Origin: Mesobacillus subterraneus
GTDB lineage: Bacteria > Bacillota > Bacilli > Bacillales > Cytobacillaceae
Length of the DNA stretch: 64,000 bases
Direction of reading: 5' to 3'
NCBI RefSeq assembly: GCF_000934845.1
Contig: NZ_JXIQ01000019.1
Coordinates: forward strand, 1 to 64,000
Part shown: positions 1 through 64,000 of the stretch, piece after piece
How the letters are laid out: every line of letters starts with the position of its first letter
How positions within the stretch are numbered: position 1 is the first letter of the stretch
Translations under genes and position numbers: made by a program
Notes under the pieces: generated by a model
What the model was told of the DNA's origin: nothing
The model's input: the letters and a program-made list of their open reading frames with translations, nothing else
Database searches by the model: none

Positions 1-322
1 GGATGGCGAAGTCAAGCATTTCTTCCAGTGAAGGATCTACGAGACTTAAAGACGGATGATCGGAGGTGGCTTGGCTTAGATCCGGTTTCACTTGATTGTG
101 ACCCTTACCTTGACCTTGCTGCCCTTGACCTTGATGTCCCTGACCTTGTTGTCCTTTGCCTTGTTGACCCTGTACCTGTGTATTCGTATTTGTTTCTTCA
201 GCTTGAGTTGTTTGTATCGTATTCTCTTGGGGAGCTGGGGATGAAGCATTTGCCAGCAAAATACCTCCTCCAGTTAAAAGTCCGATAGCTGCTACTGTTG
301 AAATCATAAATTTCTTGTTCAT
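1..322 (-). CDS. Secreted Gly/Gln-repeat protein, 3' end beyond the window
   Basis: An open frame reads leftward from an ATG at 322 off the left edge, so only the first 107 codons are visible. A good ribosome site (AAAGGAGAG) precedes the start. The N-terminus is a typical signal peptide: MNKKF, a hydrophobic stretch rich in I, G, L and A, then ANASS. After about 25 polar residues comes a low-complexity tract of GQQGQG/GHQGQG-type units (about residues 50-75), then a more ordinary sequence with LVDPSLEEMLDF. I do not recognise the family. It is probably exported, and the repeat may be a linker before a folded domain lying outside the window. Confidence 0.75.
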   Translation of the reverse strand, partial: MNKKFMISTVAAIGLLTGGGILLANASSPAPQENTIQTTQAEETNTNTQVQGQQGKGQQGQGHQGQGQQGQGKGHNQVKPDLSQATSDHPSLSLVDPSLEEMLDFAI

Positions 323-483
323 GTCAATCTCTCCTTTTTATCTATCATTCTGTCCTACAACCTTAGAATACAGAGAGAGTTTGACGGGCTAAAGACGAAT
401 TTATGACGAAAATAAGTTTTTTCATGGGGGATTTCCCTGGTGCTGTAGTTTATCTGTATTTTTCATGGAAAGGGGAGAGTATT

Positions 484-927
484 ATGCCAGAAAGTAAGCA
501 CGAAGTAATCATTGATGTTCCGATAGAAAAGGTTTGGGATTTTGTTAAAGAGATGGATAATTGGGCTCCTTTACTGCCGGGTTATATCAACCATGAAAAG
601 CTGAATGAAAACCAGTCTAGTTGGACTTTCAGGGAGACGGTCGGAGTTTTGAAAAAGAAGCTTAGTTTGCTCGTAACAATCAAAGAATGGATCGAGCCTA
701 GTAGAGTATTATTTGAATTAGATGGAATCAATGAAAATCTGAAAGGGAATGGTTATTTTCATGCCGAAACAGTTCAAATCAATAAAACAAAGATGACCGG
801 ATTTCTTGAATTGACAGCAGAAGGTGCCCTTGCGACAGTAATGAATGCGGTTATGAAGAGTTCCTTGCCAAAAAGCGGACAAAAATTAACAACCGCAATT
901 GCAGAAGAGTTGGAACGAGGAATGTGA
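484..927 (+). CDS. SRPBCC (CoxG-like) family protein
   Basis: This 147-residue protein begins MPESKHEVIIDVPIEKVWDF, the usual opening of the START/SRPBCC fold, with 'W-x-F-V-K-E-M-D-N-W-A' following as in CoxG/polyketide-cyclase-like members. Proteins of this fold bind hydrophobic ligands in a deep pocket. Members annotated CoxG are often found away from CO dehydrogenase and have no proven role there. The open frame extends to 403, but the ATG at 484 has AAGGGGAGAG in front and starts exactly where the family starts. No signal peptide or membrane segment is visible. The next gene begins 35 bases later on the same strand and may be cotranscribed. The ligand is unknown. Confidence 0.75.
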   Translation: MPESKHEVIIDVPIEKVWDFVKEMDNWAPLLPGYINHEKLNENQSSWTFRETVGVLKKKLSLLVTIKEWIEPSRVLFELDGINENLKGNGYFHAETVQINKTKMTGFLELTAEGALATVMNAVMKSSLPKSGQKLTTAIAEELERGM

Positions 928-962
928 ATTTCACTAGTGCATAAGGGAGTTTGCTTTAGAAC

Positions 963-1676
963 ATGACTAAATTATATGAAGCAGATCTTTATGGGCCAAT
1001 TAAAGATCATTTTATAAAACAAGGGTATCGGGTAAACGGGGAAGTGCATGACTGTGATTTAACGGCTGTAAAAGACGGAAACCTTATCATTGTCGAATTA
1101 AAACTGACATTAAATATTGATCTTTTGCTTCAGGCAACTAGAAGGCTGCGCCTTACTGATTTGGTGTACATAGCCATTCCGAAACCAAAAAAGCAATCAA
1201 GAAAACGATGGAATGATGTCGAACACCTGTTAAAAAGGCTGGAAGTTGGCTTGATTATTGTAACGGTTACCGGCAATCGAAAATCCATTGAATTTAAACT
1301 TCATCCAGAACCCTTTACTCGTGTGACGAACAAGAACCACCGTAAAAAAGCAGCTTTACTCAAGGAAATTGAGGGAAGAAGCGCCGACTATAATATTGGC
1401 GGCAGCAATAAAAGGAAGATCATGACCGTCTATAAAGAAAATAGTATCCATATAGCATGCTATCTTAAAAAGCTTGGACAGATGTCCCCAAAAGCACTTG
1501 TGGCCCTCGGAACAGGCGAAAAGACACCATCCATCCTTCAGAAAAACTATTATAAATGGTTTGAGAGAGTGGAGAGAGGCATTTACGCATTAACAAACGA
1601 AGGAATAGCAAACCTGAAGGAATATCCGGAACTCGTGGCGTATTATACACAGAAACTAGAAGGAAAAGGTGAATGA
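963..1676 (+). CDS. DUF2161-type PD-(D/E)XK nuclease-fold protein
   Basis: The protein has 237 residues. The N-terminal half shows a PD-(D/E)XK-like core: CDLTAV near residue 35 followed by IIVELKL near residue 45, which supplies the Asp and the E-x-K pair. The C-terminal half (residues 150-230) looks like a small winged-helix domain: 'HIACYLKKLGQMSPKALVALG', then 'YKWFERVERGIYALT'. This architecture matches the uncharacterised DUF2161 family. A nuclease-like activity is predicted only from the fold. It follows the SRPBCC gene by 35 bases. No restriction-methylase partner is nearby. Confidence 0.7.
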   Translation: MTKLYEADLYGPIKDHFIKQGYRVNGEVHDCDLTAVKDGNLIIVELKLTLNIDLLLQATRRLRLTDLVYIAIPKPKKQSRKRWNDVEHLLKRLEVGLIIVTVTGNRKSIEFKLHPEPFTRVTNKNHRKKAALLKEIEGRSADYNIGGSNKRKIMTVYKENSIHIACYLKKLGQMSPKALVALGTGEKTPSILQKNYYKWFERVERGIYALTNEGIANLKEYPELVAYYTQKLEGKGE

Positions 1677-1722
1677 TCGAAGCCGGAATGAATTCATGGA
1701 TAGAAATCTGGATGAAAATAAT

Positions 1723-1771
1723 AAAAAAAGCATGGACAGTAAATCTAATGGATTGCTGCTCGTGCTTTTTT
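1723..1771. terminator. Likely bidirectional terminator
   Basis: AAAAAAGCA pairs with TGCTTTTTT around an inner imperfect stem (CAG.AAATC / GATT.CTG). It lies between two convergent genes and has A and T runs on opposite sides, so it can serve both. Confidence 0.6.
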
Positions 1772-1784
1772 GTCCACGGTATCT

Positions 1785-2651
1785 TTATGCCTTTTCAAGC
1801 AAATGTTCATCGATCAAAGCTTGTAATTCATGTGTTTCTCGATTAAAATCCGCTGACATCGAGAAAACAATGCTATCGATCAGAAATTTTCTTGGTTCCT
1901 TTGACCGGAGTTCTTCTTCAAGAAAAGTTAGCTTTTGGAGATGAACTTTATTTTTGCAATCAAGCTTTTTCAAACGAGAAATAACAGAATGAATTTTGGA
2001 TCTCCAGTCGAGTGCCTCTCTATTAGAAACAGGGAGCCATACATCAAGAAGTTCGGGAGACAGCAACTGTTCCTGAGACAGTGTAACTTCCTCCATTAAG
2101 TTTAGGATTCGGTTGACACTATAACGAACAACAGGGAGCATACTTACCGAATTCCCGTAGGCTTTTCGATAAAATCGGACATATTGAATGAGCATAGCAT
2201 TCAGCATAATGGCAGCATCCAGTAGGTACGGACTGCAATGATCATCCGTGATATTTGCAAGCCTGTCGGAAAACCATCGTAAAATTTTCATTTGACCTAT
2301 TTCAATGAATTGCTTTAGTTCATTATCACCAGAAAAATATACTTCTTCAAAAAGGGGAATAATTTTATTTTCTCTGTTAGCTGTCATCTGTTGTTCAATT
2401 TGCTTCATGAAAACTTCAGGATCACCTGCATCCTGTCCAAGTAATAAGGCGTCTCGGGCCATTTCCATTTTCCTGAAGGCTGCCCTGAAGATTTCCATGA
2501 GCAGTTCATTTTTTGATATGAAATAATTATAAAAAGTTCCCTTTGATATTCCGCTGTAATCTAGGATATCTTGTATAGAGGTTGCGTGAAATCCTTTTTC
2601 GATGAAGAGCTCGTGTGCTTTTTCGATGACATTTCGTTTTCTGTCGTTCAT
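1785..2651 (-). CDS. TetR/AcrR family regulator, divergent from an MFS exporter
   Basis: This 288-residue protein has an N-terminal helix-turn-helix of TetR type at about residues 8-52 (ATSIQDILDYSGISKGTFYNYF followed by SKNELL). It is longer than the usual 190-220 residues, with about 80 extra C-terminal residues of mainly helical, charged sequence. It is divergently oriented to the exporter gene at 2836, with 184 bases between the two starts. This is the standard arrangement for a local drug-responsive repressor. Two inverted repeats in that gap (2681-2696 and 2795-2818) are candidate operators. The ligand is unknown. The start ATG is the first in the frame and matches the family start. Confidence 0.85.
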   Translation of the reverse strand: MNDRKRNVIEKAHELFIEKGFHATSIQDILDYSGISKGTFYNYFISKNELLMEIFRAAFRKMEMARDALLLGQDAGDPEVFMKQIEQQMTANRENKIIPLFEEVYFSGDNELKQFIEIGQMKILRWFSDRLANITDDHCSPYLLDAAIMLNAMLIQYVRFYRKAYGNSVSMLPVVRYSVNRILNLMEEVTLSQEQLLSPELLDVWLPVSNREALDWRSKIHSVISRLKKLDCKNKVHLQKLTFLEEELRSKEPRKFLIDSIVFSMSADFNRETHELQALIDEHLLEKA

Positions 2652-2680
2652 TTCATCACCTAAACCTTTTTTGGAACGTT

Positions 2681-2696
2681 AGTATAAATAAATACT
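2681..2696. promoter_or_regulatory. Inverted repeat upstream of tetR, candidate operator
   Basis: AGTAT-N6-ATACT is a perfect 5-bp-arm inverted repeat 30 bases upstream of the TetR start. It could be an autoregulatory site. The short arms in AT-rich DNA make this tentative. Confidence 0.35.
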
Positions 2697-2794
2697 ACCT
2701 GAAATCTTTACACTTTACAAACCTCTTTATAACAGTAGTTTAAAAGCATTGCAAAAATTAGACCTTTAGTATATGCTATTGTTTATGCAATCAC

Positions 2795-2818
2795 ATTGTT
2801 TACTTATTTGTGAACAAT
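2795..2818. promoter_or_regulatory. 24-bp inverted repeat upstream of MFS exporter, candidate TetR operator
   Basis: ATTGTTTAC, 6 bases, GTGAACAAT: 8 of 9 arm positions are complementary. It ends 17 bases before the exporter start, where bound repressor would block transcription or initiation. The size fits a TetR-family operator. Confidence 0.5.
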
Positions 2819-2835
2819 AAAGGGGGAAATTCACA

Positions 2836-4374
2836 ATGGAAAAAAACGTTAAAGCACCCGAAAAACCACCTTACGGCATCATCGCGGTTTTGTTAGTCGG
2901 AGCTTTTATTGCTTTTCTAAATAATACATTGCTTAATATAGCCTTGCCCACCATCATGGCAGACTTGAAAGTAGAGGCAACCACAGTACAATGGCTGACA
3001 ACGGGCTTCATGCTTGTCAGCGGAGTGATGATTCCACTTAGTGCTTATTTGATTCAAAAATACTCAGTAAGACGGTTATTCATAATTGCAATGGGATTAT
3101 TCACAGCAGGCACTATTTTGGCTGGTGCTGCCCATGTTTTCCCACTATTATTGGCAGGAAGGATGATCCAGGCATCAGGTACTGCCATCATGATGCCATT
3201 ATTGATGAATGTCATGCTCATCAGTTTCCCAATTGAAAAACGAGGAACGGCAATGGGGGTATTTGGCCTGGTGCTGATGTTCGCACCGGCAATCGGTCCG
3301 ACACTCTCCGGTTGGATAATTGAGCATTATGACTGGAGAATGCTGTTCCATTTTGTCACACCAATTGCAGCAATTGTTTTATTGCTTGGCTCCATTTTGC
3401 TTAAAGATAAAAAAGAAAAAGTGAGTATGCGTCTTGATGTCATTTCACTTACCCTATCCAGCATCGGTTTTGGCGGGCTGTTGTATGGCTTTAGCTCTGC
3501 TGGCTCAAAGGGCTGGGATAGTCCAAATGTTTATGTTACGTTAACAATTGGTACTGTGTCATTGGTAACTTTTATCTTGCGTCAATTGAGACAGGAAAAA
3601 CCGATGCTTAATTTCAGGATCTATCAATATCCAATGTTCGCCTTATCATCTGTTATTTCAATGATTGTCACCATGGCGATGTTCTCTGGCATGCTTTTGC
3701 TGCCAATTTACGTCCAGACAATCAGAGGGATTTCTCCGATAGATGCAGGGTTATTACTTTTGCCTGGTGCGATCGTAATGGCAGTCATGTCACCTGTAAC
3801 TGGAAGATTATTTGATAAGTTTGGCGGACGGTTATTGGCCATTATCGGTCTGGCAATTACACTTATAACGAGTTATTATTTCAGCCAGTTATCATTGGAA
3901 ACAACGTATACCCAGCTGGTCATCCTTTACACTATTCGGATGTTGGGTATGTCGATGGTCAATATGCCAGTCTCGACTAATGGTTTAAACCAATTACCAG
4001 TAAAATATTATCCTCATGGTACAGCTATGAATAACACGATGCAGCAGGTATCCGGGGCTATTGGCACAGCATTATTGGTGACTGTCATGTCCACTCGCGC
4101 TAAAAGCTACGGTACAGAGCTGGCAGCCGATGCGTTTAAACAGGCGGCAGCAGCAGGCAAAGCTGTTACCCCAGCTGCAAAAGCAGAAATGGAACAGCAG
4201 ATTGCGATGCAGGCAATGCTGCATGGAATTAACGATGCCTTTTTTGTGACAGTCATTCTTACCGCCATTGCGTTGGTGCTCGCTTTCTTTATCAAACGCG
4301 CTACTCAAGCAGAAGACACCATTGGCAAAAAAGTTCCTGCCAAGAAACACTCTCAAAAATTGGCTAATAACTAA
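2836..4374 (+). CDS. MFS multidrug exporter, DHA2 (14-TM) family
   Basis: This 512-residue membrane protein belongs to the EmrB/QacA (DHA2) branch of the major facilitator superfamily. The first helix carries 'FLNNTLLNIALPTIMADL' (usual family form: D-x-T-I-V-N-V-A-L-P). It is followed by 'TTVQWLTTGFMLVSGVMIP' and the motif A/B region around 'LAGRMIQASGTAIMMPL'. About 14 hydrophobic helices can be counted, and the tail is basic and hydrophilic. Note that the family's first-helix acidic residue (D in LDxTIVNVALP) is Asn here. A ribosome site (AAGGGGGAAA) precedes the ATG. The divergent TetR gene probably represses it. Proton-coupled drug or lipid-like substrate export is expected. The substrate cannot be told. 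Confidence 0.88.
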   Translation: MEKNVKAPEKPPYGIIAVLLVGAFIAFLNNTLLNIALPTIMADLKVEATTVQWLTTGFMLVSGVMIPLSAYLIQKYSVRRLFIIAMGLFTAGTILAGAAHVFPLLLAGRMIQASGTAIMMPLLMNVMLISFPIEKRGTAMGVFGLVLMFAPAIGPTLSGWIIEHYDWRMLFHFVTPIAAIVLLLGSILLKDKKEKVSMRLDVISLTLSSIGFGGLLYGFSSAGSKGWDSPNVYVTLTIGTVSLVTFILRQLRQEKPMLNFRIYQYPMFALSSVISMIVTMAMFSGMLLLPIYVQTIRGISPIDAGLLLLPGAIVMAVMSPVTGRLFDKFGGRLLAIIGLAITLITSYYFSQLSLETTYTQLVILYTIRMLGMSMVNMPVSTNGLNQLPVKYYPHGTAMNNTMQQVSGAIGTALLVTVMSTRAKSYGTELAADAFKQAAAAGKAVTPAAKAEMEQQIAMQAMLHGINDAFFVTVILTAIALVLAFFIKRATQAEDTIGKKVPAKKHSQKLANN

Positions 4375-4404
4375 AAGGACCCCCTGGATTTCAGGGGGCC
4401 TTTT
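4373..4404 (+). terminator. Rho-independent terminator after the MFS exporter
   Basis: AAAAGGACCCCCTG / CAGGGGGCCTTTT stem with a GATTT loop and one bulged A, starting at the stop codon of the exporter. Confidence 0.85.
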
Positions 4405-4508
4405 AGTGTAATTCTTGTTGACTAATAGGCTGCTTGTTCATTAAGCTGTATAAGGACCCATTTTTGCATGTGTTTGTTCAAAAATCAACCAATTCAAGGA
4501 GTAGACAG

Positions 4509-5876
4509 ATGTACCAGACTTTTTCGACAAAAGAAAAAATAAAGCAAATTTTAGTCATGTTAATCCCGATATTGATCACCCAATTAGGAATGTTCTCCAT
4601 GGTCTTTTTCAATACCATTATGTCAGGAAAATATAATTCTTCCGATCTTGCTGGGGTAGCGATTGGGTCTTCAATCTGGAATCCAGTCTTTACAGGTCTT
4701 AGTGGAATTCTTCTGGCTGTTTCCCCGATTGCCGCGCAGCGATTTGGAGAAAAGAAGGGAAAGGAAGTTTCCTCGATTCTCACCCATGGAATTTATTTGG
4801 CTCTGATTATTGCCGGACTCGTGATTATTTTAGGAATTTTTCTGCTAACTCCTATTCTGAATGCCATGAATCTGCCAGAAAGTGTGCAGCAAACGGCCTA
4901 TCAATATTTGGTCGGCTTAAGCTATGGTATTATCCCATTATTCATCTTTAATGTTCTTAGGTCCTTCATCTACGCGCTTGGAAAAACTAGAGTAGTGATG
5001 TATATTTTGCTCATGTCACTTCCCATCAACTTTTTCTTTAATTATGTTTTCATATTTGGAAATTGGGGCTTTCCGGAACTTGGTGGGGCAGGTGCTGGTT
5101 ATGCAACGTCCATTACTTTTTATCTAATTGCGGCAATGACAGCTGTCGTTATTATCAAGCAACAGCCATTTTCCGAGTTTGTTAGACTGGAATTTTTCAA
5201 GGAATTTTCATGGGAGAAAGTAAAGGAAATAGTAAAAATCGGTGTTCCGATGGGCTTGTCTATCTTTTTTGAAACGAGCATGTTTGCTGTTGTGACCATT
5301 CTAATCAGTAAATTCAATATTACCACGATTGCAGCCTATCAATCCGCGTTGAATATTGTCTCCTTCCTTTATATGATTCCTATGAGTATCTCGATGGCGT
5401 TAACCGTGTTGGTTGGGTTCGAAGTAGGCGCTCAACGTTATAAAGATGCCAAAATTTATAGTTGGCTTGGGATTTATTTGGCTGCGCTCATCGCGATTGG
5501 TGCAGGCTTACTTGTCGTTTTATTCCGATATAAGCTCGCAGGTTTTTACTCGAATGAACCTGCCGTCATTTTGCTAACCGGTCAATTTTTGATATATGCA
5601 TTATTCTTCATGATCTCCGACGCCATTCAGGCTACTGCGTTAGCGGTTCTACGCGGATATAAGGATGTGAATATTTCCTTCGTAATCACGCTGATTGCAT
5701 ACTGGTTCATCTGTTTGCCAGTAGGTTATCTGCTCGCACAATATACCGGGCTTGAAGCATCTGGCTACTGGATTGGCCTTACCGCCGGATTGCTAGCAGC
5801 CGGGATCTCTTTATCACTAAGGTTACTATTCATTCAAAAAAGAAAATTCAATGTCCCTACAGCCAAAACAGTTTAA
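4509..5876 (+). CDS. MATE family efflux transporter
   Basis: This is a 455-residue polytopic membrane protein of the MATE family. Two homologous six-helix halves are visible. 'ILITQLGMFSMVFFNTIMSG' (first helix) and 'GVPMGLSIFFETSMF' (about residue 245) are the equivalent opening helices of each half. The conserved 'AGVAIGSSIW' and 'VLRSFIYALGKTR' stretches also fit. MATE proteins exchange Na+ or H+ for cationic drugs or metabolites. The open frame begins at 4434, but the ATG at 4509 has AAGGAG 7 bases upstream and matches the usual length of about 450 residues. It sits between two terminators, so it is probably a single-gene unit. Confidence 0.88.
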   Translation: MYQTFSTKEKIKQILVMLIPILITQLGMFSMVFFNTIMSGKYNSSDLAGVAIGSSIWNPVFTGLSGILLAVSPIAAQRFGEKKGKEVSSILTHGIYLALIIAGLVIILGIFLLTPILNAMNLPESVQQTAYQYLVGLSYGIIPLFIFNVLRSFIYALGKTRVVMYILLMSLPINFFFNYVFIFGNWGFPELGGAGAGYATSITFYLIAAMTAVVIIKQQPFSEFVRLEFFKEFSWEKVKEIVKIGVPMGLSIFFETSMFAVVTILISKFNITTIAAYQSALNIVSFLYMIPMSISMALTVLVGFEVGAQRYKDAKIYSWLGIYLAALIAIGAGLLVVLFRYKLAGFYSNEPAVILLTGQFLIYALFFMISDAIQATALAVLRGYKDVNISFVITLIAYWFICLPVGYLLAQYTGLEASGYWIGLTAGLLAAGISLSLRLLFIQKRKFNVPTAKTV

Positions 5877-5902
5877 AGAGATTCTTTTTGAATCTCTTTT
5901 TT
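5875..5902 (+). terminator. Terminator after the MATE gene
   Basis: AAAGAGATTC-TTTTT-GAATCTCTTTTTT hairpin immediately after the stop codon. Confidence 0.85.
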
Positions 5903-5958
5903 CGTTCCGTGAAACTTTTCAATCGATTCTTGAGTAGATTAGGAAAATAGGACCACAG

Positions 5959-5988
5959 AAAAAAGCAAGAGGGAGGAAGCCCCCTTGC
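5959..5988 (-). terminator. Terminator of the met operon
   Basis: On the minus strand GCAAGGGGG pairs with CCCTCTTGC (one mismatch) and is followed by TTTTTT. It lies just beyond the metH stop. Confidence 0.75.
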
Positions 5989-6000
5989 ATGCATCTACTG

Positions 6001-9000
6001 CTAATTCTTCAAAACATTGAAATATCTGGCTTCTGGATGTGAGAATACAATTGCCGTTACGGAAGCCTCGGGTTCCATCATGCAGCCTTCAGTTAACTGT
6101 ATGCCGATATCCTCTGGCTGGAGGAGATTAAATAGCTTTTTTTGATCTTCCAGGTCTGGACAGGCAGGGTATCCAAAGGAAAAACGCTGACCCTGATATT
6201 TAGCCGAAAATCGATCCTTCATCGTCATTTCCGCTGTGTCCGGAAATCCCCAACGATCCCTTATTTGGCGATGGAGTAACTCCGCAAAGCCTTCTGCAGT
6301 TTCAAGTGCCAGGGCTTGAAGGGCATGACTTTCCAGGAATTCTCCTTTGCTTTTCAGCTTGTCTGCAGCTTGTCTGATTCCTGCTCCTGCGGTTACCGCA
6401 AACATCGCTATATAATCCTTAATTCCGTCTGAAACAGGGCGTACGTAATCTGCCAGACAAAGACCGGGCGAAACCTCCTGGCGTGGGAACTCAAAGGTTT
6501 CAATGATCTGGTCTTGTTGCTCAGGGTGGAAAATAAATAGTCTATTCCCCTCTGACTGGGCAGGGAAGAACTGGTAAACGGCAGCAGGATTGATCCATTT
6601 GTTTGCTATTGCTTCCCTTGTGAGGGATTGGACAACCTCATGCAGCTTGACTGCCTTTTCATTTGATTCAGCAAGCAATTTTTCTACTTTTCCTTTTAGG
6701 CCCAGATGATGGCCTAACAACATTTGCTGGTTGATATATGGCTCGATGTGAGAAAGGGTATACGTTTTTACGAGATGTCTATTCAAATCCTGCGGAATAA
6801 AGACAGGCGCCTTTGGAAGTGCTTTTGGACGTTCAAGCACAGCAGTGGCAGATTTCCGGCCAGGAATGATGATTTCTTGCTTGTTTAAGGCTGCTTCTTG
6901 CTTGTCCTTTTGTTCTTGCAAAAACTGTTCAAGCCCGTCCGGTTCCTGCAGTCGATTGGCTAGAGAAAGCCCGTTCATTGCATCTTTTGCATATAATACA
7001 AGTCCGTCATATTCCTGGGCGATTTTCGTATCAGTAAATTTCCTTGAAAGGGCCGCGCCTCCTACCATTATCGGAAGATCGATGCCTGCTTGCTTCATAT
7101 CTTGTGCCGTCAGCACCATTTGCTGTGCGGATTTCACCAGTAGACCCGAAAGGCCGACGATGTCAGGTTTTTCTTTTTTAATTGCCTCTATAAGCGCAGT
7201 TGGTGCAACCTTGATTCCAAGATCGACGACATTGTAGCCATTGTTGCTGAGAATGATATCAACAAGGTTTTTGCCAATATCATGGACATCGCCTTTTACA
7301 GTAGCAAGAAGCACTTTCCCCTTAGCAGCGGTTGTATCGTTTTTTTCCATATGCGGCTCGAGGTGAGATACAGCTGCTTTCATGACTTCTGCGCTTTGGA
7401 GAACTTCCGCCACGATCAATTGATTATCATTAAAAAGTCTGCCAACTTCTTTCATTCCATCCATCAATGGACCGTTGATAATATCCAGTGGGGCAGGAAA
7501 GGTTTCCACTGCAATATCCAGGTCAGGGAGAAGGCCTTCTTTCGTTCCTTCAACCACATAGTAGGCCAGCCTTTCTTCTAGGGTCATATCAGGCAGGGTA
7601 CTTTTTGTTTCCTTCTTTTTGTCTCGGTAAAAATCGGTAAAATCAGCTAGTGTTTGATCTTTAGTATCGAACAGTAAATCTTCCGCCATTTTTACTTCTT
7701 CAGGACTAATGGAAGCAAAACGCTCGAGCTTTTCCGTATTCACAATTGCATAGTCCAAGCCAGCCTGGGTGCAGTGATAAAGAAAAACAGAGTTCAATAC
7801 TTCTCGGCCTACCGGAGGCAGACCAAAAGAAACATTGCTGATTCCTAGGATTGTTTGAGTTTCCGGAAGTTTTTCCTTAATCATCCTGATGCCTTCAACA
7901 GTCGCTTTTGCTGAACCGATATATTGTTCATCGCCGGTACCGACTGGGAAGACAAGCGGATCAAAAATCAAATCCTCCGCCGGTACCTTATATTTATTGA
8001 CAAGCAGGTCGTAGGATCGTTGGGCAATCGCCAATTTTCGTTCAGCGGAAACACCCATCCCTTCTTCATCAATCGTGCCAACCACCACTGCGGCTCCGTA
8101 TTTGTGGATCAGTCGAGCAACTGATTCAAAGCGCTCCTCGCCATCTTCTAAATTGATGGAGTTGATGATCGCCTTTCCCTGACAATAGCTTAGCGCTTTT
8201 TCAATGACTGCATCATCAGTCGAATCAATCACCAGTGGAACCTTTACTTTTTTGACAACTTCCTGAATGAACTGTTCCATATCTTGCAGTTCTTCTCTGT
8301 CGGGATCTGCAAGGCAAATATCGATAACATGGGCTCCATTTTTAACCTGAGCTCTTGCAATTTCTGCTGCTTCTTCTATCTTTCCTGCAGAAATCAATCT
8401 TTTAAATTTCCGCGAACCGATCACATTGGTCCGTTCCCCAACCATGATTGGTCTTAATGTTGGATCATCATAGATGAAGGGTTCGATTCCAGATACCATA
8501 TGATGCCGATTTCCTTCTGTCTGCCTTGGCTCTTGTGCTCTCATTTTTTCCGAAATCGCTTTTATATGAGCCGGAGTGGTGCCGCAGCAGCCTCCGACAA
8601 TATTCAGCCAGCCATGCGTGGCAAAATCGGATAGCTTCTGCGCAAGGGTATCAGGTGTTTCATGGTATTGACCTTCTTCATCGGGCAGTCCTGCATTTGG
8701 ATAGCAGCTGACTGCGGACTGGGAGAGGAAGGACAGAGAGCGCAGATGCTCTTGCATGAATTCAGGCCCTGTTGCACAGTTCAGCCCGATGGCGATTGGA
8801 TTCATATGCTGAACCGAAATATAGAATGCTTCAATTGATTGGCCGGCTAGTGTAGTGCCCATTGGTTCGATTGTCGCTGAAATCATGATGGGAAGTTCTT
8901 TGCCGCTTATTTCGAAAGCTCGTTTGATTCCACTATAGGCTGCTTTGACATTAAGCAGATCCTGACTCGTCTCAAGCAGCAGCAAATCCACCTTACCATC

Positions 9001-9453
9001 GATCAATCCGAGTGCCTGTTCTTCATATGTTTTCGACATTTCCTCGAAAGTGGATCCCCCGGTAACACTCAATGTTTTGGTTGTCGGGCCCATGGAACCA
9101 GCAACAAATCGAAGTTGGGAAGGAGTAGACGCTTCATCCGCAGCGGCCCTGGCGATCAGAGCTGCTTTCTTGTTAATTTCATACGCTTTATGCCCTAAGC
9201 CATATTCGTCAAGGACTAAACTGGTAGCACCGAATGTATTGGTTTCAATGATGTCTGCGCCGGCAGTTAAGTATTCACGATGTATTTGTTTAATCAATTC
9301 TGGTGCAGTAAGATTCAAGATCTCATTACAGCCTTCATATTCTTCCCCGCCGAAATCATCCGCGGAAAGATTAGCCTGTTGGAGCATTGTTCCCATGGCG
9401 CCATCCATGATCAGGATTTTTTGTTTCATCTGCTCAGTTAACAAGGTTGACAT
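6001..9453 (-). CDS. metH: Methionine synthase, cobalamin-dependent
   Basis: This 1150-residue protein transfers the methyl group of 5-methyltetrahydrofolate to homocysteine through cobalamin. All four modules are visible. The homocysteine domain opens with IMDGAMGTMLQ and ends in the zinc site GGCCGTTPAH near residue 300. The pterin domain begins at GERTNVIGSRKFK near residue 345. The B12 cap and Rossmann domain carry GDVHDIGKNLVD near residue 745, where the His coordinates cobalt. The C-terminal reactivation domain has RFSFGYPACPD (the R-x-x-x-G-Y AdoMet motif). The ATG at 9453 is chosen because GAGGAGG lies just upstream and the protein then starts like its family. It overlaps the end of yitJ by 20 bases, suggesting translational coupling. 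It is the last gene of the riboswitch operon. Confidence 0.95.
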   Translation of the reverse strand: MSTLLTEQMKQKILIMDGAMGTMLQQANLSADDFGGEEYEGCNEILNLTAPELIKQIHREYLTAGADIIETNTFGATSLVLDEYGLGHKAYEINKKAALIARAAADEASTPSQLRFVAGSMGPTTKTLSVTGGSTFEEMSKTYEEQALGLIDGKVDLLLLETSQDLLNVKAAYSGIKRAFEISGKELPIMISATIEPMGTTLAGQSIEAFYISVQHMNPIAIGLNCATGPEFMQEHLRSLSFLSQSAVSCYPNAGLPDEEGQYHETPDTLAQKLSDFATHGWLNIVGGCCGTTPAHIKAISEKMRAQEPRQTEGNRHHMVSGIEPFIYDDPTLRPIMVGERTNVIGSRKFKRLISAGKIEEAAEIARAQVKNGAHVIDICLADPDREELQDMEQFIQEVVKKVKVPLVIDSTDDAVIEKALSYCQGKAIINSINLEDGEERFESVARLIHKYGAAVVVGTIDEEGMGVSAERKLAIAQRSYDLLVNKYKVPAEDLIFDPLVFPVGTGDEQYIGSAKATVEGIRMIKEKLPETQTILGISNVSFGLPPVGREVLNSVFLYHCTQAGLDYAIVNTEKLERFASISPEEVKMAEDLLFDTKDQTLADFTDFYRDKKKETKSTLPDMTLEERLAYYVVEGTKEGLLPDLDIAVETFPAPLDIINGPLMDGMKEVGRLFNDNQLIVAEVLQSAEVMKAAVSHLEPHMEKNDTTAAKGKVLLATVKGDVHDIGKNLVDIILSNNGYNVVDLGIKVAPTALIEAIKKEKPDIVGLSGLLVKSAQQMVLTAQDMKQAGIDLPIMVGGAALSRKFTDTKIAQEYDGLVLYAKDAMNGLSLANRLQEPDGLEQFLQEQKDKQEAALNKQEIIIPGRKSATAVLERPKALPKAPVFIPQDLNRHLVKTYTLSHIEPYINQQMLLGHHLGLKGKVEKLLAESNEKAVKLHEVVQSLTREAIANKWINPAAVYQFFPAQSEGNRLFIFHPEQQDQIIETFEFPRQEVSPGLCLADYVRPVSDGIKDYIAMFAVTAGAGIRQAADKLKSKGEFLESHALQALALETAEGFAELLHRQIRDRWGFPDTAEMTMKDRFSAKYQGQRFSFGYPACPDLEDQKKLFNLLQPEDIGIQLTEGCMMEPEASVTAIVFSHPEARYFNVLKN

Positions 9454-11296
9454 TTTGTTTCCTCCTCTGTAGATGGCTGCTGTATTCTTTAGCATAACGA
9501 GCTAATTCCACACTCATTTCATAATTCATAAAAGGGGTGATCAAATAGATGCCATTAAATAATTCAGCTGCTGCTTCGATCAAACCCTTCGTGATGGCAA
9601 TGCCTTCTTTCTTGGATTGAAGCGGTTCGTTATTGAATTTCGCCATCGTTTCGAGTATTTCCTGTGAGATCTTAATTCCGGGAACTTCATTATGGAGAAA
9701 TTCTGCATTCCTGCTGCTCGTAAGCGGCATCAACCCAATATAGATAGGTGTATCCAGATGCTTTGTAGCTTCCTGGACTGCTAATAGCATTTTTTCAGAG
9801 TAGACCGGTTGGGTTATGAAATAATCTGCACCAGCCCTGATTTTCTTTTCCATCCTCAGGACTGCTTTATCTATGGAGCGGACATTTGGATTAAAGGCTG
9901 CTCCGATCGAAAATGCTCCTTTTTGCCCAAGGTCTTTGCCAGAATAGGAGAGTCCTGAATTCAATTGTTTGATCATCTCAATTAATTCAAAGGAAGATAC
10001 GTCAAAAACAGACGACGCTCCAGGAAAATCCCCGACTCGGGCAGGGTCTCCGGTAACTGCCAAGACATCATGAAGGCCAAGTGTGTGCAGACCCATTAAA
10101 TGCGACTGCAGCCCGATTATGTTACGGTCCCGGCAAGTCAGGTGTACGAGCGGACGCATTCCAATTTTGTCTTTAACCAGATGGCCAACGGCTGAATTGG
10201 AAATTCTGGGTGAAGCAAGTGAATTATCCGCAAGTGTCAAAGCATCGATTCCTATTTCTTTTAACGCCTTCGCTCCTTCAAAAAAGCGTTTAGTATCGAG
10301 TTTCCGCGGAGAGTCTAGCTCGACAATCACCGAAGGTCGTTCTTTTACTAATTCATGCAGAGGAGCATCTGGCCGTTTGACATCTGCTGGTGCCGCCACA
10401 ACCTTGACTTTTTTTGCCGCGACTAGCTTATTGCTAACTGGCTGCGACCCCTTTAGTTCATCAGCTAATGCTTTAATATGTTCTGGTGTAGTACCGCAAC
10501 ACCCACCGATCAGCCTGATTCCTTGTTCACGAAAGCTGCGGGCCGACTTTCTGAAATATTCCGGGTCGCCCTCATAATGGAATTTTCCATCTGTGTACGC
10601 TGGCAAACCAGCATTTGGATACACCGATAAGAATGCTCTTGTCGGAAGCTTGATCTGTTCGAGGCTCGAAATCATATGATGAGGCCCTAGTCTGCAATTA
10701 AGTCCGACGATATCAGCACCCAGATTTTCCAGCCTGTTAAAAACTTCCTGAAGAGGAGTCTGGTCCTGCATAATGCCGATTTCCTGGAGCGTTACATGAG
10801 CAATGATCGGCAAATCTGTTTCCTTTCTGGCAATTGCCAATACAGTCTCGATTTCCTCCATATCATAAAAGGTTTCGAGCAGCACTCCGTCCACTCCTTC
10901 AAGAAGCAGGCAATAGAGCTGTTCCCTGAAGCTACGCTTGATCTCTTCAATCGGGATGGCTGATGGCCTGATGCCGCGATTGCCGCCCATCGTTCCTAAA
11001 ACATAAGCCTCGCTGCCTGCTGCCTGACGGGCAAGCCGGACAGCTGCGCTATTGATTTCCTTCACTTGATCCTCAAGTCCATATCTTTCTAGTTTTATAT
11101 AATTGGCAGCATATGAATTCGTCTGAATTAGATCAGCTCCAGCATCCATATATGCTTTATGGATCTTTATGATCGCTTCAGGCTGGGAGAGATTCAACTC
11201 TTCAAAACAGGTTCCTGCTCCATAGGAATGGAGCAGGGTACCGATTGCACCATCCGCTATTAAAATTTCATTTTCCATTCGTTTCAGGAAACTCAT
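9434..11296 (-). CDS. yitJ: Bifunctional homocysteine S-methyltransferase / methylenetetrahydrofolate reductase
   Basis: The 620-residue protein joins two domains. Residues 1-290 form a homocysteine-methyltransferase barrel with IADGAIGTLLHS at the start and the zinc-binding LIGGCCGTTPEHI near residue 270. Residues 310-600 form an MTHFR domain (TLADNSLASPRISN, 'LTCRDRN', 'YFITQPVYS'). The MTHFR half makes the 5-methyltetrahydrofolate that metH, the next gene, consumes. The N-terminal half may methylate homocysteine from another donor. This fusion is the YitJ type known from B. subtilis. The start overlaps the metI stop by 4 bases (ATGA). Expression should fall when SAM is plentiful, through the upstream riboswitch. 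Confidence 0.93.
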   Translation of the reverse strand: MSFLKRMENEILIADGAIGTLLHSYGAGTCFEELNLSQPEAIIKIHKAYMDAGADLIQTNSYAANYIKLERYGLEDQVKEINSAAVRLARQAAGSEAYVLGTMGGNRGIRPSAIPIEEIKRSFREQLYCLLLEGVDGVLLETFYDMEEIETVLAIARKETDLPIIAHVTLQEIGIMQDQTPLQEVFNRLENLGADIVGLNCRLGPHHMISSLEQIKLPTRAFLSVYPNAGLPAYTDGKFHYEGDPEYFRKSARSFREQGIRLIGGCCGTTPEHIKALADELKGSQPVSNKLVAAKKVKVVAAPADVKRPDAPLHELVKERPSVIVELDSPRKLDTKRFFEGAKALKEIGIDALTLADNSLASPRISNSAVGHLVKDKIGMRPLVHLTCRDRNIIGLQSHLMGLHTLGLHDVLAVTGDPARVGDFPGASSVFDVSSFELIEMIKQLNSGLSYSGKDLGQKGAFSIGAAFNPNVRSIDKAVLRMEKKIRAGADYFITQPVYSEKMLLAVQEATKHLDTPIYIGLMPLTSSRNAEFLHNEVPGIKISQEILETMAKFNNEPLQSKKEGIAITKGLIEAAAELFNGIYLITPFMNYEMSVELARYAKEYSSHLQRRKQNVNLVN

Positions 11297-12432
11297 TCTA
11301 ATCCCTCCTTCTGTAAATCAGCCTTCTCCACCGCTTTTTTAAAAGCCGCTTGCAAATCATCTAGCAAATCTCGGTAATCTTCAATACCGACAGAGAATCG
11401 CAACAACCGCTCACAGACGCCGGTTTGTTCGCGAATTTCAGGTGGAATATCAGCGTGTGTCTGAGTAGCAGGGTAGGTAATAAAACTTTCAACACCTCCA
11501 AGACTCTCAGCAAAAGTGATTATAGACAAGCTTTTCAAAAATGGATCGACGATGGCGGGAGACTGGACACGGAACGAAATCATTCCGCCTCTTCCGGGAT
11601 AAAAAACATCCTTTACAGACTCATGTTTTTTCAAGAAGTCAACCAGCTTCTTGGCATTCTGCTCATGTCGCTCCATCCTTAGTGACAATGTCTTCATGCC
11701 ACGAAGGAGAAGCCAGGAATCGAAAGGACTTAAAACCGCCCCGCCCCCATTATGATGGAGGAAAAGGGACTCGCAAATTTCTTTCCCTCTTGCAACAATC
11801 AATCCTGCCAGCACATCATTATGTCCCCCGAGGTATTTCGTCGCACTGTGGATCACAATATCAGCGCCAAGAGTCAAAGGTTTTTGGAGAAGGGGAGTGT
11901 AGAAAGTATTATCAACGATCAACAAGATCCCGTACTCATTGGCGATCTGAGCAATGGACTCGATATCTGCCTGTTCCATTAACGGGTTTGTCGGTGTTTC
12001 CACAAACAGTGCCTTTGTATTGGGATTGATGGCTGCCTTGATTTCTAGTAAATTTGACATATCTGCATAGGTACTATGTAATCCCCACTTTTTAAATCCT
12101 TGCTCAAGAAGTCTGTATGTACCCCCATACAAATCTTTTGAGACAATCCATTCATCCCCAGACTTAAAAAGCGAGAGAACGGTCCAAATTGCCGCCATTC
12201 CTGAGCTGCAGGCAAATCCACGGTCTCCTTCTTCGAGGTCGGCAATTGCCTTTTCCAAAATTTCGCGAGTAGGATTGCCAGTACGAACATAATCATAACC
12301 ACTGGACTGTCCAATCCCTTCATGACGATACGCTGTTGTCAAATAAATGGGAGGATTCACCGCACCGGTCGCAGATTCACTCCTATTGCCTAGCTGTGCT
12401 AACTTTGTATCGATTTTCACCAATGTACTCAC
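11293..12432 (-). CDS. metI: MetI-type PLP enzyme: cystathionine gamma-synthase / O-acylhomoserine thiolyase
   Basis: This 379-residue enzyme is of the Cys/Met PLP-dependent family. The internal-aldimine lysine is in HSATKYLGGHNDV. Cofactor contacts include YDYVRTGNPTR and 'FACSSGMAAI'. The opening 'TKLAQLGNRS..TGAVNPPIY' is characteristic of MetI rather than MetC. MetI makes cystathionine or homocysteine from O-acetylhomoserine. It is the first gene behind the SAM riboswitch and overlaps yitJ by 4 bases. No metC (cystathionine beta-lyase) follows, although metC commonly pairs with metI in Bacillus, so direct sulfhydrylation or a metC elsewhere is implied. GAGGAGTGAG precedes the ATG. Confidence 0.92.
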   Translation of the reverse strand: MSTLVKIDTKLAQLGNRSESATGAVNPPIYLTTAYRHEGIGQSSGYDYVRTGNPTREILEKAIADLEEGDRGFACSSGMAAIWTVLSLFKSGDEWIVSKDLYGGTYRLLEQGFKKWGLHSTYADMSNLLEIKAAINPNTKALFVETPTNPLMEQADIESIAQIANEYGILLIVDNTFYTPLLQKPLTLGADIVIHSATKYLGGHNDVLAGLIVARGKEICESLFLHHNGGGAVLSPFDSWLLLRGMKTLSLRMERHEQNAKKLVDFLKKHESVKDVFYPGRGGMISFRVQSPAIVDPFLKSLSIITFAESLGGVESFITYPATQTHADIPPEIREQTGVCERLLRFSVGIEDYRDLLDDLQAAFKKAVEKADLQKEGLE

Positions 12433-12491
12433 TCCTCATGATTGATCGGCCAGAGACTATATTTGTTTTAAAATGCTGACTTGTAAAAAAC

Positions 12492-12517
12492 AAAAAAGCC
12501 TTCTCAAGAAGAAGACT
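12492..12517 (-). terminator. Intrinsic terminator of the SAM riboswitch
   Basis: On the minus strand AGTCTTCT-TCTTG-AGAAGGCT is followed by TTTTTTG. It is the off-state hairpin of the expression platform, 60 bases before metI. Confidence 0.85.
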
Positions 12518-12643
12518 TTAAAATGATCAGCCAACTTCTTATCTGCCAAGTTTTTGAAAACTTGCTGGAATTAGCACCTTTTCAACAAAGTTGAAGGTTG
12601 CTGAAGCTTCATAGGGCCAGGACCCTCAGCTTCTCTCGATAAG
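12492..12643 (-). promoter_or_regulatory. SAM-I (S-box) riboswitch controlling metI-yitJ-metH
   Basis: Read on the minus strand, the leader shows the S-box core in order. CTTATCGAGAG opens P1. It is followed by GAGGGTCCTGGCCCTATGAA and GCAACC (P2 and its kink-turn/pseudoknot region), then AAGGTGCTAATTCC, AGCAA and GGCAGATAAG, which closes P1 against CTTATC. The aptamer spans about 12538-12643 and the terminator lies at 12492-12517. SAM binding stabilises P1, frees the terminator and stops transcription before metI. The class is certain from these motifs. The exact antiterminator pairing was not folded. Confidence 0.95.
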
Positions 12644-12675
12644 ATTCCATAAATGGAATTATTAAATTTCTCTAA

Positions 12676-12704
12676 ATATTACAGCTGATATAGAAAATTG
12701 TCAA
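12676..12704 (-). promoter_or_regulatory. SigA promoter of the met operon
   Basis: Minus strand TTGACA, 17 bases, TAATAT. The -10 lies 33 bases before the riboswitch P1 stem, as expected for an S-box leader. Confidence 0.85.
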
Positions 12705-12775
12705 TCATTAAATTAAAGTGGTGAACTAGTTTGTATTTGTTTCCTTCATTTGAGTGCGCATTAAATTTATGTGTT

Positions 12776-12784
12776 TGATATAAT
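12776..12784 (+). promoter_or_regulatory. Extended -10 promoter for sbcDC
   Basis: TGATATAAT (TG-N-TATAAT) lies 67 bases before the sbcD ATG. There is no good -35 at 17 bases, so the TG extension would have to compensate. Confidence 0.5.
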
Positions 12785-12851
12785 AATAGCATTCAACTTA
12801 CGCAAGAATACGAGAGGCATTAAAAGAGTTTTAGTTTGGGAGGGGAAGACT

Positions 12852-13997
12852 ATGAAATTTATCCATACAGGTGATTGGCATCTTGGGAAGCTTGTCCACG
12901 GCATCTATATGACAGAAGACCAGCGGGAGGTATTGAATCAATTTGTTGATCTTGTTGCTGAGGAACAGCCGGACGCAGTTGTGATTGCTGGAGATCTATA
13001 TGACAGATCTGTACCGCCGACTGATGCGGTGGAGCTGCTCGATGAAATTCTGTTCAGAATCAATGTCGAGCTGAACACCCCCGTTATAGCGATAGCCGGG
13101 AACCACGATAGTGCCGAACGGCTGTCGTTCGGGAGCTCTTGGTACCGTCATAATCATTTTTACTTAACCGGCAAATGGACGAATGAGTTTAAACCTGTAC
13201 ATATCAAAGGGGTCAATTTCCATCTGGTTCCGTATGCTGAACCTGGCGTAATCCGGCATTTGCTCGGCGATGCTTCGATTCATTCCCATCAGGATGCAAT
13301 GAAAGCTGTCATTGGCAAAATGGAAGAAAACCTGAATCCGAACGAACCGAATGTGTTTGTCGGACATGCCTTCGTTCTTGGAGGGGATTCCTGTGATTCT
13401 GAGCGGGCGCTTTCGGTGGGCGGTTCTGGCTGTGTGACACAGGATTTATTTGATCCATTTTCGTATACGGCACTAGGGCATCTTCACAGTCCTGATGCGA
13501 TCAAACATGACAAGGTCAAATATTCTGGCTCTCTTTTAAAATATTCATTTTCAGAGGCAAAACAGCGCAAGTCAGTCTCCATTGTTAAAATGAATGAGAA
13601 TGGAAGCTTCGAAATCAGCTATAGGAGCCTGAAACCGAAACAGGATATGCGTGAACTGGAAGGGCAACTTGAACAGCTTTTGGATCCTTCTTTTTATGAA
13701 AAAGAAAACACCACGGATTATTTAAAAGTAACGTTGTTGGATGATGGTGCGATCATTGACCCGATGGGCAAGCTGCGTCAAGTTTTTCCAAATGTCTTGC
13801 ATCTTGAACGGAAAATCGAATCTATCGACCAAAAGCAAAGGCAGCACTTCAGCTCCATCAGAAAAGAAAAAAAGTCTGAACTGGAGCTTTTTGCACAGTT
13901 TTACAAGGAAATGACGACGAGCGAATTCACTGAGGAGAAACAGGGCATTATGACGGACGTGATTGGCCAAGTTTTAAAAGAGGAGGGGCAAAAATGA
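12852..13997 (+). CDS. sbcD: Nuclease SbcCD subunit D
   Basis: This 381-residue metallophosphoesterase is the nuclease half of SbcCD, which opens DNA hairpins and trims protein-blocked ends. The Mre11-type motifs are all present: GDWHLGK (residues 7-13), AGDLYDR, GNHDS, GHAFVLGG and GHLHSP. The C-terminal capping region continues to residue 381. The open frame extends upstream to a GTG at 12771, but the ATG at 12852 has GGGAGGGG before it and starts directly at the first beta strand (MKFIHTGDWHLG). It overlaps sbcC by 4 bases, which fits a coupled operon. In B. subtilis the orthologous genes belong to the SOS regulon. I could not find a convincing LexA box here. Confidence 0.95.
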   Translation: MKFIHTGDWHLGKLVHGIYMTEDQREVLNQFVDLVAEEQPDAVVIAGDLYDRSVPPTDAVELLDEILFRINVELNTPVIAIAGNHDSAERLSFGSSWYRHNHFYLTGKWTNEFKPVHIKGVNFHLVPYAEPGVIRHLLGDASIHSHQDAMKAVIGKMEENLNPNEPNVFVGHAFVLGGDSCDSERALSVGGSGCVTQDLFDPFSYTALGHLHSPDAIKHDKVKYSGSLLKYSFSEAKQRKSVSIVKMNENGSFEISYRSLKPKQDMRELEGQLEQLLDPSFYEKENTTDYLKVTLLDDGAIIDPMGKLRQVFPNVLHLERKIESIDQKQRQHFSSIRKEKKSELELFAQFYKEMTTSEFTEEKQGIMTDVIGQVLKEEGQK

Positions 13998-16900
13998 AAC
14001 CTCTTAAACTGACGATGCAGGCTTTCGGGCCATATGCAGGTACAGAAACGATTGATTTTAAAGAGCTGGAAAACAGGACAATGTTTGTTATTTCCGGTAA
14101 AACGGGTGCAGGAAAGACAACGATATTCGATGGAATCAGTTATGCGATTTATGGAAAGGCAAGCGGAGAGGACAGGAATGGCACTGACCTGCGTAGCCAG
14201 TTTGCAGAAGAGGATACCCTGACTGAAATTTCCCTCGATTTTTCCTTGCGTCAAAAGACGTACCGAATCACCAGGTCTCCGCAACAGGAGCGGAAAAAGA
14301 AATCAGGCGAAGGAACAACCACCGTCGGAGCCAAGGCAGAGCTTTACCTGATTGACGAAAATGGTGACATCCAGCTGCTGGCTTCCAATGTTCGTGAAGC
14401 AGATGAAAAAATAAAGGAAATTATGATCATTGACAGCAATCAATTCCGACAAATTTTGATGATTCCGCAAGGTGAATTTCGGAAGCTGCTGACATCTGAC
14501 AGCAAAGAAAAGGAAATCATCCTGCAAAGATTATTCCATACGGAAATTTATAAAAAAGTGGAAGAAAAATTAAAAGAAGAAGCAACACTTTTGAAAAAGA
14601 TGGTCGAGGACCAGGTCGAAAAAAGGAGTGCTCAGCTGCGAAGCATTAAAGCGGTTGAAAACGATGAGCTCAAAGAACTGATCGCTGCAGGCAGCGTGAA
14701 TGACACGCTTATTCTTCCGCTTTTAAAAAACGAAATCGACGCAATGGAGAGCAAGCTTCAGGAACTTGCGAAAGCCCGTGAAAACCTGCAACTAGACCGT
14801 GATCAAATGCAGCAGCGCTTGTTCGAGGCCGAAGCCACTTTGAAACAGATCCAATCGCTTGAGACATTGAAAGCTGCAAAGGAAAAGCTAGAATCCCAGC
14901 AAGCTTTGTTTGCCGAAAAAGAAACGCAGACGGTATTTGCTAAAAAAGCTGCCCTGCTCAATGCCCAGGAACAGCTGTGCCATAACTTGAAAGCAGATTT
15001 TGATTCCATGACGAACCAGGTGTCCCAGATTTCCCAGCGAATTGGACAGTTATCTAGGAAACGGGAAGAAGCGGAACGGGAGCACCAAAGACAAATGGAC
15101 CGGGAACCTGAAAGGAAAGCCGCAGCAGAACAAGTGAACTTGCTTGAGAATATAAGAGGAGAAGTCCTAGCATTTGCCAGTATTGATTCCAAGGTAAAGA
15201 AAATGAAAGGATCCCTTGATTCCAAAAATCAAGACCGTGAAAATGGTGAACACGCCCTGAAAACAGCAGAAGATCGTCTTAAGGTTCTGCAAATTGAGAA
15301 GGAAGAGGCGGAAAAAGCTCAACTCACTTATCTTGAGAATGACCGGCAATTAGAAAAGCTCCTGCGCGAATTGGACAAGCTAACTAAATTTAAAAATCAC
15401 CTACAAAAAACGCATTTGGCCAAAGCAAAATTTGAAACAACGAAAGGGCTGCTGAACCAAGTTGTTTCTCATCATCATGATGGGAAAGCTGCAGCAGAAG
15501 AGCTAGAACAAAGGTGGCTGCACTCCCAGGCTGCCGTTTTAGCCGGAAAATTGCAAGAAGGAAGTGCCTGTCCCGTCTGCGGCTCCGAACATCATCCAGC
15601 TCCAATACGGGCAGATGAAGGCTTTATCCCGACAGAAGAGGATTTAAAAGCAGCCAGGAAGCAAGTTTCCGTCCTTGAGAAAGAAAAGAGTGCTGTTGAG
15701 AAAACGGTTATTGAAGCTGAAACAACTTTGCGATCATTAAACACAAATGGCGAGGAATTAATGGCTGAAATCCTCGGTTTCCGTCCTGACTTTAAAATGG
15801 AACAGATTGCGGATGTCATCCTCATGACAGAGGGTGATATTGAAAAGCTGAAAAAAGAGCAGAATCAACTCGCAATAAAACAAAAATCGCTTGAAAAAAT
15901 AAGGGCAGAAATAAAACGATATGATGAAGGCAAGGAAAAATTGCAGCTGCAATTGAAAGAGCTCGAAGACGAATACCAAAAACTGATTATCCAGTATACC
16001 GAAAACAAGACTACGCTAGCGAGAATGACAGAGAAAATTCCGGAACAACTTCGGTCACTGCAAGCATTCGAAGCAAAGTTGCAAACCGCAGAACAGCATC
16101 GAAAAGAGCTGGAACAGGAAATGGAGCTGGCGCGAAAGAATTTCCAGGACGCCAAGGAATTGCTAGGAACGGAGAAAGCCCGTCTTGAAGAAGCAGAAAG
16201 GCGTTTGAAGGAAATTGAAGCAAGGTTAGCCGCAGAACGGGAAGTGTTTAAAAATAACATGGTCGCTCAGGGATTCGAAAATTATCAGGCATATCACCAG
16301 TCTAAGACCCCCGAGCAGGCAATCCTGCGACTTGAAATGGAAGTAAGAGATTATCGGGAAGAAGTTCGCTCGGTCCGGGACCGGTTTACAGAACTCTCGG
16401 AAATGCTGAAGGATGTTAAAAAACCTGATCTGGAAACACTTCAAGCTAGTTTCTCAGAACTGAATCAAAAGATAAAAGAAGCGGATGAGACCTATCAGGA
16501 TTTGAATCTCAAAAAACGTGATAATCAGTCTATTTTTAAACAGATTGTCTCATTAAACGAACAAATGAAGCAGCTGGAGGAAAAATACAAACTGGTCGGC
16601 CATCTATATGAAATTTCCAAAGGCCAGAACACATACAGAGTGACATTTGAACGCTTCGTCCTTGCTGCGTTCCTCGATGATATTCTGCGGGAGGCAAATG
16701 TCAGGCTGCAAAAGATGACAAGTGGCCGATACAGATTATTAAGAAAAACGGACCGATCAAAAGGCAATGTTCAAAGTGGCCTGGAACTTTTGGTGCTTGA
16801 TGCTTATACAGGACAGGAACGGCATGTCAAAACCCTATCTGGCGGCGAAGGTTTCAAGGCAGCACTTTCATTGGCTCTTGGTCTTGCGGATGTGGTTCAG

Positions 16901-17131
16901 AATTACGCTGGCGGAGTATCACTGGAGACCATGTTTATTGATGAAGGTTTCGGAACGCTTGATCCAGAATCGCTCGATCAGGCAATTGAAGCCCTGATTG
17001 ATATTCAGAGCAGCGGACGACTTGTTGGCATCATTTCTCACGTTCCAGAACTAAAAGAACGAATTGATGCAAGGCTGGAGGTTATCTCCACACAAACAGG
17101 CAGCAAAACTCAATTTGTGTTCATGAATTAA
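13994..17131 (+). CDS. sbcC: Nuclease SbcCD subunit C (SMC-like ATPase)
   Basis: The 1045-residue ATPase pairs with SbcD. Walker A is SGKTGAGKTTIFDG near residue 35, preceded by the N-terminal MKPLKLTMQAFGPY. Two long coiled-coil arms (about residues 170-510 and 560-860, rich in E, K, L and Q heptads) flank the zinc-hook CPVCG near residue 520. The C-terminal ATPase half has the signature LSGGEGFKAALSLALGL and Walker B 'MFIDEGFGTLDPESL'. Length and order are standard. Start and sbcD stop overlap as ATGA. The next gene follows after 59 bases on the same strand and may be cotranscribed. Confidence 0.95.
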   Translation: MKPLKLTMQAFGPYAGTETIDFKELENRTMFVISGKTGAGKTTIFDGISYAIYGKASGEDRNGTDLRSQFAEEDTLTEISLDFSLRQKTYRITRSPQQERKKKSGEGTTTVGAKAELYLIDENGDIQLLASNVREADEKIKEIMIIDSNQFRQILMIPQGEFRKLLTSDSKEKEIILQRLFHTEIYKKVEEKLKEEATLLKKMVEDQVEKRSAQLRSIKAVENDELKELIAAGSVNDTLILPLLKNEIDAMESKLQELAKARENLQLDRDQMQQRLFEAEATLKQIQSLETLKAAKEKLESQQALFAEKETQTVFAKKAALLNAQEQLCHNLKADFDSMTNQVSQISQRIGQLSRKREEAEREHQRQMDREPERKAAAEQVNLLENIRGEVLAFASIDSKVKKMKGSLDSKNQDRENGEHALKTAEDRLKVLQIEKEEAEKAQLTYLENDRQLEKLLRELDKLTKFKNHLQKTHLAKAKFETTKGLLNQVVSHHHDGKAAAEELEQRWLHSQAAVLAGKLQEGSACPVCGSEHHPAPIRADEGFIPTEEDLKAARKQVSVLEKEKSAVEKTVIEAETTLRSLNTNGEELMAEILGFRPDFKMEQIADVILMTEGDIEKLKKEQNQLAIKQKSLEKIRAEIKRYDEGKEKLQLQLKELEDEYQKLIIQYTENKTTLARMTEKIPEQLRSLQAFEAKLQTAEQHRKELEQEMELARKNFQDAKELLGTEKARLEEAERRLKEIEARLAAEREVFKNNMVAQGFENYQAYHQSKTPEQAILRLEMEVRDYREEVRSVRDRFTELSEMLKDVKKPDLETLQASFSELNQKIKEADETYQDLNLKKRDNQSIFKQIVSLNEQMKQLEEKYKLVGHLYEISKGQNTYRVTFERFVLAAFLDDILREANVRLQKMTSGRYRLLRKTDRSKGNVQSGLELLVLDAYTGQERHVKTLSGGEGFKAALSLALGLADVVQNYAGGVSLETMFIDEGFGTLDPESLDQAIEALIDIQSSGRLVGIISHVPELKERIDARLEVISTQTGSKTQFVFMN

Positions 17132-17190
17132 TCGAGACAAGGAAGAGATTTTTAGATAGAGCCAAAATATAGTCACCAGGGAGATCGATC

Positions 17191-18252
17191 ATGGAATTTG
17201 AAGTGGAATACCTTTCCTTCTACGTTGTTCAGGTAGAAGGAAAAGGCGATCAGGCAGATAAAAGATATAAACATTTCCAGACTCTGAACGAGGAAGAATA
17301 TGAAAATAGTCCTTTAAAAGATTTCCTGGATGGTGAATTCGCAAAAATCGTCAAACGAAAGGTTGAACGCCATCCAAAAACAGATGAAGTTCCGACTAAG
17401 ATTGGTTCCTTCATTGTTGAGGAAGGGCATGACCTGACCTCAAACCCAAACTATAATCTTTTTCACCGGGCGCGCTTTTCAGAATCAAAGGAGGATTTCC
17501 AGCAGGAGAGTGAGAAATTCGCCATTGCCTATGTGGATACGAGTGCTGTCCGCGGAGGAGCTTTCATTGTCGCCAAGGCAAAACTTCGTAAATATTTTGA
17601 TGATGCTTTTGTGTTCATTCTGAAATGTGATTTCGAGCCGAAAGTTGCTTCCATTTCTGATGAAACTACCTTGATCCGTCAGGTGGAAATGGCCATTACA
17701 ACGAAGAATATGAAGTCCATCCAGTATCCTTTTATGCCAGAAGAAGGCATGATCCAGGATAATGAATTGAAAATCAACCAGTCTTCTCATTCCCGTTATT
17801 TTGAGGATTTCCTGAAATATGTAGAATATGGACAGTCCATGCCCGAAATCGTCAAAACTCAAGTCATCGAAATGGTCCGCGGGCACATGGAGGAAACCTT
17901 CGAGCCGGAAAGTGAAGAGCGCGAACAGCTCGAAAACGCCATGGAAATCTGGGCTGCCAGCGAAAAAAGGGAACTGCAAGAACGATTTGAACCGGAACAA
18001 GTCATCGAGGCTGCCGCGCAGCTAATCGAGCATACACCTGAGCTCGAATTAAAGATGAAGCTTGATCACGTTTCGGTCAAAGGATTGCTTGCCGACTACG
18101 GTGACAGCATCCACCTGGCAAAACTAAATGGAAAATATGTCTTAATAATTGAAGCAGACGCAGTAACCTTTGAAAAAGGCTTTTCTCCAGTCGAATTTGC
18201 GAAACCTGACGAAATCGGCACTGTAGTGGAAAGAATCAGGCAAAAAGGCTAG
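17191..18252 (+). CDS. Conserved Bacillus protein, resembles DUF3900
   Basis: The 353-residue soluble protein starts MEFEVEYLSFYVVQVEGKGD and has no signal peptide or membrane helix. A central part (VDTSAVRGGAFIVAKAKLRK, then 'FVFILKCDFEPK') resembles the fold of nucleoid-associated or DUF3900 proteins of Bacillaceae. I assign this family from memory with moderate confidence. The function is unknown. It follows sbcC by 59 bases and is closed by a terminator, so a DNA-metabolism link is possible but unproven. GGGAGATCG precedes the ATG. Confidence 0.65.
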   Translation: MEFEVEYLSFYVVQVEGKGDQADKRYKHFQTLNEEEYENSPLKDFLDGEFAKIVKRKVERHPKTDEVPTKIGSFIVEEGHDLTSNPNYNLFHRARFSESKEDFQQESEKFAIAYVDTSAVRGGAFIVAKAKLRKYFDDAFVFILKCDFEPKVASISDETTLIRQVEMAITTKNMKSIQYPFMPEEGMIQDNELKINQSSHSRYFEDFLKYVEYGQSMPEIVKTQVIEMVRGHMEETFEPESEEREQLENAMEIWAASEKRELQERFEPEQVIEAAAQLIEHTPELELKMKLDHVSVKGLLADYGDSIHLAKLNGKYVLIIEADAVTFEKGFSPVEFAKPDEIGTVVERIRQKG

Positions 18253-18276
18253 CCACAAATAGATAAAATCCATCAG

Positions 18277-18302
18277 GCATCGATGTTTCGATGCTCTTCT
18301 TT
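18277..18302 (+). terminator. Terminator after the sbcDC unit
   Basis: GCATCGA-TGTT-TCGATGC stem followed by TCTTCTTTAT. The T run is interrupted, so efficiency is uncertain. Confidence 0.6.
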
Positions 18303-18524
18303 ATATTGTCAACATATAGGCTTGCTGATTAATTAGAAATGAATAGATCCAGTCTCGTTTTTCGTTGTGGACACATCCATACACATCTTACTGGGATTCC
18401 AAACACTCCCGTTCATTAAAAATCAATGAAAATAAGAAGTTTTAAAAAAATTGCTGATACAATTAGTTTTTATACTAACAATAACAAATACCTTTATACT
18501 TTATTGCTAGGGGGGCAATGTTGC

Positions 18525-19205
18525 ATGAAAACCCATATTTTAGTCGTAGAAGATGAAATCCAAATTGCTCGTGTTTTGAAGATGGAGCTTGAATATGAAG
18601 GATATCAGGTGACGGTAGAGCATAACGGGAAGGCTGGGCTGGAAGCAGCCTTACATAAAGACATAGACTTAATTTTATTAGATGTGATGCTGCCTATATT
18701 AAGTGGCATCGAGGTGTTAAGACGGATACGAAAAGAAAACGAGAAGATTCCTGTTATTCTCCTTACCGCCCGTAATACCACGTTTGATAAAGTAGGTGGG
18801 TTGGATCAGGGTGCTAATGACTATATAACAAAACCATTTGAAATTGAAGAATTATTAGCAAGAATTCGTTCCTGTCTCCGCCATAATTCTATAAAAGACT
18901 CGATGCTGTCTATAGAAGATCTAGTTATTAATACCGATACAAGAGAGGTTGTAAGAAATGGCCTATCCATCCTCTTAACGCCGAAGGAATACGACCTATT
19001 GGTCTATCTAATTGTAAATAAAAATAAAGTGGTTACACGTGAAAGTATCCTTGTAAACGTATGGGGATATGACTATGAGGGAGAAACGAATGTGATTGAT
19101 GTGTTCATTCGTCATTTACGAAAAAAGATTGATGATGGTTTTGCTTCTCCTTTGATCACCACTGTTAGAGGCATCGGGTATTCAATACGGGGAGAACTCA
19201 GATGA
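18525..19205 (+). CDS. OmpR-family response regulator
   Basis: This is a 226-residue two-domain regulator. The receiver (residues 1-115) has the acidic pair VVEDE, the phospho-acceptor Asp in LILLDVMLPI, the Thr in LLTARN and the Lys in YITKPFE. The DNA-binding winged helix (residues 130-225) has LTPKEYDLLVYLI and VIDVFIRHLRKKI. The frame is open from 18426, but the ATG at 18525, after AGGGGGGC, matches the family start. It overlaps the sensor kinase by 4 bases. Codon use and base composition are clearly more AT-rich than in sbcC just upstream. The likely target is the DedA gene downstream or its own operon. The signal is unknown. Confidence 0.92.
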   Translation: MKTHILVVEDEIQIARVLKMELEYEGYQVTVEHNGKAGLEAALHKDIDLILLDVMLPILSGIEVLRRIRKENEKIPVILLTARNTTFDKVGGLDQGANDYITKPFEIEELLARIRSCLRHNSIKDSMLSIEDLVINTDTREVVRNGLSILLTPKEYDLLVYLIVNKNKVVTRESILVNVWGYDYEGETNVIDVFIRHLRKKIDDGFASPLITTVRGIGYSIRGELR

Positions 19206-20581
19206 GGATTACATTAAAGATTAGTCTGTTAACCACCGCTTGGATGCTCCTTACCTTAATAATAATCAATATTATCGTGTTTATTTTATTTATGAAAACG
19301 ACTGTTGATATGGAAAAAGATACCACGATTCAAAAAGCAGATGACATTGTAAAGTATTTTCAGGCCGAGACTGACTATACTCCTGAACAAATCAATAGTA
19401 AATTAAAAGCGCTTTTAACAGAACACTCGTATATTCGCATCTTACAGGCCGACAACCAAGTCCTATATGAAGTAACAAATGAAAAGCCGCTTGCTGAAAA
19501 AATAAAAGGAAAATATGTGGATACACAGGAGTCTGAAAGACGGGGAATATCATTAGCAAAAAAGGAAAAGCAGGTGTTAATCGTTCGTGTTCCGTTGAAA
19601 GAGGGACTTAATGTAAAAGGAAGTCTGGAGATTGGTAAGGAACTAATTGGCTTAGAATCAAGGAAAGATATACTATTATGGATTCTAGGGGTTAGCTCCC
19701 TTTTAGCGGTTATTTTATCATTACTAAGTGGAAGATGGCTAGCAAATATTATCATGCGGCCGATTACTAATATGATTCAGACGATGGAAGATATTGAACG
19801 AAGCGGTATTCCTAAGAAAATTATTATTCATAGCGAAACGAGGGATGAACTTCAAACATTAGCCAATACATTTAACTTGATGATTGATAGACTAGAGGAA
19901 AACTTTGAAAAGCAGTCTCAATTTGTTTCGGATGCATCCCATGAATTGAAGACTCCTTTAACCGTTATTAAAAGTTATGCCAACTTGCTGAGAAGACATG
20001 GATTGAAAGATCAGGAAATGGCCGATGAAGCTATACAAGCCATTCACACAGAGGCAACAAGAATTCAAAAAATGACGGAAACCTTTTTAGATGTAGCTTC
20101 TTTAGAGAAAGAAGTTGAGTTGGAAATGAATTTAGTCAATTTGGTTTCATTGTGCCAATCCATTCTTAAACAACTAAAACATGTTTATAAAAGAGATATT
20201 ATCTTGCATTTTGAGGAATCGCCAATACTTATTCTAGCGGACGAATTAAAGATTAAGCAGGTTATTATTATTTTACTTGATAATGCCATTAAATATAGCA
20301 ATAAAAACATTGATGTTTTTTTAAAAAAAATGGAGGGAAATGCTATTGTATGTGTGGAAGATCATGGTATTGGTATTCCCCAAGAAGAAATTGAGAATAT
20401 TTTCGAACGATTTTACCGTGTGGATAAAGCAAGAAGCAGGGAAACAGGCGGATCAGGTTTAGGGCTTCATATTGCGAATAGGATTGTGAAATTACACAAA
20501 GGGGAAATTACCTTAAAAAGTAAAGAAGGAGAGGGAACTAAGGTAATACTGCATTTACCTGCCGGATTGGAATTATTGTAA
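19202..20581 (+). CDS. Sensor histidine kinase, HAMP type
   Basis: The 459-residue membrane kinase partners the preceding regulator. TM1 is at about residues 8-30, an extracytoplasmic domain of about 125 residues follows, and TM2 is near 157-178 (LLWILGVSSLLAVILSLLSG). A HAMP linker comes next. The HisKA box is SDASHELKTPLTVI with the phospho-His near residue 247. The ATPase domain shows the N-box (LLDNAIKYSN), G1 (EDHGIGIP) and G2 (GSGLGLHI). The overall layout resembles ArlS/YkoH-type kinases. It is strongly AT-rich: one 60-base stretch (19261-19320) counts 13 G+C. Confidence 0.92.
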   Translation: MRITLKISLLTTAWMLLTLIIINIIVFILFMKTTVDMEKDTTIQKADDIVKYFQAETDYTPEQINSKLKALLTEHSYIRILQADNQVLYEVTNEKPLAEKIKGKYVDTQESERRGISLAKKEKQVLIVRVPLKEGLNVKGSLEIGKELIGLESRKDILLWILGVSSLLAVILSLLSGRWLANIIMRPITNMIQTMEDIERSGIPKKIIIHSETRDELQTLANTFNLMIDRLEENFEKQSQFVSDASHELKTPLTVIKSYANLLRRHGLKDQEMADEAIQAIHTEATRIQKMTETFLDVASLEKEVELEMNLVNLVSLCQSILKQLKHVYKRDIILHFEESPILILADELKIKQVIIILLDNAIKYSNKNIDVFLKKMEGNAIVCVEDHGIGIPQEEIENIFERFYRVDKARSRETGGSGLGLHIANRIVKLHKGEITLKSKEGEGTKVILHLPAGLELL

Positions 20582-20633
20582 TAAAAAAATCTCATTCTAT
20601 TCTTCTTGACCTTGAACTAATTTGGAGGCATGT

Positions 20634-21932
20634 ATGTCCTATTTAATCACTTTATTTGAACAACACAGTTATTTGACATTATTTATTGGGATTTTTCTTG
20701 AGCTTCTAGCTTTTCCAATATCAGGGGAACTATTGATGAGCTATGCGGGCTACTTTGTTTATCAAGGGAAAATGAATTATGTTTTTGCACTGCTGACTTC
20801 ATTTATATCGGCAGGTGCAGGAATTACAGTTACCTATTGGATTGGCAAGGTTGGAGGCTATAGGCTTATTGAGAAATACGGAAAATATATACATCTAGGT
20901 CCCGAAAGATATAAAAAAACAGCCGCTTGGTTTGAACGGTCAGGGAGTAAATTGTTGATCTTTGCTTATTTCGTCCCAGGGGTTAGGCACTTTACTGGCT
21001 ACGTATCAGGAATTTCCGGAATGCCGTTTCGGAAATTTATTTTCCCAGCATATATTGGTGCTATTTTATGGGGAAGCAGTTTTATTACATTAGGAAAAGT
21101 ATTGGGGCCGAACTGGAAAATATTCCACGAAGCAGCAAGTAAATATTTAGTTGGTTTTCTTATTGCTTTGGCTGGATTGATAGTGGGTTATCTCGTTTAT
21201 CGGTTTTATAAAAATCAAATTAAAAACTTTTTCATTCATTGGTTAACATGGGTAACTAATTATTTTAGGACAATTAGGGCTACGGAAATATTTCTTGTAT
21301 TTCTTTTCTTAGCGCTCATTGGTTTAGTGGTCCTGATGTTTGGGTTAACACAGGATTATCTGGCCAATGACTTTGCTGAGTTTAACGAAATAACAGAATA
21401 TGTCATTCAAACTGCTATTTACATGAACTGGATGAACGGGTTATTAACATTTCAACAGCCATTTGCATTTGGAAGTGTAATTGCTGTAACCCTCATAGGT
21501 ATCTGGGTAAAACAGAGAAACCGATTACTCGAATATCTTCTACTGGTGGTAACAATATTTGGAGGTATTCCTTTTCGTTCCATCATCATGGACCTATTTT
21601 CTTTCCTTCAAACACTAGGTTTCATGGGGGAATTTCATTCGGCGAATTTTCCTGATTTGAAAGCAACTTTGGTGATGATCATTTATGGAACTTGTATATT
21701 TTTACTCGTTCGGCATTCAAAAAAGAATTATTGGACTATTGTTATTCCTGTAATCGGATTATTTTTATTAGTAGGTCTAGCGATTGCAAATATTGCATCG
21801 ACTCATTTGCTTCCTAGTGACATTGTAGGTGGGTATGTATATGGTGGAGTTTGGATCTTCTTTAACTTCTTGTTGTTTGAAATGTTTCGACTAATGCTTG
21901 AAAAGGATGAATTTAGAAAGGATAAAAATTAA
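20634..21932 (+). CDS. DedA-family membrane protein with a degenerate PAP2-like C-terminal half
   Basis: The 432-residue polytopic protein has an N-terminal DedA/SNARE-assoc half (residues 1-190). The family's conserved segment is visible: 'GIFLELLAFPISGELLMSYA', then 'GVRHFTGYVSGISGMPFRKF'. DedA proteins are flippase-like transporters, for example of undecaprenyl phosphate and phosphatidylethanolamine. Residues 215-430 are a second membrane domain that looks like a PAP2 phosphatase. The tail has THLLPSDIVGGY, resembling the H-x-x-x-D motif. However, the expected Arg before it and the PSGH motif ('FPDLKAT' instead) are missing, so catalysis is doubtful. GGAGG sits 5 bases before the ATG. It follows the sensor kinase by 52 bases. 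Confidence 0.8.
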   Translation: MSYLITLFEQHSYLTLFIGIFLELLAFPISGELLMSYAGYFVYQGKMNYVFALLTSFISAGAGITVTYWIGKVGGYRLIEKYGKYIHLGPERYKKTAAWFERSGSKLLIFAYFVPGVRHFTGYVSGISGMPFRKFIFPAYIGAILWGSSFITLGKVLGPNWKIFHEAASKYLVGFLIALAGLIVGYLVYRFYKNQIKNFFIHWLTWVTNYFRTIRATEIFLVFLFLALIGLVVLMFGLTQDYLANDFAEFNEITEYVIQTAIYMNWMNGLLTFQQPFAFGSVIAVTLIGIWVKQRNRLLEYLLLVVTIFGGIPFRSIIMDLFSFLQTLGFMGEFHSANFPDLKATLVMIIYGTCIFLLVRHSKKNYWTIVIPVIGLFLLVGLAIANIASTHLLPSDIVGGYVYGGVWIFFNFLLFEMFRLMLEKDEFRKDKN

Positions 21933-21972
21933 ATCTACGTATAAGGGAAGAAACCGTGATATTGGTCAAAAT

Positions 21973-22014
21973 AATGCCGCCTAATATGTTTTATAAGGCG
22001 GCATTTTATTTTTT
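21973..22014 (+). terminator. Terminator after the DedA gene
   Basis: AATGCCGCCT / AGGCGGCATT stem with a 14-base loop and a T-rich tail. Confidence 0.85.
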
Positions 22015-22033
22015 AGAATATTTAGACTAATAG

Positions 22034-22061
22034 TTGAATATTTCAAAATAAACGATATAAT
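22034..22061 (+). promoter_or_regulatory. Promoter of the lipid-regulon tetR gene
   Basis: TTGAAT, 16 bases, TATAAT. The operator at 22075 starts 13 bases after the -10, so a bound repressor would sit over the transcription start. Confidence 0.65.
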
Positions 22062-22074
22062 AAAGTTAAAAATA

Positions 22075-22094
22075 CATACCGACCGGTTAGTAGA
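22075..22094. promoter_or_regulatory. TetR operator, site 1 (autoregulation)
   Basis: CATACCGACCGGTTAGTAGA shares its layout with the sites at 22758 and 28661 and contains the palindromic ACCGGT core. It lies between the promoter and start of the TetR gene. Confidence 0.75.
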
Positions 22095-22160
22095 TGAATA
22101 AACGATGGGGAAAAACGGTATATTTTTTGTGCAGACTAGTAGGAATGCGAGGACAACAAA

Positions 22161-22724
22161 GTGAAAGAAAAAATAATCGAGTACAGCATTCAATTATTTG
22201 AAAAAAAAGGCTTCAGTGAGACATCCATCCAGGATATCGTTAATTCTATAGGTGTGACAAAAGGGTCTTTTTATTATTATTTTTCCAGCAAAGAAGAGCT
22301 TCTCATGGATATCCACCTGAGATATATCGACGAATTGCTCGGCCGACAAGAACAGATATTGGCTGATCCATCGACAAGCAAACAAAAATTGTTCGAGACT
22401 GTCTATATGCTGATCAGCAGCATTAAAACAAAAGGGACATCAGCAAGAATCTTTTTTAGAGAGATGCGGCACTTAAGCGATGCCAGACTGGCACAGATTA
22501 TCGACAAACGGGATGAATTTAGGCTGAACGTGGAACGGTTAATCCGGGAAGGAATCGAAATTGGGGAATTCCGTAAGGATTTAAACCCGGTCATTGTTAC
22601 GTTTGGAATACTCGGTGCAGCTAATTGGAGTTATCAGTGGTTTAATCCAGATGGCAAGGTTTCTGACAGGGAAGTAGCGGAGATATTTGTCGAAATGATC
22701 TTAAAGGGAATTGAAATCAACTAA
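22161..22724 (+). CDS. TetR-family regulator, probable repressor of the CoA-thioester regulon
   Basis: This 187-residue protein has the TetR helix-turn-helix at residues 20-45 (SIQDIVNSIGVTKGSFYYYF) and a C-terminal ligand domain resembling the fatty-acid or phenylacetate-type regulators of Bacillus and Thermus. Those respond to acyl-CoA. It starts at GTG (22161), which gives the standard length. Palindromes of one design lie in front of this gene, in front of the thioesterase gene 34 bases downstream of its stop region, and in front of the operon at 28772. It is therefore the obvious candidate to repress all three and to be released by a CoA-thioester intermediate. The binding and the ligand are inferred. 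Confidence 0.85.
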   Translation: MKEKIIEYSIQLFEKKGFSETSIQDIVNSIGVTKGSFYYYFSSKEELLMDIHLRYIDELLGRQEQILADPSTSKQKLFETVYMLISSIKTKGTSARIFFREMRHLSDARLAQIIDKRDEFRLNVERLIREGIEIGEFRKDLNPVIVTFGILGAANWSYQWFNPDGKVSDREVAEIFVEMILKGIEIN

Positions 22725-22757
22725 AGAATAAAATAGGAAGAGGATTAAAAACTTTAA

Positions 22758-22777
22758 CATACTAACCAGTCGGTAGG
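22758..22777. promoter_or_regulatory. TetR operator, site 2 (thioesterase unit)
   Basis: CATACTAACCAGTCGGTAGG, the second copy of the palindrome, is 21 bases before the thioesterase ATG. I see no strong -35/-10 pair next to it. The unit may also receive read-through from the tetR promoter. Confidence 0.7.
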
Positions 22778-22797
22778 GAGAAAGTGAGGATAAATAG

Positions 22798-23199
22798 ATG
22801 CAGAACATTCAAATCCAGGTCCGTTTTGGCGAAACGGATGCCTTAGGACATATCAACAATACAAGTTATTTTGTCTATCTTGAAGAGGCAAGAATCCGCT
22901 TTTTTGAATCATTAGGCTATAGCATGAAATTGGATGAGTGGAAATTCATACTAGCGTCAACCAAATGCGATTTTGTCAGCCAGGGATACTTTGACCAGCT
23001 TTTGACTGTGAAAACATATGTGTCAAGAATCGGGTCAAAAAGCTTCCATCTTGAGCATGACATCGTCTGCTCGCAAACGAATGAGCTAATCGCCAAGGGA
23101 AATGCCATCATTGTGTATTACGATTTTAAAAATCAAAAGAGTGAAGTGTTGCCTGAATTGCTCAAAGAAGCATTAAAAAATAATTTTTTACTTGCTTGA
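22798..23199 (+). CDS. Acyl-CoA thioesterase, 4HBT hotdog family
   Basis: The 133-residue hotdog-fold protein has the active-site signature VRFGETDALGHINNTSYFVY (residues 8-27), where the Asp of ETDALGHINN is the catalytic residue of 4-hydroxybenzoyl-CoA-thioesterase-type enzymes. Such enzymes hydrolyse acyl-CoA to free acid and CoA. It is the first gene after operator site 2 and shares its strand with the enoyl-CoA hydratase and lactonase genes. Within the proposed pathway it could release CoA from stalled intermediates. The substrate is not predictable from sequence. GTGAGGATAAAT precedes the ATG and is only a fair ribosome site. Confidence 0.85.
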   Translation: MQNIQIQVRFGETDALGHINNTSYFVYLEEARIRFFESLGYSMKLDEWKFILASTKCDFVSQGYFDQLLTVKTYVSRIGSKSFHLEHDIVCSQTNELIAKGNAIIVYYDFKNQKSEVLPELLKEALKNNFLLA

Positions 23200-23243
23200 A
23201 AAATGAATGATTTGTATTTGATTCTAATCAGGAGGTGCCTGGT

Positions 23244-23338
23244 TTGAGGTTCTCAGAAACGGTAGCGCTTATTACAGGAGCCGGAAGCGGAATACAGGAT
23301 CAGATGTCCTTGTCGATGGCGGATGGTTAATCAAATAG
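23244..23338 (+). pseudogene. Internally deleted short-chain dehydrogenase remnant
   Basis: After a perfect ribosome site (AGGAGGTG at 23230-23237) a TTG at 23244 opens LRFSETVALITGAGSGI, the first beta strand and NAD(P)-binding glycine motif of a short-chain dehydrogenase. The match then stops. In another frame, from 23294 to 23338, the DNA reads TGSDVLVDGGWLIK and a stop, which is the C-terminal end of the same family. About 225 codons between them are missing. The gene is therefore a recent-looking internal deletion that left both ends intact. The N-terminal frame itself ends at 23330 after 28 codons. It sits between thioesterase and hydratase genes in the same direction. Confidence 0.85.
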
Positions 23339-23360
23339 TTAATTCGAAAGGGTGAGCGAT

Positions 23361-24170
23361 ATGACAGAAGTTAAAACAAGTGACCATTTAATTGTAAACA
23401 GAAGCGGAGCCGTTCTTTCATTGACGCTTAACAGGCCTGAGAGCCTGAATGCTTTTAGCCCGGAAATGATTCTCGGAGTGACAGATGAAATCCAGAAGGC
23501 CCAGGAGGACCTCAATGTCAAAGTAATCATACTGTCTGGCTCCGGCCGCTCCTTCAGTGCCGGAGGAGATGTGAAAACGATGGGACAGGCAAATGCCGTT
23601 GGCGTTTATGACCATATCGGCAAATTGAATGAATGCATCCTCACCATTAAGGATACAGAGAAGCCAATCATTGCTGCAGTACATGGTTTTGCTGCTGGCG
23701 CTGGCTTCAACCTGGCATTGGCATGTGATTTGATCATAGCGGCGAACGACAGTAAATTCGCCCTGAGTTTTTCCCAGGTAGGCCTAGTATCTGATGGGGG
23801 CGGTTCCTATTTTGTCCCGCGGCTGGTTGGACCTCACCTGGCAAAACAATTTATGTTCACCGCAGAACCTATTCCAGCAGAACGCTTGTACCAGCTGGGA
23901 GTCATCAACTACCTTGTGCCATTGGAAAACCTTCAAGAGGAAACGATAAAACTAGCCAGTAAATTAGCCAATGGGCCAACACGGACGTATGGCATGATCA
24001 AAAAGCTGATTGACCATTCAATGGCCGCAACTTTAGAGGAAATCCTTGAGCAGGAGCGTATTACCCAGACGATGATGGTTTCAACAGAGGACCATCAAGA
24101 AGGTATTGCAGCTTTTAACTTACAAATGCGTGGTCTAACTCCACCGTCTTTAGACGGTATCAGCTTTTAG
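23361..24170 (+). CDS. Enoyl-CoA hydratase/isomerase, C-terminus altered by an IS insertion
   Basis: The crotonase-fold enzyme hydrates 2-enoyl-CoA or isomerises double bonds in beta-oxidation. Seen are 'LTLNRPESLNAFSPEM', the first oxyanion loop SFSAGGDVKTM and the second AAVHGFAAGAGFNLALACDL, typical of the family. The ATG at 23361 (AAGGGTGAG upstream) is preferred to the GTG at 23352. The gene as read ends at 24170, but bases from 24119 on belong to an IS200/IS605-type element, so the last 17 residues (from NLQMRG) are not native. The original end can be read after the element at 24767-24800. The catalytic domain is untouched, so the protein may still work. Confidence 0.88.
   Translation: MTEVKTSDHLIVNRSGAVLSLTLNRPESLNAFSPEMILGVTDEIQKAQEDLNVKVIILSGSGRSFSAGGDVKTMGQANAVGVYDHIGKLNECILTIKDTEKPIIAAVHGFAAGAGFNLALACDLIIAANDSKFALSFSQVGLVSDGGGSYFVPRLVGPHLAKQFMFTAEPIPAERLYQLGVINYLVPLENLQEETIKLASKLANGPTRTYGMIKKLIDHSMAATLEEILEQERITQTMMVSTEDHQEGIAAFNLQMRGLTPPSLDGISF
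24143..24158 (+). repeat. IS left-end hairpin
   Basis: ACCGTC-TTTA-GACGGT perfect hairpin, 25 bases inside the left border. Same TTTA loop as the right-end hairpin. Confidence 0.75.
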
Positions 24171-24211
24171 CCTTATCCTTGCGTGTCCATACTAAGTGAT
24201 GAGGTGAGAGT

Positions 24212-24643
24212 ATGGACGGATACAGGAAAAATAGTCATGCGGTATTTGATATAAAATATCACGTGATTTGGGTAACAAAATATAGATACAAGGTGTTGCG
24301 TGGCCCAATAGCGGTAAGAACGCGGGAACTAATAAGGCAGGGCTGTGAAGCAAGAGGCATAACAATCTTGCAAGGTAGTGTAGGAAAAGATCACATTCAT
24401 CTGTTACTATCATGTCCACCAAGTCTAGCTCCGAGTAAAATATTGCAATATCTGAAAGGGAGATCATCGAGGTTATTGCAAGACGAGTTCCCAGAACTAA
24501 AAAAGAAGTACTGGGGTCAACATTTATGGGCCAGAGGCTATTTTTGTGCAACAGTTGGTACAGTGACGGAAGAAATAATAAGAAACTATATTGCAAACCA
24601 GTTCAATGAAGAAAAGAACGACATATTCAAGATTGAAGAATGA
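24212..24643 (+). CDS. tnpA: IS200/IS605 family transposase TnpA (Y1 HUH enzyme)
   Basis: The 143-residue protein is full length for an IS200-type TnpA. It carries the HUH motif in GKDHIHLLLS (about residues 60-68), the conserved opening 'HAVFDIKYHVIWVTKYRYKVL', and the nucleophilic Tyr in IIRNYIANQF near residue 130. It cuts and rejoins single-stranded DNA at the element ends. The frame is intact and has a good ribosome site (GATGAGGTGAG), so the element may still be active. Confidence 0.95.
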   Translation: MDGYRKNSHAVFDIKYHVIWVTKYRYKVLRGPIAVRTRELIRQGCEARGITILQGSVGKDHIHLLLSCPPSLAPSKILQYLKGRSSRLLQDEFPELKKKYWGQHLWARGYFCATVGTVTEEIIRNYIANQFNEEKNDIFKIEE

Positions 24644-24738
24644 GTTCAGTCTCATTTGGAGTATGCTTCAGCTTAGGGGCTTTAAGAAGGACTTCAGCCT
24701 TGAATAACGACTTTAGTCGTCGACATTTATGTCAAAAT

Positions 24739-24758
24739 CCACCTGCTTTAGCAGGTGG
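24739..24758 (+). repeat. IS right-end hairpin
   Basis: CCACCTGC-TTTA-GCAGGTGG perfect hairpin, 8 bases inside the right border. Confidence 0.75.
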
Positions 24759-24766
24759 TCGTTTAA

Positions 24767-24800
24767 GGAAAAAAGGAAACCTGAATTTACAGGCAACTAA
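24767..24800 (+). pseudogene. Displaced 3' end of the enoyl-CoA hydratase gene
   Basis: Read in continuation of the codon split by the element, these bases give KEKRKPEFTGN and a stop. Spliced to EGIAAF before the insertion they restore the ordinary C-terminus of crotonase-family proteins (the usual form is 'EGIAAFxEKRxPxFxG'). The segment has no start and is no longer translated as part of the enzyme. Confidence 0.85.
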
Positions 24801-24808
24801 TGAGGATC

Positions 24809-24949
24809 ATGATGAAAGCAATTTCTTCAGTCCCGGCAAACGAAAGGAAAGCTGATTTTAAAACCTTAAAAAGACCTGCGGTAACAGTATGGCAAAGATT
24901 AATACGGTTACCGGTCCAATTAATGCAGAGCAATTGGGAAAGACTTTGA
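24809..24949 (+). other. Short open frame leading into the lactonase gene
   Basis: ATG ATG at 24809, with GAGG just before it, opens 46 codons (MMKAISSVPANERKADF...) that run past the start of the next gene in another frame. It may be the beginning of a lost gene or a leader that couples translation into the phosphotriesterase-like gene, whose own start lacks a ribosome site. I do not recognise the peptide. Confidence 0.25.
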
Positions 24950-25896
24950 TTCATGAACACTTTATTTTTGGCTATCCAGGTTTCCAGGGCGATGTGACGC
25001 TAGGTGCTTTCAATGAGGAAGCAGCTTTGGAAGAGGCAATCAACATTGTCAGGCATATGCAGAGCTTCGGTGTCCAGACTGTCGTGGATCCGACACCAAA
25101 TGAATGTGGCAGAAACCCGGAATTTTTAAAGAAAATATCTGAGGCGACAGGACTTCAGATCATCTGTGCAACAGGCTATTATTATGAAGGCGAAGGAGCA
25201 ACCCCCTATTTCAAATTCAGGCAGGCTTTAGGTACAGCTGAAGAAGAAATTTATGAAATGTTCAAGAAGGAGCTGACCGAAGGCATTGCAGGTACAGGAA
25301 TCAAGCCTGGAGTCATCAAATTGGCTTCAAGCAAAGACGAAATCACAGAATACGAAAAAATGTTCTTCCGTGCGGGTGCGCGCATCCAGCAGGAAACAGG
25401 AGCTGTGATCTTGACCCATACACAGGAAGGTACAATGGGTCCCGAACAGGTTCGGCTATTGATCGAAAATGGAGCGGATCCAGCAAAAATCATCATTGGC
25501 CATATGTGTGGGAATACAGACCCAGAATATCACAAACAAGTGCTTGACCAGGGCGTCAGGATCGGCTTTGACCGCTTTGGGATCCAGGGGATGGTGGGAG
25601 CACCATTCGATCAGCAGCGGGTACAGACTCTTCTTGCTTTGCTTACTGCAGGGTATGAGGACCAGATCTTACTTGCCCATGATACTGTGAATATCTGGCT
25701 CGGCCGTCCTCCTGTTATGCCTGAACAGGTAGCAAAAATCATGGAAAACTGGCAGCCAGGCCATATTTTCACCGATATCCTTCCGCAGCTAAGGGAAAAC
25801 GGAGTGTCCGAGACTCAAATCGATAAGATGCTTGGCGGTAATGCAATTGGGTTATTCACGGGATCTTCCGTAAATTTAAATTTCCTAGAATACTAA
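24889..25896 (+). CDS. Phosphotriesterase-like lactonase (PLL) family metal hydrolase
   Basis: The 335-residue amidohydrolase-superfamily enzyme has every ligand of the two-metal site: H22 and H24 (LIHEHF), the carboxylated K144 (GVIKLAS), H177 (LTHT), H205 (IIGHMCGN) and D265 (LLAHDT). The D-R-F-G stretch near residue 228 matches the Y/F-D-R-F/Y-G segment common in PLL enzymes. This suggests lactonase rather than true organophosphate activity. Such enzymes open gamma- and delta-lactones or acyl-homoserine lactones. It is downstream of the hydratase and the IS in the operator-2 unit. The ATG at 24889 has no clear ribosome site, and translation may be coupled to the short frame at 24809. Confidence 0.88.
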   Translation: MAKINTVTGPINAEQLGKTLIHEHFIFGYPGFQGDVTLGAFNEEAALEEAINIVRHMQSFGVQTVVDPTPNECGRNPEFLKKISEATGLQIICATGYYYEGEGATPYFKFRQALGTAEEEIYEMFKKELTEGIAGTGIKPGVIKLASSKDEITEYEKMFFRAGARIQQETGAVILTHTQEGTMGPEQVRLLIENGADPAKIIIGHMCGNTDPEYHKQVLDQGVRIGFDRFGIQGMVGAPFDQQRVQTLLALLTAGYEDQILLAHDTVNIWLGRPPVMPEQVAKIMENWQPGHIFTDILPQLRENGVSETQIDKMLGGNAIGLFTGSSVNLNFLEY

Positions 25897-25928
25897 CCCT
25901 TGATTCTATAAGAAAGGGGCGATGACCT

Positions 25929-26036
25929 ATGCAAAATTCACACATATTAAAAAAGGAATCAAGGATAGGCTCCCCAGCATGGCCTATCGAGTCAGTATCG
26001 GAAGAATTCATGAATGAATTAGCAGACACCTACTAA
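25929..26036 (+). CDS. Possible small protein, 35 residues
   Basis: ATG at 25929 preceded by AAAGGGGCGATGACC opens MQNSHILKKESRIGSPAWPI and ends ELADTY. It starts 33 bases after the lactonase stop and ends just before a strong terminator, so it would be the last frame of that transcript. I do not recognise it. It could be a real small protein or a remnant. Confidence 0.35.
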   Translation: MQNSHILKKESRIGSPAWPIESVSEEFMNELADTY

Positions 26037-26044
26037 CTATGTAA

Positions 26045-26085
26045 AAAGGAGATGCGCTTTCATACCGAAGCGCATCTCCTTTATT
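26045..26085. terminator. Strong bidirectional terminator
   Basis: AAAGGAGATGCGCTT / AAGCGCATCTCCTTT, a 15-bp perfect stem with an 8-base loop between convergent genes. Confidence 0.9.
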
Positions 26086-26090
26086 TATCA

Positions 26091-27140
26091 TTATAAAATC
26101 ATTTCAGATTGTACGTAGTGATAAAGCAGCTTAGTTGTATTTTCAATAGAATCTTTATGCGTTCTTTCAAATGCGTGTGATGAATCGATTCCAGGACCAA
26201 TCAGACCGTGGATGATATCATGTCCTGAACGGATTGCGGCTGAAGCGTCCGATCCATAAAAAGGATAGATATCGAGTTTGTAGCCGATTCCATTGTCGAT
26301 GGCCAGTTGTGTCAGCCTTTTACGAAGTTCATAATGATATGGGCCGCTCGCATCCTTCACACAAATGGAAACCGTATATTCATCGGTAGATTGGCCATCG
26401 CCCATCGCACCCATATCCACCGCCAGGTACTCAACAGTTTCCGGTGTGATATTCGAATTTCCTCCATAACCGATTTCTTCATTATTAGAAATGAGGAAAT
26501 GTGTTGTATACGGCAGTTCCATGTTTTCACTTTTGATTTGTTTGATTAGCTGAAGGAGGATTGCTACGCTTGCTTTATCGTCCAGGTGACGTGATTTAAT
26601 ATACCCGGATGGCGTAAGCTGTACACGCGGATCAAACGAGACAAAATCTCCAACCTCGATGCCAAGTGCTCTCACATCATCAGCACTTTGGACTTTTTCA
26701 TCGACACGTACTTCCATGTTATCCTGGTTGCGCTCTGCTTTTCCGGCATTCTTATAGACATGTACGGAAGTCTGGTGCATCAAAATCGTTCCTGAGTACT
26801 TTTTTCCGCTGGAAGTTTCAATCTCACAATACTCACCCTCGATGGAGTTATACTTAAAGCCGCCGATCAAATCAAGCTTTAGTCGTCCACTTGGTTTAAT
26901 TTCTTTTACGATGGCGCCAAGAGTATCGACGTGGGCAGTCAGCATTCTGTGGTTTTGCCGATCTTTCCCCTGCAAGGTGGCAATCAACCCACCCTTGCGA
27001 TTTCTTTTCGTTTCTACCTGCAATTCCTTTAAATAATTTTCTACATATGTAATCACATCGTTTGTATTACCTGAAGGACTCGGAATACTGACCAGTTCCT
27101 TCAACAGGTTCACTGTCTCGTCCGTAATTGGATATGCCAT
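26091..27140 (-). CDS. M42 family metallopeptidase (YsdC-like aminopeptidase)
   Basis: This 349-residue enzyme of the M42/glutamyl-aminopeptidase family is a cobalt- or zinc-dependent cytosolic aminopeptidase. The metal-site motifs are 'LTAHVDTLGAIV' (His and Asp), RHLDDKASVA (bridging Asp), 'SNNEEIGYGGNS' (catalytic and ligand Glu), AVDMGAMG (Asp) and SSHAFERTH (His). The frame extends upstream to 27215, but the ATG at 27140 has GGGAGGAG in front and gives the family length. It is a single gene divergent from sodF. Confidence 0.9.
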   Translation of the reverse strand: MAYPITDETVNLLKELVSIPSPSGNTNDVITYVENYLKELQVETKRNRKGGLIATLQGKDRQNHRMLTAHVDTLGAIVKEIKPSGRLKLDLIGGFKYNSIEGEYCEIETSSGKKYSGTILMHQTSVHVYKNAGKAERNQDNMEVRVDEKVQSADDVRALGIEVGDFVSFDPRVQLTPSGYIKSRHLDDKASVAILLQLIKQIKSENMELPYTTHFLISNNEEIGYGGNSNITPETVEYLAVDMGAMGDGQSTDEYTVSICVKDASGPYHYELRKRLTQLAIDNGIGYKLDIYPFYGSDASAAIRSGHDIIHGLIGPGIDSSHAFERTHKDSIENTTKLLYHYVQSEMIL

Positions 27141-27291
27141 ATTATAACTCCTCCCTATAATGAAGATTCTCGCATTATTCTTATTATAAACTTTTTTCCT
27201 GAAGCGAAATACCATTTAACTTTAAATACTGTAATCCTTAAACCAGTCCGCTCATATTTTGATTATGGATGTAGTTTTGGGAGGCGATAAA

Positions 27292-28185
27292 ATGCACGGG
27301 TATTGGTTTAAATATTCCTTGCAGGAATGGTGCAGGGAGATGGAAGAGAAATGGGACTCCGTAAAAGCTCAGCTTAGAGAATCTGGAGATCAAGACTCGT
27401 TAATGCAATGGGAAGAAAACTTATTCACACTGAAAAATAAAGCAGAAAGTAACCCGGATGCGGAAGAGTTGTATGCACAAGCAAGAAAATTATTTGACGA
27501 GCTTACAAATTTTGAAAATAGCCCTGAAGATGGACGCCTGCAACCACAGAGGCTACAGCCGGTGCCAATAGGAGGCCACAAATTGCCGCCATTGCCATAT
27601 GCTTATAATGCGCTCGAGCCTGTGATCGATAGAGAAATCATGAGACTTCATCATTTAAAGCATCACCAAGGCTATGTAGATGGCTTGAACAAAGCAGAAA
27701 AAGAAATGCAGAAAGCCAGGCAAACCGGTGATTTCTCTTTGATCAAACACTGGGAAAGGGAAGCAGCTTTCCACGGATCAGGCCATTATCTCCACACGAT
27801 TTTTTGGAACATTATGATCCCGAATGGAGGGGGAACTCCAAAAGGGCAGCTAAGCAAGGCCATCAACGATACATTCGGCAGCTTCGAGAATTTTAAAAAA
27901 CATTTTACCGAAGCCGCTAAAAATGTCGAAGCTGTAGGCTGGGTCATCCTTGTCTGGTCTCCTCGTTCCCATCGCCTCGAGATCCTCCAGGCTGAAAAGC
28001 ATCAAAACCTGACACAGTGGGATGTTGTTCCACTCCTCGTTTTGGACGTTTGGGAACATGCCTATTATCTTCAATATAAAAACGAACGGGCTAAATATGT
28101 TGAAAACTGGTGGAATGTTGTCAACTGGAAGGAAGTAGAGCAGCGGTTCAACAAAGCCAGGGCATTAGCTTGGCAGCCATTTTAG
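27292..28185 (+). CDS. sodF: Superoxide dismutase, Fe/Mn family, with N-terminal extension
   Basis: The 297-residue protein contains a complete Fe/Mn-SOD domain from about residue 95 (LPPLPYAYNALEPVI). Metal ligands are His in LHHLKHHQGY, His in 'GSGHYLHTIFW', and Asp/His in LDVWEHAYYL. The first 90 residues are an additional charged helical region (MHGYWFKYSLQEWCREMEEK onward) like that of B. subtilis SodF, which is also unusually long. There is no signal peptide. The enzyme dismutates superoxide, but activity of this extended branch should not be taken for granted. The ATG at 27292 follows GGGAGGCG; the frame upstream of it is discarded. Confidence 0.88.
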   Translation: MHGYWFKYSLQEWCREMEEKWDSVKAQLRESGDQDSLMQWEENLFTLKNKAESNPDAEELYAQARKLFDELTNFENSPEDGRLQPQRLQPVPIGGHKLPPLPYAYNALEPVIDREIMRLHHLKHHQGYVDGLNKAEKEMQKARQTGDFSLIKHWEREAAFHGSGHYLHTIFWNIMIPNGGGTPKGQLSKAINDTFGSFENFKKHFTEAAKNVEAVGWVILVWSPRSHRLEILQAEKHQNLTQWDVVPLLVLDVWEHAYYLQYKNERAKYVENWWNVVNWKEVEQRFNKARALAWQPF

Positions 28186-28186
28186 A

Positions 28187-28216
28187 GGAGTGACTTAGTG
28201 TCACTTCTTTTTTTGT
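28187..28216 (+). terminator. Terminator after sodF
   Basis: GGAGTGAC-TTAGT-GTCACTTC stem followed by TTTTTTTG. Confidence 0.85.
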
Positions 28217-28267
28217 ATAAAAGCTTCCTTTTGGCAAAAACTAAACATATGTTCGGGAGGTGGTATT

Positions 28268-28579
28268 TTGGATAATAAAGATTTTAACCAGATCTACAAT
28301 GAATATAAGGAGCAAAGCAAAACACAGGTGGAAATCGAAGTAAACACTGGCCAGCCCGGGAAAGAGCAAATCGTGGCTGTCCGGAAAAATGATGACGGGG
28401 ACCTGATTGCGTTCAAGACAGAGAATGGCAGAGAGCTGGATTACGTCACTGCCCTCAGTGAAGCGAAGGCTGGCAGGCTTGCCCATGTGGATGTATTCCA
28501 TAAATACGGACGGGATATTCTCAGGAGTGAACCAGACGGAATCAAAGAAAACAATCTCGATCATTTACCCGATTTTTAG
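28268..28579 (+). CDS. DUF3892 domain protein
   Basis: The 103-residue acidic and basic mixed protein starts at TTG (28268) behind GGGAGGTGG. The segment EQIVAVRKNDDGDLIAFKTE followed by GRELDYVTALSEAKAGRLAH matches the DUF3892 family, small Bacillaceae proteins of unknown function with the pattern I-x-x-V-R-K-N-x-x-G-x-I. No partner is obvious. It is enclosed by terminators and is a single-gene unit. Confidence 0.75.
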   Translation: MDNKDFNQIYNEYKEQSKTQVEIEVNTGQPGKEQIVAVRKNDDGDLIAFKTENGRELDYVTALSEAKAGRLAHVDVFHKYGRDILRSEPDGIKENNLDHLPDF

Positions 28580-28604
28580 CAGGGAATTTCCCCTGCTATT
28601 TTTG
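28578..28604 (+). terminator. Terminator after the DUF3892 gene
   Basis: AGCAGGG / CCCTGCT stem with a T-rich tail, overlapping the stop codon. Confidence 0.75.
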
Positions 28605-28622
28605 TTTCCTATATAAAAAAAC

Positions 28623-28651
28623 TTGATTTTTCTGAAATTTCAATCTAAAAT
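28623..28651 (+). promoter_or_regulatory. Promoter of the acyl-CoA dehydrogenase operon
   Basis: TTGATT, 17 bases, TAAAAT. The operator begins 9 bases after the -10, over the expected start point. Confidence 0.65.
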
Positions 28652-28660
28652 TAAGAGTAA

Positions 28661-28680
28661 CATACCAACCGGTAGGTATG
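28661..28680. promoter_or_regulatory. TetR operator, site 3 (acyl-CoA dehydrogenase operon)
   Basis: CATACCAACCGGTAGGTATG is a 20-bp palindrome with only positions 7 and 14 unpaired. It is the best of the three related sites and gives the consensus. Confidence 0.85.
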
Positions 28681-28771
28681 TGAAAAAGGGTAGTAACATA
28701 CAATTTTAATAGGCCAGTTTGTTTAATAAGTAAAAATGAAAGCGTTAACAGCTACCAGATAGGGAGGAATC

Positions 28772-29536
28772 ATGATGGGAAGATTTGATGGCCGAGTGGC
28801 TTTTGTAACAGGAGGAAGCCGGGGAATTGGAAAAGGGATTGTCCAGCTATTCGCGCAAGAAGGAGCTAAAGTAGCTTTTATTGATTTGAACGAGGAAGTA
28901 CTTGCAGATACAACGAATGAGCTTCGTGAAAAGGGATATAAAGTCTACTCAAAGATAGCGAATGTTACTGACGCAGAGCAAGTAGAACAAGCTTTCAAAG
29001 AGGTGAAAGATACCTTTGGTTCGGTTGATATTCTAGTGAATAATGCGGGCATCATACGTGACAACCTTCTTTTCAAGATGACCGACTCTGACTGGCAAAC
29101 AGTCATGGATGTTCACTTAAAGGGATCATTCAATGCAGCCAGGGCTGCTCAGAAGTACATGGTCGAACAGAAGTATGGCCGGATTATTAATATTTCCTCA
29201 ACTTCTGCACTTGGAAACCGAGGACAGGCAAACTATGCTGCAGCCAAGGCAGGGCTTCAGGGGTTCACCAAAACCCTGGCCATTGAGCTGGGGCGTTACG
29301 GCATAACCGCAAACTCCGTAGCTCCAGGGTTTATCGAAACGGAAATGACAAGAGAAACTGCAGCTCGAATTGGCATCCCTTTTGAGGATTTAATTAAACA
29401 CAGTGTAGCGGGAATTCCTGTTGGCAGAAGCGGAAAACCGGAGGATATTGCCAATGCGGTCGCTTTCTTTGCGGATGAAAAATCATCCTTTGTAAATGGC
29501 CAGGTCATTTATGTCGCAGGCGGGCCTAAAAATTAA
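28772..29536 (+). CDS. FabG-like short-chain dehydrogenase
   Basis: This 254-residue SDR has the cofactor motif VTGGSRGIGKG (residues 12-22), the structural NNAGI, the catalytic Ser in ISSTSALG and the Y-x-x-x-K in NYAAAKAGL. The acidic residue after the second strand (FIDLNEE) suggests NAD+ preference, hence an oxidative role such as 3-hydroxyacyl-CoA dehydrogenase in a degradative pathway. It is the first gene after operator 3 and precedes two MaoC genes. Two ATGs (28772 and 28775) follow AGGGAGGAAT, and either could be used. Confidence 0.9.
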   Translation: MMGRFDGRVAFVTGGSRGIGKGIVQLFAQEGAKVAFIDLNEEVLADTTNELREKGYKVYSKIANVTDAEQVEQAFKEVKDTFGSVDILVNNAGIIRDNLLFKMTDSDWQTVMDVHLKGSFNAARAAQKYMVEQKYGRIINISSTSALGNRGQANYAAAKAGLQGFTKTLAIELGRYGITANSVAPGFIETEMTRETAARIGIPFEDLIKHSVAGIPVGRSGKPEDIANAVAFFADEKSSFVNGQVIYVAGGPKN

Positions 29537-29553
29537 CGTGAGGTGAAGGATCT

Positions 29554-30003
29554 ATGTTCAAAGAGCATATTGGCAAGCAATCGAATAAAGTGAAAAATAT
29601 AGTTGAACGCGGTGCTGTCAAAAAGTTTGCGGAAGCCATCGGGGATCTTCATCCCATTTTCGTGGACGAGGAAACGGGCAAAAACTCCAGATACAGCAGA
29701 AACATCGCGCCGCCAACGTTTCCGAGAGTATTTGACTATGGAACAATCGACGGATTGAACCTTCCAAATAAAGGCCTGATCCATGGTGAACAAACCTACC
29801 ATTATGAGCGTCCATTATTGGTAGGTGAAGAACTCACATGCTACTCCGTAGTGGAAAATTACTTTGAAAAGAAAGGCACTCAAGGAGAGATGGGATTTCT
29901 TGTGCTGGAGAGCTTTGGCGAGGACGACATGGGTCAGGTTGTTTTCACTTCTACGCAAACAGTCATTATTACGGAAGCAGTAAGGAAGGTGCTGATTGGA
30001 TGA
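29554..30003 (+). CDS. MaoC-like dehydratase, N-terminal (FAS1-like) type, lacking the catalytic His
   Basis: The 149-residue hotdog protein matches the MaoC_dehydrat_N family: 'VKKFAEAIGDLHPIFVDEE' then 'RNIAPPTFPRVF' and LIHGEQTYHYERPLLVGEEL. In active R-hydratases the motif is G-D-x-N-P-x-H. Here it is GDLHPIF, so the His is Phe and the Asn is His. In known split hydratases the N-type subunit is inactive and shapes the substrate tunnel. The gene overlaps the next one, an intact MaoC, by 4 bases, which argues for a heteromer. GTGAGGTGAAGG precedes the ATG. Confidence 0.85.
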   Translation: MFKEHIGKQSNKVKNIVERGAVKKFAEAIGDLHPIFVDEETGKNSRYSRNIAPPTFPRVFDYGTIDGLNLPNKGLIHGEQTYHYERPLLVGEELTCYSVVENYFEKKGTQGEMGFLVLESFGEDDMGQVVFTSTQTVIITEAVRKVLIG

Positions 30004-30413
30004 GTAGATTGGCAGAATGGAAGATTGGTGAATCTCTAAAGGAAATCCAGCTGGATCCGGTGGATCGTATCACTTTAATTAAATATGCCGGTGCCTCCGG
30101 TGATTATAATCCGATTCATACAATAGACGAAGAAGCCCAGAAAGCGGGACTGCCTGGGATTATCGCTCACGGAATGTGGACGATGGGCAACCTGGCAAAA
30201 CTGTTTACTAATTTTTACGAGGAAGGTTACATTCAGGACTATACCATTCGTTTCAAAGGAATGGTGTTCCTGAATGACGTTGTCACTCTCCAGGCTGAAC
30301 TGGCAGAGGAAAATGAAAACAATCTCCGATTCCTCGTCCGAGCAGTCAACCAAAATGGCAACGAGGTCATTAAAGGAACTGTTACTTGCCAGCTTTATGC
30401 TTCTTCATACTAA
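30000..30413 (+). CDS. MaoC family enoyl-CoA (R-)hydratase, catalytic subunit
   Basis: This 137-residue single hotdog protein contains the complete hydratase-2 motif YAGASGDYNPIH followed by GLPGIIAHGMWTM, so the catalytic Asp and His are present. It would hydrate trans-2-enoyl-CoA to the (R)-3-hydroxyacyl-CoA. Its ATG overlaps the stop of the N-type MaoC gene (ATGA). The pair probably forms one enzyme, which would feed the FabG-like dehydrogenase upstream. Substrate size is unknown; split MaoC pairs in other bacteria handle bulky or branched acyl chains. Confidence 0.88.
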   Translation: MSRLAEWKIGESLKEIQLDPVDRITLIKYAGASGDYNPIHTIDEEAQKAGLPGIIAHGMWTMGNLAKLFTNFYEEGYIQDYTIRFKGMVFLNDVVTLQAELAEENENNLRFLVRAVNQNGNEVIKGTVTCQLYASSY

Positions 30414-30566
30414 TAATATCAATAATTTCAGGAATATCTGCGCCAATTGTTTCAGCTAAATCTACTTCTGTTAAAAAAACGTTTGTTTTTTCCAGAAACA
30501 GGTGACGTTGATGATGGTTTGAAACAGAATTATTCAATCAAAAGAAAATTTGAAGAGGTGGAAGAT

Positions 30567-31772
30567 ATGAATTTTGACCATACAGAAAAGGTCAAGGAAT
30601 ACCAGGCCAGGCTGACAGATTTCATGGATGAATACATTTATCCAAATGAACAGGTATATAATGAACAAATTGACAAAAAGGACCCTTTTTCAAAGGTTCC
30701 ATCGATCATGGAAGAACTAAAGGTAAAAGCAAAAGAAAAAGGTCTTTGGAATCTGTTTTTGCCTAAGAGCGAATATGGGGAAGGATTGACAAATCTCGAA
30801 TACGCTCCCCTTTGCGAAATCATGGGCAGGTCCAGCATCGCGCCAGAGGTGTTCAACTGCGCTGCTCCAGATACCGGGAATATGGAAGTGCTTGTCCGCT
30901 ACGGAACGGAAGATCAAAAGGAACAATGGCTGAAACCACTTTTAAATGGGGAAATCCGTTCCTGTTTCTCCATGACGGAGCCGGATGTTGCTTCATCTGA
31001 TGCAACGAATATTCAGGCTAGCGTCGTCCGTGATGGCGACGAATATGTTATTAACGGGACAAAATGGTGGTCATCGGGTGCAGGCGATCCGCGCTGCAAG
31101 ATTGCGATCGTGATGGGAAAAAATGACCCAAATGCTCCAAAGCATGAGCAGCAATCTATGGTTCTCGTTCCGCTGGAAAGTCCGGGAGTGACAATTAAGA
31201 GAACCATCCCAGTCTTTGGCTATGACCATGCTCCACATGGACATGCCGAAATAGAATACAAGAATGTCAGAGTGCCTGTTTCCTATATGATTTGGGATGA
31301 AGGGAAAGGCTTTGCGATTGCCCAGGGGCGTCTTGGCCCAGGCAGGATCCACCATTGCATGAGGACGATTGGAGCTGCTGAAAGGGCACTAGAGGAAATG
31401 TCCAAACGGGTACTGGAAAGAACTGCTTTTTGCAAAACACTTGCCGAACAGGGGGTCATCCAGGAATGGATCGCGGAAGCACGAATCGATATTGAGCAGT
31501 CCAGACTTCTGACATTGAAAGCCGCCTATATGATGGATACAGTTGGAAACAAAGAAGCGAAAGCAGAGATTGCAATGATCAAAGTTGTTGCACCAAATAT
31601 GGCGTTGAAAATCATCGACAGGGCGATCCAGGCTTTCGGCGCTGCAGGAGTAAGTGATGATACCACGCTCGCTGCTTCCTGGGCAAATATCAGGACACTG
31701 AGGTTGGCGGATGGGCCTGATGAAGTACACAAACGGGCAATTGCAAGGTATGAACTGAAAAAATATAGGTAG
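30567..31772 (+). CDS. Acyl-CoA dehydrogenase of the ACAD10/ACAD11 type
   Basis: This 401-residue flavoprotein has the acyl-CoA dehydrogenase signatures [32 protein letters not shown] and [11 protein letters not shown]. The stretches '[15 protein letters not shown]' and [15 protein letters not shown] are specific to the ACAD10/ACAD11 subgroup. In animals these handle 4-hydroxyacyl-CoA by eliminating a 4-phosphate put on by their own kinase domain; the bacterial counterparts are Lva-type enzymes. The matching kinase is encoded at 32606. The frame opens at 30447, but the ATG at 30567 with AGAGGTGG upstream matches the family start. About 150 bases separate it from the MaoC gene, and no promoter is obvious there. 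Confidence 0.9.
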
Positions 31773-31784
31773 GGGGAAACAGCA

Positions 31785-32558
31785 ATGCATGTATCAGAAT
31801 TATTTTCACTAAAAGGAAAAGTCGCCATTGTCACTGGTGGCGGACGCGGTCTCGGCGAACAGATCGCTGTTGGTTTTGCAGAAGTAGGAGCCAATGTTGT
31901 CGTCTGTTCGCGACGAGTCGCGGCATGTGAGGAAGTAAGTCAAAAACTGAAGGAAATCGGTGTTGAATCCCTTGCTTTGAAATGTGACATCACGAACCCA
32001 GAAGATGTAAAAAATGTCGTTAACCAAACTGTAGAGAAATTCGGCCGGATCGATATTCTCGTCAATAACAGCGGAGCGTCATGGGGAGCGCCAGCGGAAG
32101 ATATGCCGCTGGAGGCGTGGCAAAAGGTAATGAATGTCAATGTGACTGGAACATTTCTGATGTCACAGACAGCTGGGAAAGTCATGCTCGAACAAGGCTC
32201 AGGGAAAATCATCAATATTGCCTCGGTGGCTGGATTGAAAGGGTCCAATCCAAAGATAATGGATGCAATTGGCTATAACACCAGCAAGGGCGCTGTGATC
32301 ACTTTTACAAAAGACCTTGCTGCAAAATGGGGACCACGCGGGATCTACGTTAATGCAATAGCACCCGGTTTCTTCCCGACTAAAATGTCAAAAGGCCTGC
32401 TGGAAAAAAGCGGCCAGGCAATCCTCGAAGGAACGCCACTACGGAAATTTGGATCTGATAACGACCTAAAGGGGGTTGCTGTATTCCTAGCGTCCCCAGC
32501 CTCTGACTACATCACTGGAGACGTAGTCGTAGTGGATGGCGGCACTCATGTCCTTTAA
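31785..32558 (+). CDS. Short-chain dehydrogenase/reductase
   Basis: The 257-residue SDR has VTGGGRGLGEQ (residues 16-26), NNSG in place of NNAG, the catalytic Ser in IASVAG and the Y-x-x-x-K in GYNTSKGAV. The loop after the second strand reads CSRR, with no acidic residue, which favours NADP(H). It lies 12 bases after the acyl-CoA dehydrogenase and 2 codons' distance from the kinase unit, so it belongs to the operon. A second reductase beside the FabG-like one suggests that two different hydroxyl or keto positions are handled, for example C3 and a distal carbon. Confidence 0.9.
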   Translation: MHVSELFSLKGKVAIVTGGGRGLGEQIAVGFAEVGANVVVCSRRVAACEEVSQKLKEIGVESLALKCDITNPEDVKNVVNQTVEKFGRIDILVNNSGASWGAPAEDMPLEAWQKVMNVNVTGTFLMSQTAGKVMLEQGSGKIINIASVAGLKGSNPKIMDAIGYNTSKGAVITFTKDLAAKWGPRGIYVNAIAPGFFPTKMSKGLLEKSGQAILEGTPLRKFGSDNDLKGVAVFLASPASDYITGDVVVVDGGTHVL

Positions 32559-32605
32559 AAATGGGAGAATGCATTGAAAAGAAATTCCAAAGGAGGAATG
32601 GAAAA

Positions 32606-33664
32606 ATGGCTTCTGATACGATACCGATCAGGCAAGGAGAAGAACTAGATACAGAAGGAATCGAAAAATACCTGAGGGAGCAATTGCCTGATCTTCCAGA
32701 AGGCATTTTAACAGTTGATCAGTTTAGCTTTGGGAAATCAAACCTCACCTACCAGCTGAAAATTGGAGAATGGGAGGCCGTCTTAAGGCGGCCTCCGTTC
32801 GGTCCTGTTGCACCAAAAGCGCATGATATGGCTAGAGAGTACAAAATTCTTAAAGAGATTAGTCCACACTTTGCTGCTGCTCCGAAGCCCTTTTTATTTG
32901 CTGATGAAAATGTCATCGGCAGTCCGTTTTTTGTGATGGAAAGAAAGCGTGGCATCGTACTTGATACAGATTTCCCAGAAGGCATCGCGCCGACTGAAGA
33001 AATGTGCAGATCGTTATCGGAAACGATGGTTGACCACCTCGTTGAGCTTCATAGCATCGATTATACGAAGACTAGGCTGACCGAAATGACAAAACCTGAA
33101 GGCTTCATGGAACGGCAGGTCATAGGCTGGATCCGCCGTTATGAGCGAGCGGAAACGGATATTATCGAAGGGGTTGAGCATTTGAAACAATGGTTGCTAA
33201 AGAATGTCTCAGAATCCAAAATGCCAGCAATCATTCATTATGATTATAAATTGAATAATTCCATGTTCAATGAGGATTTAACCAAAATGGTCGGACTGTT
33301 CGACTGGGAGATGACGACGGTAGGTGACCCGCTGGCCGATCTGGGTGTGGCGATGAGCTACTGGATTCAACCGGATGATTCCGATCTGTTAAAAAGCGGG
33401 CTGGGAAAACCGCCAGTTACAGTGATACCAGGGTTTATGACGCGTAACGAATTCATGGAGAGGTATGCGAGGAAAAGCGGCAAGGACCTTGCGAATATGA
33501 ATTTCTATCAAACATTCGCTTATTTCAAGCTTGCGGTGATCTGCCAGCAAATTTATTTTAGGTGGAAAAATGGCCAGACAAAGGATAGCCGGTTTGCTCA
33601 CCTAGATGCGTTTGTCAGCAGCCTGATTCAATATGCGTTATATACCTCAGAAGAGAAGGGGTGA
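32606..33664 (+). CDS. Aminoglycoside-phosphotransferase-like kinase, ACAD10/11 kinase-domain type
   Basis: This 352-residue APH-fold kinase shows FGKSNLTYQL (glycine-rich region), 'AVLRRPPFGPVAPKAHDM' (ATP Lys region and a stretch typical of the acyl-CoA-linked branch), HYDYKLNNSMF (catalytic loop, Asp and Asn present) and GLFDWEMTTVGDPLADLG (metal-binding Asp). The PPFGPVAPKAH and DWEM..GDPLADLG blocks are those of the kinase half of ACAD10/11 and of LvaA, which phosphorylate the 4-hydroxyl of hydroxyacyl-CoA. It is not an antibiotic kinase by this context. The ATG at 32606 follows AAGGAGGAATGG. The downstream phosphatase gene overlaps or abuts its stop. Confidence 0.88.
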   Translation: MASDTIPIRQGEELDTEGIEKYLREQLPDLPEGILTVDQFSFGKSNLTYQLKIGEWEAVLRRPPFGPVAPKAHDMAREYKILKEISPHFAAAPKPFLFADENVIGSPFFVMERKRGIVLDTDFPEGIAPTEEMCRSLSETMVDHLVELHSIDYTKTRLTEMTKPEGFMERQVIGWIRRYERAETDIIEGVEHLKQWLLKNVSESKMPAIIHYDYKLNNSMFNEDLTKMVGLFDWEMTTVGDPLADLGVAMSYWIQPDDSDLLKSGLGKPPVTVIPGFMTRNEFMERYARKSGKDLANMNFYQTFAYFKLAVICQQIYFRWKNGQTKDSRFAHLDAFVSSLIQYALYTSEEKG

Positions 33665-33672
33665 AGGACAGA

Positions 33673-34443
33673 ATGAAAATTCACCTTTTGCTAAAAAAAG
33701 AAGAGATTGACAAGCAAAAAATGGCCGACAATAAAATCGCTGTAGTTTTTGATGTGCTTCTGGCAACTTCCACGATCACGTCAGCCCTTGAATTCGGTGC
33801 CAAAGAGGTGATTCCGGTCAATGATAGAAAGGAAGCGGAAAAGGAAGCAGCAGGGAGGGAGAAAGATTGTTTCGTACTCGTCGGCGAGTATCAGGGGAAA
33901 ACAATCGATGGGTTTCTGTCACCAAATCCGCTGGAATTGAGAGAAAAAATCGAGGGGAAGTCCGTCATCCTGTCGACAACCAATGGAACCGTCGCGCTTA
34001 AAAATTCGGCCGATGCCCAAAGAGTTTATGCGGCGTCCTTAATGAATTGCCGGGCAGTAGCCAATCATATTTTAAAAGATTACCAGGGAGAAACGATCGT
34101 GGTTGTCTGTTCAGGCTCCTCGAATGAGTTTAATGTCGAGGATTTCCATGGGGCGGGATGCTTCATTGACTGCCTAATTAAGGAATATGACAAGGAGTAT
34201 TTCCTGACGGATTCTGCTTATGCTGCGCAAAGTTTCTACCATAGGCACAATCTAAACAGTAATGATATTTTAAAAGATACCAGAGTTGGACGGATGCTAA
34301 GTAAACATGGCTTTGACGAGGAAATTGAATTTGTCTCACGGCAAAATATTTTTACCACGGTTCCTATGCTGATGGACAAAAAGAGGATAATAGACGTTTT
34401 GAATGACAACGTTTACAAAAAGGAAGGAAAAGTATGTCATTGA
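33673..34443 (+). CDS. 2-phosphosulfolactate phosphatase (ComB) family protein
   Basis: The 256-residue protein matches the ComB family: VVFDVLLATSTITSALEFGA, 'GEYQGKTIDGFLSPNPLEL' and ILSTTNGTVALKN are its three conserved blocks. Classical ComB removes phosphate from 2-phosphosulfolactate in coenzyme M synthesis, which Bacillus lacks. In this operon, directly behind a hydroxyacyl kinase, a phosphatase acting on a phosphorylated hydroxy acid is a more likely job. A GTG at 33661 overlaps the kinase stop, but the ATG at 33673 with AAGGAC upstream is the better start. Last gene before an 80-base gap and the ligase. Confidence 0.85.
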   Translation: MKIHLLLKKEEIDKQKMADNKIAVVFDVLLATSTITSALEFGAKEVIPVNDRKEAEKEAAGREKDCFVLVGEYQGKTIDGFLSPNPLELREKIEGKSVILSTTNGTVALKNSADAQRVYAASLMNCRAVANHILKDYQGETIVVVCSGSSNEFNVEDFHGAGCFIDCLIKEYDKEYFLTDSAYAAQSFYHRHNLNSNDILKDTRVGRMLSKHGFDEEIEFVSRQNIFTTVPMLMDKKRIIDVLNDNVYKKEGKVCH

Positions 34444-34521
34444 AAACAGAAGGAAGGTATTGCTTCCTTTAAAAAGAATTGCTCTTAAGCCGGTTGAATA
34501 ATAATCTATGAAGGGGACTAT

Positions 34522-36237
34522 ATGATGCCAAACCTACACTTTGATCACTGGCCAAGAACCTCTAAATCTCTTATATTGCCGGAAACATCCCTCTATGAGA
34601 ATCTGAAAGTCAGTGCGGAAAGATATCCGGACCAAATTGCAATCTATTACTATGGAAATGCCATTACTTACAGAGAGCTGAACGAAGATGTAAATTCACT
34701 TGCTGGATTCCTCCAGCAGAAACTTGGAGTTAAAAAGGATGACAGAGTTTTGTTATTCATGCAAAATTCTCCCCAGTTCGTCATTGGATTCTATGCAATT
34801 TCTCGAGCTGATGCAGTCGTAGTGCCAATCAACCCTATGCTGACTGCAGATGAATTGAGTTTTTACATCAATGATTGTGAGATTACTTCGGCGTTGGTTG
34901 GGCAGGAGCTTTATGCAAAGGTTGAGCCGCTGATCGGTTCAACTCCATTACAGAATGTTGTGGTTGCTGCCTACTCTGATTACAAAGGAGAGAATTTTGA
35001 CGGTGTCGTACCTCCGGAGGCAGAGGCTGCCAGGGAAGTTCATGAACAACCAGGGCACTTCCATTGGATTGAAGCTATTGCAGCCCAATATGAGCCAGAT
35101 GCCCATACGACAAAGGCAGATGACATTGTCGTGCTTCCCTATACATCCGGAACAACCGGACTTCCAAAAGGCTGCATGCATACGAATCGGACCGTCCAGG
35201 CGAATACCATCGGAGCCTATCATTGGTCCAGCTCGACAACGAGTACCGTTCACTTGACTACATTGCCATTATTCCATGTGACCGGCATGGTACACAGCAT
35301 GCATATGCCGATTTTTTCCGGAAGTACGATGATCCTAGTGACAAGATGGAACCGGGAGACAGCGGTGGAACTAATAAAATCTCAAGAGTGCACACACTGG
35401 GTTGCGATTGCTACGATGATTGTCGATTTCCTGGCGAATCCAAAACTTGATCCAAGGGATATTGCCACACTAACATCGATTTCCGGCGGGGGCGCAGCCC
35501 TTCCAGAGGCAGTGGGGGAAAAGCTTTTTAAATTGACCGGGCAGCGATTTGTAGAAGGGTACGGACTTTCCGAAACAATATCCCAGACCCATTTCAATCC
35601 ACCAGATCGGCCTAAAATGCAGTGCCTTGGCATTCCATCCTTTGATGTTGATGCAAGGATTATTGAACCATCCACCGGGAACGAGCTTGATCCCGGTGAG
35701 GCAGGAGAAATTATCGTAAATGGGCCGCAGGTAATGGTGGGATATTACAACAGGGAGGAGGAGAACAGAAGTTCCTTCATTGAAATAGATGGCAAAAAGT
35801 TTTTCCGGACGGGCGATATTGGCCGTTATGATGAAGAAGGCTACTATTTCATGGTTGACCGTGTTAAAAGGATGATCAATGCTTCTGGCTATAAAGTTTG
35901 GCCTACAGAGGTTGAATCTTATCTTTACAAACATCCGGCAATCCAGCAGGCGGTTGTAGTCGGAATACCTGACCCAAGAAGAGGCGAATCGGTAAAAGCA
36001 TTTATCATTTTAAATAATGGGTATGAAGGAAAATTAAGCGAAGAAGAAATCATCGATTGGTCCAAACAGCATATGGCAGCTTATAAGTACCCTCGCGAGG
36101 TAGAATTCAGGACGCAATTCCCGATGACCAGCAGCGGCAAGATTCTGTGGAGGAAGCTTCAGGAGGAAGAAAGGGAAAAGGCTGAAAATCAAGTGAGAGA
36201 AAAGACTCCGTCAGAATATTCAAATGCTGATAATTAA
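34522..36237 (+). CDS. AMP-forming acyl-CoA synthetase (fatty-acid:CoA ligase)
   Basis: This 571-residue ANL-superfamily enzyme has the AMP-binding P-loop LPYTSGTTGLPKGCMHTN (near residue 210), the A5 block EGYGLSET, the A7 Asp in FFRTGDIG, the hinge 'VDRVKRMINASGYKVWP' and the C-terminal Lys in TSSGKILWRKL. It would activate a carboxylic acid, in this context a hydroxy or branched fatty acid, to its CoA ester, the entry step of the pathway. It is on the same strand as the operon, 78 bases behind the phosphatase gene, and closes the cluster with a terminator. Two ATGs (34522 and 34525) follow AAGGGGAC. Confidence 0.92.
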   Translation: MMPNLHFDHWPRTSKSLILPETSLYENLKVSAERYPDQIAIYYYGNAITYRELNEDVNSLAGFLQQKLGVKKDDRVLLFMQNSPQFVIGFYAISRADAVVVPINPMLTADELSFYINDCEITSALVGQELYAKVEPLIGSTPLQNVVVAAYSDYKGENFDGVVPPEAEAAREVHEQPGHFHWIEAIAAQYEPDAHTTKADDIVVLPYTSGTTGLPKGCMHTNRTVQANTIGAYHWSSSTTSTVHLTTLPLFHVTGMVHSMHMPIFSGSTMILVTRWNRETAVELIKSQECTHWVAIATMIVDFLANPKLDPRDIATLTSISGGGAALPEAVGEKLFKLTGQRFVEGYGLSETISQTHFNPPDRPKMQCLGIPSFDVDARIIEPSTGNELDPGEAGEIIVNGPQVMVGYYNREEENRSSFIEIDGKKFFRTGDIGRYDEEGYYFMVDRVKRMINASGYKVWPTEVESYLYKHPAIQQAVVVGIPDPRRGESVKAFIILNNGYEGKLSEEEIIDWSKQHMAAYKYPREVEFRTQFPMTSSGKILWRKLQEEEREKAENQVREKTPSEYSNADN

Positions 36238-36260
36238 TCCGTGATAAATAATTCTAGCTG

Positions 36261-36287
36261 CGGCAGTTAAGATGAACTGCCGTTTTT
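36261..36287 (+). terminator. Terminator closing the catabolic operon
   Basis: CGGCAGTT-AAGATG-AACTGCCG followed by TTTTT. Confidence 0.9.
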
Positions 36288-36366
36288 CGTTGAAATCATA
36301 TGCATCCAGGTCATACAATAAGAAATAAGCTGTCGCCCAGCATGGTACCTGAAAGGAGTGGTTGAC

Positions 36367-37170
36367 ATGAATAATAGAATTGGAGTGGACGCGGGAGGAT
36401 CTTTAATTAAAATTGTCTATGAGGAAAATGGGAGAATGCATTTTCGAAAGCAGCCTAATTCAGAACTGGATGATGCCTTGCAGTGGCTGAAAATCACCGC
36501 ACCAAATAAACCAATCTATCTGACAGGTGGAAAGGCAGGAACGATACAAGCCAATTATTTTCCGGAGGCAAAGGGGGTAGATGAATTTTCTGCTGTATGC
36601 GAAGGCAGCCAGTATTTGAAAATGAGGGAAGCGATGACTGCCGGTGAACCTTACATACTGGTCAACATCGGGACAGGCACTTCCTGGTTTACAATGAAAG
36701 GGGAACAGTATGAACGCGTTCTCGGAAGTGGAATTGGTGGAGGTACTTTTATGGGACTGGGGAAAATTTTATCTGAAGTGGATAGCTTTTCTGAACTGGT
36801 AAGTTTAGCTGCTAAGGGGGACAAGGGGAATGTTGACCTGCTCGTGAAGGATATTTATTATCCGGAAAACCCGCCAATCCATGGTGATTTAACAGCGAGC
36901 AATTTCGCGAAGATACAAGAATTCCCTTCAAGCTCTTCAGCGGACAAAATGGCTTCGCTTAACAATATGATCGCAGAAACGATTACGCTTCTCACTGTTC
37001 AGGTTGCTAGTATTCACAATATACACCAGGCTGTCTTTATCGGGAGTACACTTGCAGGAAATAACCCCCTCCGCGAAAGTCTCAATACTTATTGTAAAAT
37101 GTCTGGAATTGATCCGGTTTTTTTGAAAAATGGTGAGTTTAGCGGGGCGATTGGGGCAATGCTCAAATAA
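36367..37170 (+). CDS. coaW: Type II pantothenate kinase
   Basis: The 267-residue protein is of the eukaryote-like type II pantothenate kinase family known from staphylococci. It phosphorylates pantothenate at the start of CoA synthesis. Seen are the N-terminal phosphate-binding loop GVDAGGSLIKIV, the mid-protein 'VNIGTGTSWFTM' and GSGIGGGTFMGLGKIL, and the C-terminal VFIGSTLAGN. The ATG at 36367 is taken because AAAGGAG lies 9 bases before it; the GTG at 36358 is too close. It follows the acyl-CoA pathway genes after a terminator, so it is a separate unit, although CoA supply is functionally related. Confidence 0.88.
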   Translation: MNNRIGVDAGGSLIKIVYEENGRMHFRKQPNSELDDALQWLKITAPNKPIYLTGGKAGTIQANYFPEAKGVDEFSAVCEGSQYLKMREAMTAGEPYILVNIGTGTSWFTMKGEQYERVLGSGIGGGTFMGLGKILSEVDSFSELVSLAAKGDKGNVDLLVKDIYYPENPPIHGDLTASNFAKIQEFPSSSSADKMASLNNMIAETITLLTVQVASIHNIHQAVFIGSTLAGNNPLRESLNTYCKMSGIDPVFLKNGEFSGAIGAMLK

Positions 37171-37178
37171 TGAGAAAA

Positions 37179-37207
37179 ACCGGGCAAACTGCGCCCGGTC
37201 CTTTTTT
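37179..37207 (+). terminator. Terminator after coaW
   Basis: ACCGGGC / GCCCGGT stem followed by CCTTTTTT. Confidence 0.85.
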
Positions 37208-37218
37208 GGTTTGGCCGA

Positions 37219-37320
37219 TAATCGATTTCCACTCCAGACACTCGCTTTCCGTGGGGCGCCAGGTGAGCATTTCGTCGCTTTGCTCCTGCGGGTCTCACCT
37301 TGGCTGCAATCCCTTTTTTA
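37219..37320. repeat. Degenerate copy of a GC-rich dispersed Bacillaceae repeat
   Basis: The stretch beginning CGATTTCCACTCCAGACACT and continuing CGCTTTCCGTGGGGCG ... CTGCGGGTCTCACCTTGGC has the wording of a non-coding dispersed repeat that I know from intergenic regions of many Bacillus genomes. It is much richer in GC than its surroundings and has no start codon with a ribosome site. Recognition is from memory, and the boundaries are approximate. Confidence 0.5.
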
Positions 37321-37450
37321 ATGGAAAAACCAAGCTTTCCTCTTTAAACCGGTTTGAAAATACTAAGCGAGTTTTCGATTTATATAGCGAATTGGAAATC
37401 ACAACTCCCAAAATTTTATATGTTTCGTGTTTTTTACTAAAACTCCTGCC

Positions 37451-37601
37451 ATAAGGGCATCTTTCATGCAGAAAGATACCCTTATGCAAGCATTTCCTCC
37501 TCTATAAGGGCATCTCTCAAGCAGAAAGATACCTTTATGCAAGCATTTCCTCCTCTATAAGGGCATCTTTCAAGCGGAATACCCTATGCGAGCATTTCCA
37601 C
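37451..37601. repeat. Three tandem 53-bp units, each with an internal hairpin
   Basis: Units begin at 37451, 37504 and 37557 with ATAAGGGCATCT and continue TTCATGCAGAAAGATACCC to GCATTTCCTCCTCT. Units 1 and 2 differ at only a few positions. Unit 3 has lost about 5 bases in the middle and fades after GCATTTCC. Within each unit AAGGGcATCTTTC and GAAAGATaCCCTT are complementary, forming a hairpin of about 13 bp. There are no unique spacers, so this is not a CRISPR array. Confidence 0.85.
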
Positions 37602-37687
37602 AGTTAATTCTCTTATTATTATAATTTTGGTTATTTGGATCATCGAAATAAGTAAAACTATTTCCATTTTTTTCAATACACCTTTAA

Positions 37688-37780
37688 CTTCATTGGGCAG
37701 GCCCTAAGTGTCTCGAGGAGTATGATCCGCAGCTAGAAAAGAGACTCAAGGAGCTAGGCGTTGAAGTAAACCTCAACTAA
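37688..37780 (+). pseudogene. C-terminal remnant of an unidentified gene
   Basis: A frame of 30 codons ends ...GPKCLEEYDPQLEKRLKELG and VEVNLN before a stop at 37780. It has typical coding character (amphipathic charged helix) but no start or ribosome site, and a stop just upstream at 37685-37687. It looks like the tail of a deleted gene. I could not name the family. Confidence 0.4.
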
Positions 37781-37807
37781 AGAAGTTTATAATTTCCTAA
37801 ATTCAAC

Positions 37808-37840
37808 AAAAGAGGGGAAGCCACTGGCTCCTCCTCTTTT
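37808..37840 (-). terminator. Terminator of the flavin monooxygenase gene
   Basis: AAAAGAGGAGGAGCCA / TGGCTTCCCCTCTTTT on the minus strand, 7 bases past the stop; two mismatches. Confidence 0.75.
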
Positions 37841-37847
37841 ATGGAAT

Positions 37848-38870
37848 TTACCTATTTTCTTTAAAAATGTCAGAGACGATTTCAAATGATTTCAGTCTGG
37901 CTTTATGGTCAAAAATTTGTGCATTGATGATCATTTCATCCGCCTGAGTATCATTAAGAAACTCCTGTAGCTTTGCTTTAATGGTCTGCGGTCCGCCAAC
38001 AATCGAGGAACCGATTCGGCTATCTAGCAGCATCTTTTCATATTCGCTGATCTGACTATCAAAATCTTTTACAGGTGGCAGCAGGGGACTTGGATTATTT
38101 CTAAAAAGATTTAGGAATTGCTGTTGCATGGATGTCGCCAGAAATTCTGCTTCCTGATCCGACTCGGCCGCAATCACGTTTACGCCAACCATAGTATATG
38201 GCTGGTCTAATACATCAGAAGGCTGGAAGTTTTTCCGATATAGTTTTAGCGCACCCAAAGTATTTTCCGGAGAGAAATGACTGGCGAATGAAAAAGGCAA
38301 GCCGAGTTGTCCTGCAAGCTGTGCACTATAGCCGCTTGATCCCAAAAGCCAGATTGGGATGTTTAATCCTTCCCCGGGAATAGCGTGCACACTTCGAAGT
38401 TGTGAATCAAGTTCCGGATTAAAGTATGCGCGAAGTTCATCCAATTGCTCTGGAAAGTCTTGGCCATCACTGCGCCGTTCTCGCCTTAAAGCATAGGCTG
38501 TCATCTGGTCTGTGCCAGGAGCACGGCCGAGCCCAAGATCGATCCGGCCCTGGAAAAGAGATTCTAAAGTCCCGAATTGTTCCGCGATCACAAGTGGAGC
38601 ATGATTTGGCAGCATGATCCCACCTGATCCTACTCGGATTGTGGATGTACCGGCTGCAACATGTCCGATGACTACCGAAGTTGCAGAACTAGCAATCCCA
38701 GGCATATTATGATGTTCTGCCAGCCAGTAGCGATGATATCCCCATTGTTCCACATGCCTAGCTAGGTCAAGCGTGTTGTTCAGTGCATCTGAAGCGGTGC
38801 CGCCTTTAATGATTGGGGCAAGATCAAGCACTGAAAATTTGATATCGGTTAAACGTTTGCCGTCTGCCAT
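37848..38870 (-). CDS. LLM-class flavin-dependent oxidoreductase (luciferase-like)
   Basis: The 340-residue protein belongs to the bacterial luciferase-like monooxygenase family. The barrel shows '[20 protein letters not shown]', [34 protein letters not shown] and the C-terminal '[15 protein letters not shown]'. This subgroup (MsnO8/YwcH-like) uses FMNH2 and O2 on unknown substrates. The start ATG is 10 bases after AAAGGAAG. It is a single gene between its own terminator and an inverted repeat at 38904. Confidence 0.88.
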
Positions 38871-38903
38871 AATTGCATCTTCCTTTATTGAATGATATTA
38901 ACA

Positions 38904-38932
38904 GCTAGGAAGAGCTTTTATCTATTCCTAGC
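38904..38932. repeat. Inverted repeat upstream of the flavin monooxygenase
   Basis: GCTAGGAA, 13 bases, TTCCTAGC: perfect 8-bp arms 34 bases upstream of the start. It could be an operator or leader hairpin; no regulator is known. Confidence 0.5.
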
Positions 38933-39016
38933 GTCTATACCATTCAATAGTACCAATAATCTTTCGATAATCAAAATAAAATGGTTTTTCGCTCGATTTG
39001 ACAGATGGCTTTTCCG

Positions 39017-40336
39017 TTAATTAATGGAAGGTCGCTGCGTGACAAGGGAGGGATTCTCAACCTTTGTCTCTCTTTTTGACTCTCTAATGGTTGCTTCAAT
39101 ATTGACAAATTCCGGATATCCATAAATACCATGTTCACTGATGTCCAGTCCAATGTTTTCTTCATCTTCTGTAACTCTCAAGCCATTCATCACCATTTTC
39201 ATTCCTAACAAAATGAGGTAGGAAACAACAAAAGCAAAAGCACCGGAAGCTAAAACTCCCATAGCCTGTACCCCGAGCTGGTCGAAACCTCCGCCATAAA
39301 ATAATCCTGGTTTTCCGACAGTTGCCAATTCTGGAGTTGCGAAGAATCCAGTTGATAAAGTACCCCAAACTCCTGCTGCCCCATGAACGGATAATGCAAA
39401 TATAGGGTCATCAATCTGTTTGCTTTCAAAAAACCTAATGCTATAGAAGACGAGAATTCCGGAAACCAATCCAATTACAACTGCTGCCCATGTATCAACA
39501 AAGCCACTGGAAGCAGTGATGCCGACAAGACCGGCCAGTGTTCCGTTCAACATCATTGGGATATCGGCCTTTCCCATGACAATCCATGAAACAGCAAGTG
39601 CAGCAATGGTACCAGCCGCAGCTGCAAGATTCGTGTTCAGGGCGACAAATCCAAAAAATGCTCCATCTACTGATAGCGTGCTGCCTGCATTGAATCCAAA
39701 CCAACCCACCCAGAGGAAGAGTACACTCAACGCGGTGAATACGAGGTTATGACCGTCAATTTTATTGGCCGAGCCATCTTTATTATATTTGCCTAAACGA
39801 GGTTTCAATAGAAGTGTTGCTGCCAAGGCACCCATTGCGCCTGTAAGGTGAACGACTGTCGAACCAGCAAAATCCTGTTTCCCATGTTCTGCAAGCCAGC
39901 CGCCGCCCCAAATCCAGTGAGCAATAAACGGATAAACCAATATGGAGAAGAAAACTGCGAAAACAACATAAACAGATAATTTTGCTCTTTCAGCGAATCC
40001 GCCAAAAGCTATTGTAATCGAAATTCCCGCGAAAGCCAGTTGAAAAAGGAAGAACACGGATCCTGAAAGGCTAAGCCCTTCCACTTCATAGCCTGAATAA
40101 AAGAAATCCGAAAATCCTAAAATCGAATTGCCTTCCCCGAATATCAGACCATATCCTACAGCCCAGAAAACAATGGAGGAAATACCAAATGTCAAAATCG
40201 TTTTGCCGGCGATATGGCCAGCATTTTTCATTCTGGTAGAACCTGTTTCAAGTAAAATGAAGCCCCCAATCATCAAAATTACTAATACTGTTGAAACCAT
40301 TACCCATAAGCTATTTAATAAAAAAGCTGTATCCAA
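39017..40336 (-). CDS. amt: Ammonium transporter, Amt/NrgA family
   Basis: The 439-residue membrane protein has about 11 helices typical of Amt channels, with 'LLETGSTRMKNAGHIAGKT', FAGSTVVHLTGAMGALAA (signature), WFGFNAGSTL and SVHGAAGVWGTLSTGFFA (pore His). The C-terminal tail is long and hydrophilic, ending in 'IRESKRETKV...'. It takes up ammonium at low supply. A perfect TnrA box lies 74 bases upstream of the start, and tnrA is the next gene upstream on the same strand. The PII gene (glnK/nrgB) that usually follows amt is absent here. Confidence 0.93.
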   Translation of the reverse strand: MDTAFLLNSLWVMVSTVLVILMIGGFILLETGSTRMKNAGHIAGKTILTFGISSIVFWAVGYGLIFGEGNSILGFSDFFYSGYEVEGLSLSGSVFFLFQLAFAGISITIAFGGFAERAKLSVYVVFAVFFSILVYPFIAHWIWGGGWLAEHGKQDFAGSTVVHLTGAMGALAATLLLKPRLGKYNKDGSANKIDGHNLVFTALSVLFLWVGWFGFNAGSTLSVDGAFFGFVALNTNLAAAAGTIAALAVSWIVMGKADIPMMLNGTLAGLVGITASSGFVDTWAAVVIGLVSGILVFYSIRFFESKQIDDPIFALSVHGAAGVWGTLSTGFFATPELATVGKPGLFYGGGFDQLGVQAMGVLASGAFAFVVSYLILLGMKMVMNGLRVTEDEENIGLDISEHGIYGYPEFVNIEATIRESKRETKVENPSLVTQRPSIN

Positions 40337-40409
40337 TTTTGCTCAACTCCCTCTTTAGTTTGTATGTTATATGTATTTTGTCATCTAATTCATAAGAAAA
40401 CCACTACCG

Positions 40410-40426
40410 TGTAAGGAAATCTAACA
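40410..40426. promoter_or_regulatory. TnrA box upstream of amt
   Basis: TGTAAGGAAATCTAACA fits TGTNA-N7-TNACA exactly (read TGTTA-GATTTCC-TTACA on the minus strand). It implies TnrA-dependent expression of amt under nitrogen limitation. Confidence 0.85.
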
Positions 40427-40443
40427 TCAAATTTAAGTCAAAC

Positions 40444-40469
40444 AAAAAAACCCTCTAGGAAGAAGGTTT
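40444..40469 (-). terminator. Terminator after tnrA
   Basis: AAACCTTCT-TCCT-AGAGGGTTT on the minus strand, one mismatch, followed by TTTTTG. It separates tnrA from amt. Confidence 0.75.
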
Positions 40470-40474
40470 CAAGA

Positions 40475-40810
40475 TCATTTTTTTCGTATACCGAATCGGG
40501 CATTTAGTTGTCCTTGGATCATTTTTTTATGTTCTTCTGCTTCATTTATTTTCTGTTGCTTCACCATTTCCTGCCTGATTTCATACGTCTGGACACCATC
40601 TTCAATCTTATTGGCGATCTCAACTAGTAGTTCAACATCCGCAAACGAATATTTTCTGCTCCCGCCTGGTGTTCGATCAGGAAAAACCAGTTTTCTTTCT
40701 TCGTAATATCGTATTTGCCGTTCTGAAAGACCTGTTAATTCACTAACTATCCCGATTGTAATCACTTTTTTATCTTTATAGGAGGAATCAGCAGCCAGAA
40801 GGATCACCAC
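40475..40810 (-). CDS. tnrA: Nitrogen regulator TnrA (MerR/GlnR family)
   Basis: The 111-residue protein is recognisable as TnrA from [20 protein letters not shown], '[20 protein letters not shown]', [20 protein letters not shown] and the C-terminal [13 protein letters not shown], the tail that in TnrA contacts feedback-inhibited glutamine synthetase. GlnR has a different, longer tail. TnrA activates nitrogen-scavenging genes and represses assimilation genes when glutamine is scarce. The start is a GTG at 40810 or the adjacent GTG at 40807, behind AAAGAAAG. A TnrA box 16 bases upstream suggests autoregulation, as known in B. subtilis. Confidence 0.94.
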
Positions 40811-40825
40811 GCTTCTTTCTTTTTA

Positions 40826-40842
40826 TGTTACATTTTCTCACA
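40826..40842. promoter_or_regulatory. TnrA box upstream of tnrA
   Basis: TGTTACATTTTCTCACA (minus strand TGTGA-GAAAATG-TAACA) matches TGTNA-N7-TNACA exactly, 16 bases before the tnrA start. Confidence 0.85.
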
Positions 40843-40876
40843 TAACATCATGTTTTGTAAAGAAAAACTGGAGGAG

Positions 40877-41023
40877 CTACCGTCCATTTGTTAAATTTTT
40901 TAGTTCAGTCACGGTTAGTTTTCTTAATTCGTTTTCACTTTTTTTCGTTAGCCCTGTTTTCACCAAATGTTTAATATAATGTTCCTTTAATTGTTCAACA
41001 GCAGTCCTTAAATGGAATGACAT
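40877..41023 (-). CDS. fbpA: FbpA-like small basic protein
   Basis: This is a 48-residue basic protein: MSFHLRTAVEQLKEHYIKHL, then KTGLTKKSENELRKLTVTEL and a short basic end. The pattern L-R-x-A-V-E-x-x-K-x-x-Y-I-x-x-L followed by K-K-x-x-x-x-L-x-x-L-T-x-x-E-L is that of the Fur-regulated basic protein A family, which assists or antagonises iron-sparing RNA regulation in B. subtilis. AAGGGGGC lies before the ATG. It starts 12 bases after the stop of another small frame. No Fur box was found upstream, so iron control here is unproven. Confidence 0.7.
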   Translation of the reverse strand: MSFHLRTAVEQLKEHYIKHLVKTGLTKKSENELRKLTVTELKNLTNGR

Positions 41024-41035
41024 AAAATAGCCCCC

Positions 41036-41179
41036 TTAAAGATCGTCATTTTGAATTTTGCGCAAAATTTCCATTGCTTGCATTCCTTCTTTTTTCAGAA
41101 GTTGCTCAAACAATTGATCCCGAAATAGGTCAAGCATCACAATCAATTTCGCCAAATCCAATTCCTTCTGTCTGACCAT
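41036..41179 (-). CDS. Small protein, 47 residues, in operon with fbpA-like gene
   Basis: MVRQKELDLAKLIVMLDLFR continues to a charged helical end (EILRKIQNDDL). A ribosome site (GGGGAG) sits 7 bases before the ATG at 41179. The frame continues further upstream to 41362, but that part overlaps the divergent gene and has no ribosome site. The protein is predicted to be one or two amphipathic helices. I do not recognise it. Coupling with the fbpA-like gene, whose ribosome site overlaps its end, suggests a joint role. Confidence 0.55.
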   Translation of the reverse strand: MVRQKELDLAKLIVMLDLFRDQLFEQLLKKEGMQAMEILRKIQNDDL

Positions 41180-41343
41180 AGAAATCTCCCCATTCCATTT
41201 GTAAATAGATGTAATTTGTTTCATCTTAACGGATACCAATTGGGTAATCAGTAAGTTAGGAAGGATTTCTGACAGGAATTTTAACAGTTGAGTAATCATT
41301 TGTGTGCAAATCGGAAAAACTATCATGACGAGGAGGAATAATA

Positions 41344-42210
41344 ATGAACCAGAACATACCATCGAAAAATCGAGGGTATATCATAAATGAATATGATGCA
41401 CTTAAGAAAGTCATTCTTTGCCAGCCACAATATATGACCATCCGGGATGTCATAAATGAAACTCAAAAACATTTTAAGGATGAGGGAATTCATATCGAGC
41501 TTGCCTTGGAGCAACATCAAAAATTTGTGAATACATTAAAAGATTACGGTATTGAAGTCATTCTGCTTCCGTACCATAAAAAGTTTCCAGAGCAAGTCTT
41601 CACTAGGGATGTTGGCTTCACCCTCGGCGAAACCATTTTTGTTGCAGAAATGGCAAATGACGTCCGAAAAGGCGAGGAGGATGTATTGAAACAGTGGTTA
41701 GAGGATGAAGAGATCTCCTATTACAATCTTCTAGGTGATAAGATTGAGGGCGGCGATGTAATCATTGATCAGGACACCGTATATGTAGGCATGAGCAATA
41801 GGACCAACAAGCAGGCAGCCGACCATCTGCAGGGATTGCTACCGAATGTGGACGTTAGGGTCATTCCCTTTAAAGAAGAATACCTTCATCTTGATTGTGT
41901 TTTCAATGTTGTCTCCCCTACTGTTGCTTTAATTTACCGGCCTGCTTTGACAGATTCAGACATTCAATTGTTTAGCTCCCGTTATGATCTGATTGATGTT
42001 AGCGAAGCAGAACAATTTACTCTTGGTACCAATGTCCTGAGTATCGGAAACAAACAGATTATCAGTCTGCCTGTAAACAAAGAAGTGAATGAACAGCTCA
42101 GAAGGAAAGGCTTTAAAGTAATCGAAGTTGATATTTCGGAGATTATTAAATCCGGAGGCTCCTTTCGCTGCTGTTCATTGCCGATTTTGCGCGAGAGGAA
42201 TATAAAATAG
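41344..42210 (+). CDS. DDAH-like amidinotransferase-fold hydrolase
   Basis: The 288-residue protein belongs to the dimethylarginine dimethylaminohydrolase/arginine deiminase superfamily. Active-site elements are 'VFTRDVGFTLGETIFVAEM' (substrate Asp), KIEGGDVII (Glu-Gly-Gly-Asp), LHLDCVFNVVS (catalytic His) and, at the C-terminus, SGGSFRCCSLPIL carrying the nucleophilic Cys. It resembles B. subtilis YkgA. Likely activity is hydrolysis of a guanidino compound such as methylated arginine or arginine itself. The neighbouring nitrogen-control genes (tnrA, amt) fit nitrogen scavenging, but no TnrA box precedes this gene. GACGAGGAGG lies before the ATG. Confidence 0.87.
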   Translation: MNQNIPSKNRGYIINEYDALKKVILCQPQYMTIRDVINETQKHFKDEGIHIELALEQHQKFVNTLKDYGIEVILLPYHKKFPEQVFTRDVGFTLGETIFVAEMANDVRKGEEDVLKQWLEDEEISYYNLLGDKIEGGDVIIDQDTVYVGMSNRTNKQAADHLQGLLPNVDVRVIPFKEEYLHLDCVFNVVSPTVALIYRPALTDSDIQLFSSRYDLIDVSEAEQFTLGTNVLSIGNKQIISLPVNKEVNEQLRRKGFKVIEVDISEIIKSGGSFRCCSLPILRERNIK

Positions 42211-42250
42211 TTTCTTCTATCCCTCAAGTTGTCTGTAAGAAAATCATTGG

Positions 42251-42287
42251 AAGCAGGTGACCACCGTCATTTGCTTTTGTTTTTTTC
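42251..42287 (+). terminator. Terminator after the DDAH-like gene
   Basis: AAGCAGGTGAC-CACC-GTCATTTGCTT (two G-U pairs) followed by a long T run. Confidence 0.75.
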
Positions 42288-42426
42288 TGCTAAAATTGTT
42301 GGCGAAATCTTTAGTTATAACAGATTAATAAATAATTTGCTGTTAAATATCAGGTTTTGATTGTCCTTTGAGTTTTATTATCTTATAATTCAAAATAGAA
42401 AAAAATAAAATTTGAGGAGGATTCAT

Positions 42427-43887
42427 TTGGAAGCTTTCGTTTCTTGGCTCAATGGGATTTTGTGGAGCAACCCGGTCATTTATATTATTCTAGGCATCGG
42501 CCTGGTATTCTCCATCCTGACACGTTTTTTACAAGTAAGACTCATAAAGGACATGATTATGCTCATGTTCCAGGGGAGAAGTTCCGATGCGGGCGTTTCA
42601 TCTTTTCAGGCCTTATCTATCGCTTTATCTGGCCGTGTAGGAACTGGTAATATCGCTGGTACTGCCACTGCGATTGCGATGGGTGGACCTGGTGCGGTTT
42701 TCTGGATGTGGGCAATCGCGTTCATTGGGGCGAGCAGCGCTTTTGTTGAATCAACATTAGCCCAGATTTACAAGGTTAAGCAAGATGGTCTTTATCGCGG
42801 CGGTCCTGCTTATTACATTGAGAAAGGTCTTGGCATCAGATGGTTTGCGATTGCTTTTTCTATAGCGGCATTGCTGGCAATGGCCCTTTTAATGCCGGGG
42901 ATTCAGTCAAACTCGATTGCGCTTGGCCTTGAGAATGCTTTTGGTGTCAACAAATCAGTATCTGGTTTGGTTATAATCGTTCTTTTAGGATTCGTCATTT
43001 TTGGAGGCGTAAAAAGGATTGCAACAGTTGCCCAGTATACGGTCCCATTCATGGCAATCGGATATATCCTTGTTGCTCTTATCATTATTGGAATGAATAT
43101 TACTGAAGTTCCCGCGGTTTTCGCTTTGATTTTCAAAAGTGCTTTCGGTGCTGACTCTATGTTTGGCGGTATCGTGGGAAGTGCGGTTTCTTGGGGGGTA
43201 AAACGAGGTATTTATTCCAATGAAGCTGGACAGGGTACAGGACCTCACGCAGCTGCTGCTGCAGAAGTATCCCACCCAGCTAAACAGGGCCTTGTCCAGG
43301 CATTTTCTGTTTATATCGATACTTTATTCGTTTGTTCTGCTACGGCATTCATGATCCTGTTCACCGGTATGTTTAATACAGTTGGGGCTGATGGCGCGTT
43401 CATCGTCGAAAACTTGAAAGGTGTAGAGGCTGGTCCAGGGTATACACAAGCTGCTGTTGATGCGGTACTTCCTGGTTTCGGAGCAGAATTTGTTGCAGTA
43501 GCACTATTCTTTTTCGCTTTCACAACCATCATGGCCTATTATTATATGGCCGAGACAAATATTGCTTATCTTCTCAGAGGAAGAAATGGTAAGATACCGA
43601 TGTTTGTCCTGAAAGTTGTCATCCTAGGAGCAACTTTCTACGGTGCTGTGAAAGAAGCATCACTTGCATGGGCGCTGGGAGATGCTGGTCTCGGATTGAT
43701 GGTATGGCTGAATCTGATTGCCATTGTCCTGCTCGCTAAGCCGGCACTGATTGCTTTGAAGGACTATGAGGAACAGAAAAAGCAAGGGCTAGATCCGGTG
43801 TTCAATTCCAAAAAGCTCGGCATTAAGAATGCTGAGTATTGGGAAGACGAATATTCTTTCAACCATGAAAAAGAAAAAGTGTCATAA
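42427..43887 (+). CDS. Sodium:alanine/glycine symporter family (AGCS) transporter
   Basis: This 486-residue polytopic protein is of the AlsT/DagA family that imports alanine, glycine or glutamine with Na+. Family hallmarks are 'FQALSIALSGRVGTGNIAGT' (Na+/substrate region), GGPGAVFWMWAIAFIGASSA, YRGGPAYYIEKGLG and 'SNEAGQGTGPHAAAAAEVSHP'. The open frame begins with a TTG that lies within the ribosome site itself (GAGGAGG at 42413-42419), so the TTG at 42427 is the start. It is a single-gene unit between two terminators. Confidence 0.9.
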   Translation: MEAFVSWLNGILWSNPVIYIILGIGLVFSILTRFLQVRLIKDMIMLMFQGRSSDAGVSSFQALSIALSGRVGTGNIAGTATAIAMGGPGAVFWMWAIAFIGASSAFVESTLAQIYKVKQDGLYRGGPAYYIEKGLGIRWFAIAFSIAALLAMALLMPGIQSNSIALGLENAFGVNKSVSGLVIIVLLGFVIFGGVKRIATVAQYTVPFMAIGYILVALIIIGMNITEVPAVFALIFKSAFGADSMFGGIVGSAVSWGVKRGIYSNEAGQGTGPHAAAAAEVSHPAKQGLVQAFSVYIDTLFVCSATAFMILFTGMFNTVGADGAFIVENLKGVEAGPGYTQAAVDAVLPGFGAEFVAVALFFFAFTTIMAYYYMAETNIAYLLRGRNGKIPMFVLKVVILGATFYGAVKEASLAWALGDAGLGLMVWLNLIAIVLLAKPALIALKDYEEQKKQGLDPVFNSKKLGIKNAEYWEDEYSFNHEKEKVS

Positions 43888-43900
43888 GAGTGATTTTTGT

Positions 43901-43940
43901 GAAGAGCTACCTGATCAAAGGCAGCTCTTCTTTCTGTTTT
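43901..43940 (+). terminator. Terminator after the AGCS symporter
   Basis: GAAGAGCT / AGCTCTTC stem, 14-base loop, then TTTCTGTTTTC. Confidence 0.75.
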
Positions 43941-44007
43941 CGTTTCATCATATTGTTTTAGTGGAATGGGAAGGATGATAGTATCAAAGACGTAGCGGGG
44001 GAATTTC

Positions 44008-44922
44008 ATGAAGTTGTTATGTATTGACGGTGGCGGTATTAGAGGTGTTTTCCCGATCGCCATCCTGAAGGCGATCGAAGAAGAATTCGGCAAGCCTGTA
44101 GGCAGTCTGTTCGATGTGATCTCAGGAACTAGTACAGGATCCATCATTGCCGCTTCCGTTGCTTTGAATAGATCGATGGGGGAATTGATGGATAGGTACG
44201 AATTTTATGGAGAAAAGATTTTTGTCAAAAAATCAAAGATTGGTTTTTTTACAAGTGTATACAGTGACCGTTATTTGAGGAGGCTGCTGAAGCAAGCTTT
44301 CCAAGATCTTACCCTTGGCGAAATAAAAAAACCTCTTTTAATTCCTGCAGTTGATATTACTCATGGAAAACCGTATGTCCACCGCTCAGACTTTGGTTAT
44401 TCATCGGAAAAAGAACTTTCAGTTAAATTATGGGATGCTGTCCTTTCCTCCTGTTCGGCGCCGATTTATTTTCCTCCAAACAATGTTAATAATCAGTTTT
44501 TATCGATTGATGGGGGATTGTGGGCCAATAACCCATCATTGGTTTGTTTGACTGAGGCATTGCATCACTTTAAAATGGAGCTAGAGGAAATACAGATTCT
44601 CTCCATCGGGACAGGCCAGCAGAACATCGCTTTTAAAATGGAGGAGAATAAATACTGGGGAATTCGTCAGTGGCTGCCATTCCGTTTTCCATCATTGAAA
44701 ATAACCCCTAAGCTATTGGATCTGGCGATGGACTTATCATCTGAATCCGTCTCTTATCATTGCAGGCTTTTGCTGAGTGATCGTTATCTTCGCTTGAATA
44801 CTGAATTATTAGAGGAAGTTCCTTTTGACGATTTTACTTACACTGCAAAATTAAAAGAAATGGGAAAACAGGTTTTTGAAAGGAACAAAGGAAAAATCAC
44901 AGCATTTCTTTCTGAGAGTTAG
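44008..44922 (+). CDS. Patatin-like phospholipase
   Basis: The 304-residue lipid acyl hydrolase has the oxyanion loop CIDGGGIRGVFPI (residues 5-17), the nucleophile elbow ISGTSTGSIIAA with the Ser near residue 44, and the second catalytic residue in SIDGGLWANNP (Asp of the DGG motif). It is closer to the plant-patatin type than to the RssA type. It has no signal peptide. Some patatins of this build are effectors of CBASS defence, but no CD-NTase or other CBASS gene is next to it, so a housekeeping lipid role is assumed. GGGGGAATTTC lies before the ATG. Confidence 0.9.
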   Translation: MKLLCIDGGGIRGVFPIAILKAIEEEFGKPVGSLFDVISGTSTGSIIAASVALNRSMGELMDRYEFYGEKIFVKKSKIGFFTSVYSDRYLRRLLKQAFQDLTLGEIKKPLLIPAVDITHGKPYVHRSDFGYSSEKELSVKLWDAVLSSCSAPIYFPPNNVNNQFLSIDGGLWANNPSLVCLTEALHHFKMELEEIQILSIGTGQQNIAFKMEENKYWGIRQWLPFRFPSLKITPKLLDLAMDLSSESVSYHCRLLLSDRYLRLNTELLEEVPFDDFTYTAKLKEMGKQVFERNKGKITAFLSES

Positions 44923-44968
44923 CTCGCACCATTTATAGGGAATACTATTTACATGAGGAGGAACAACT

Positions 44969-45238
44969 ATGGAAAAAATGGAAGTTGGAGAAGTATTTAC
45001 AATTAGCGACGAAAGCGAGATCGAGCAAGAGGTCGAGGTAATCGCAACATTGAACATAGACGGATCTGATTATGTTGCTGTCAGCTTTGTGGAAGACTTG
45101 AAAATAAGCACGGACGAAGAAATTGATATCTTTTTTCTCAAGCTTGACGAAGATGGAGATTTTGCTGCCATTGAATCTGATGAAGAATTCGAAAAGGTTT
45201 CTGTGGCTTTTGATGAAGGCATGATCGAAGAAGAATAG
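44969..45238 (+). CDS. DUF1292 family acidic protein
   Basis: The 89-residue highly acidic protein (ends EEE) shows 'ISDESEIEQEVEVIATLNID' and DYVAVSFVED..., which match the DUF1292 family, where a short domain with a conserved Y-V-x-L pattern is found in Firmicutes next to Holliday-junction or other housekeeping genes. It follows the patatin gene by 46 bases and has its own ribosome site (ATGAGGAGGAAC). The role is unknown. Confidence 0.75.
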   Translation: MEKMEVGEVFTISDESEIEQEVEVIATLNIDGSDYVAVSFVEDLKISTDEEIDIFFLKLDEDGDFAAIESDEEFEKVSVAFDEGMIEEE

Positions 45239-45247
45239 TGAGAAGAG

Positions 45248-45280
45248 GAGAGGATTGGAAATTCCATTCCTCTCTTTTTT
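45248..45280 (+). terminator. Terminator after the DUF1292 gene
   Basis: GAGAGGA-TTGGAA / TTCCA-TTCCTCTC stem and TTTTTT tail. Confidence 0.85.
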
Positions 45281-45360
45281 GATTGCCATGATTAAAGGAA
45301 AATAGGTGGACTATAGCAGGAAATTATTCGCGAATGTCGAATTGATTTTTAAAGGAGTTG

Positions 45361-45636
45361 ATGCAATTGGATAGCGTTATCCTCGTAACCTTTAAAATCA
45401 AGGGAATCCCGATTCCTATTAAAATAGCATCTACTACAGAACCAAGCAAAGACCAAATCCTCAAAAAAATTACTGACTTAGCCAATGGATATGACTTATC
45501 CGGTCAGATTCAATTCAAGAAGCTCCTAATAGAGCATGGACATAAGATGTATATTTATGAAATTGGAGATAAAAAATGCATTGTGCTGGTAGAAAGACTT
45601 GAAAAAATAAAAGAGTTTGAAGAAATGGGTTCATAG
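45361..45636 (+). CDS. Hypothetical protein, about 90 residues
   Basis: A frame with a strong AAAGGAG offers three possible starts: TTG 45358, ATG 45361 (3 bases from the ribosome site) and TTG 45367 (9 bases, best spacing). The protein has alternating strands and helices: VILVTFKIKGIPIPIKIAST, then HKMYIYEIGDKKCIVLVERL. There is no signal peptide or membrane helix. I recognise no family. The good ribosome site and balanced composition support a real gene. Confidence 0.6.
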   Translation: MQLDSVILVTFKIKGIPIPIKIASTTEPSKDQILKKITDLANGYDLSGQIQFKKLLIEHGHKMYIYEIGDKKCIVLVERLEKIKEFEEMGS

Positions 45637-45725
45637 TAATGTTCTTTCAAGTATCACAGCATCAAAAAGAAAAGGGAATAAGCTGTCCTTTCATCTAAGT
45701 AGTATAAAAGATAGGAGTGAATGAA

Positions 45726-46517
45726 ATGACTACACAAAAAATAAAAGCAGCAAACACAGAAATCAGTTTTTATGAGGAAGGAAATGGAAAACCGATTGTT
45801 CTTATTCATGGTTTTGCTGGCGGAAAAGAGTATTGGGACAAAGTACTTCCTGAATTAACCAAAGAGTACAGAGTAATCGCCATCGATCTTCCAGGACATG
45901 GCGAGTCAGGCATGGTAAACGACAGTTATAAAATAGAGGATTATGCATTTTTGGTAAAAGACTTTCTTGATCATTTAGGGATTGAGAAAGTGACTATGTT
46001 CGGTCATTCGCTTGGCGGATATATTACTTTAGCTTTTGCCGAGCTTTATCCACAGTACTTAAACGGATTTTCCCTGGTTCACTCCACGGCAAATGCTGAC
46101 ACGACTGATGCGAAAGAAGGCAGGGACACGAATTCAGAAAAAATACAGAAGCAAGGTACTGATTCATTTATCGAGGAACTTTCCAAAAAGCTCTTTTCGC
46201 CTGCTAACCTCGAGTTGAATATTGTCGAAATTTCCGAGATAGTCAAAATCGGCCTAAAGACTTCTGTGAAAGGACTTGTTAGTGCCCTGTCAGCAATGAA
46301 AAACAGGCCGGACCGAAATCATGTTCTGGAAGAGACTGAGCTTCCGGTGCTGTTGGTTGCTGGAGAACTCGATCAAATTGTTCCTCCCGAGAAAACATTT
46401 ACGGTTGATAAACCAAATATCCAAAAATACCTTATTAAAAACAGCGGACATATGAGCATGTTTGAACAGCCCCAAGATCTAGTGAGGGCAATGAACGAAT
46501 TCCTTAGCAAACTATAA
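45726..46517 (+). CDS. Alpha/beta hydrolase
   Basis: The 263-residue alpha/beta-hydrolase-fold enzyme has the oxyanion motif LIHGFAGG, the strand IDLPGHGES, the nucleophile FGHSLGGYI (Ser near residue 92), the acid in [11 protein letters not shown] and the His in [11 protein letters not shown]. It resembles small esterases and MhpC/BioH-type hydrolases; the substrate is not deducible. AGGAG is 9 bases before the ATG at 45726, so the upstream GTG at 45717, adjacent to the ribosome site, is not used. Confidence 0.87.
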
Positions 46518-46547
46518 ATGCCCATCAGCCAGCCATTTAGATCAGGC

Positions 46548-46575
46548 TTCATTTTTTCTTATTTTAAGGTATAAT
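46548..46575 (+). promoter_or_regulatory. Promoter of the YebC-family gene
   Basis: TTCATT, 16 bases, TATAAT, 84 bases upstream of the start. The -10 is perfect and the -35 weak. Confidence 0.5.
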
Positions 46576-46659
46576 ATTATTTGTGAAATGCTGCATGGCT
46601 TTTATTCTATTATGGATGGCTTGCAGTTAACTGATATAACTGGAAAGAGAGTGGACTAT

Positions 46660-47376
46660 ATGGGGCGTAAATGGAACAACATCAAAGAAAAGAAAGCTTC
46701 CAAGGATGCGAACACTAGCAGGGTTTATTCTAAATTTGCACTAGAAATTTATGTTGCAGCCAGGCAGGGTGATCCAAATCCGGAATCAAACCAAGCTCTG
46801 AAATTTGTCCTTGAGAGAGCGAAAACATACAATGTACCGAGAGTCATTATTGATCGTGCTATCGAAAAAGCCAAGGGCGGGGGAGAAGAAAGCTATGATG
46901 AGCTTCGGTATGAAGGCTTTGGACCTAACGGCTCGATGATTATTGTAGATGCACTTACCAACAACGTAAACCGGACAGCTTCCAACGTACGCGCTGCTTT
47001 CGGGAAGAACGGAGGCAACATGGGAGTAGCCGGTTCCGTTTCTTATATGTTTGATAAAATAGCAGTAATTGGTTTTGAAGGAAAATCGGCCGAAGAAGCT
47101 TTGGAAATTTTGATGGAAGCAGATGTGGATGCACGTGATATCCTTGAGGAAGAGGATTCGGTAATTATTTACGGGGAGCCTGAACAATTCCACGCTATAC
47201 AGGAAGCTTTCAGGAATTCCGGTATTACAGATTTTACAGTTGCCGAATTGACGATGCTTCCACAAAATGAAATTTCCCTCGAGCCCGACTCACTTGCCCA
47301 GTTTGAGAAGCTTGTAGATGCGCTGGAAGATTTAGAAGATGTCCAGCAGGTTTACCATAATGTTGATATGGAGTAA
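46660..47376 (+). CDS. YebC/PmpR family protein (YeeI-like)
   Basis: The 238-residue protein belongs to the YebC family, which has been described as DNA-binding regulators and more recently as ribosome-associated factors for proline-rich translation. It starts [20 protein letters not shown] and has '[20 protein letters not shown]', the block [16 protein letters not shown], and [19 protein letters not shown]. Its length and opening match B. subtilis YeeI rather than YrbC. The frame is open from 46588, but the ATG at 46660 is the family start. GAAAGAGAGTGG is a moderate ribosome site. Confidence 0.9.
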
Positions 47377-47380
47377 GATA

Positions 47381-47416
47381 AACAACCCATTCCGCTGATG
47401 GAATGGGTTGTTTTTG
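47381..47416. terminator. Terminator between the YebC and adhB genes
   Basis: AACAACCCATTCC-GCTGAT-GGAATGGGTTGTT perfect 13-bp stem with T tail. It lies between convergent genes. Confidence 0.9.
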
Positions 47417-47437
47417 CATGGGAGACATTATTGTATA

Positions 47438-48574
47438 CTACGGTTTAAGGACGACTTTGATGCAGCCATCTGTTCTTGTGTCGAAAATCTGATAGCCGTG
47501 TTTAGCCTGGTCGAGTGGGAGAACATGGGTAATGACGTCACTTAAGTCCATTTTTCGATTAGAAACAAGATCGTAAAGAAAAGACATATATGGGATTACT
47601 GGAGCCTGTCCCATTTTCAAATCTACATTTCGCTGGAACAGATCCCCCAAGGGAAAGGCGTTATATCTGCCTCCATATACACCTGTAATTTGGATCGTAC
47701 CAGCCTTACGAACTGCTTGTGAAGCAATCACCAGGCCGCCCATCGCACCGCCTTGCAGCTTCATGCCTGTCGCCAAGTATTCTAATGGTGACATTTTTGC
47801 ACTCATGCCGGTGCAATCAATGACGATGTCTGCACCGCCATTTGTGATTTCCTTAAGAAATTCACCGGTATTTTGATGTTCCTCTATATTCACTATTTCC
47901 ACTTTATTGGTCTTTTTCGCATGTTCCAAACGATAGGTCAAATGATCAACAGCAATGACACGCTTTGCACCTTTGTACCACGCAAATTTTTGTGCCAGCA
48001 AGCCAACCGGGCCACAGCCTAATACCACTACCGTATCCCCCGGTTTTACCCCAGCATGATCGACACTCCACAATGCTGTCGCAGCTGCATCTGCCAGCAA
48101 GACAAGTTTTTCATCCTCGACTTCACAGTTCTCAGGTATTTTAAAAGGTGTGAAATTTCCATAAGGAACACGCATATATTCAGCTTGTCCGCCTGCATAA
48201 CCGCCGGTAGTTTCTGAGTAGCCAAAAAATCCGCCCATTTCCCCATGTGGATTTGAATTATCACACTGTGATGTAATGTCATTTTTACAATACCAGCATT
48301 CTCCGCAGCTAACATTAAAAGGAATGATCACACGGTCACCCTTTTTTAGTTTTTCTACGCCAGGACCAACTTCTTCTACTACACCCATTGGCTCATGTCC
48401 AATAACATAGTCAGTAGGCAAGTTAGGGATCATCTGATGAAGCAAATGCAAATCGGAGCCGCAAATTGCCGAAGCAGTTACTTTTATGATAATGTCGTCC
48501 GAATTTTTAATTTGAGGATCTTTAACATTTTTGACTTCTACATTCTTGCTGCCTTGGTACGTAACGGCTTTCAT
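47438..48574 (-). CDS. adhB: Zinc-dependent alcohol dehydrogenase, AdhB type
   Basis: This 378-residue medium-chain dehydrogenase is of the formaldehyde-dehydrogenase-like branch. The catalytic zinc ligands are Cys in SAICGSDLH and the His/Glu of VIGHEPMGVV. The structural zinc cysteines are in 'VSCGECWYCKNDITSQC'. The NAD+ site is VVLGCGPVGLLAQ. In B. subtilis the same kind of enzyme (AdhB) sits among the yraD/E/F/G coat-protein genes. The same arrangement is seen here, with two CotF-like genes directly upstream on the same strand. A sporulation-linked or aldehyde-detoxifying role is likely but not proven. Confidence 0.88.
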   Translation of the reverse strand: MKAVTYQGSKNVEVKNVKDPQIKNSDDIIIKVTASAICGSDLHLLHQMIPNLPTDYVIGHEPMGVVEEVGPGVEKLKKGDRVIIPFNVSCGECWYCKNDITSQCDNSNPHGEMGGFFGYSETTGGYAGGQAEYMRVPYGNFTPFKIPENCEVEDEKLVLLADAAATALWSVDHAGVKPGDTVVVLGCGPVGLLAQKFAWYKGAKRVIAVDHLTYRLEHAKKTNKVEIVNIEEHQNTGEFLKEITNGGADIVIDCTGMSAKMSPLEYLATGMKLQGGAMGGLVIASQAVRKAGTIQITGVYGGRYNAFPLGDLFQRNVDLKMGQAPVIPYMSFLYDLVSNRKMDLSDVITHVLPLDQAKHGYQIFDTRTDGCIKVVLKP

Positions 48575-48589
48575 ATCATCTTACCCCCT

Positions 48590-48952
48590 TTATTTGTTTG
48601 GTGTCGCGAACATTCCAAGACGGTCCGTGTCCATTGGGAATAACTCCATTTTTCCAATACTGATTGCCATGTCAGCGGACTTCAAATCCAATTCCATTTG
48701 TTTTCCGACATCATGAGGGTAAAACCAGCCTTTTTCAATCATTAAATCCGAAATTTCGGCATGGAGATCAATGGCCTGTTCCATCTGTTTGTAAAAAATC
48801 TTACGCAGGTCCCCATTCGCTGTTTCGGTCAAAGCAATACCGTAAGTATGTATGCCATTTTTAATCCCTAGAAGAAAATCTAGCGCAAAGGATGCATCAG
48901 CCATCTCGGGCATGTGCTCAGCACCCTGTGGATCAAGATAATCCATTTCCAT
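48590..48952 (-). CDS. CotF-like spore coat protein, C-terminal-half type (YraF/YraD-like)
   Basis: The 120-residue protein is a four-helix-bundle CotF-family member: 'DASFALDFLLGIKNGIHTYG', ALTETANGDLRKIFYKQM and 'EISDLMIEKGWFYPHD'. In CotF and its relatives this segment carries ferritin-like helices. It ends 16 bases before adhB and its start overlaps the stop of the next small gene upstream by one base, forming a unit of two coat genes plus adhB. GGGACCAATA is a weak ribosome site, so translational coupling is likely. Confidence 0.82.
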   Translation of the reverse strand: MEMDYLDPQGAEHMPEMADASFALDFLLGIKNGIHTYGIALTETANGDLRKIFYKQMEQAIDLHAEISDLMIEKGWFYPHDVGKQMELDLKSADMAISIGKMELFPMDTDRLGMFATPNK

Positions 48953-49179
48953 TATTGGTCCCCTTCTTTCATTAGTTTTGTCCTGGCTTCTTCATAATAG
49001 GTCTTCAATTCTTCTACAGCTGCAATCGATTGTTGCACTTCTTTTTCCATTAGAGCTTTTAAGTCATTATCAAAGCAAAGTCCTTGGATTAATTTTGATT
49101 TCAGGATACTAATCGTGTTAAAATTCAGTATTTCATGTGCTTCCATCGTTTCGTGGAATGCAAGCGTATCTTTTTCCAT
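48952..49179 (-). CDS. CotF-like small coat protein, N-terminal-half type (YraE/YraG-like)
   Basis: This 75-residue protein contains FHETMEAHEILNFNTISILK and a C-terminal charged helix. It resembles the YraG/YraE type, the short companion of YraF/YraD. The start ATG at 49179 has GGAGGTGACC 5 bases upstream; the ATG at 49194 belongs to that ribosome site. It is the first gene of the minus-strand coat unit and faces a matching plus-strand pair across 135 bases. Confidence 0.75.
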   Translation of the reverse strand: MEKDTLAFHETMEAHEILNFNTISILKSKLIQGLCFDNDLKALMEKEVQQSIAAVEELKTYYEEARTKLMKEGDQ

Positions 49180-49314
49180 TAAGGTCACCTCCATAGAAAG
49201 AACATAGTTATTTTTCCAATAAAGCCATCACTTTATGCAGGAATGGAGAATAAGCTTTCATTTTAAAGGAAGCATAAGGAGAGACGTTTATTTTTGGGAG
49301 GAAAACCAATACCA

Positions 49315-49521
49315 ATGACCAAATATCTAGGAATACATGAAACCCTTGAATTGCATGAGGTACTAATTTTTAAAACGGTCACATTGACCAAAGCCACCAC
49401 AATGGGCTTACTTGTAAAAGACATGAGACTGAAAGAAATCCTGACAAATGAAGTAGCTGCATCAAGTACACACATTGAACGGATGAAGGAGCTGTACAGG
49501 AGGGAGGTAAATCAGGTATGA
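49315..49521 (+). CDS. CotF-like small coat protein, second copy (YraE/YraG-like)
   Basis: The 68-residue protein has 'GIHETLELHEVLIFKTVTLT', the same H-E-x-x-E-x-H-E-x-x-x-F/L-x-T pattern as the gene at 48952, confirming a paralogue. The ATG at 49315 is 11 bases after TTGGGAGGAAAACC; the upstream TTG at 49294 lies in the ribosome site. It overlaps the next gene by 4 bases and forms a divergent mirror of the minus-strand pair. Confidence 0.75.
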   Translation: MTKYLGIHETLELHEVLIFKTVTLTKATTMGLLVKDMRLKEILTNEVAASSTHIERMKELYRREVNQV

Positions 49522-49811
49522 CAATTTTGCATAACCTAGCTGGAATGGCTGGGATGACGGATCAAGTAATTGCGGCAGATTATTTGATTTCCATTAAATC
49601 AACAATCCGCAATCTATCTTTTGCCATCACAGAAACCGCCACTCCCGAGTTAAGAGATGCTTTTCGGGAACAATTAAGGTCCGCTGTAGCCAGCCATGAA
49701 AACATCACCAACTATCTGATTGAAACTGGATTTTATCATCCAAACGACCTCAGTGAACAAATCAGAGTGGATCTAGATAATGCAAATACTGCTTTGAAGC
49801 TTGCTGATTAA
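49518..49811 (+). CDS. CotF-like spore coat protein, second copy (YraF/YraD-like)
   Basis: The 97-residue CotF-family protein has 'VIAADYLISIKSTIRNLSFA', ITETATPELRDAFREQLRSA and 'ITNYLIETGFYHPNDLSEQ'. It shares the T-E-T-A-x-x-x-L-R and I-E-x-G-x-x-x-P-x-D patterns with the gene at 48590, but is shorter at the C-terminus. ATGA overlap with the preceding gene indicates coupling. A terminator follows. Confidence 0.8.
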   Translation: MTILHNLAGMAGMTDQVIAADYLISIKSTIRNLSFAITETATPELRDAFREQLRSAVASHENITNYLIETGFYHPNDLSEQIRVDLDNANTALKLAD

Positions 49812-49823
49812 ATTCAAGAAGTT

Positions 49824-49854
49824 AAGGCTGCCAATCCAAGGAAGCAGCCTTTTT
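49824..49854 (+). terminator. Terminator after the second coat pair
   Basis: AAGGCTGC / GCAGCCTT stem followed by TTTTG. Confidence 0.8.
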
Positions 49855-49954
49855 GAGCGTCAACAATTGTTAATCTCCTTGATTTTTTACGGAGGAATTC
49901 AAAAAGAAAGGTTAGAATATAATAAACCAATGTCGAAGAAAATGGGGGAGAGCC

Positions 49955-50845
49955 ATGTACAATATTCTTTTGTTTACGGATTCCGGGGTGGATGATTCAC
50001 TGGCCTTGATGTATGCCTTGCTACATCCGCAGCTGAATATTGTCGGCGTCGTAACCGGCTATGGAAACATTACAAAAGAACAGGCAATCAACAATGCTGC
50101 CTATTTATTGCAGCTAGGTGGAAGAGAAGAAATACCAATCATCGCTGGCGCTTCTGGCCCATTATCCGGTGAACTGGCAACCTTTTATCCAGAAATCCAT
50201 GGTCCCGAAGGTCTTGGTCCAATCAGGCCGCCAGCGGACTTTGGAGAGGTAGAAGTTTTTGATATTGATAAGATTCTGGATCTTGTGAATGAATACCCGG
50301 ATAATCTAGTGATTGTCGCTGTCGGAAGGCAAACGGAACTGGCAATCCCATTTATCCTGTATGGCGAGGATGCCTTCAAAACTGTTAACGCTTTTTATAT
50401 CATGGGAGGAGCATTCCTAGTTCCCGGAAATGTCACAGCAGAAGCTGAAGCAAATTTTTATGCAGATCCGATTGCAGCCAATCAGGTTCTGGAAAAGGCA
50501 AGAAATGTTTTTCTTCATCCGCTGAACATTACCAATAAAGCCATCGTCCCACCAGCTGTCATTGACTACCTTGCAAAGAACAGCCAGTCTCCTTTCAAAA
50601 ATCTGATCAAACCTGTATACGATTATTACTTTGAAGCTTATAAAGAGAATGTACCTGGTATCCAGGGAGCACCGTTGCATGATGTAATCACTTTAAGCGC
50701 TCTCGTGAATAGAAACCTGGTCAAATATCTGCCTAGAAGAGTAACCGTCGAATTGTTCGGCCGTGCCAAAGGGAAAAGCATGGCAGATTTCAGGCCAAAA
50801 CCAGAACCTGAACGCCTGTACGTTTTAAATATATCTTCTGAATAA
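49955..50845 (+). CDS. Nucleoside hydrolase (IUNH family)
   Basis: The 296-residue protein is a purine/pyrimidine nucleoside hydrolase. The N-terminal Ca2+ motif reads FTDSGVDDSLALMYAL (usual D-T-D-x-G-x-D-D; the first Asp is Phe here). The middle shows IMGGAFLVPGNVTAEAEANF with the Asn and Glu that hold ribose, and the C-terminal APLHDVITL supplies the His/Asp. It releases free base and ribose from nucleosides. The start ATG has GGGGGAGAGCC in front. It is a single gene. Confidence 0.88.
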   Translation: MYNILLFTDSGVDDSLALMYALLHPQLNIVGVVTGYGNITKEQAINNAAYLLQLGGREEIPIIAGASGPLSGELATFYPEIHGPEGLGPIRPPADFGEVEVFDIDKILDLVNEYPDNLVIVAVGRQTELAIPFILYGEDAFKTVNAFYIMGGAFLVPGNVTAEAEANFYADPIAANQVLEKARNVFLHPLNITNKAIVPPAVIDYLAKNSQSPFKNLIKPVYDYYFEAYKENVPGIQGAPLHDVITLSALVNRNLVKYLPRRVTVELFGRAKGKSMADFRPKPEPERLYVLNISSE

Positions 50846-50928
50846 TCTAAAAATAGAACTGTGAATAAGTAAAATATTTTAATATGATATATTCGTAATA
50901 ACTCCAGTTTTAGAAGGAAGGGATATGA

Positions 50929-51489
50929 TTGGATTCTCAAGAAAAATGGAATTCAAAATACAAGGATCGATTGACTAAGAAAACAGAAGCAGAACCAAAT
51001 ACTAGATTAATGATGCAGTCAGGCTACTTGACGGGAGGGGGAGCACTCGACATCGCGTGTGGCCTTGGAGGAAATAGCTATTATCTTGCCGAGATAGGTT
51101 ATGAAGTGACAGCAATTGATATATCGGATGTGGCTGTTGACTATGTTCAAGAGCAGGCGACCTGTAATAAGCTGAATATTACTGTTAAAACTGCTGATCT
51201 TACTAAACAAACTTCGGTTTTTACAGGCCGGAAATATGATCTGGCGGTGGTGACCTACTATCTTGATCGTTCATTGTTTCCACTGATGAAGGAATGGATT
51301 AAAACAGATGGATATTTGTTCATAGAAACCTTTTTTCAAAATGGTTCTTCGGGAAACCAGAGTGTTTCGAATCAATATAAACTGGAGTCGAATGAATTGC
51401 TGAAAGAATTCAGTGACTGGAGAGTTCTCTACTTCGAGGAAAATGAACAGGAAGGACGTCAGACAATTTTTTGCCAGAACCGGCGATAG
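50929..51489 (+). CDS. Class I SAM-dependent methyltransferase
   Basis: The 186-residue methyltransferase has motif I 'GGALDIACGLGGNSYYLAE' (residues 38-56) and the acidic end of strand 2, VTAIDIS, with motif post-I. It resembles the small TehB/UbiE-like enzymes; the substrate is unknown. It starts at TTG (50929) with AAGGAAGGG 7 bases upstream. An ATG two bases earlier is out of frame. A terminator follows directly. Confidence 0.85.
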   Translation: MDSQEKWNSKYKDRLTKKTEAEPNTRLMMQSGYLTGGGALDIACGLGGNSYYLAEIGYEVTAIDISDVAVDYVQEQATCNKLNITVKTADLTKQTSVFTGRKYDLAVVTYYLDRSLFPLMKEWIKTDGYLFIETFFQNGSSGNQSVSNQYKLESNELLKEFSDWRVLYFEENEQEGRQTIFCQNRR

Positions 51490-51504
51490 ACTAAATATCT
51501 TTAG

Positions 51505-51545
51505 AAAAAAGCAGAACCAGATAAATCCTCTGTTTCTGCTTTTTT
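51505..51545 (+). terminator. Terminator after the methyltransferase gene
   Basis: AAAAAAGCAGAAC / GTTTCTGCTTTTTT stem around a 14-base loop. Confidence 0.88.
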
Positions 51546-51987
51546 AAGGATAGATAGTTATATAATTTTTGCTATGACTCTGCATTCTAGTTTCAAGGCA
51601 ACAAACAAGAAGGAGAATGATGCAGCCATCCTGAATAGCGAAATCAGATTCAAAAAAAGCCCTAAATAACCATTATTTATTAATATAGTATATTCTCTTA
51701 AAAACGGACAATCGGGCAGGAGGAGAAGGGTTCGTGATGCCTTAACGAAAAATTCTTTTTAGTTTACATAACATAAATTCTCGGAAGTTAAATAAAATAT
51801 ATCTCAATATTAGAGTATACTTAAATCAGTGAGATAAAATAAAAAAAATCATTTAATTTACATGGCAAGCGAATATTTCATGCTTTTTCGTCGGGTGCTT
51901 TATCCTAACCACCAATTTTATGTTCTGACTCAACTTTACATAATATTATTATGCAAAACAAAAGGTATCCTCTATTTACTTGTAAAC
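51546..51987. other. AT-rich stretch without a supported gene
   Basis: The only items seen are a 31-codon frame at 51574-51669 (MTLHSSFKATNKKEND..., no ribosome site), a TATCTCA-N23-TGAGATA inverted repeat at 51800-51836, and a short frame from 51862 running into the terminator and antisense to the next gene. None has coding support. The first frame could be a gene tail. Confidence 0.5.
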
Positions 51988-52019
51988 CGAAAAAACACAG
52001 TACTAGCCTGTGTTTTTTC
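51988..52019. terminator. Terminator of the secreted-protein gene, bidirectional
   Basis: AAAAAACACAG-TACTAGC-CTGTGTTTTTT. Almost the same hairpin recurs at 52901 after parC. Confidence 0.88.
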
Positions 52020-52054
52020 GTGGTTCAGCTTCTTATATGGCCATTCCCTCTATT

Positions 52055-52816
52055 TTAATGCGACTTCAGTTCGATTACCTTTGCGTGCTGCAGTTTCCAG
52101 GTCCCCTTTTCATATACCCAGGTTGATTCCAGGTTTGCAATACCGTCAGCATTGTAGGCACCGTTTATTCGCTGTATCCCGATTAATTCGTATTGTCCAG
52201 CTTCGCCTTTGAATGGCTTTAAACTTCCGAATGGTAGCACCATCAATTCAGTCGGTTCGTTCAATTTGCCATCTTGATAAAGACCAAGTCTGTCATAGTC
52301 CACTTTTCTTTCACTTAAATCAAAACTGTAGGACTGCCCTGTTTGCTCTATTCGAACAGAGGCCTTGTAACCATCTTCGAATTGGCTTGTGACAGATAAA
52401 GGTTCCGGTACAGACAAATTAACAACCTTAAAATCTTTTAAGGTGTATAAATAATAATTCGACAATCCTCCACTCCCTCCAGTAGGAATGCTGACGAAAA
52501 TATCCTTTACCGAATCGTGATTAAGATCTTTGTATTCTGTGGTCGGGTCATACCCTCCATCGAGATCAATCTTATATGTATTGCCATTTGATGCTTTGAT
52601 TTTTAGATAAATCTCCTTGAGGTACCGTGTCCCTTCTTCAAATGGGATACCTTTTACAAAAACTAGATCTTTTTTTCCATCACCTGTAACATCCACTTTT
52701 TCTTTCGTTCCTGTTACTGACTCCGTTTCCTTCGATTCACCTGCGTATGCTCCTGTTAGTGCTGTCAACGACATTAAAAAGAATGCGGTGATAATGATTA
52801 AAATTTCCTTTTTCAT
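52055..52816 (-). CDS. Secreted protein with a VCBS/FG-GAP-like calcium-type motif
   Basis: The 253-residue protein has a clear signal peptide (MKKEILIIITAFFLMSLTAL followed by TGAYAG). The mature part shows 'VDVTGDGKKDLVFVKG' and 'YKDLNHDSVKDIFVSIPTG', two D-x-T/N-x-D-x-x-x-D-x-x-V segments like FG-GAP/VCBS repeats, which bind Ca2+ in beta-propellers. Only two are visible, so a full propeller is not formed. Similar Bacillus proteins are uncharacterised. The ATG at 52816 has GGGAGGAATTC upstream; the frame beyond it is ignored. It sits between two terminators as a single-gene unit. Confidence 0.75.
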   Translation of the reverse strand: MKKEILIIITAFFLMSLTALTGAYAGESKETESVTGTKEKVDVTGDGKKDLVFVKGIPFEEGTRYLKEIYLKIKASNGNTYKIDLDGGYDPTTEYKDLNHDSVKDIFVSIPTGGSGGLSNYYLYTLKDFKVVNLSVPEPLSVTSQFEDGYKASVRIEQTGQSYSFDLSERKVDYDRLGLYQDGKLNEPTELMVLPFGSLKPFKGEAGQYELIGIQRINGAYNADGIANLESTWVYEKGTWKLQHAKVIELKSH

Positions 52817-52900
52817 TGTGAATTCCTCCCTTATAGTTAATATCTCTTTATATGGGAAAAAAATACACTTATCGAGAGAAATTTTAGTCTTTTTATATAA

Positions 52901-52930
52901 AAAAAACACAGCAAATCCGCTGTGTTTTTT
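52901..52930 (-). terminator. Terminator of parEC
   Basis: AAAAAACACAGC-AAATCC-GCTGTGTTTTTT perfect stem, 13 bases past the parC stop. Confidence 0.9.
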
Positions 52931-52942
52931 CATCATTTTATT

Positions 52943-55378
52943 TTAGTCTATTTCCTTATTTTCCCTTTTCCAAACGGATTTAAGTTTACCTGTTTCATTT
53001 TCATCAATAATGAAGGACCCATTTGTGTAACGGTCACTGTTCCTCAAATCTGCTGCCTTTAGCGAAACAATCTGCTGCTTTTCAGATAGGAAGAATAGTT
53101 CATCTTCTCCCTTGACAGCTTCAACACCGATAATCCGATGTGGATTTGCCTTCAGTTCTCGCAGCATCACGACTCCGCGTTTTGCACGGGATGTTTTCTC
53201 GAATTCAGAAGAAAGCTTCATTTTCTTCACTGCGCCGCGCTGGGTTGCAATCACAATGGATGGATTTTCATTGTCATCGATGATTTTACCGCCCACGACA
53301 TAGTCTTCATCCTTTAGATTCATTCCCTTAACCCCGGCTGCGCGGATTCCAATTGGACTAACGTCTACTTCGCTGAACCATAAGCCATAGCCAAAATGGG
53401 AAGCAAGAAATAGATCCATGTTTCCATTTGTTAAATGGACATCGATGACCCGGTCATCTCCTTTGACATTGATGGCGGTCAAGGGTTTAGAATACCTCTG
53501 AGCTTTATAAAGACTCAATTCTGATTTCTTCACCATCCCGTTTTTCGTAACAAATAAAAAGAACAGGTTTTGTTCAAAATCGGTGATAGGTACAGCTTTG
53601 ATGATTTCTTCATCCCGGTCAAGCGGTACGATATTGGCCACATGCTGTCCAAGATCTTTCCAGCGGATGTCAGGAAGTTCATGAACAGGTAAATACAGGT
53701 AGCTTCCTTTATTGGTGAACAACAGAAGGACATCCTTTGTGTTCATATTTAATCGGGATAACAGCCTGTCAGTATCTTTTATCGCGAAATCCTGTTCATT
53801 TGATGCCGCATACGATCTTTGACTTGTACGTTTTACGTAGCCATCCTTCGTTACTGTGACAATTACATCTTCACTGGCAATGAGTACCTCAAGATTGATT
53901 TTGATTTCCTCGATTTCTTTCTCGATTTTCGTCCGGCGATCATCAGAGAAGCGCTTCTTGACATCCTTTAACTCCTTCTTGATAACGGCCGTTAGCTTTT
54001 TCTCGCTTTCAAGAATGGCAGTGAGCTCTTCCACCTTCTTGGCAAGCTCATCCGCCTCTGCTTGAAGGGCAGTAATATCAGTATTTGTCAGGCGGTAAAG
54101 CTGGAGGGAAACAATTGCTTCCGCCTGAACTTCAGTGAATTGGAACTTCTGGATCAAATTATCTTTCGCATTGCGTTTATCCTTTGAAGCACGGATTGTA
54201 GCAATTACTTGATCCAAGATCGACAAAGCCTTCATTAGCCCTTCGACAATATGCTGACGGTCTCGTGCTTTTTGAAGGTCAAACTGCGACCGTTTCGTTA
54301 CTACATCCTTTTGGTGACCAATATAGGCATCTAGAAGTTCTGCAAGACCCATCAATACTGGCCGTTTCTTGTTGATAGCAACCATATTAAAGTTGTAGGT
54401 GATTTGCAAATCGCTGTTTTTGTACAGATAGTGCAGAACACCGTTTGCATCTGCTTCTTTCTTTAATTCGATCACTACCCGAAGACCTGTTCGGTCCGTT
54501 TCATCCCGAACCTCAGAAATACCTTCCACTTTCCGGTCTAACCGGAATTCATCCATTCGCTTGACCAGGTTTGCCTTATTGATTTCATAAGGAACTTCTG
54601 TGATGACAATCTGTTGCTTGCCACCACGAGTATCCTCTATTTCCGCTTTGCCACGGACGATAATCTTTCCCTTGCCAGTCTTGTACGCTTTGGCAATCCC
54701 TTCGATCCCCTGGATAATTCCGCCTGTTGGAAAGTCTGGTCCTTTGATCACTTTCATCAGATCCTCGACCGTGCATGCAGGGTTGTCCATCCTCATAATA
54801 ACCCCATCAATCACTTCCGCTAAATTGTGAGGTGGAATATCTGTGGCGTATCCAGCTGAAATTCCCGTCGAGCCGTTGACTAGCAGGTTTGGAAACATTG
54901 CCGGGAGCACGGTAGGCTCACTGGACGTATCATCAAAGTTTGGGATGAACTCAACTGTCCGCTTTTCGATATCCCTTAACAATTCACCGGCAATTGCTGA
55001 TAATCTTGCTTCTGTATATCGCATTGCCGCTGGAGGGTCCCCATCGATGCTTCCGTTATTGCCGTGCATGTCCACCAGATAATTTCGCACTTTCCAATCC
55101 TGGCTCATCCGAACCATTGCTTCATATACCGATGAATCACCGTGTGGATGGTAATTCCCGATCACATTACCGACTGTTTTAGCGGACTTCCGGAAACCCT
55201 TTTCACTTGTGTTGCCCTCAACGTGCATGGCGTATAAAATTCTCCGCTGCACAGGCTTCAGGCCGTCGCGAGCATCAGGAAGGGCACGTTCCTGGATAAT
55301 ATACTTGCTATACCGGCCAAATCGGTCGCCTAATACATCTTCTAAAGGAAGATCACGAAATTTTTCCACTGAACTCAT
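52943..55378 (-). CDS. parC: DNA topoisomerase IV subunit A
   Basis: The 811-residue subunit cuts and rejoins DNA for chromosome decatenation. It begins '[20 protein letters not shown]' and has the quinolone-region '[19 protein letters not shown]' and the active Tyr in '[14 protein letters not shown]'. It carries GyrA-like C-terminal beta-pinwheel repeats from about residue 500. The Gram-positive ParC form lacks a true GyrA box. Residues in the quinolone region (GDSSVYE) are the sensitive-type Ser and Glu. It overlaps parE by 4 bases. Confidence 0.96.
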
Positions 55379-57354
55379 TCGCCTTCAACCTCCTCTGGCA
55401 CGGAGATATTTTCATTTTCCAAAATATTGCCGTCTTCCTCAAGTCCAAAAGAAACATTCGATTCGATCCATTTCCTGCGGGGTTCCACCTTGTCCCCCAT
55501 AAGGGTTGTGACTCTCCGCTCCGCTCTTGCCGCATCATCAATTCGAACGCGAATCAAAGTCCTAGTCCCAGGGTCCATCGTTGTTTCCCAAAGCTGATCT
55601 GCATTCATCTCGCCAAGACCTTTGTAACGCTGGATAATATAGCCTTTGCCGATCTTTTTGATGGCTCCTTGTAGTTCATCATCACTCCAGGCATATTCAA
55701 TGATTTCCTTTTTGCCAGTCCCTTTGCTGACTTTATACAACGGAGGAAGGGCAATGAAGATTTTTCCCGCTTCTATGAGGGGCTTCATATAGCGATAAAA
55801 GAAGGTAAGCAATAGCACCTGAATATGGGCACCATCCGTATCGGCATCGGTCATGATAACAATTTTATCGTAGTTAATATCTTCAATATTGAAATCCGAC
55901 CCTACTCCCCCGCCGACCGCATGGATGATCGTATTGATTTCCTCGTTTTTGAAAATATCCTGAAGCTTTGCTTTTTCGGTATTAATGACCTTTCCGCGCA
56001 ATGGCAGTACAGCCTGGAATTTTCTGTCGCGCCCCTGCTTGGCAGAACCTCCCGCAGAATCCCCTTCCACAAGGTATAATTCATTTTTCGCCGGGTTCTT
56101 TGATTGAGCTGGAGTCAATTTACCTGATAGAATGGCATCCGTTTTTTTTCGCTTTTTCCCGCTGCGCGCATCTTCACGTGCTTTGCGGGCAGCCTCCCGG
56201 GCCTGGGAAGCTTTGATCGATTTTCGGATCAGTAAAGTACTTACGTCTGGATTCTCCTCGAGAAAATACGACAGATGTTCCGATACGACCGAGTCGACTG
56301 CGGATCTTGCTTCACTGGTCCCCAGCTTCCCCTTCGTCTGCCCTTCAAACTGAAGCAGTTCCTCAGGAATACGAACTGATATGATTCCTGCCAGCCCTTC
56401 GCGTATATCCGCTCCATCAAGGTTTTTGTCCTTTTCCTTCAGCAATCCAACCTTACGGGCATATTCATTGAACACTCTCGTCATCGCCGTCTTTGCCCCT
56501 GCTTCATGTGTGCCGCCATCCTTCGTCCTAACATTGTTTACGAAAGAAAGAACGTTTTCCGAGTATCCATCGTTGAATTGAAAGGCAAATTCCACTTCAA
56601 ATTTGCTATATTCGCCTTCAAAGCTGACTACCGGATGTAGCACATCTTTTTCTTCGTTCAAATATTCAACAAATGCCTGAATGCCCGTTTCAAAATGAAA
56701 GACATCTTTCTCGTTATTTCGGTCATCGATCAGCTCAATTGTTAAGCCTTTCAGCAAAAAAGCAGACTCACGCAGCCTTTCAGAAAGTGTGTCATAGTTA
56801 TATGTCAAAGTAGAAAAAATTCCTTCGTCTGGTTTGAAATGAATTGTCGTCCCTGATTGATTTGTCTTGCCAATTTTTTCAAGCGTAGTCGCCGGCTTTC
56901 CGCCATTTTCAAATCGCTGCTCATAAACAAAGCCATCGCGTTTGATCGTGACAACCAGCCATTCAGATAGGGCATTAACGACGGATGCGCCAACACCATG
57001 TAAACCGCCGCTTGTTTTATAACCTCCTTGCCCGAATTTTCCTCCTGCGTGAAGGACGGTAAGGATAACTTCCGGTGTCGGTTTTCCAAGCTTATGCATC
57101 CCAGTAGGCATTCCTCGCCCTTTATCCTGGACACTGACCGAATTATCTTTATGAATTTTGACGATGATGTGATTCCCAAAGCCGCCAAGTGCTTCATCAA
57201 CGGAGTTATCAACGATTTCATATACGAGGTGATGAAGGCCTCGCGTATCTGTGCTGCCAATATACATGCCCGGTCTTTTTCGAACCGCTTCTAAGCCTTC
57301 CAGTACCTGTATGGCATCATCATTATAATCAAAAGCTTGCTGATTTCTTGCCAC
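55375..57354 (-). CDS. parE: DNA topoisomerase IV subunit B
   Basis: This 659-residue ATPase subunit partners ParC. Seen are the GHKL ATPase site '[16 protein letters not shown]', 'GRGMPTG' and '[16 protein letters not shown]', and the TOPRIM domain '[19 protein letters not shown]' with its [10 protein letters not shown] metal motif. The frame allows an ATG at 57387 and another ATG near 57360. However, AAAGGGG lies 7 bases before a GTG at 57354, and [20 protein letters not shown] then matches the ParE start, so GTG is chosen. An inverted repeat and a GAAC-N4-GTTC palindrome lie upstream. Confidence 0.95.
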
Positions 57355-57384
57355 GAACATACCCCTTTCATTTCTAGCAAACAA

Positions 57385-57414
57385 CATTGACGGTTTTTTT
57401 GTATAAGGTCAATG
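57385..57414. repeat. Inverted repeat in the parE leader
   Basis: CATTGAC, 16 bases, GTCAATG, starting 31 bases upstream of the parE GTG. It may be a leader hairpin or an operator. Confidence 0.4.
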
Positions 57415-57472
57415 AATTCTTAAGTATTCCTCTTTTTTGTTAAAAAGTATGAAAAACTGCTTTTTTTCCAAT

Positions 57473-57486
57473 CAGAACAATTGTTC
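57473..57486. promoter_or_regulatory. LexA-like palindrome upstream of parE
   Basis: AGAACAATTGTTCT is a perfect 14-bp palindrome with the GAAC-N4-GTTC core of the Bacillus LexA box (CGAAC-N4-GTTCG). The outer C and G are replaced by A and T. parEC belongs to the SOS regulon in B. subtilis as far as I recall, so the site is plausible. Confidence 0.4.
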
Positions 57487-57722
57487 TCTTTGTTTATTTT
57501 ACCATAATAATGGCGTCTATGCTTAATTGTAGCGATTAATTGAAATTTGGCAAACAGATTTAAAAAAATAATTCCATATAAAAAAGCGAACGGTACCTTT
57601 TGACCAGAAAAAAATTTTGCCTATGTTGGTTTCCATTCATGAACTGCCAGCGATTACCGCCGTTAATTTCCCCTTTTGTTTTGCATGATAAGAACAAATT
57701 CATTTTTTGGAGGGCTTTAACA

Positions 57723-59120
57723 ATGAAATTGGCGAAGGTTTTCACCCTGGGGGCATTACTAATTTTCGTTCTTGCCCTTAATGCAGGTGGAGTGTTCAAA
57801 AATGAGCCTGCTCAAAGCGATCAACAGAATACAAAAACTCTCTCATCTAGCCAACGAATTATGATGATGCACTCTATGGCAAACGTAAATAATATTGAAT
57901 CGGGAGAGAAAATCAAGAAACATCTCCATTCTCAAGAAAATATTACGCTTATTTTTCATAATAAAAAAGATACAAGTCATTATTATGATCATGAGGCTGC
58001 TGTTGATTTTATTACGGAACCAAGTGCTGACGAATTAGATGAAATGACCCGCGACATTAAGGGCTGGGTCGTTAAACACCTAAATTCGGTGTATATCTTT
58101 CGGTCAACGTCCATGGAAACACCGCAAATGGTTGAATATTTCAACGAGCGGCCGAACGTTGAATATGCAGAGCCTAATTTTATCCTGATGCAAAACGAGG
58201 TATCCAGCCCAAATGATTTGCTATATCAGGAGAATTACCAATGGAATTTGCCAGCGATCGGAACAGAAGAAGGCTGGAACATTACACGCGGCAAAGAACA
58301 AATTGAAATAGCCATTGTCGATACAGGCGTTGACCTGGATCACCCCGAGTTAAGGAATCGAATTGTCGCAGGGTATAATGTCATAGACGAAAATCAGGAA
58401 CCTGATGATGACAATGGCCACGGTACACATGTGGCTGGAATCATCGCCTCGGAAACGAATAATCGGGAGGGTGTTGCTGGCATAACATGGTTCAGCAAGA
58501 TCATACCTGTAAAAGCAATGGGAGCGAAAGGCTATGGTACTACATTTGATATTGCAAAAGGAATCATTTGGGCAGTCGACCATGGCGCAGATGTCATCAA
58601 TTTAAGCCTTGGCAATTATCAGCCATCAAAAGTATTGGAAGAAGCTGTTCGTTATGCTTATGACCAAAATGTCGTAATGGTATCAGCAGCAGGGAACGAC
58701 GGATCCAATCAACCTACTTACCCTTCGTCTTACCCAGAGGTTTTAAGCGTGGCAGCAGTGGATTATAACGGAAACAGAGCGAGCTTTTCGAACTATGGAG
58801 ATTATATTGATATTGCTGCTCCTGGGGTGAACATACCGAGCACTTTTTTTCATTCTCAGTATGCAGCTCTCTCTGGAACATCGATGGCTGCTCCACATGT
58901 CGCAGGTCTGGCCGCTTTGATTAAATCAGTTAACCCTGATTTAAAAAACTCCCAAATCATCACCATCATAAAAAACTCTGCGATTGACCTTGGGGAACAA
59001 GGAAAGGATATCGATTATGGAAATGGCTTGATCGACGTGAATTCCGCCCTGCAGGAGGCTAGCCAAAAACAGACTCCCAAAAGAACCAGGCAAAGATCGT
59101 TATTCAACTGGCTGAATTAA
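57723..59120 (+). CDS. Subtilisin-like S8 serine protease, secreted
   Basis: The 465-residue preproprotein has a signal peptide (MKLAKVFTLGALLIFVLALN), a propeptide to about residue 150 and a subtilase domain with all catalytic residues: Asp in IAIVDTGVDLDHPEL, His in NGHGTHVAGI and Ser in LSGTSMAAPHVAGLAAL. The oxyanion Asn is in AAGNDGSN. No C-terminal extra domains are present; the end is basic (KRTRQRS). The ATG at 57723 follows TGGAGGGC; the frame upstream is not used. It is a single gene divergent from parEC and closed by a shared terminator. Confidence 0.92.
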   Translation: MKLAKVFTLGALLIFVLALNAGGVFKNEPAQSDQQNTKTLSSSQRIMMMHSMANVNNIESGEKIKKHLHSQENITLIFHNKKDTSHYYDHEAAVDFITEPSADELDEMTRDIKGWVVKHLNSVYIFRSTSMETPQMVEYFNERPNVEYAEPNFILMQNEVSSPNDLLYQENYQWNLPAIGTEEGWNITRGKEQIEIAIVDTGVDLDHPELRNRIVAGYNVIDENQEPDDDNGHGTHVAGIIASETNNREGVAGITWFSKIIPVKAMGAKGYGTTFDIAKGIIWAVDHGADVINLSLGNYQPSKVLEEAVRYAYDQNVVMVSAAGNDGSNQPTYPSSYPEVLSVAAVDYNGNRASFSNYGDYIDIAAPGVNIPSTFFHSQYAALSGTSMAAPHVAGLAALIKSVNPDLKNSQIITIIKNSAIDLGEQGKDIDYGNGLIDVNSALQEASQKQTPKRTRQRSLFNWLN

Positions 59121-59124
59121 ATTC

Positions 59125-59161
59125 AAAAGCAAGCCGCCAGAATGTTTGGCGGCTTGCTTTT
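59125..59161. terminator. Bidirectional terminator between subtilase and helD
   Basis: AAAAGCAAGCCGCCA-GAATGTT-TGGCGGCTTGCTTTT, 15-bp perfect stem between convergent genes, touching the helD stop codon. Confidence 0.9.
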
Positions 59162-61487
59162 ACATGATCTGAAATAATTGCGGATCGACATTGGCTAAAA
59201 GTGGACTGAGTTCTCCTCTCGAAAGAATATAAAGCTCATGCATGGCCCTTGTACAAGCCGTATAGAACAACTTCCTTTCCTCATTCCTTGTGTAGGAAGA
59301 GGAATCAAAAATAATGACCGCATCAAACTCGATCCCTTTTGCCAGATAGGATGGCACGACATTGACGCCGTTTTCAAAGGTCATGGTACCTTTTTCAATC
59401 AATCTTGCTGCATACGCCTTCTTAATGGATTCGAAAGCCTCTTTGCTTTCCGCTGCTGTTTTGCAGATGATGGCGATATTTTTATGACCATTGTTCTTAA
59501 GGACTGAAATGATTTCTTCCGTCCTTTCCATATGGTTGGCATCGTCCGTATGATTCACGATTACCGGCTTAGGTCCAATACGATGAAAGGGATCAATCAA
59601 ATTTCCTTCTTCAATCAACTGCCTCGTGAATTCAACTATCTGCTTTGTAGATCTGTAGGTTTTTGTAAGCTTATAGGTTTCTTTTTCCCCAAAATCCAGC
59701 ATCGCGTCGGCAAAAATGCTTGGGGCACCGGTCGGACCAGAGTAAATCGCCTGGTTAATATCGCCTAGCAGCGTCATTTTGCTGTATGGGAATAGATTTT
59801 TAATATACGCAAATTGGAATGGGGTATAGTCCTGGGCTTCATCAATGAATACATGACGAATCGAAGTGTTCGACTTCCTTCCTTCCACGAGATCCTGAAG
59901 GTAAAGAAAAGGCGTTGCATCCTCATAAGAAATATATTTTGCCTTGAGGGTATGGATTGTCCGATCACAAATGGATCGCCAATTATCAGGAGCACCCTCC
60001 GCCTGAACACTTGCCTCCTTGAAAAAATCGATAAAAATGGCGTTGTAATGGATAAATTTTAGTTTTTTTACTGCCTGGAACAATGGCTTGAATCGCCTTT
60101 TTACAACCAGTTCAGACAGCCATTTTGCTTCCATGTCATAGTCATGGAATGTATCTTCAGCTTCAGCTTGGTGCTTCTGACTCTGCTTAAAAGCTTCGAG
60201 ATAATCTTCCTTTTCAAGAAATTGAATTTCATTTTCTACCCACTGCTGTGATTTTTCTGCTTTGGCTTTTTTCTTGAGTTCCTTGATCAGCCATTCCTTA
60301 ACGAGCTGAACCCTATTTGGAATGGCAATGCCCTTGTCGAGTGAGTCATAAAATTCAGCAATCTCTTGCTTTGAAATTATCGTGCGTTTTTTTAAGATCA
60401 AGCTTTTAAAGACAAGTGTCTCCCTGGATAACTTCTGTTCATACTGATCCAGTAACTCTTTAAATTCCAGGCTCGCTTTGAAACGGATTCCTTCAACCCT
60501 TTCCTGGTAGCTCTCATCCTGTTCCGCTGCAAGCAGGAATTCCATCTGCGCAAACGGATCCTCCAACTCATATTCAGCACCGAAACGGGATAGAAGATAC
60601 TCCAGGAATGTAGCCTGCTGCATGTTTTCTTCTCCGAGTTCCGGCAGTACTGTCGCTACATAGCTATTAAAAAGCGGGTTCGGAGAGAATAGCATGATGT
60701 TTTCTGAAGAAATGATCTTTCTGTACTTGTAAAGTAAATAGGCGACTCGCTGCATAGCAGCAGACGTTTTGCCGCTTCCGGCCGCCCCTTGGACAACAAC
60801 AAGACTGCTTGAATCATTGCGAATAATCTCGTTTTGTTCCTTTTGAATGGTCGCTACTATTGTTTTCATCTGATTGTCAGCATGATTGCCGAGAACTTCC
60901 TGAAGCATCTCATCCCCGATTGTTACCCCAGCCTCGAACATCGCCTTTATTTTCCCTGCCTTAATGACAAACTGGCGCTTGAGCTCCATCTCCCCTTGAA
61001 TGGTCTCTGTATCCGTTTCATACTGTGCATGTCCAGGGGAGTAATCATAATAAAGGCCTGAGATCGGTGCTCTCCAGTCATAAATCAGGAAATTTTCTTC
61101 CTGTTGATCCATAAGCGAGGCGATACCAATGTATATTTTCTCTGCTTGACTCAGGCCTTCTTCTTTAAAATCAACTCTGCCAAAATAAGGAGAGAACCTT
61201 AGTTGGGAAAGTGTCTTCAGCTGTTTTACCATTTGCGATTGGGTACGCTCCCGCTCTGACAGAAGAGCAGCTTGTTGCTTGATGCTTGTGAAAGTTTCCG
61301 CTACATCATCCGCTTCATCAAAATTTACGGTTACATCCTCCCAAAAGGTCTTTCTGATCTGAAGGGCATCTGAGCCAACCTCAGTAGAATTCGCTTTCCA
61401 CTTTGCAGCCTTGCGATCAATTTCTTCCATGATGACAAAAATACGATCTTGTTCCATTCTCAAGGCGTCTTGCTGCTTTTCCTTCAT
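59160..61487 (-). CDS. helD: RNA polymerase recycling ATPase HelD
   Basis: The 775-residue UvrD/Rep-like superfamily 1 protein releases stalled RNA polymerase from DNA. An N-terminal coiled-coil arm (residues 1-110) is followed by 'YDWRAPISGLYYDYSPG', typical of HelD. Walker A is VVVQGAAGSGKTSAAMQRVA, motif II is HVFIDEAQDYTPFQ, and there are SF1 motifs near 'LTKTYRST' and 'VVPSYLAKGIEFDAVII'. The ATG at 61487 (TAGGAGTG upstream) is preferred over the start at 61529. Its length matches B. subtilis HelD (YvgS). It is a single-gene unit. Confidence 0.94.
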   Translation of the reverse strand: MKEKQQDALRMEQDRIFVIMEEIDRKAAKWKANSTEVGSDALQIRKTFWEDVTVNFDEADDVAETFTSIKQQAALLSERERTQSQMVKQLKTLSQLRFSPYFGRVDFKEEGLSQAEKIYIGIASLMDQQEENFLIYDWRAPISGLYYDYSPGHAQYETDTETIQGEMELKRQFVIKAGKIKAMFEAGVTIGDEMLQEVLGNHADNQMKTIVATIQKEQNEIIRNDSSSLVVVQGAAGSGKTSAAMQRVAYLLYKYRKIISSENIMLFSPNPLFNSYVATVLPELGEENMQQATFLEYLLSRFGAEYELEDPFAQMEFLLAAEQDESYQERVEGIRFKASLEFKELLDQYEQKLSRETLVFKSLILKKRTIISKQEIAEFYDSLDKGIAIPNRVQLVKEWLIKELKKKAKAEKSQQWVENEIQFLEKEDYLEAFKQSQKHQAEAEDTFHDYDMEAKWLSELVVKRRFKPLFQAVKKLKFIHYNAIFIDFFKEASVQAEGAPDNWRSICDRTIHTLKAKYISYEDATPFLYLQDLVEGRKSNTSIRHVFIDEAQDYTPFQFAYIKNLFPYSKMTLLGDINQAIYSGPTGAPSIFADAMLDFGEKETYKLTKTYRSTKQIVEFTRQLIEEGNLIDPFHRIGPKPVIVNHTDDANHMERTEEIISVLKNNGHKNIAIICKTAAESKEAFESIKKAYAARLIEKGTMTFENGVNVVPSYLAKGIEFDAVIIFDSSSYTRNEERKLFYTACTRAMHELYILSRGELSPLLANVDPQLFQIM

Positions 61488-61519
61488 GAAATCCACTCCT
61501 ACAACGATTCCTCTTTTAC

Positions 61520-61548
61520 TTGACAGCACTTAATTTTTATGCTAGAAT
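61520..61548 (+). promoter_or_regulatory. Strong orphan SigA promoter, plus strand
   Basis: TTGACA, 17 bases, TAGAAT points away from helD into a gap without a plus-strand gene. Confidence 0.65.
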
Positions 61549-61554
61549 TAAATT

Positions 61555-61726
61555 TTCAAAAAAAACAAACCACTATATCAACTTCCATTTTACTATTTAC
61601 CTATTTCGATTTCAAATACATTTTCTTAGCAAAACTCCTTTCGTGGTGTTTTTTTATACATCATGACTGTAACCTATTTTAACTATCAAAAAACCGCGAA
61701 CTGCAATTACAGTGTCGCGGTTTTTC
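61555..61726 (+). ncRNA. Candidate small RNA of about 170 nt
   Basis: The orphan promoter at 61520 is followed by about 170 non-coding bases and then the hairpin terminator at 61688. No frame with a ribosome site lies between. Both flanking genes (helD, glxK) are on the opposite strand. This promoter-terminator arrangement defines a possible independent small transcript. It is a prediction only. Confidence 0.4.
61688..61726. terminator. Terminator after glxK (and of the candidate small RNA)
   Basis: AAAACCGCGA-ACTG / CAGT-GTCGCGGTTTT stem (one bulge) with A and T tails on opposite sides, so active both ways. Confidence 0.85.
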
Positions 61727-61729
61727 TTT

Positions 61730-62863
61730 TCACTTGGCTAATTTGATCAGTGAAGCTATATTCGCAGCAGTATTTCTGACATACGTACTGGCATTTTCTA
61801 AAGCATCTTCAAGAGAGATCGCTCCTGGTACCACACTAAATAATACATCTATCCCGTGTTCGTGCACAATCACACTGTCCTTTGCTACGTTCCCAGCGAT
61901 TGCGATTACAGGGATGTTGTGCCGTTTTGCCGTTTTTGCTACCCCGATTGGTGTTTTGCCAAAAATTGTTTGTCCGTCGATTTTTCCTTCACCTGTAATG
62001 ACAAAATCAGCATCCAACAGCTGCTGTTCAAGCTTTGTTGCCTCAAGAACGATATCAACGCCTCTTTTCAATTCTGCTGATAGGAATGCCAGCAGTCCTC
62101 CGCCAAGTCCACCTGCGGCTCCTGCACCAGAAATGTGTTCAATATCTTTTCCAAGATCTTTGCGGATAATTTCTGCGTAATGATGAAGATTTTTATCCAG
62201 TATTTCGATTATTTCTGCAGTTGCGCCTTTTTGTGGACCAAAAATACGGGATGCGCCTTTCGTACCAGTTAAGGGGTTATCCACATCACAGGCAACTTCA
62301 ATTTTTACCGAAGTCAAACGGCTATCAGCTTGCGTCCTATCGATCGAAACCAATTCGCTAAGAGATCCACCACCTTCGCCGATCTCCTTTCCATCAGCAT
62401 TGAGAAACCGGATACCAAGGGCTCTCGCCATTCCTGCTCCCCCATCATTCGTAGCACTGCCCCCAATACCGATGATGATCTGTTCCACACCATAGTCAAG
62501 TGCAGCTACAATTAATTCTCCAGTACCTCGAGTAGTGGTAATAAGTGGATTACGTTTCTCTCTGGGTACCAAATGAAGTCCTGACGCTGCAGCCATCTCG
62601 ATGATTGCCGTCTTTTCATCACCCGATAAACCGAAAAATGCATCAACAGCATCTCCAAGCGGGCCTGTTACAGTTTTTGAAACAATCCTTCCATGAGTTG
62701 CATCCACAAGAGATTGTACAGTGCCTTCCCCGCCATCCGCCATTGGTACTTTTACAAAGATCGCTTCAGGCAAAATCTTTTTCATGCCTGCCTCGATCGC
62801 AGTTGCTGCTTCAAGTGCCGTCAGACTTTCCTTGAAGGAGTCTGGAGCTATTACGATTTTCAT
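61730..62863 (-). CDS. glxK: Glycerate kinase, type 1 (GarK/GlxK family)
   Basis: This 377-residue kinase phosphorylates glycerate (to 2- or 3-phosphoglycerate; GarK-type enzymes favour 2-). The N-terminus MKIVIAPDSFKESLTALEAA is diagnostic. Also seen are VPMADGGEGTV, IGIGGSATNDGGAGMARALG and 'VITGEGKIDGQTIFGKTPIG'. It lies downstream of a GntP-family permease on the same strand with 112 bases between the two genes, which fits uptake and phosphorylation of glycerate. GAGGAGACATAG lies before the ATG. A partial hairpin lies between the two genes. Confidence 0.93.
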   Translation of the reverse strand: MKIVIAPDSFKESLTALEAATAIEAGMKKILPEAIFVKVPMADGGEGTVQSLVDATHGRIVSKTVTGPLGDAVDAFFGLSGDEKTAIIEMAAASGLHLVPREKRNPLITTTRGTGELIVAALDYGVEQIIIGIGGSATNDGGAGMARALGIRFLNADGKEIGEGGGSLSELVSIDRTQADSRLTSVKIEVACDVDNPLTGTKGASRIFGPQKGATAEIIEILDKNLHHYAEIIRKDLGKDIEHISGAGAAGGLGGGLLAFLSAELKRGVDIVLEATKLEQQLLDADFVITGEGKIDGQTIFGKTPIGVAKTAKRHNIPVIAIAGNVAKDSVIVHEHGIDVLFSVVPGAISLEDALENASTYVRNTAANIASLIKLAK

Positions 62864-62904
62864 ACTCTATGTCTCCTCTCGTTAACCACGGAGTGATTTG
62901 TAAG

Positions 62905-62938
62905 AAATGGCCTGGATTTCTAAGTAATCCAGACCATA
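62905..62938 (-). terminator. Hairpin after the GntP permease gene
   Basis: GGTCTGGATT-ACTTAGA-AATCCAGGCC (minus strand) followed by ATTTCTT. The T run is poor, so it may only attenuate transcription into glxK. Confidence 0.5.
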
Positions 62939-62975
62939 TATGTTTCTTTTCGTTTTATAGAATGTTCCTAGAGAT

Positions 62976-64000
62976 CTATCCAAAGAACTTAAAGATTCCA
63001 AAAATCAGCGTGGAAACGATGGCAAGTGTCAAACCAATAGCTGTTTCATACGGAATCAATTTCAGGCGCTCTTTAATCTCCATATTGACACTTCCGCCAG
63101 TTGCGTGGAAGAAGCTTCCGTGCGGAAGGTGGTCCAGCACTGTAGCGCCAGCATGTACCATCGCCGCACCCGCCAATGCAGTTACGCCCATTTCCAAAAT
63201 AGTTGTTCCAAATACCTGTGAGGCAACAGCGGTACCAGCAGTCGTGGAAGCCGTAGCAGCAGACATGAAGATACCCGATACTGGTGCCAGAACAAAGGCT
63301 GGAAGTCCAAGTGCATCTAGACTGTTGATGAGAACATCCTTTAAGCCTGAATTTGCGATGATTCCCGCCAAAGTACCTGTACCAAGCAACATGATCGCTA
63401 CACCCGACATTTTCCCAAGTCCTGATACAGCATAGTCATTGATATGTTTGATCCGTCCCATTGCTAATGCTCCTGCAATCCCCCCGGCTGGCAGGGCAAT
63501 CATCGGATCGATGTTAATGTCAAACAATGGTCGAAGGGCTAGCAAAATAATCGTCACTAATGGGGCAACAATCGCAGGCACGACAAGCGGAAGCTCCCCT
63601 TTAACTTTCGTTTCGCTCTCCTCAACGGAAACACTAGAACCTTTATGAATCAATTTTTTAGCTATAAAATATGTTACAGCAAGTCCAAATATAGCTGGGA
63701 TGATTCCTGCTGCCATGATTGAAGTCAATGGAACACCGAACGCATCTGCCGCGGCAATTGCATTGGGATTTGGTGACATGATGTTTCCAGCTTTTCCTCC
63801 GCCTATCATTGCAAGCAGAATTGCTGTTTTTGAGATGCCCGCTTTGCTGGCAATTGCCAAGGCAATGGGGGCAACAGTGATAACAGCTACATCAATGAAT
63901 ACACCAACTGTCGTAAGGATCAGCGTCGCAATTGCCAAGGCAAGCAGCGCTCGAGTTTCCCCGACTTTTTTAACAATCGTTTCCGCAATGACAGCTGCAG
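62976..64000 (-). CDS. GntP-family permease, 5' end beyond the window
   Basis: The frame runs from the stop at 62976 through the right edge (the last codons read AAVIAETIVKKVGETRALLA at the edge), giving about 340 visible residues of a polytopic membrane protein. 'LAMIGGGKAGNIMSPNPNAI' and MLLGTGTLAGIIANSGLKDV resemble gluconate:H+ symporters of the GntP family. Beside glycerate kinase the likely substrate is glycerate or a related sugar acid. The first 80-100 residues lie outside the window. Confidence 0.88.
   Translation of the reverse strand, partial: AAVIAETIVKKVGETRALLALAIATLILTTVGVFIDVAVITVAPIALAIASKAGISKTAILLAMIGGGKAGNIMSPNPNAIAAADAFGVPLTSIMAAGIIPAIFGLAVTYFIAKKLIHKGSSVSVEESETKVKGELPLVVPAIVAPLVTIILLALRPLFDINIDPMIALPAGGIAGALAMGRIKHINDYAVSGLGKMSGVAIMLLGTGTLAGIIANSGLKDVLINSLDALGLPAFVLAPVSGIFMSAATASTTAGTAVASQVFGTTILEMGVTALAGAAMVHAGATVLDHLPHGSFFHATGGSVNMEIKERLKLIPYETAIGLTLAIVSTLIFGIFKFFG

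Follow-up and report, generated by a model that had tools for sequence, protein, structure and literature searches.

The locus at positions 22075–36237 of the window (the whole 64,000-nucleotide stretch of Mesobacillus subterraneus DNA that was analysed) is probably a TetR-controlled regulon for the assimilation of lactones and 4-hydroxy acids. The unity of this regulon is argued from sequence comparison, and its substrate and reactions are deduced from enzymes tested elsewhere. All of the genes named in the original prediction are present in the window. Its reading of a single regulon, of an ACAD10/11-type dehydrogenase with a kinase and of a lactonase that travels with them held up; the window copy is not a complete pathway.

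Gene content of the locus

The predicted features are as follows, mismatches being counted against CATACCNACCGGTNGGTATG, a consensus derived from the window's own sites and above all from that at 28661, so that the counts are partly a matter of construction:

22034..22061, +, promoter-like TTGAAT-16-TATAAT, 5′ of the repressor gene
22075..22094, operator 1, three mismatches, starts 14 bp past the end of the −10 box
22161..22724, +, TetR-family repressor gene, domains TetR_N and TetR_C_24
22758..22777, operator 2, three mismatches, 5′ of the thioesterase gene
22798..23199, +, 4HBT_2 acyl-CoA thioesterase
~23244..23331, +, SDR remnant, internally deleted; gene intact in relatives
23352..24170, +, crotonase; gene end replaced by IS sequence after 24118
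24119..24761, +, IS200-like element between crotonase and lactonase, Y1 transposase at 24212–24643
24889..25896, +, phosphotriesterase-like lactonase (PLL), GKL type
26045..26082, +, terminator-like hairpin, 3′ of the lactonase gene
28623..28651, +, promoter-like TTGATT-17-TAAAAT
28661..28680, operator 3, no mismatches, perfect palindrome, starts 10 bp past the end of the −10 box
28772..29536, +, SDR1, FabG-like
29554..30003, +, MaoC-type subunit, FAS1_DH_region
30000..30413, +, MaoC-type hydratase subunit
30567..31772, +, ACAD10/11/LvaC-type dehydrogenase with the Arg, HCMR motif and catalytic Asp
31785..32558, +, SDR2, PRK08213 type; adjoins the ACAD10/11-type gene in many relatives
32606..33664, +, APH-type kinase, related to the ACAD11 kinase domain
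33661..34443, +, ComB-type (2-phosphosulfolactate phosphatase family) protein, 4-bp overlap with the kinase gene
34522..36237, +, acyl-CoA ligase, PRK08314 type; a relative adjoins the lactonase gene in many genomes

ATG 30567 is the likely true start of the dehydrogenase gene and ATG 32606 that of the kinase gene; the first 15 codons of the kinase ORF stem from the 5′ end of a thiolase gene that has been deleted. Both of the SDR genes originally predicted are present, and a third persists only as the remnant. The lactonase gene and the main operon are separated by a minus-strand M42 peptidase gene, a SOD gene and a DUF3892 gene. Promoter-like matches are not clearly enriched (19 against a shuffle mean of 14.4, sd 4.1), nor are terminator-like sites enriched over shuffles (6 against a mean of 6.4).

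The dehydrogenase, kinase and lactonase

By its sequence the dehydrogenase belongs to the ACAD10/11/LvaC type, as had been predicted. Its top solved-structure matches are 4hr3 (1e-137) and ACAD11 2wbi (8e-137), followed by full-length ACAD11, against 6e-39 for the next family. The diagnostic residues are the equivalents of mouse ACAD11 R626, H634, R637 and D753, whose active-site role is described in the available text of PMC12440821. All four occur in the window enzyme, which displays the Arg and HCMR motif, a catalytic Asp in place of Glu and the stretch LADGPDEVH. Moreover, these positions were covered and identical in 48, 49, 49 and 48, respectively, of 50 loci (some genomes being counted twice), with one gap and no substitution. 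The APH-like kinase, which pairs with this type of dehydrogenase, matches 9o56 (1e-143) and the ACAD11 kinase domain 8v3v (3e-48), and its catalytic D, N and DFG-like D are kept in 82 of 82 loci (some genomes being counted twice).

The lactonase is assigned to the GKL-type PLL enzymes with a full metal site. It matches 3orw (4e-151), which, like similar structures, we take to be the GKL-type lactonase from Geobacillus, and its Geobacillus relatives are 66–67% identical. The complete metal site originally reported is indeed there, all six binuclear metal ligands (H22, H24, K144, H177, H205 and D265) being found. In a survey of 106 loci, in which some genomes count twice, H22 and H24 differ in one locus and the other four ligands in none.

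Proposed pathway and comparison with related systems

In the proposed pathway the PLL lactonase would open a gamma-lactone, or perhaps a delta-lactone, to the hydroxy acid, which the ligase would convert to the 4-hydroxyacyl-CoA. By analogy with tested relatives, the APH-type kinase would phosphorylate the 4-hydroxyl with ATP, and the ACAD10/11-type flavoenzyme, given its tested relatives and conserved residues, would eliminate the phosphate to yield the 2-enoyl-CoA. Hydration by the MaoC pair or the crotonase, oxidation by an SDR and cleavage by a thiolase encoded elsewhere would then follow. SDR2 may interconvert 4-oxo- and 4-hydroxyacyl-CoA, as does LvaD, the SDR of the lva operon. PLL enzymes are promiscuous, and the ring type is thus not fixed by sequence. 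ATAC-N10-GTAT palindromes lying a short way 3′ of the −10 boxes would be the binding sites of the repressor, which may be released by an acyl-CoA of the pathway or by a lactone.

The same 4-phosphoacyl-CoA logic underlies the lva operon of P. putida for levulinic acid, with its LvaA kinase, LvaC dehydrogenase and LvaE ligase (as set out in the accessible parts of PMC12440821 and PMC11342911). The lva-type set of kinase, dehydrogenase, SDR and ligase occurs together in the window locus, whereas the PLL lactonase and the TetR repressor are additions relative to the lva operon, and nothing indicates levulinate. In the ORF list, which was the range covered for a LvaB-like small protein, no extra gene of at least 80 aa lies between the kinase gene and its neighbours.

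Mammalian ACAD10 and ACAD11 contain homologous kinase and ACAD domains with the same active-site residues; these domains are fused in mammals but are separate polypeptides in the window. A HAD domain restrains the kinase of ACAD10, according to excerpts of PMC11342911, and in the window a ComB-family protein follows the kinase. None of the proposed steps is assigned to ComB. It was considered as an obligate part of the pathway and rejected, as no match was found beside the kinase in several loci (for example L022, L025 and L030). A phosphatase lies near the kinase in just three of nine annotated plasmid neighbourhoods (a histidine phosphatase in Azospirillum and Sulfitobacter, a HAD protein in Haloferax; the count leaves aside a SurE at a distance of 3 kb in a Rhodococcus), so that a general partnership with the kinase is only suggestive.

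Operators in the window and in relatives

The three matching operators of the original prediction are present, at 22075, 22758 and 28661, but none stands directly before the lactonase gene. No operator of its own was found within 24650–24889, and the IS element separates the gene from its upstream operator; in the window the PLL and ligase genes are in separate operons. Sites with at most three mismatches arise by chance at a rate of 0.01 per sequence (100 first-order random 64-kb sequences). At one mismatch or fewer, CATACYNACYRGTNRGTATG occurs in the whole 3.9-Mb genome at 22758 and 28661 only, and reversed CATACYNACYRGTNRGTATG has no occurrence there; the site at 22075 is weaker and absent from that list. 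The position of operator 2 is conserved in relatives.

The predicted site TACCGACCGNTNGGTN of PfmR, a TetR protein of Thermus, differs by one mismatch from each of sites 1 and 3, and the operator ATAC-N10-GTAT of MbdR (TetR, Azoarcus), whose inducer is an acyl-CoA of its pathway, matches site 3 (available passages of PMC7022988/PMC4424350). In those passages PfmR and MbdR govern pathways other than that of the window; the likeness described here is between operator sequences.

In Geobacillus and Halobacillus the lactonase and kinase genes lie in separate operons, and the same palindrome precedes both. An operator is found 5′ of the ligase–PLL pair in all seven Geobacillus/Parageobacillus loci, and in Halobacillus directly 5′ of the PLL gene in 9 of 11 loci; in the remaining two it precedes what is presumably the PLL operon. 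Stretches around the kinase gene hold an operator site in 17 of 20 cases, the three without one being L157, L158 and L163. Among 31 PLL loci with no kinase within ~13 kb, seven have no operator 5′ of the PLL operon (L128, L132, L135, L136, L143, L144 and L145). Across 16 chosen genomes the exact core pattern gave 62 sites, against 13 for the reversed control.

Four Geobacillus genomes have five exact operator sites each, and in G. thermodenitrificans all five precede operons with homologues of window-locus genes. The fifth Geobacillus operon, encoding a thioesterase, a class-V aminotransferase and a distant dehydrogenase, appears to fit the pathway only through its thioesterase. Of the further sites read, 18 of 22 precede homologues of genes from the window locus or the relatives' locus, and four precede none. 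One of these four (L188) lies behind SDR2–ligase and 5′ of an ORF without an assigned family, and the others (L192, L194 and L199) lie 5′ of a different two-gene unit. In Halobacillus, three sites, L199 among them, stand before a pair of genes of which one is ligase-like; at L199 the first gene of the pair, as read by eye, appears to encode an acyl-CoA carboxyltransferase. Together, the operators in relatives support the single regulon of the original prediction as a trans-acting set, and this assignment is well supported.

Co-occurrence of lactonase and kinase

The kinase is encoded in all 37 PLL-positive genomes of the family, against 71 of 156 PLL-negative ones, and lies within 25 kb of 36 of 38 PLL copies. 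Genome comparison did not refute the expectation that the lactonase gene would occur together with those for kinase and dehydrogenase, and lactonase and kinase belong together. Chance co-location was rejected on the genome counts and the operator shared in trans. No kinase match lies near the PLL relatives on plasmids of Paracoccus and Halorussus. Most of the family's kinase genomes (71 of 108) are without this lactonase, which makes it an accessory entry step at most.

That PLL QsdA of Rhodococcus degrades AHLs (excerpts of PMC6262395) might point to a quorum-quenching or detoxification enzyme whose location beside the kinase pathway is incidental. Such a role is highly improbable, given that the operator is shared in trans and that, of 80 PLL loci among the matches listed from a named collection, 79 belong to genomes encoding the kinase (a count that includes eight loci of the window's genus, scored from the family genome comparison).

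A reduced copy in the window

In same-genus relatives the locus also contains R2lox, three more dehydrogenases, a thiolase, an esterase and a Liv-type transporter. These extra genes have been lost from the window copy by clean gene-sized deletions, and the MDR gene of the relatives is deleted beside the IS200-like element. Since the thiolase, three dehydrogenases, the transporter and the esterase are gone, the window pathway is incomplete and has to rely for some steps on genes at other places in the genome. The MaoC, SDR and crotonase genes proposed to finish beta-oxidation are there, but they do not make a complete pathway in the window.

Eight loss junctions within the locus, the IS insertion, the SDR remnant and somewhat raised pairwise dN/dS values (against G082, every gene, including the interleaved ones, has a higher value in the window than in G076) could be read as signs of a decaying relic that has lost all function in this genome. 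This is nevertheless rather improbable: 12 genes of the locus are still open, although the end of the crotonase gene is altered; four thiolases and seven other dehydrogenases are encoded elsewhere in the genome; and on the window branch dN/dS comes to 0.082 for the 12 retained genes against 0.103 for the three interleaved genes, although a low value on this branch is not proof of selection after the deletions.

The relatives' locus also bears on the substrate. A larger acyl compound (a branched, alicyclic or hydrocarbon-derived acid) might be degraded, with the 4-hydroxyl arising inside the pathway and the lactonase reopening a spontaneously formed gamma-lactone, not acting on external lactones. 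The same-genus loci, with R2lox, ALDH, Fe-ADH, several dehydrogenases and ligases, esterase and Liv-type transporter, would suit this, as would the many kinase genomes without lactonase and the alkane-oxidising cluster of R2lox and ALDH/ADH in G. kaustophilus (PMC10867098, in part). We consider it unlikely, however, because R2lox lies within 10 kb of PLL in 8 of the 80 loci listed, all of the window's genus, with none detected in the present genome, and because the lactonase is under its own operator in Geobacillus and Halobacillus. Assimilation of lactones and 4-hydroxy acids remains the preferred reading.

Relation to lactone assimilation in Rhodococcus

The qsd operon of Rhodococcus erythropolis, comprising QsdR (TetR), QsdA (PLL) and QsdC (CoA ligase), serves gamma-caprolactone assimilation, and the accessible parts of PMC6262395 and PMC6476934 mention no kinase or ACAD10/11 enzyme in it. 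In the text available, 'phosphotransferase' is absent from PMC6262395 and PMC3689677, and 'aminoglycoside' and 'dehydrogenase' from PMC6476934. The qsd-type set of TetR, PLL and acyl-CoA ligase is likewise found in one regulon here, the Geobacillus ligase–PLL pair standing behind an operator. The original prediction was aware of no described Bacillus pathway with such a set joined to a lactonase. Among the matches listed from the open-licence literature, no report joins a PLL lactonase to the kinase/ACAD10-11 pair none contains the phrase 'Geobacillus kaustophilus lactonase', and no account of a physiological role for the GKL type turned up among them. The locus is nevertheless less novel than first put forward, since qsd, with TetR, PLL and CoA ligase and needed for gamma-caprolactone use, is already described (excerpts of PMC6262395 and PMC6476934). 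What appears to be new is the union of lva/ACAD10-11 chemistry and a qsd-like lactonase entry in one Bacillales regulon, and this suggests a physiological role for GKL-type lactonases.

PLL lactonases are employed for quorum quenching and organophosphate degradation, yet to our knowledge their physiological role is poorly settled. The chances seem evenly divided that, throughout Bacillales, the GKL type natively supplies an ACAD10/11-type kinase–eliminase pathway with 4-hydroxy acids, under one conserved TetR regulon of up to five operons, with R2lox added at the same locus in the window's genus, so that the natural substrate would be a hydroxy acid or lactone derived from an oxygenase. If so, R2lox would gain a metabolic context. 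The present reading assigns the GKL type to a defined catabolic regulon that also holds a kinase and an ACAD10/11-type enzyme. Geobacillus, with its five exact sites per genome, offers a simple bacterial setting in which to test the catabolism of 4-hydroxy acids, whose mammalian route was assigned only recently.

The relatives' locus presumably resembles a mycobacterial neighbourhood of PLL, FadE, TetR, R2lox and ALDH genes. To judge by the relatives' Liv-type transporter and additional dehydrogenases, larger or branched acids may be substrates too.

Gene content and operators of the locus

The gene families named in the original prediction of a lactone/4-hydroxy-acid catabolic regulon were all confirmed, with ORFs in the window for a TetR protein, a 4HBT thioesterase, a crotonase, a phosphotriesterase-like lactonase (PTE/PLL), SDR1, a FAS1_DH-type MaoC and a second MaoC, an acyl-CoA dehydrogenase, SDR2, an APH kinase, a ComB-type protein and an AMP ligase. 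The three operators said to match one another are indeed palindromes with few mismatches to the consensus CATACCNACCGGTNGGTATG:

22075, site 1: three mismatches; starts 14 bp downstream of a promoter-like -10 box that ends at 22061
22758, site 2: three mismatches
28661, site 3: no mismatch; starts 10 bp downstream of a promoter-like -10 box that ends at 28651

This consensus was derived from the three sites themselves, so independent support must come from relatives and whole-genome searches. Sites with up to three mismatches are expected by chance at 0.01 per 64 kb (1 in 100 first-order random sequences). A search of the full genome for CATACYNACYRGTNRGTATG, allowing one mismatch, finds it at 22758 and 28661 only; the reversed control gave none. 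Sites 1 and 3 lie just past promoter-like -10 boxes, a placement consistent with repression; promoter-like sequences taken alone were not clearly enriched (19 found against a mean of 14.4, s.d. 4.1).

The operator in other genera

The 24 sites collected in the window's family were used to build a weight matrix, with a threshold giving 0.01 sites per 20 kb in 2 Mb of random sequence. Among 31 PLL loci with no kinase in about 13 kb, a site was found 5' of the PLL operon, its extent judged by co-directional genes, in 24. The site lies directly 5' of the ligase-PLL pair in 7/7 Geobacillus/Parageobacillus loci (L097 being the weakest) and directly 5' of PLL in nine of 11 Halobacillus loci, the kinase being elsewhere in both groups; in Halobacillus loci L121 and L140 it is 5' of genes preceding PLL. 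The matrix detected no site before the PLL operon in seven of the 31:

L132, L135 and L136 (truncated): Alicyclobacillus
L143 and L144: Geomicrobium
L145: actinobacterial MAG
L128: Sporosarcina MAG

Of 20 kinase stretches, two of them of the linked type, 17 carry a site 5' of a run with ACAD10/11, SDR2 or the kinase; by the matrix, L157, L158 and L163 have none. In 16 genomes picked for carrying the lactonase, the exact core TACYNACYRGTNRGTA occurs 62 times, two to five times each, compared with 13 for the reversed control. All five exact sites of Geobacillus thermodenitrificans (G208) precede operons with homologues of this locus's genes, the last being the weakest case:

ACAD10/11-SDR2-ligase-TetR-kinase-ComB-MDR
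ligase-PLL
SDR-SDR-crotonase
ACAD-SDR1-MaoC-MaoC-thiolase-TetR-Liv transporter
thioesterase, then class-V aminotransferase and a distant dehydrogenase

Among 22 further sites from 10 genomes, three of which are G208 sites already listed, 18 precede a homologue of a locus gene as found in the window or in relatives. In L188 the site follows an SDR2-ligase pair, with an ORF without family assignment after it, and Halobacillus sites L192, L194 and L199 precede another two-gene unit with a ligase-like gene.

A related palindrome, TGTACCAACCGGTTGGTTTT, possibly another TetR site, lies 3' of the Halobacillus lactonase (L120 11240, L123 11316). In genome G104 (C64 261797-263724), a second kinase copy, 43% identical, is preceded by two exact matches to the core (TACTTACTGGTAAGTA), roughly 0.7-0.9 kb from the 5' end of the copy, perhaps a paralogous regulon.

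Co-occurrence of lactonase and kinase

In 193 genomes of the family (cut-offs E<=1e-30 for the kinase, E<=1e-60 for the lactonase), the kinase was present in 108 and the lactonase in 37. The predicted co-occurrence was borne out: the kinase is in 37/37 lactonase genomes versus 71/156 others (Fisher p 1.8e-11, without correction for kinship). A kinase is no more than 25 kb away for 36 of 38 lactonase copies, no more than 10 kb for 22 and no more than 5 kb for 19; the other two copies are in G077, where lactonase and kinase are on different contigs, and in G180, where 35 kb separates them.

A PLL alignment scan of named genomes confirmed 197 places. In the best 80 of these 197, a kinase match (44-66% identical) lies within 10 kb in 28 and a window-ligase match in 40, and the genome carries the kinase in 79, including eight from the window's genus. 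Outside that genus, 43 of 44 PLL loci without a nearby kinase have one elsewhere in the genome (43-68% identical), the only exception, with no kinase in the genome, being a Syntrophaceae MAG.

Neobacillus-type genomes have a single run (e.g. L021, TetR-thioesterase-kinase-ComB-SDR-crotonase-MDR-PLL), Brevibacillus L139 has ACAD10/11-kinase-MDR-SDR2-ligase-PLL, and Marinithermofilum L124 has PLL-ligase-ComB-kinase...ligase-ACAD10/11. This variation in gene order between genera suggests that the locus arose by repeated assembly rather than from one inherited arrangement. A record titled Chryseobacterium sp. ISL-80 (L067), whose lactonase is 96% identical, looks wrongly named.

Enzyme classes and proposed pathway

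For the dehydrogenase, the best matches are 4hr3 (1e-137) and ACAD11 2wbi (8e-137), the next family scoring 6e-39. PMC12440821 gives R626, H634, R637 and D753 of mouse ACAD11 as active-site residues common to LvaC and special to the group; at these positions the window dehydrogenase carries a 14-residue motif and LADGPDEVH. No substitutions were seen where aligned in 50 loci (48, 49, 49 and 48 covered; one gap), and the kinase catalytic D, N and DFG-like D are conserved in 82/82, some genomes entering both counts twice through overlapping records. The kinase matches the solved bacterial protein 9o56 (1e-143) and the ACAD11 kinase domain (3e-48). For the lactonase, 3f4c (8e-152) and 3orw (4e-151) rank first and DR0930 (3e-132) next; SsoPox-type entries (about 1e-49) and 4if2 (2e-45) are distant.

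Phosphatase-family neighbours of the kinase differ in family: ComB here (33661-34443) and, in L169, L171 and L173, histidine phosphatase (Azospirillum and Sulfitobacter) or HAD (Haloferax). They recall the HAD domain of ACAD10.

These comparisons support the gene set, operators, cross-genus regulon, enzyme classes and co-occurrence. The locus would work like the lva/ACAD10-11 route, the sequence features of which are found in both kinase and dehydrogenase: the lactonase would open a lactone, the hydroxy acid would be ligated to CoA and phosphorylated at the 4-position, and phosphate elimination would be followed by hydration and oxidation, with a pathway compound as putative inducer. PMC11342911 reports that bacterial orthologues can stand in for the domains of ACAD10 in vitro and that R-4-hydroxyhexanoyl-CoA is the preferred substrate of the ACAD10 kinase. 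The main rival explanation is that the 4-hydroxyl arises during breakdown of a larger acid, the lactonase reopening a spontaneously formed gamma-lactone.

TetR, PLL and ligase are common to the locus and the Rhodococcus qsd operon, which, according to PMC6476934, is induced by gamma-caprolactone and required for its assimilation. The locus palindrome fits the ATAC-N10-GTAT operator of MbdR (PMC4424350), a regulator that an acyl-CoA of its pathway releases. It also fits the PfmR site predicted in PMC7022988, with a single mismatch. No report linking the lva/ACAD10-11 route with a qsd-type lactonase was found among search listings of the open-licence literature.

A reduced copy in the window

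In the same stretch, same-genus relatives have extra genes: SDR, MDR, metallo-hydrolase, ligase, R2lox (matching 4hr0, 2e-72), ALDH, Fe-ADH, three further dehydrogenases, thiolase, esterase and a Liv-type transporter. Relative to same-genus genome G082, the window has loss junctions near 23294, 24823, 25943, 28708, 30414, 32585, 34465 and 36213, and one insertion:

24119-24761, IS, present in the window

Comparable gaps occur throughout the rest of the aligned window. On alignment, the gaps show repeated gene-sized deletions in the window's lineage, an unusual streamlining pattern; the genome, at 3.9 Mb, is smaller than is usual in its genus, where the size is mostly 4.4-4.9 Mb. Window 4492-51652, aligned with G082:C1 246050-340655, has about 15 gaps, mostly clean, with sizes of roughly 0.7-11 kb.

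Retained genes have pairwise dN/dS to G082 of 0.03-0.15, higher for the window than for G076 in every gene, including the interleaved M42 peptidase, SOD and DUF3892 genes. On the window branch only, dN/dS is 0.082 for 12 regulon genes (35 nonsynonymous, 82 synonymous) and 0.103 for the three interleaved genes (9, 16); these substitutions may be older than the deletions. The window keeps lactonase, ligase, kinase, ACAD10/11-type gene and SDR2, which, on a post hoc reading, fits their being the specific part. Elsewhere the genome has four thiolases and seven other dehydrogenases, and a search run without a positive control found no R2lox. In the window's genus, R2lox lies inside the lactonase/ACAD10-11 locus, by ALDH, Fe-ADH and ligase (L041 8739-9632 of G076; L067-L074), a possible metabolic context for R2lox.
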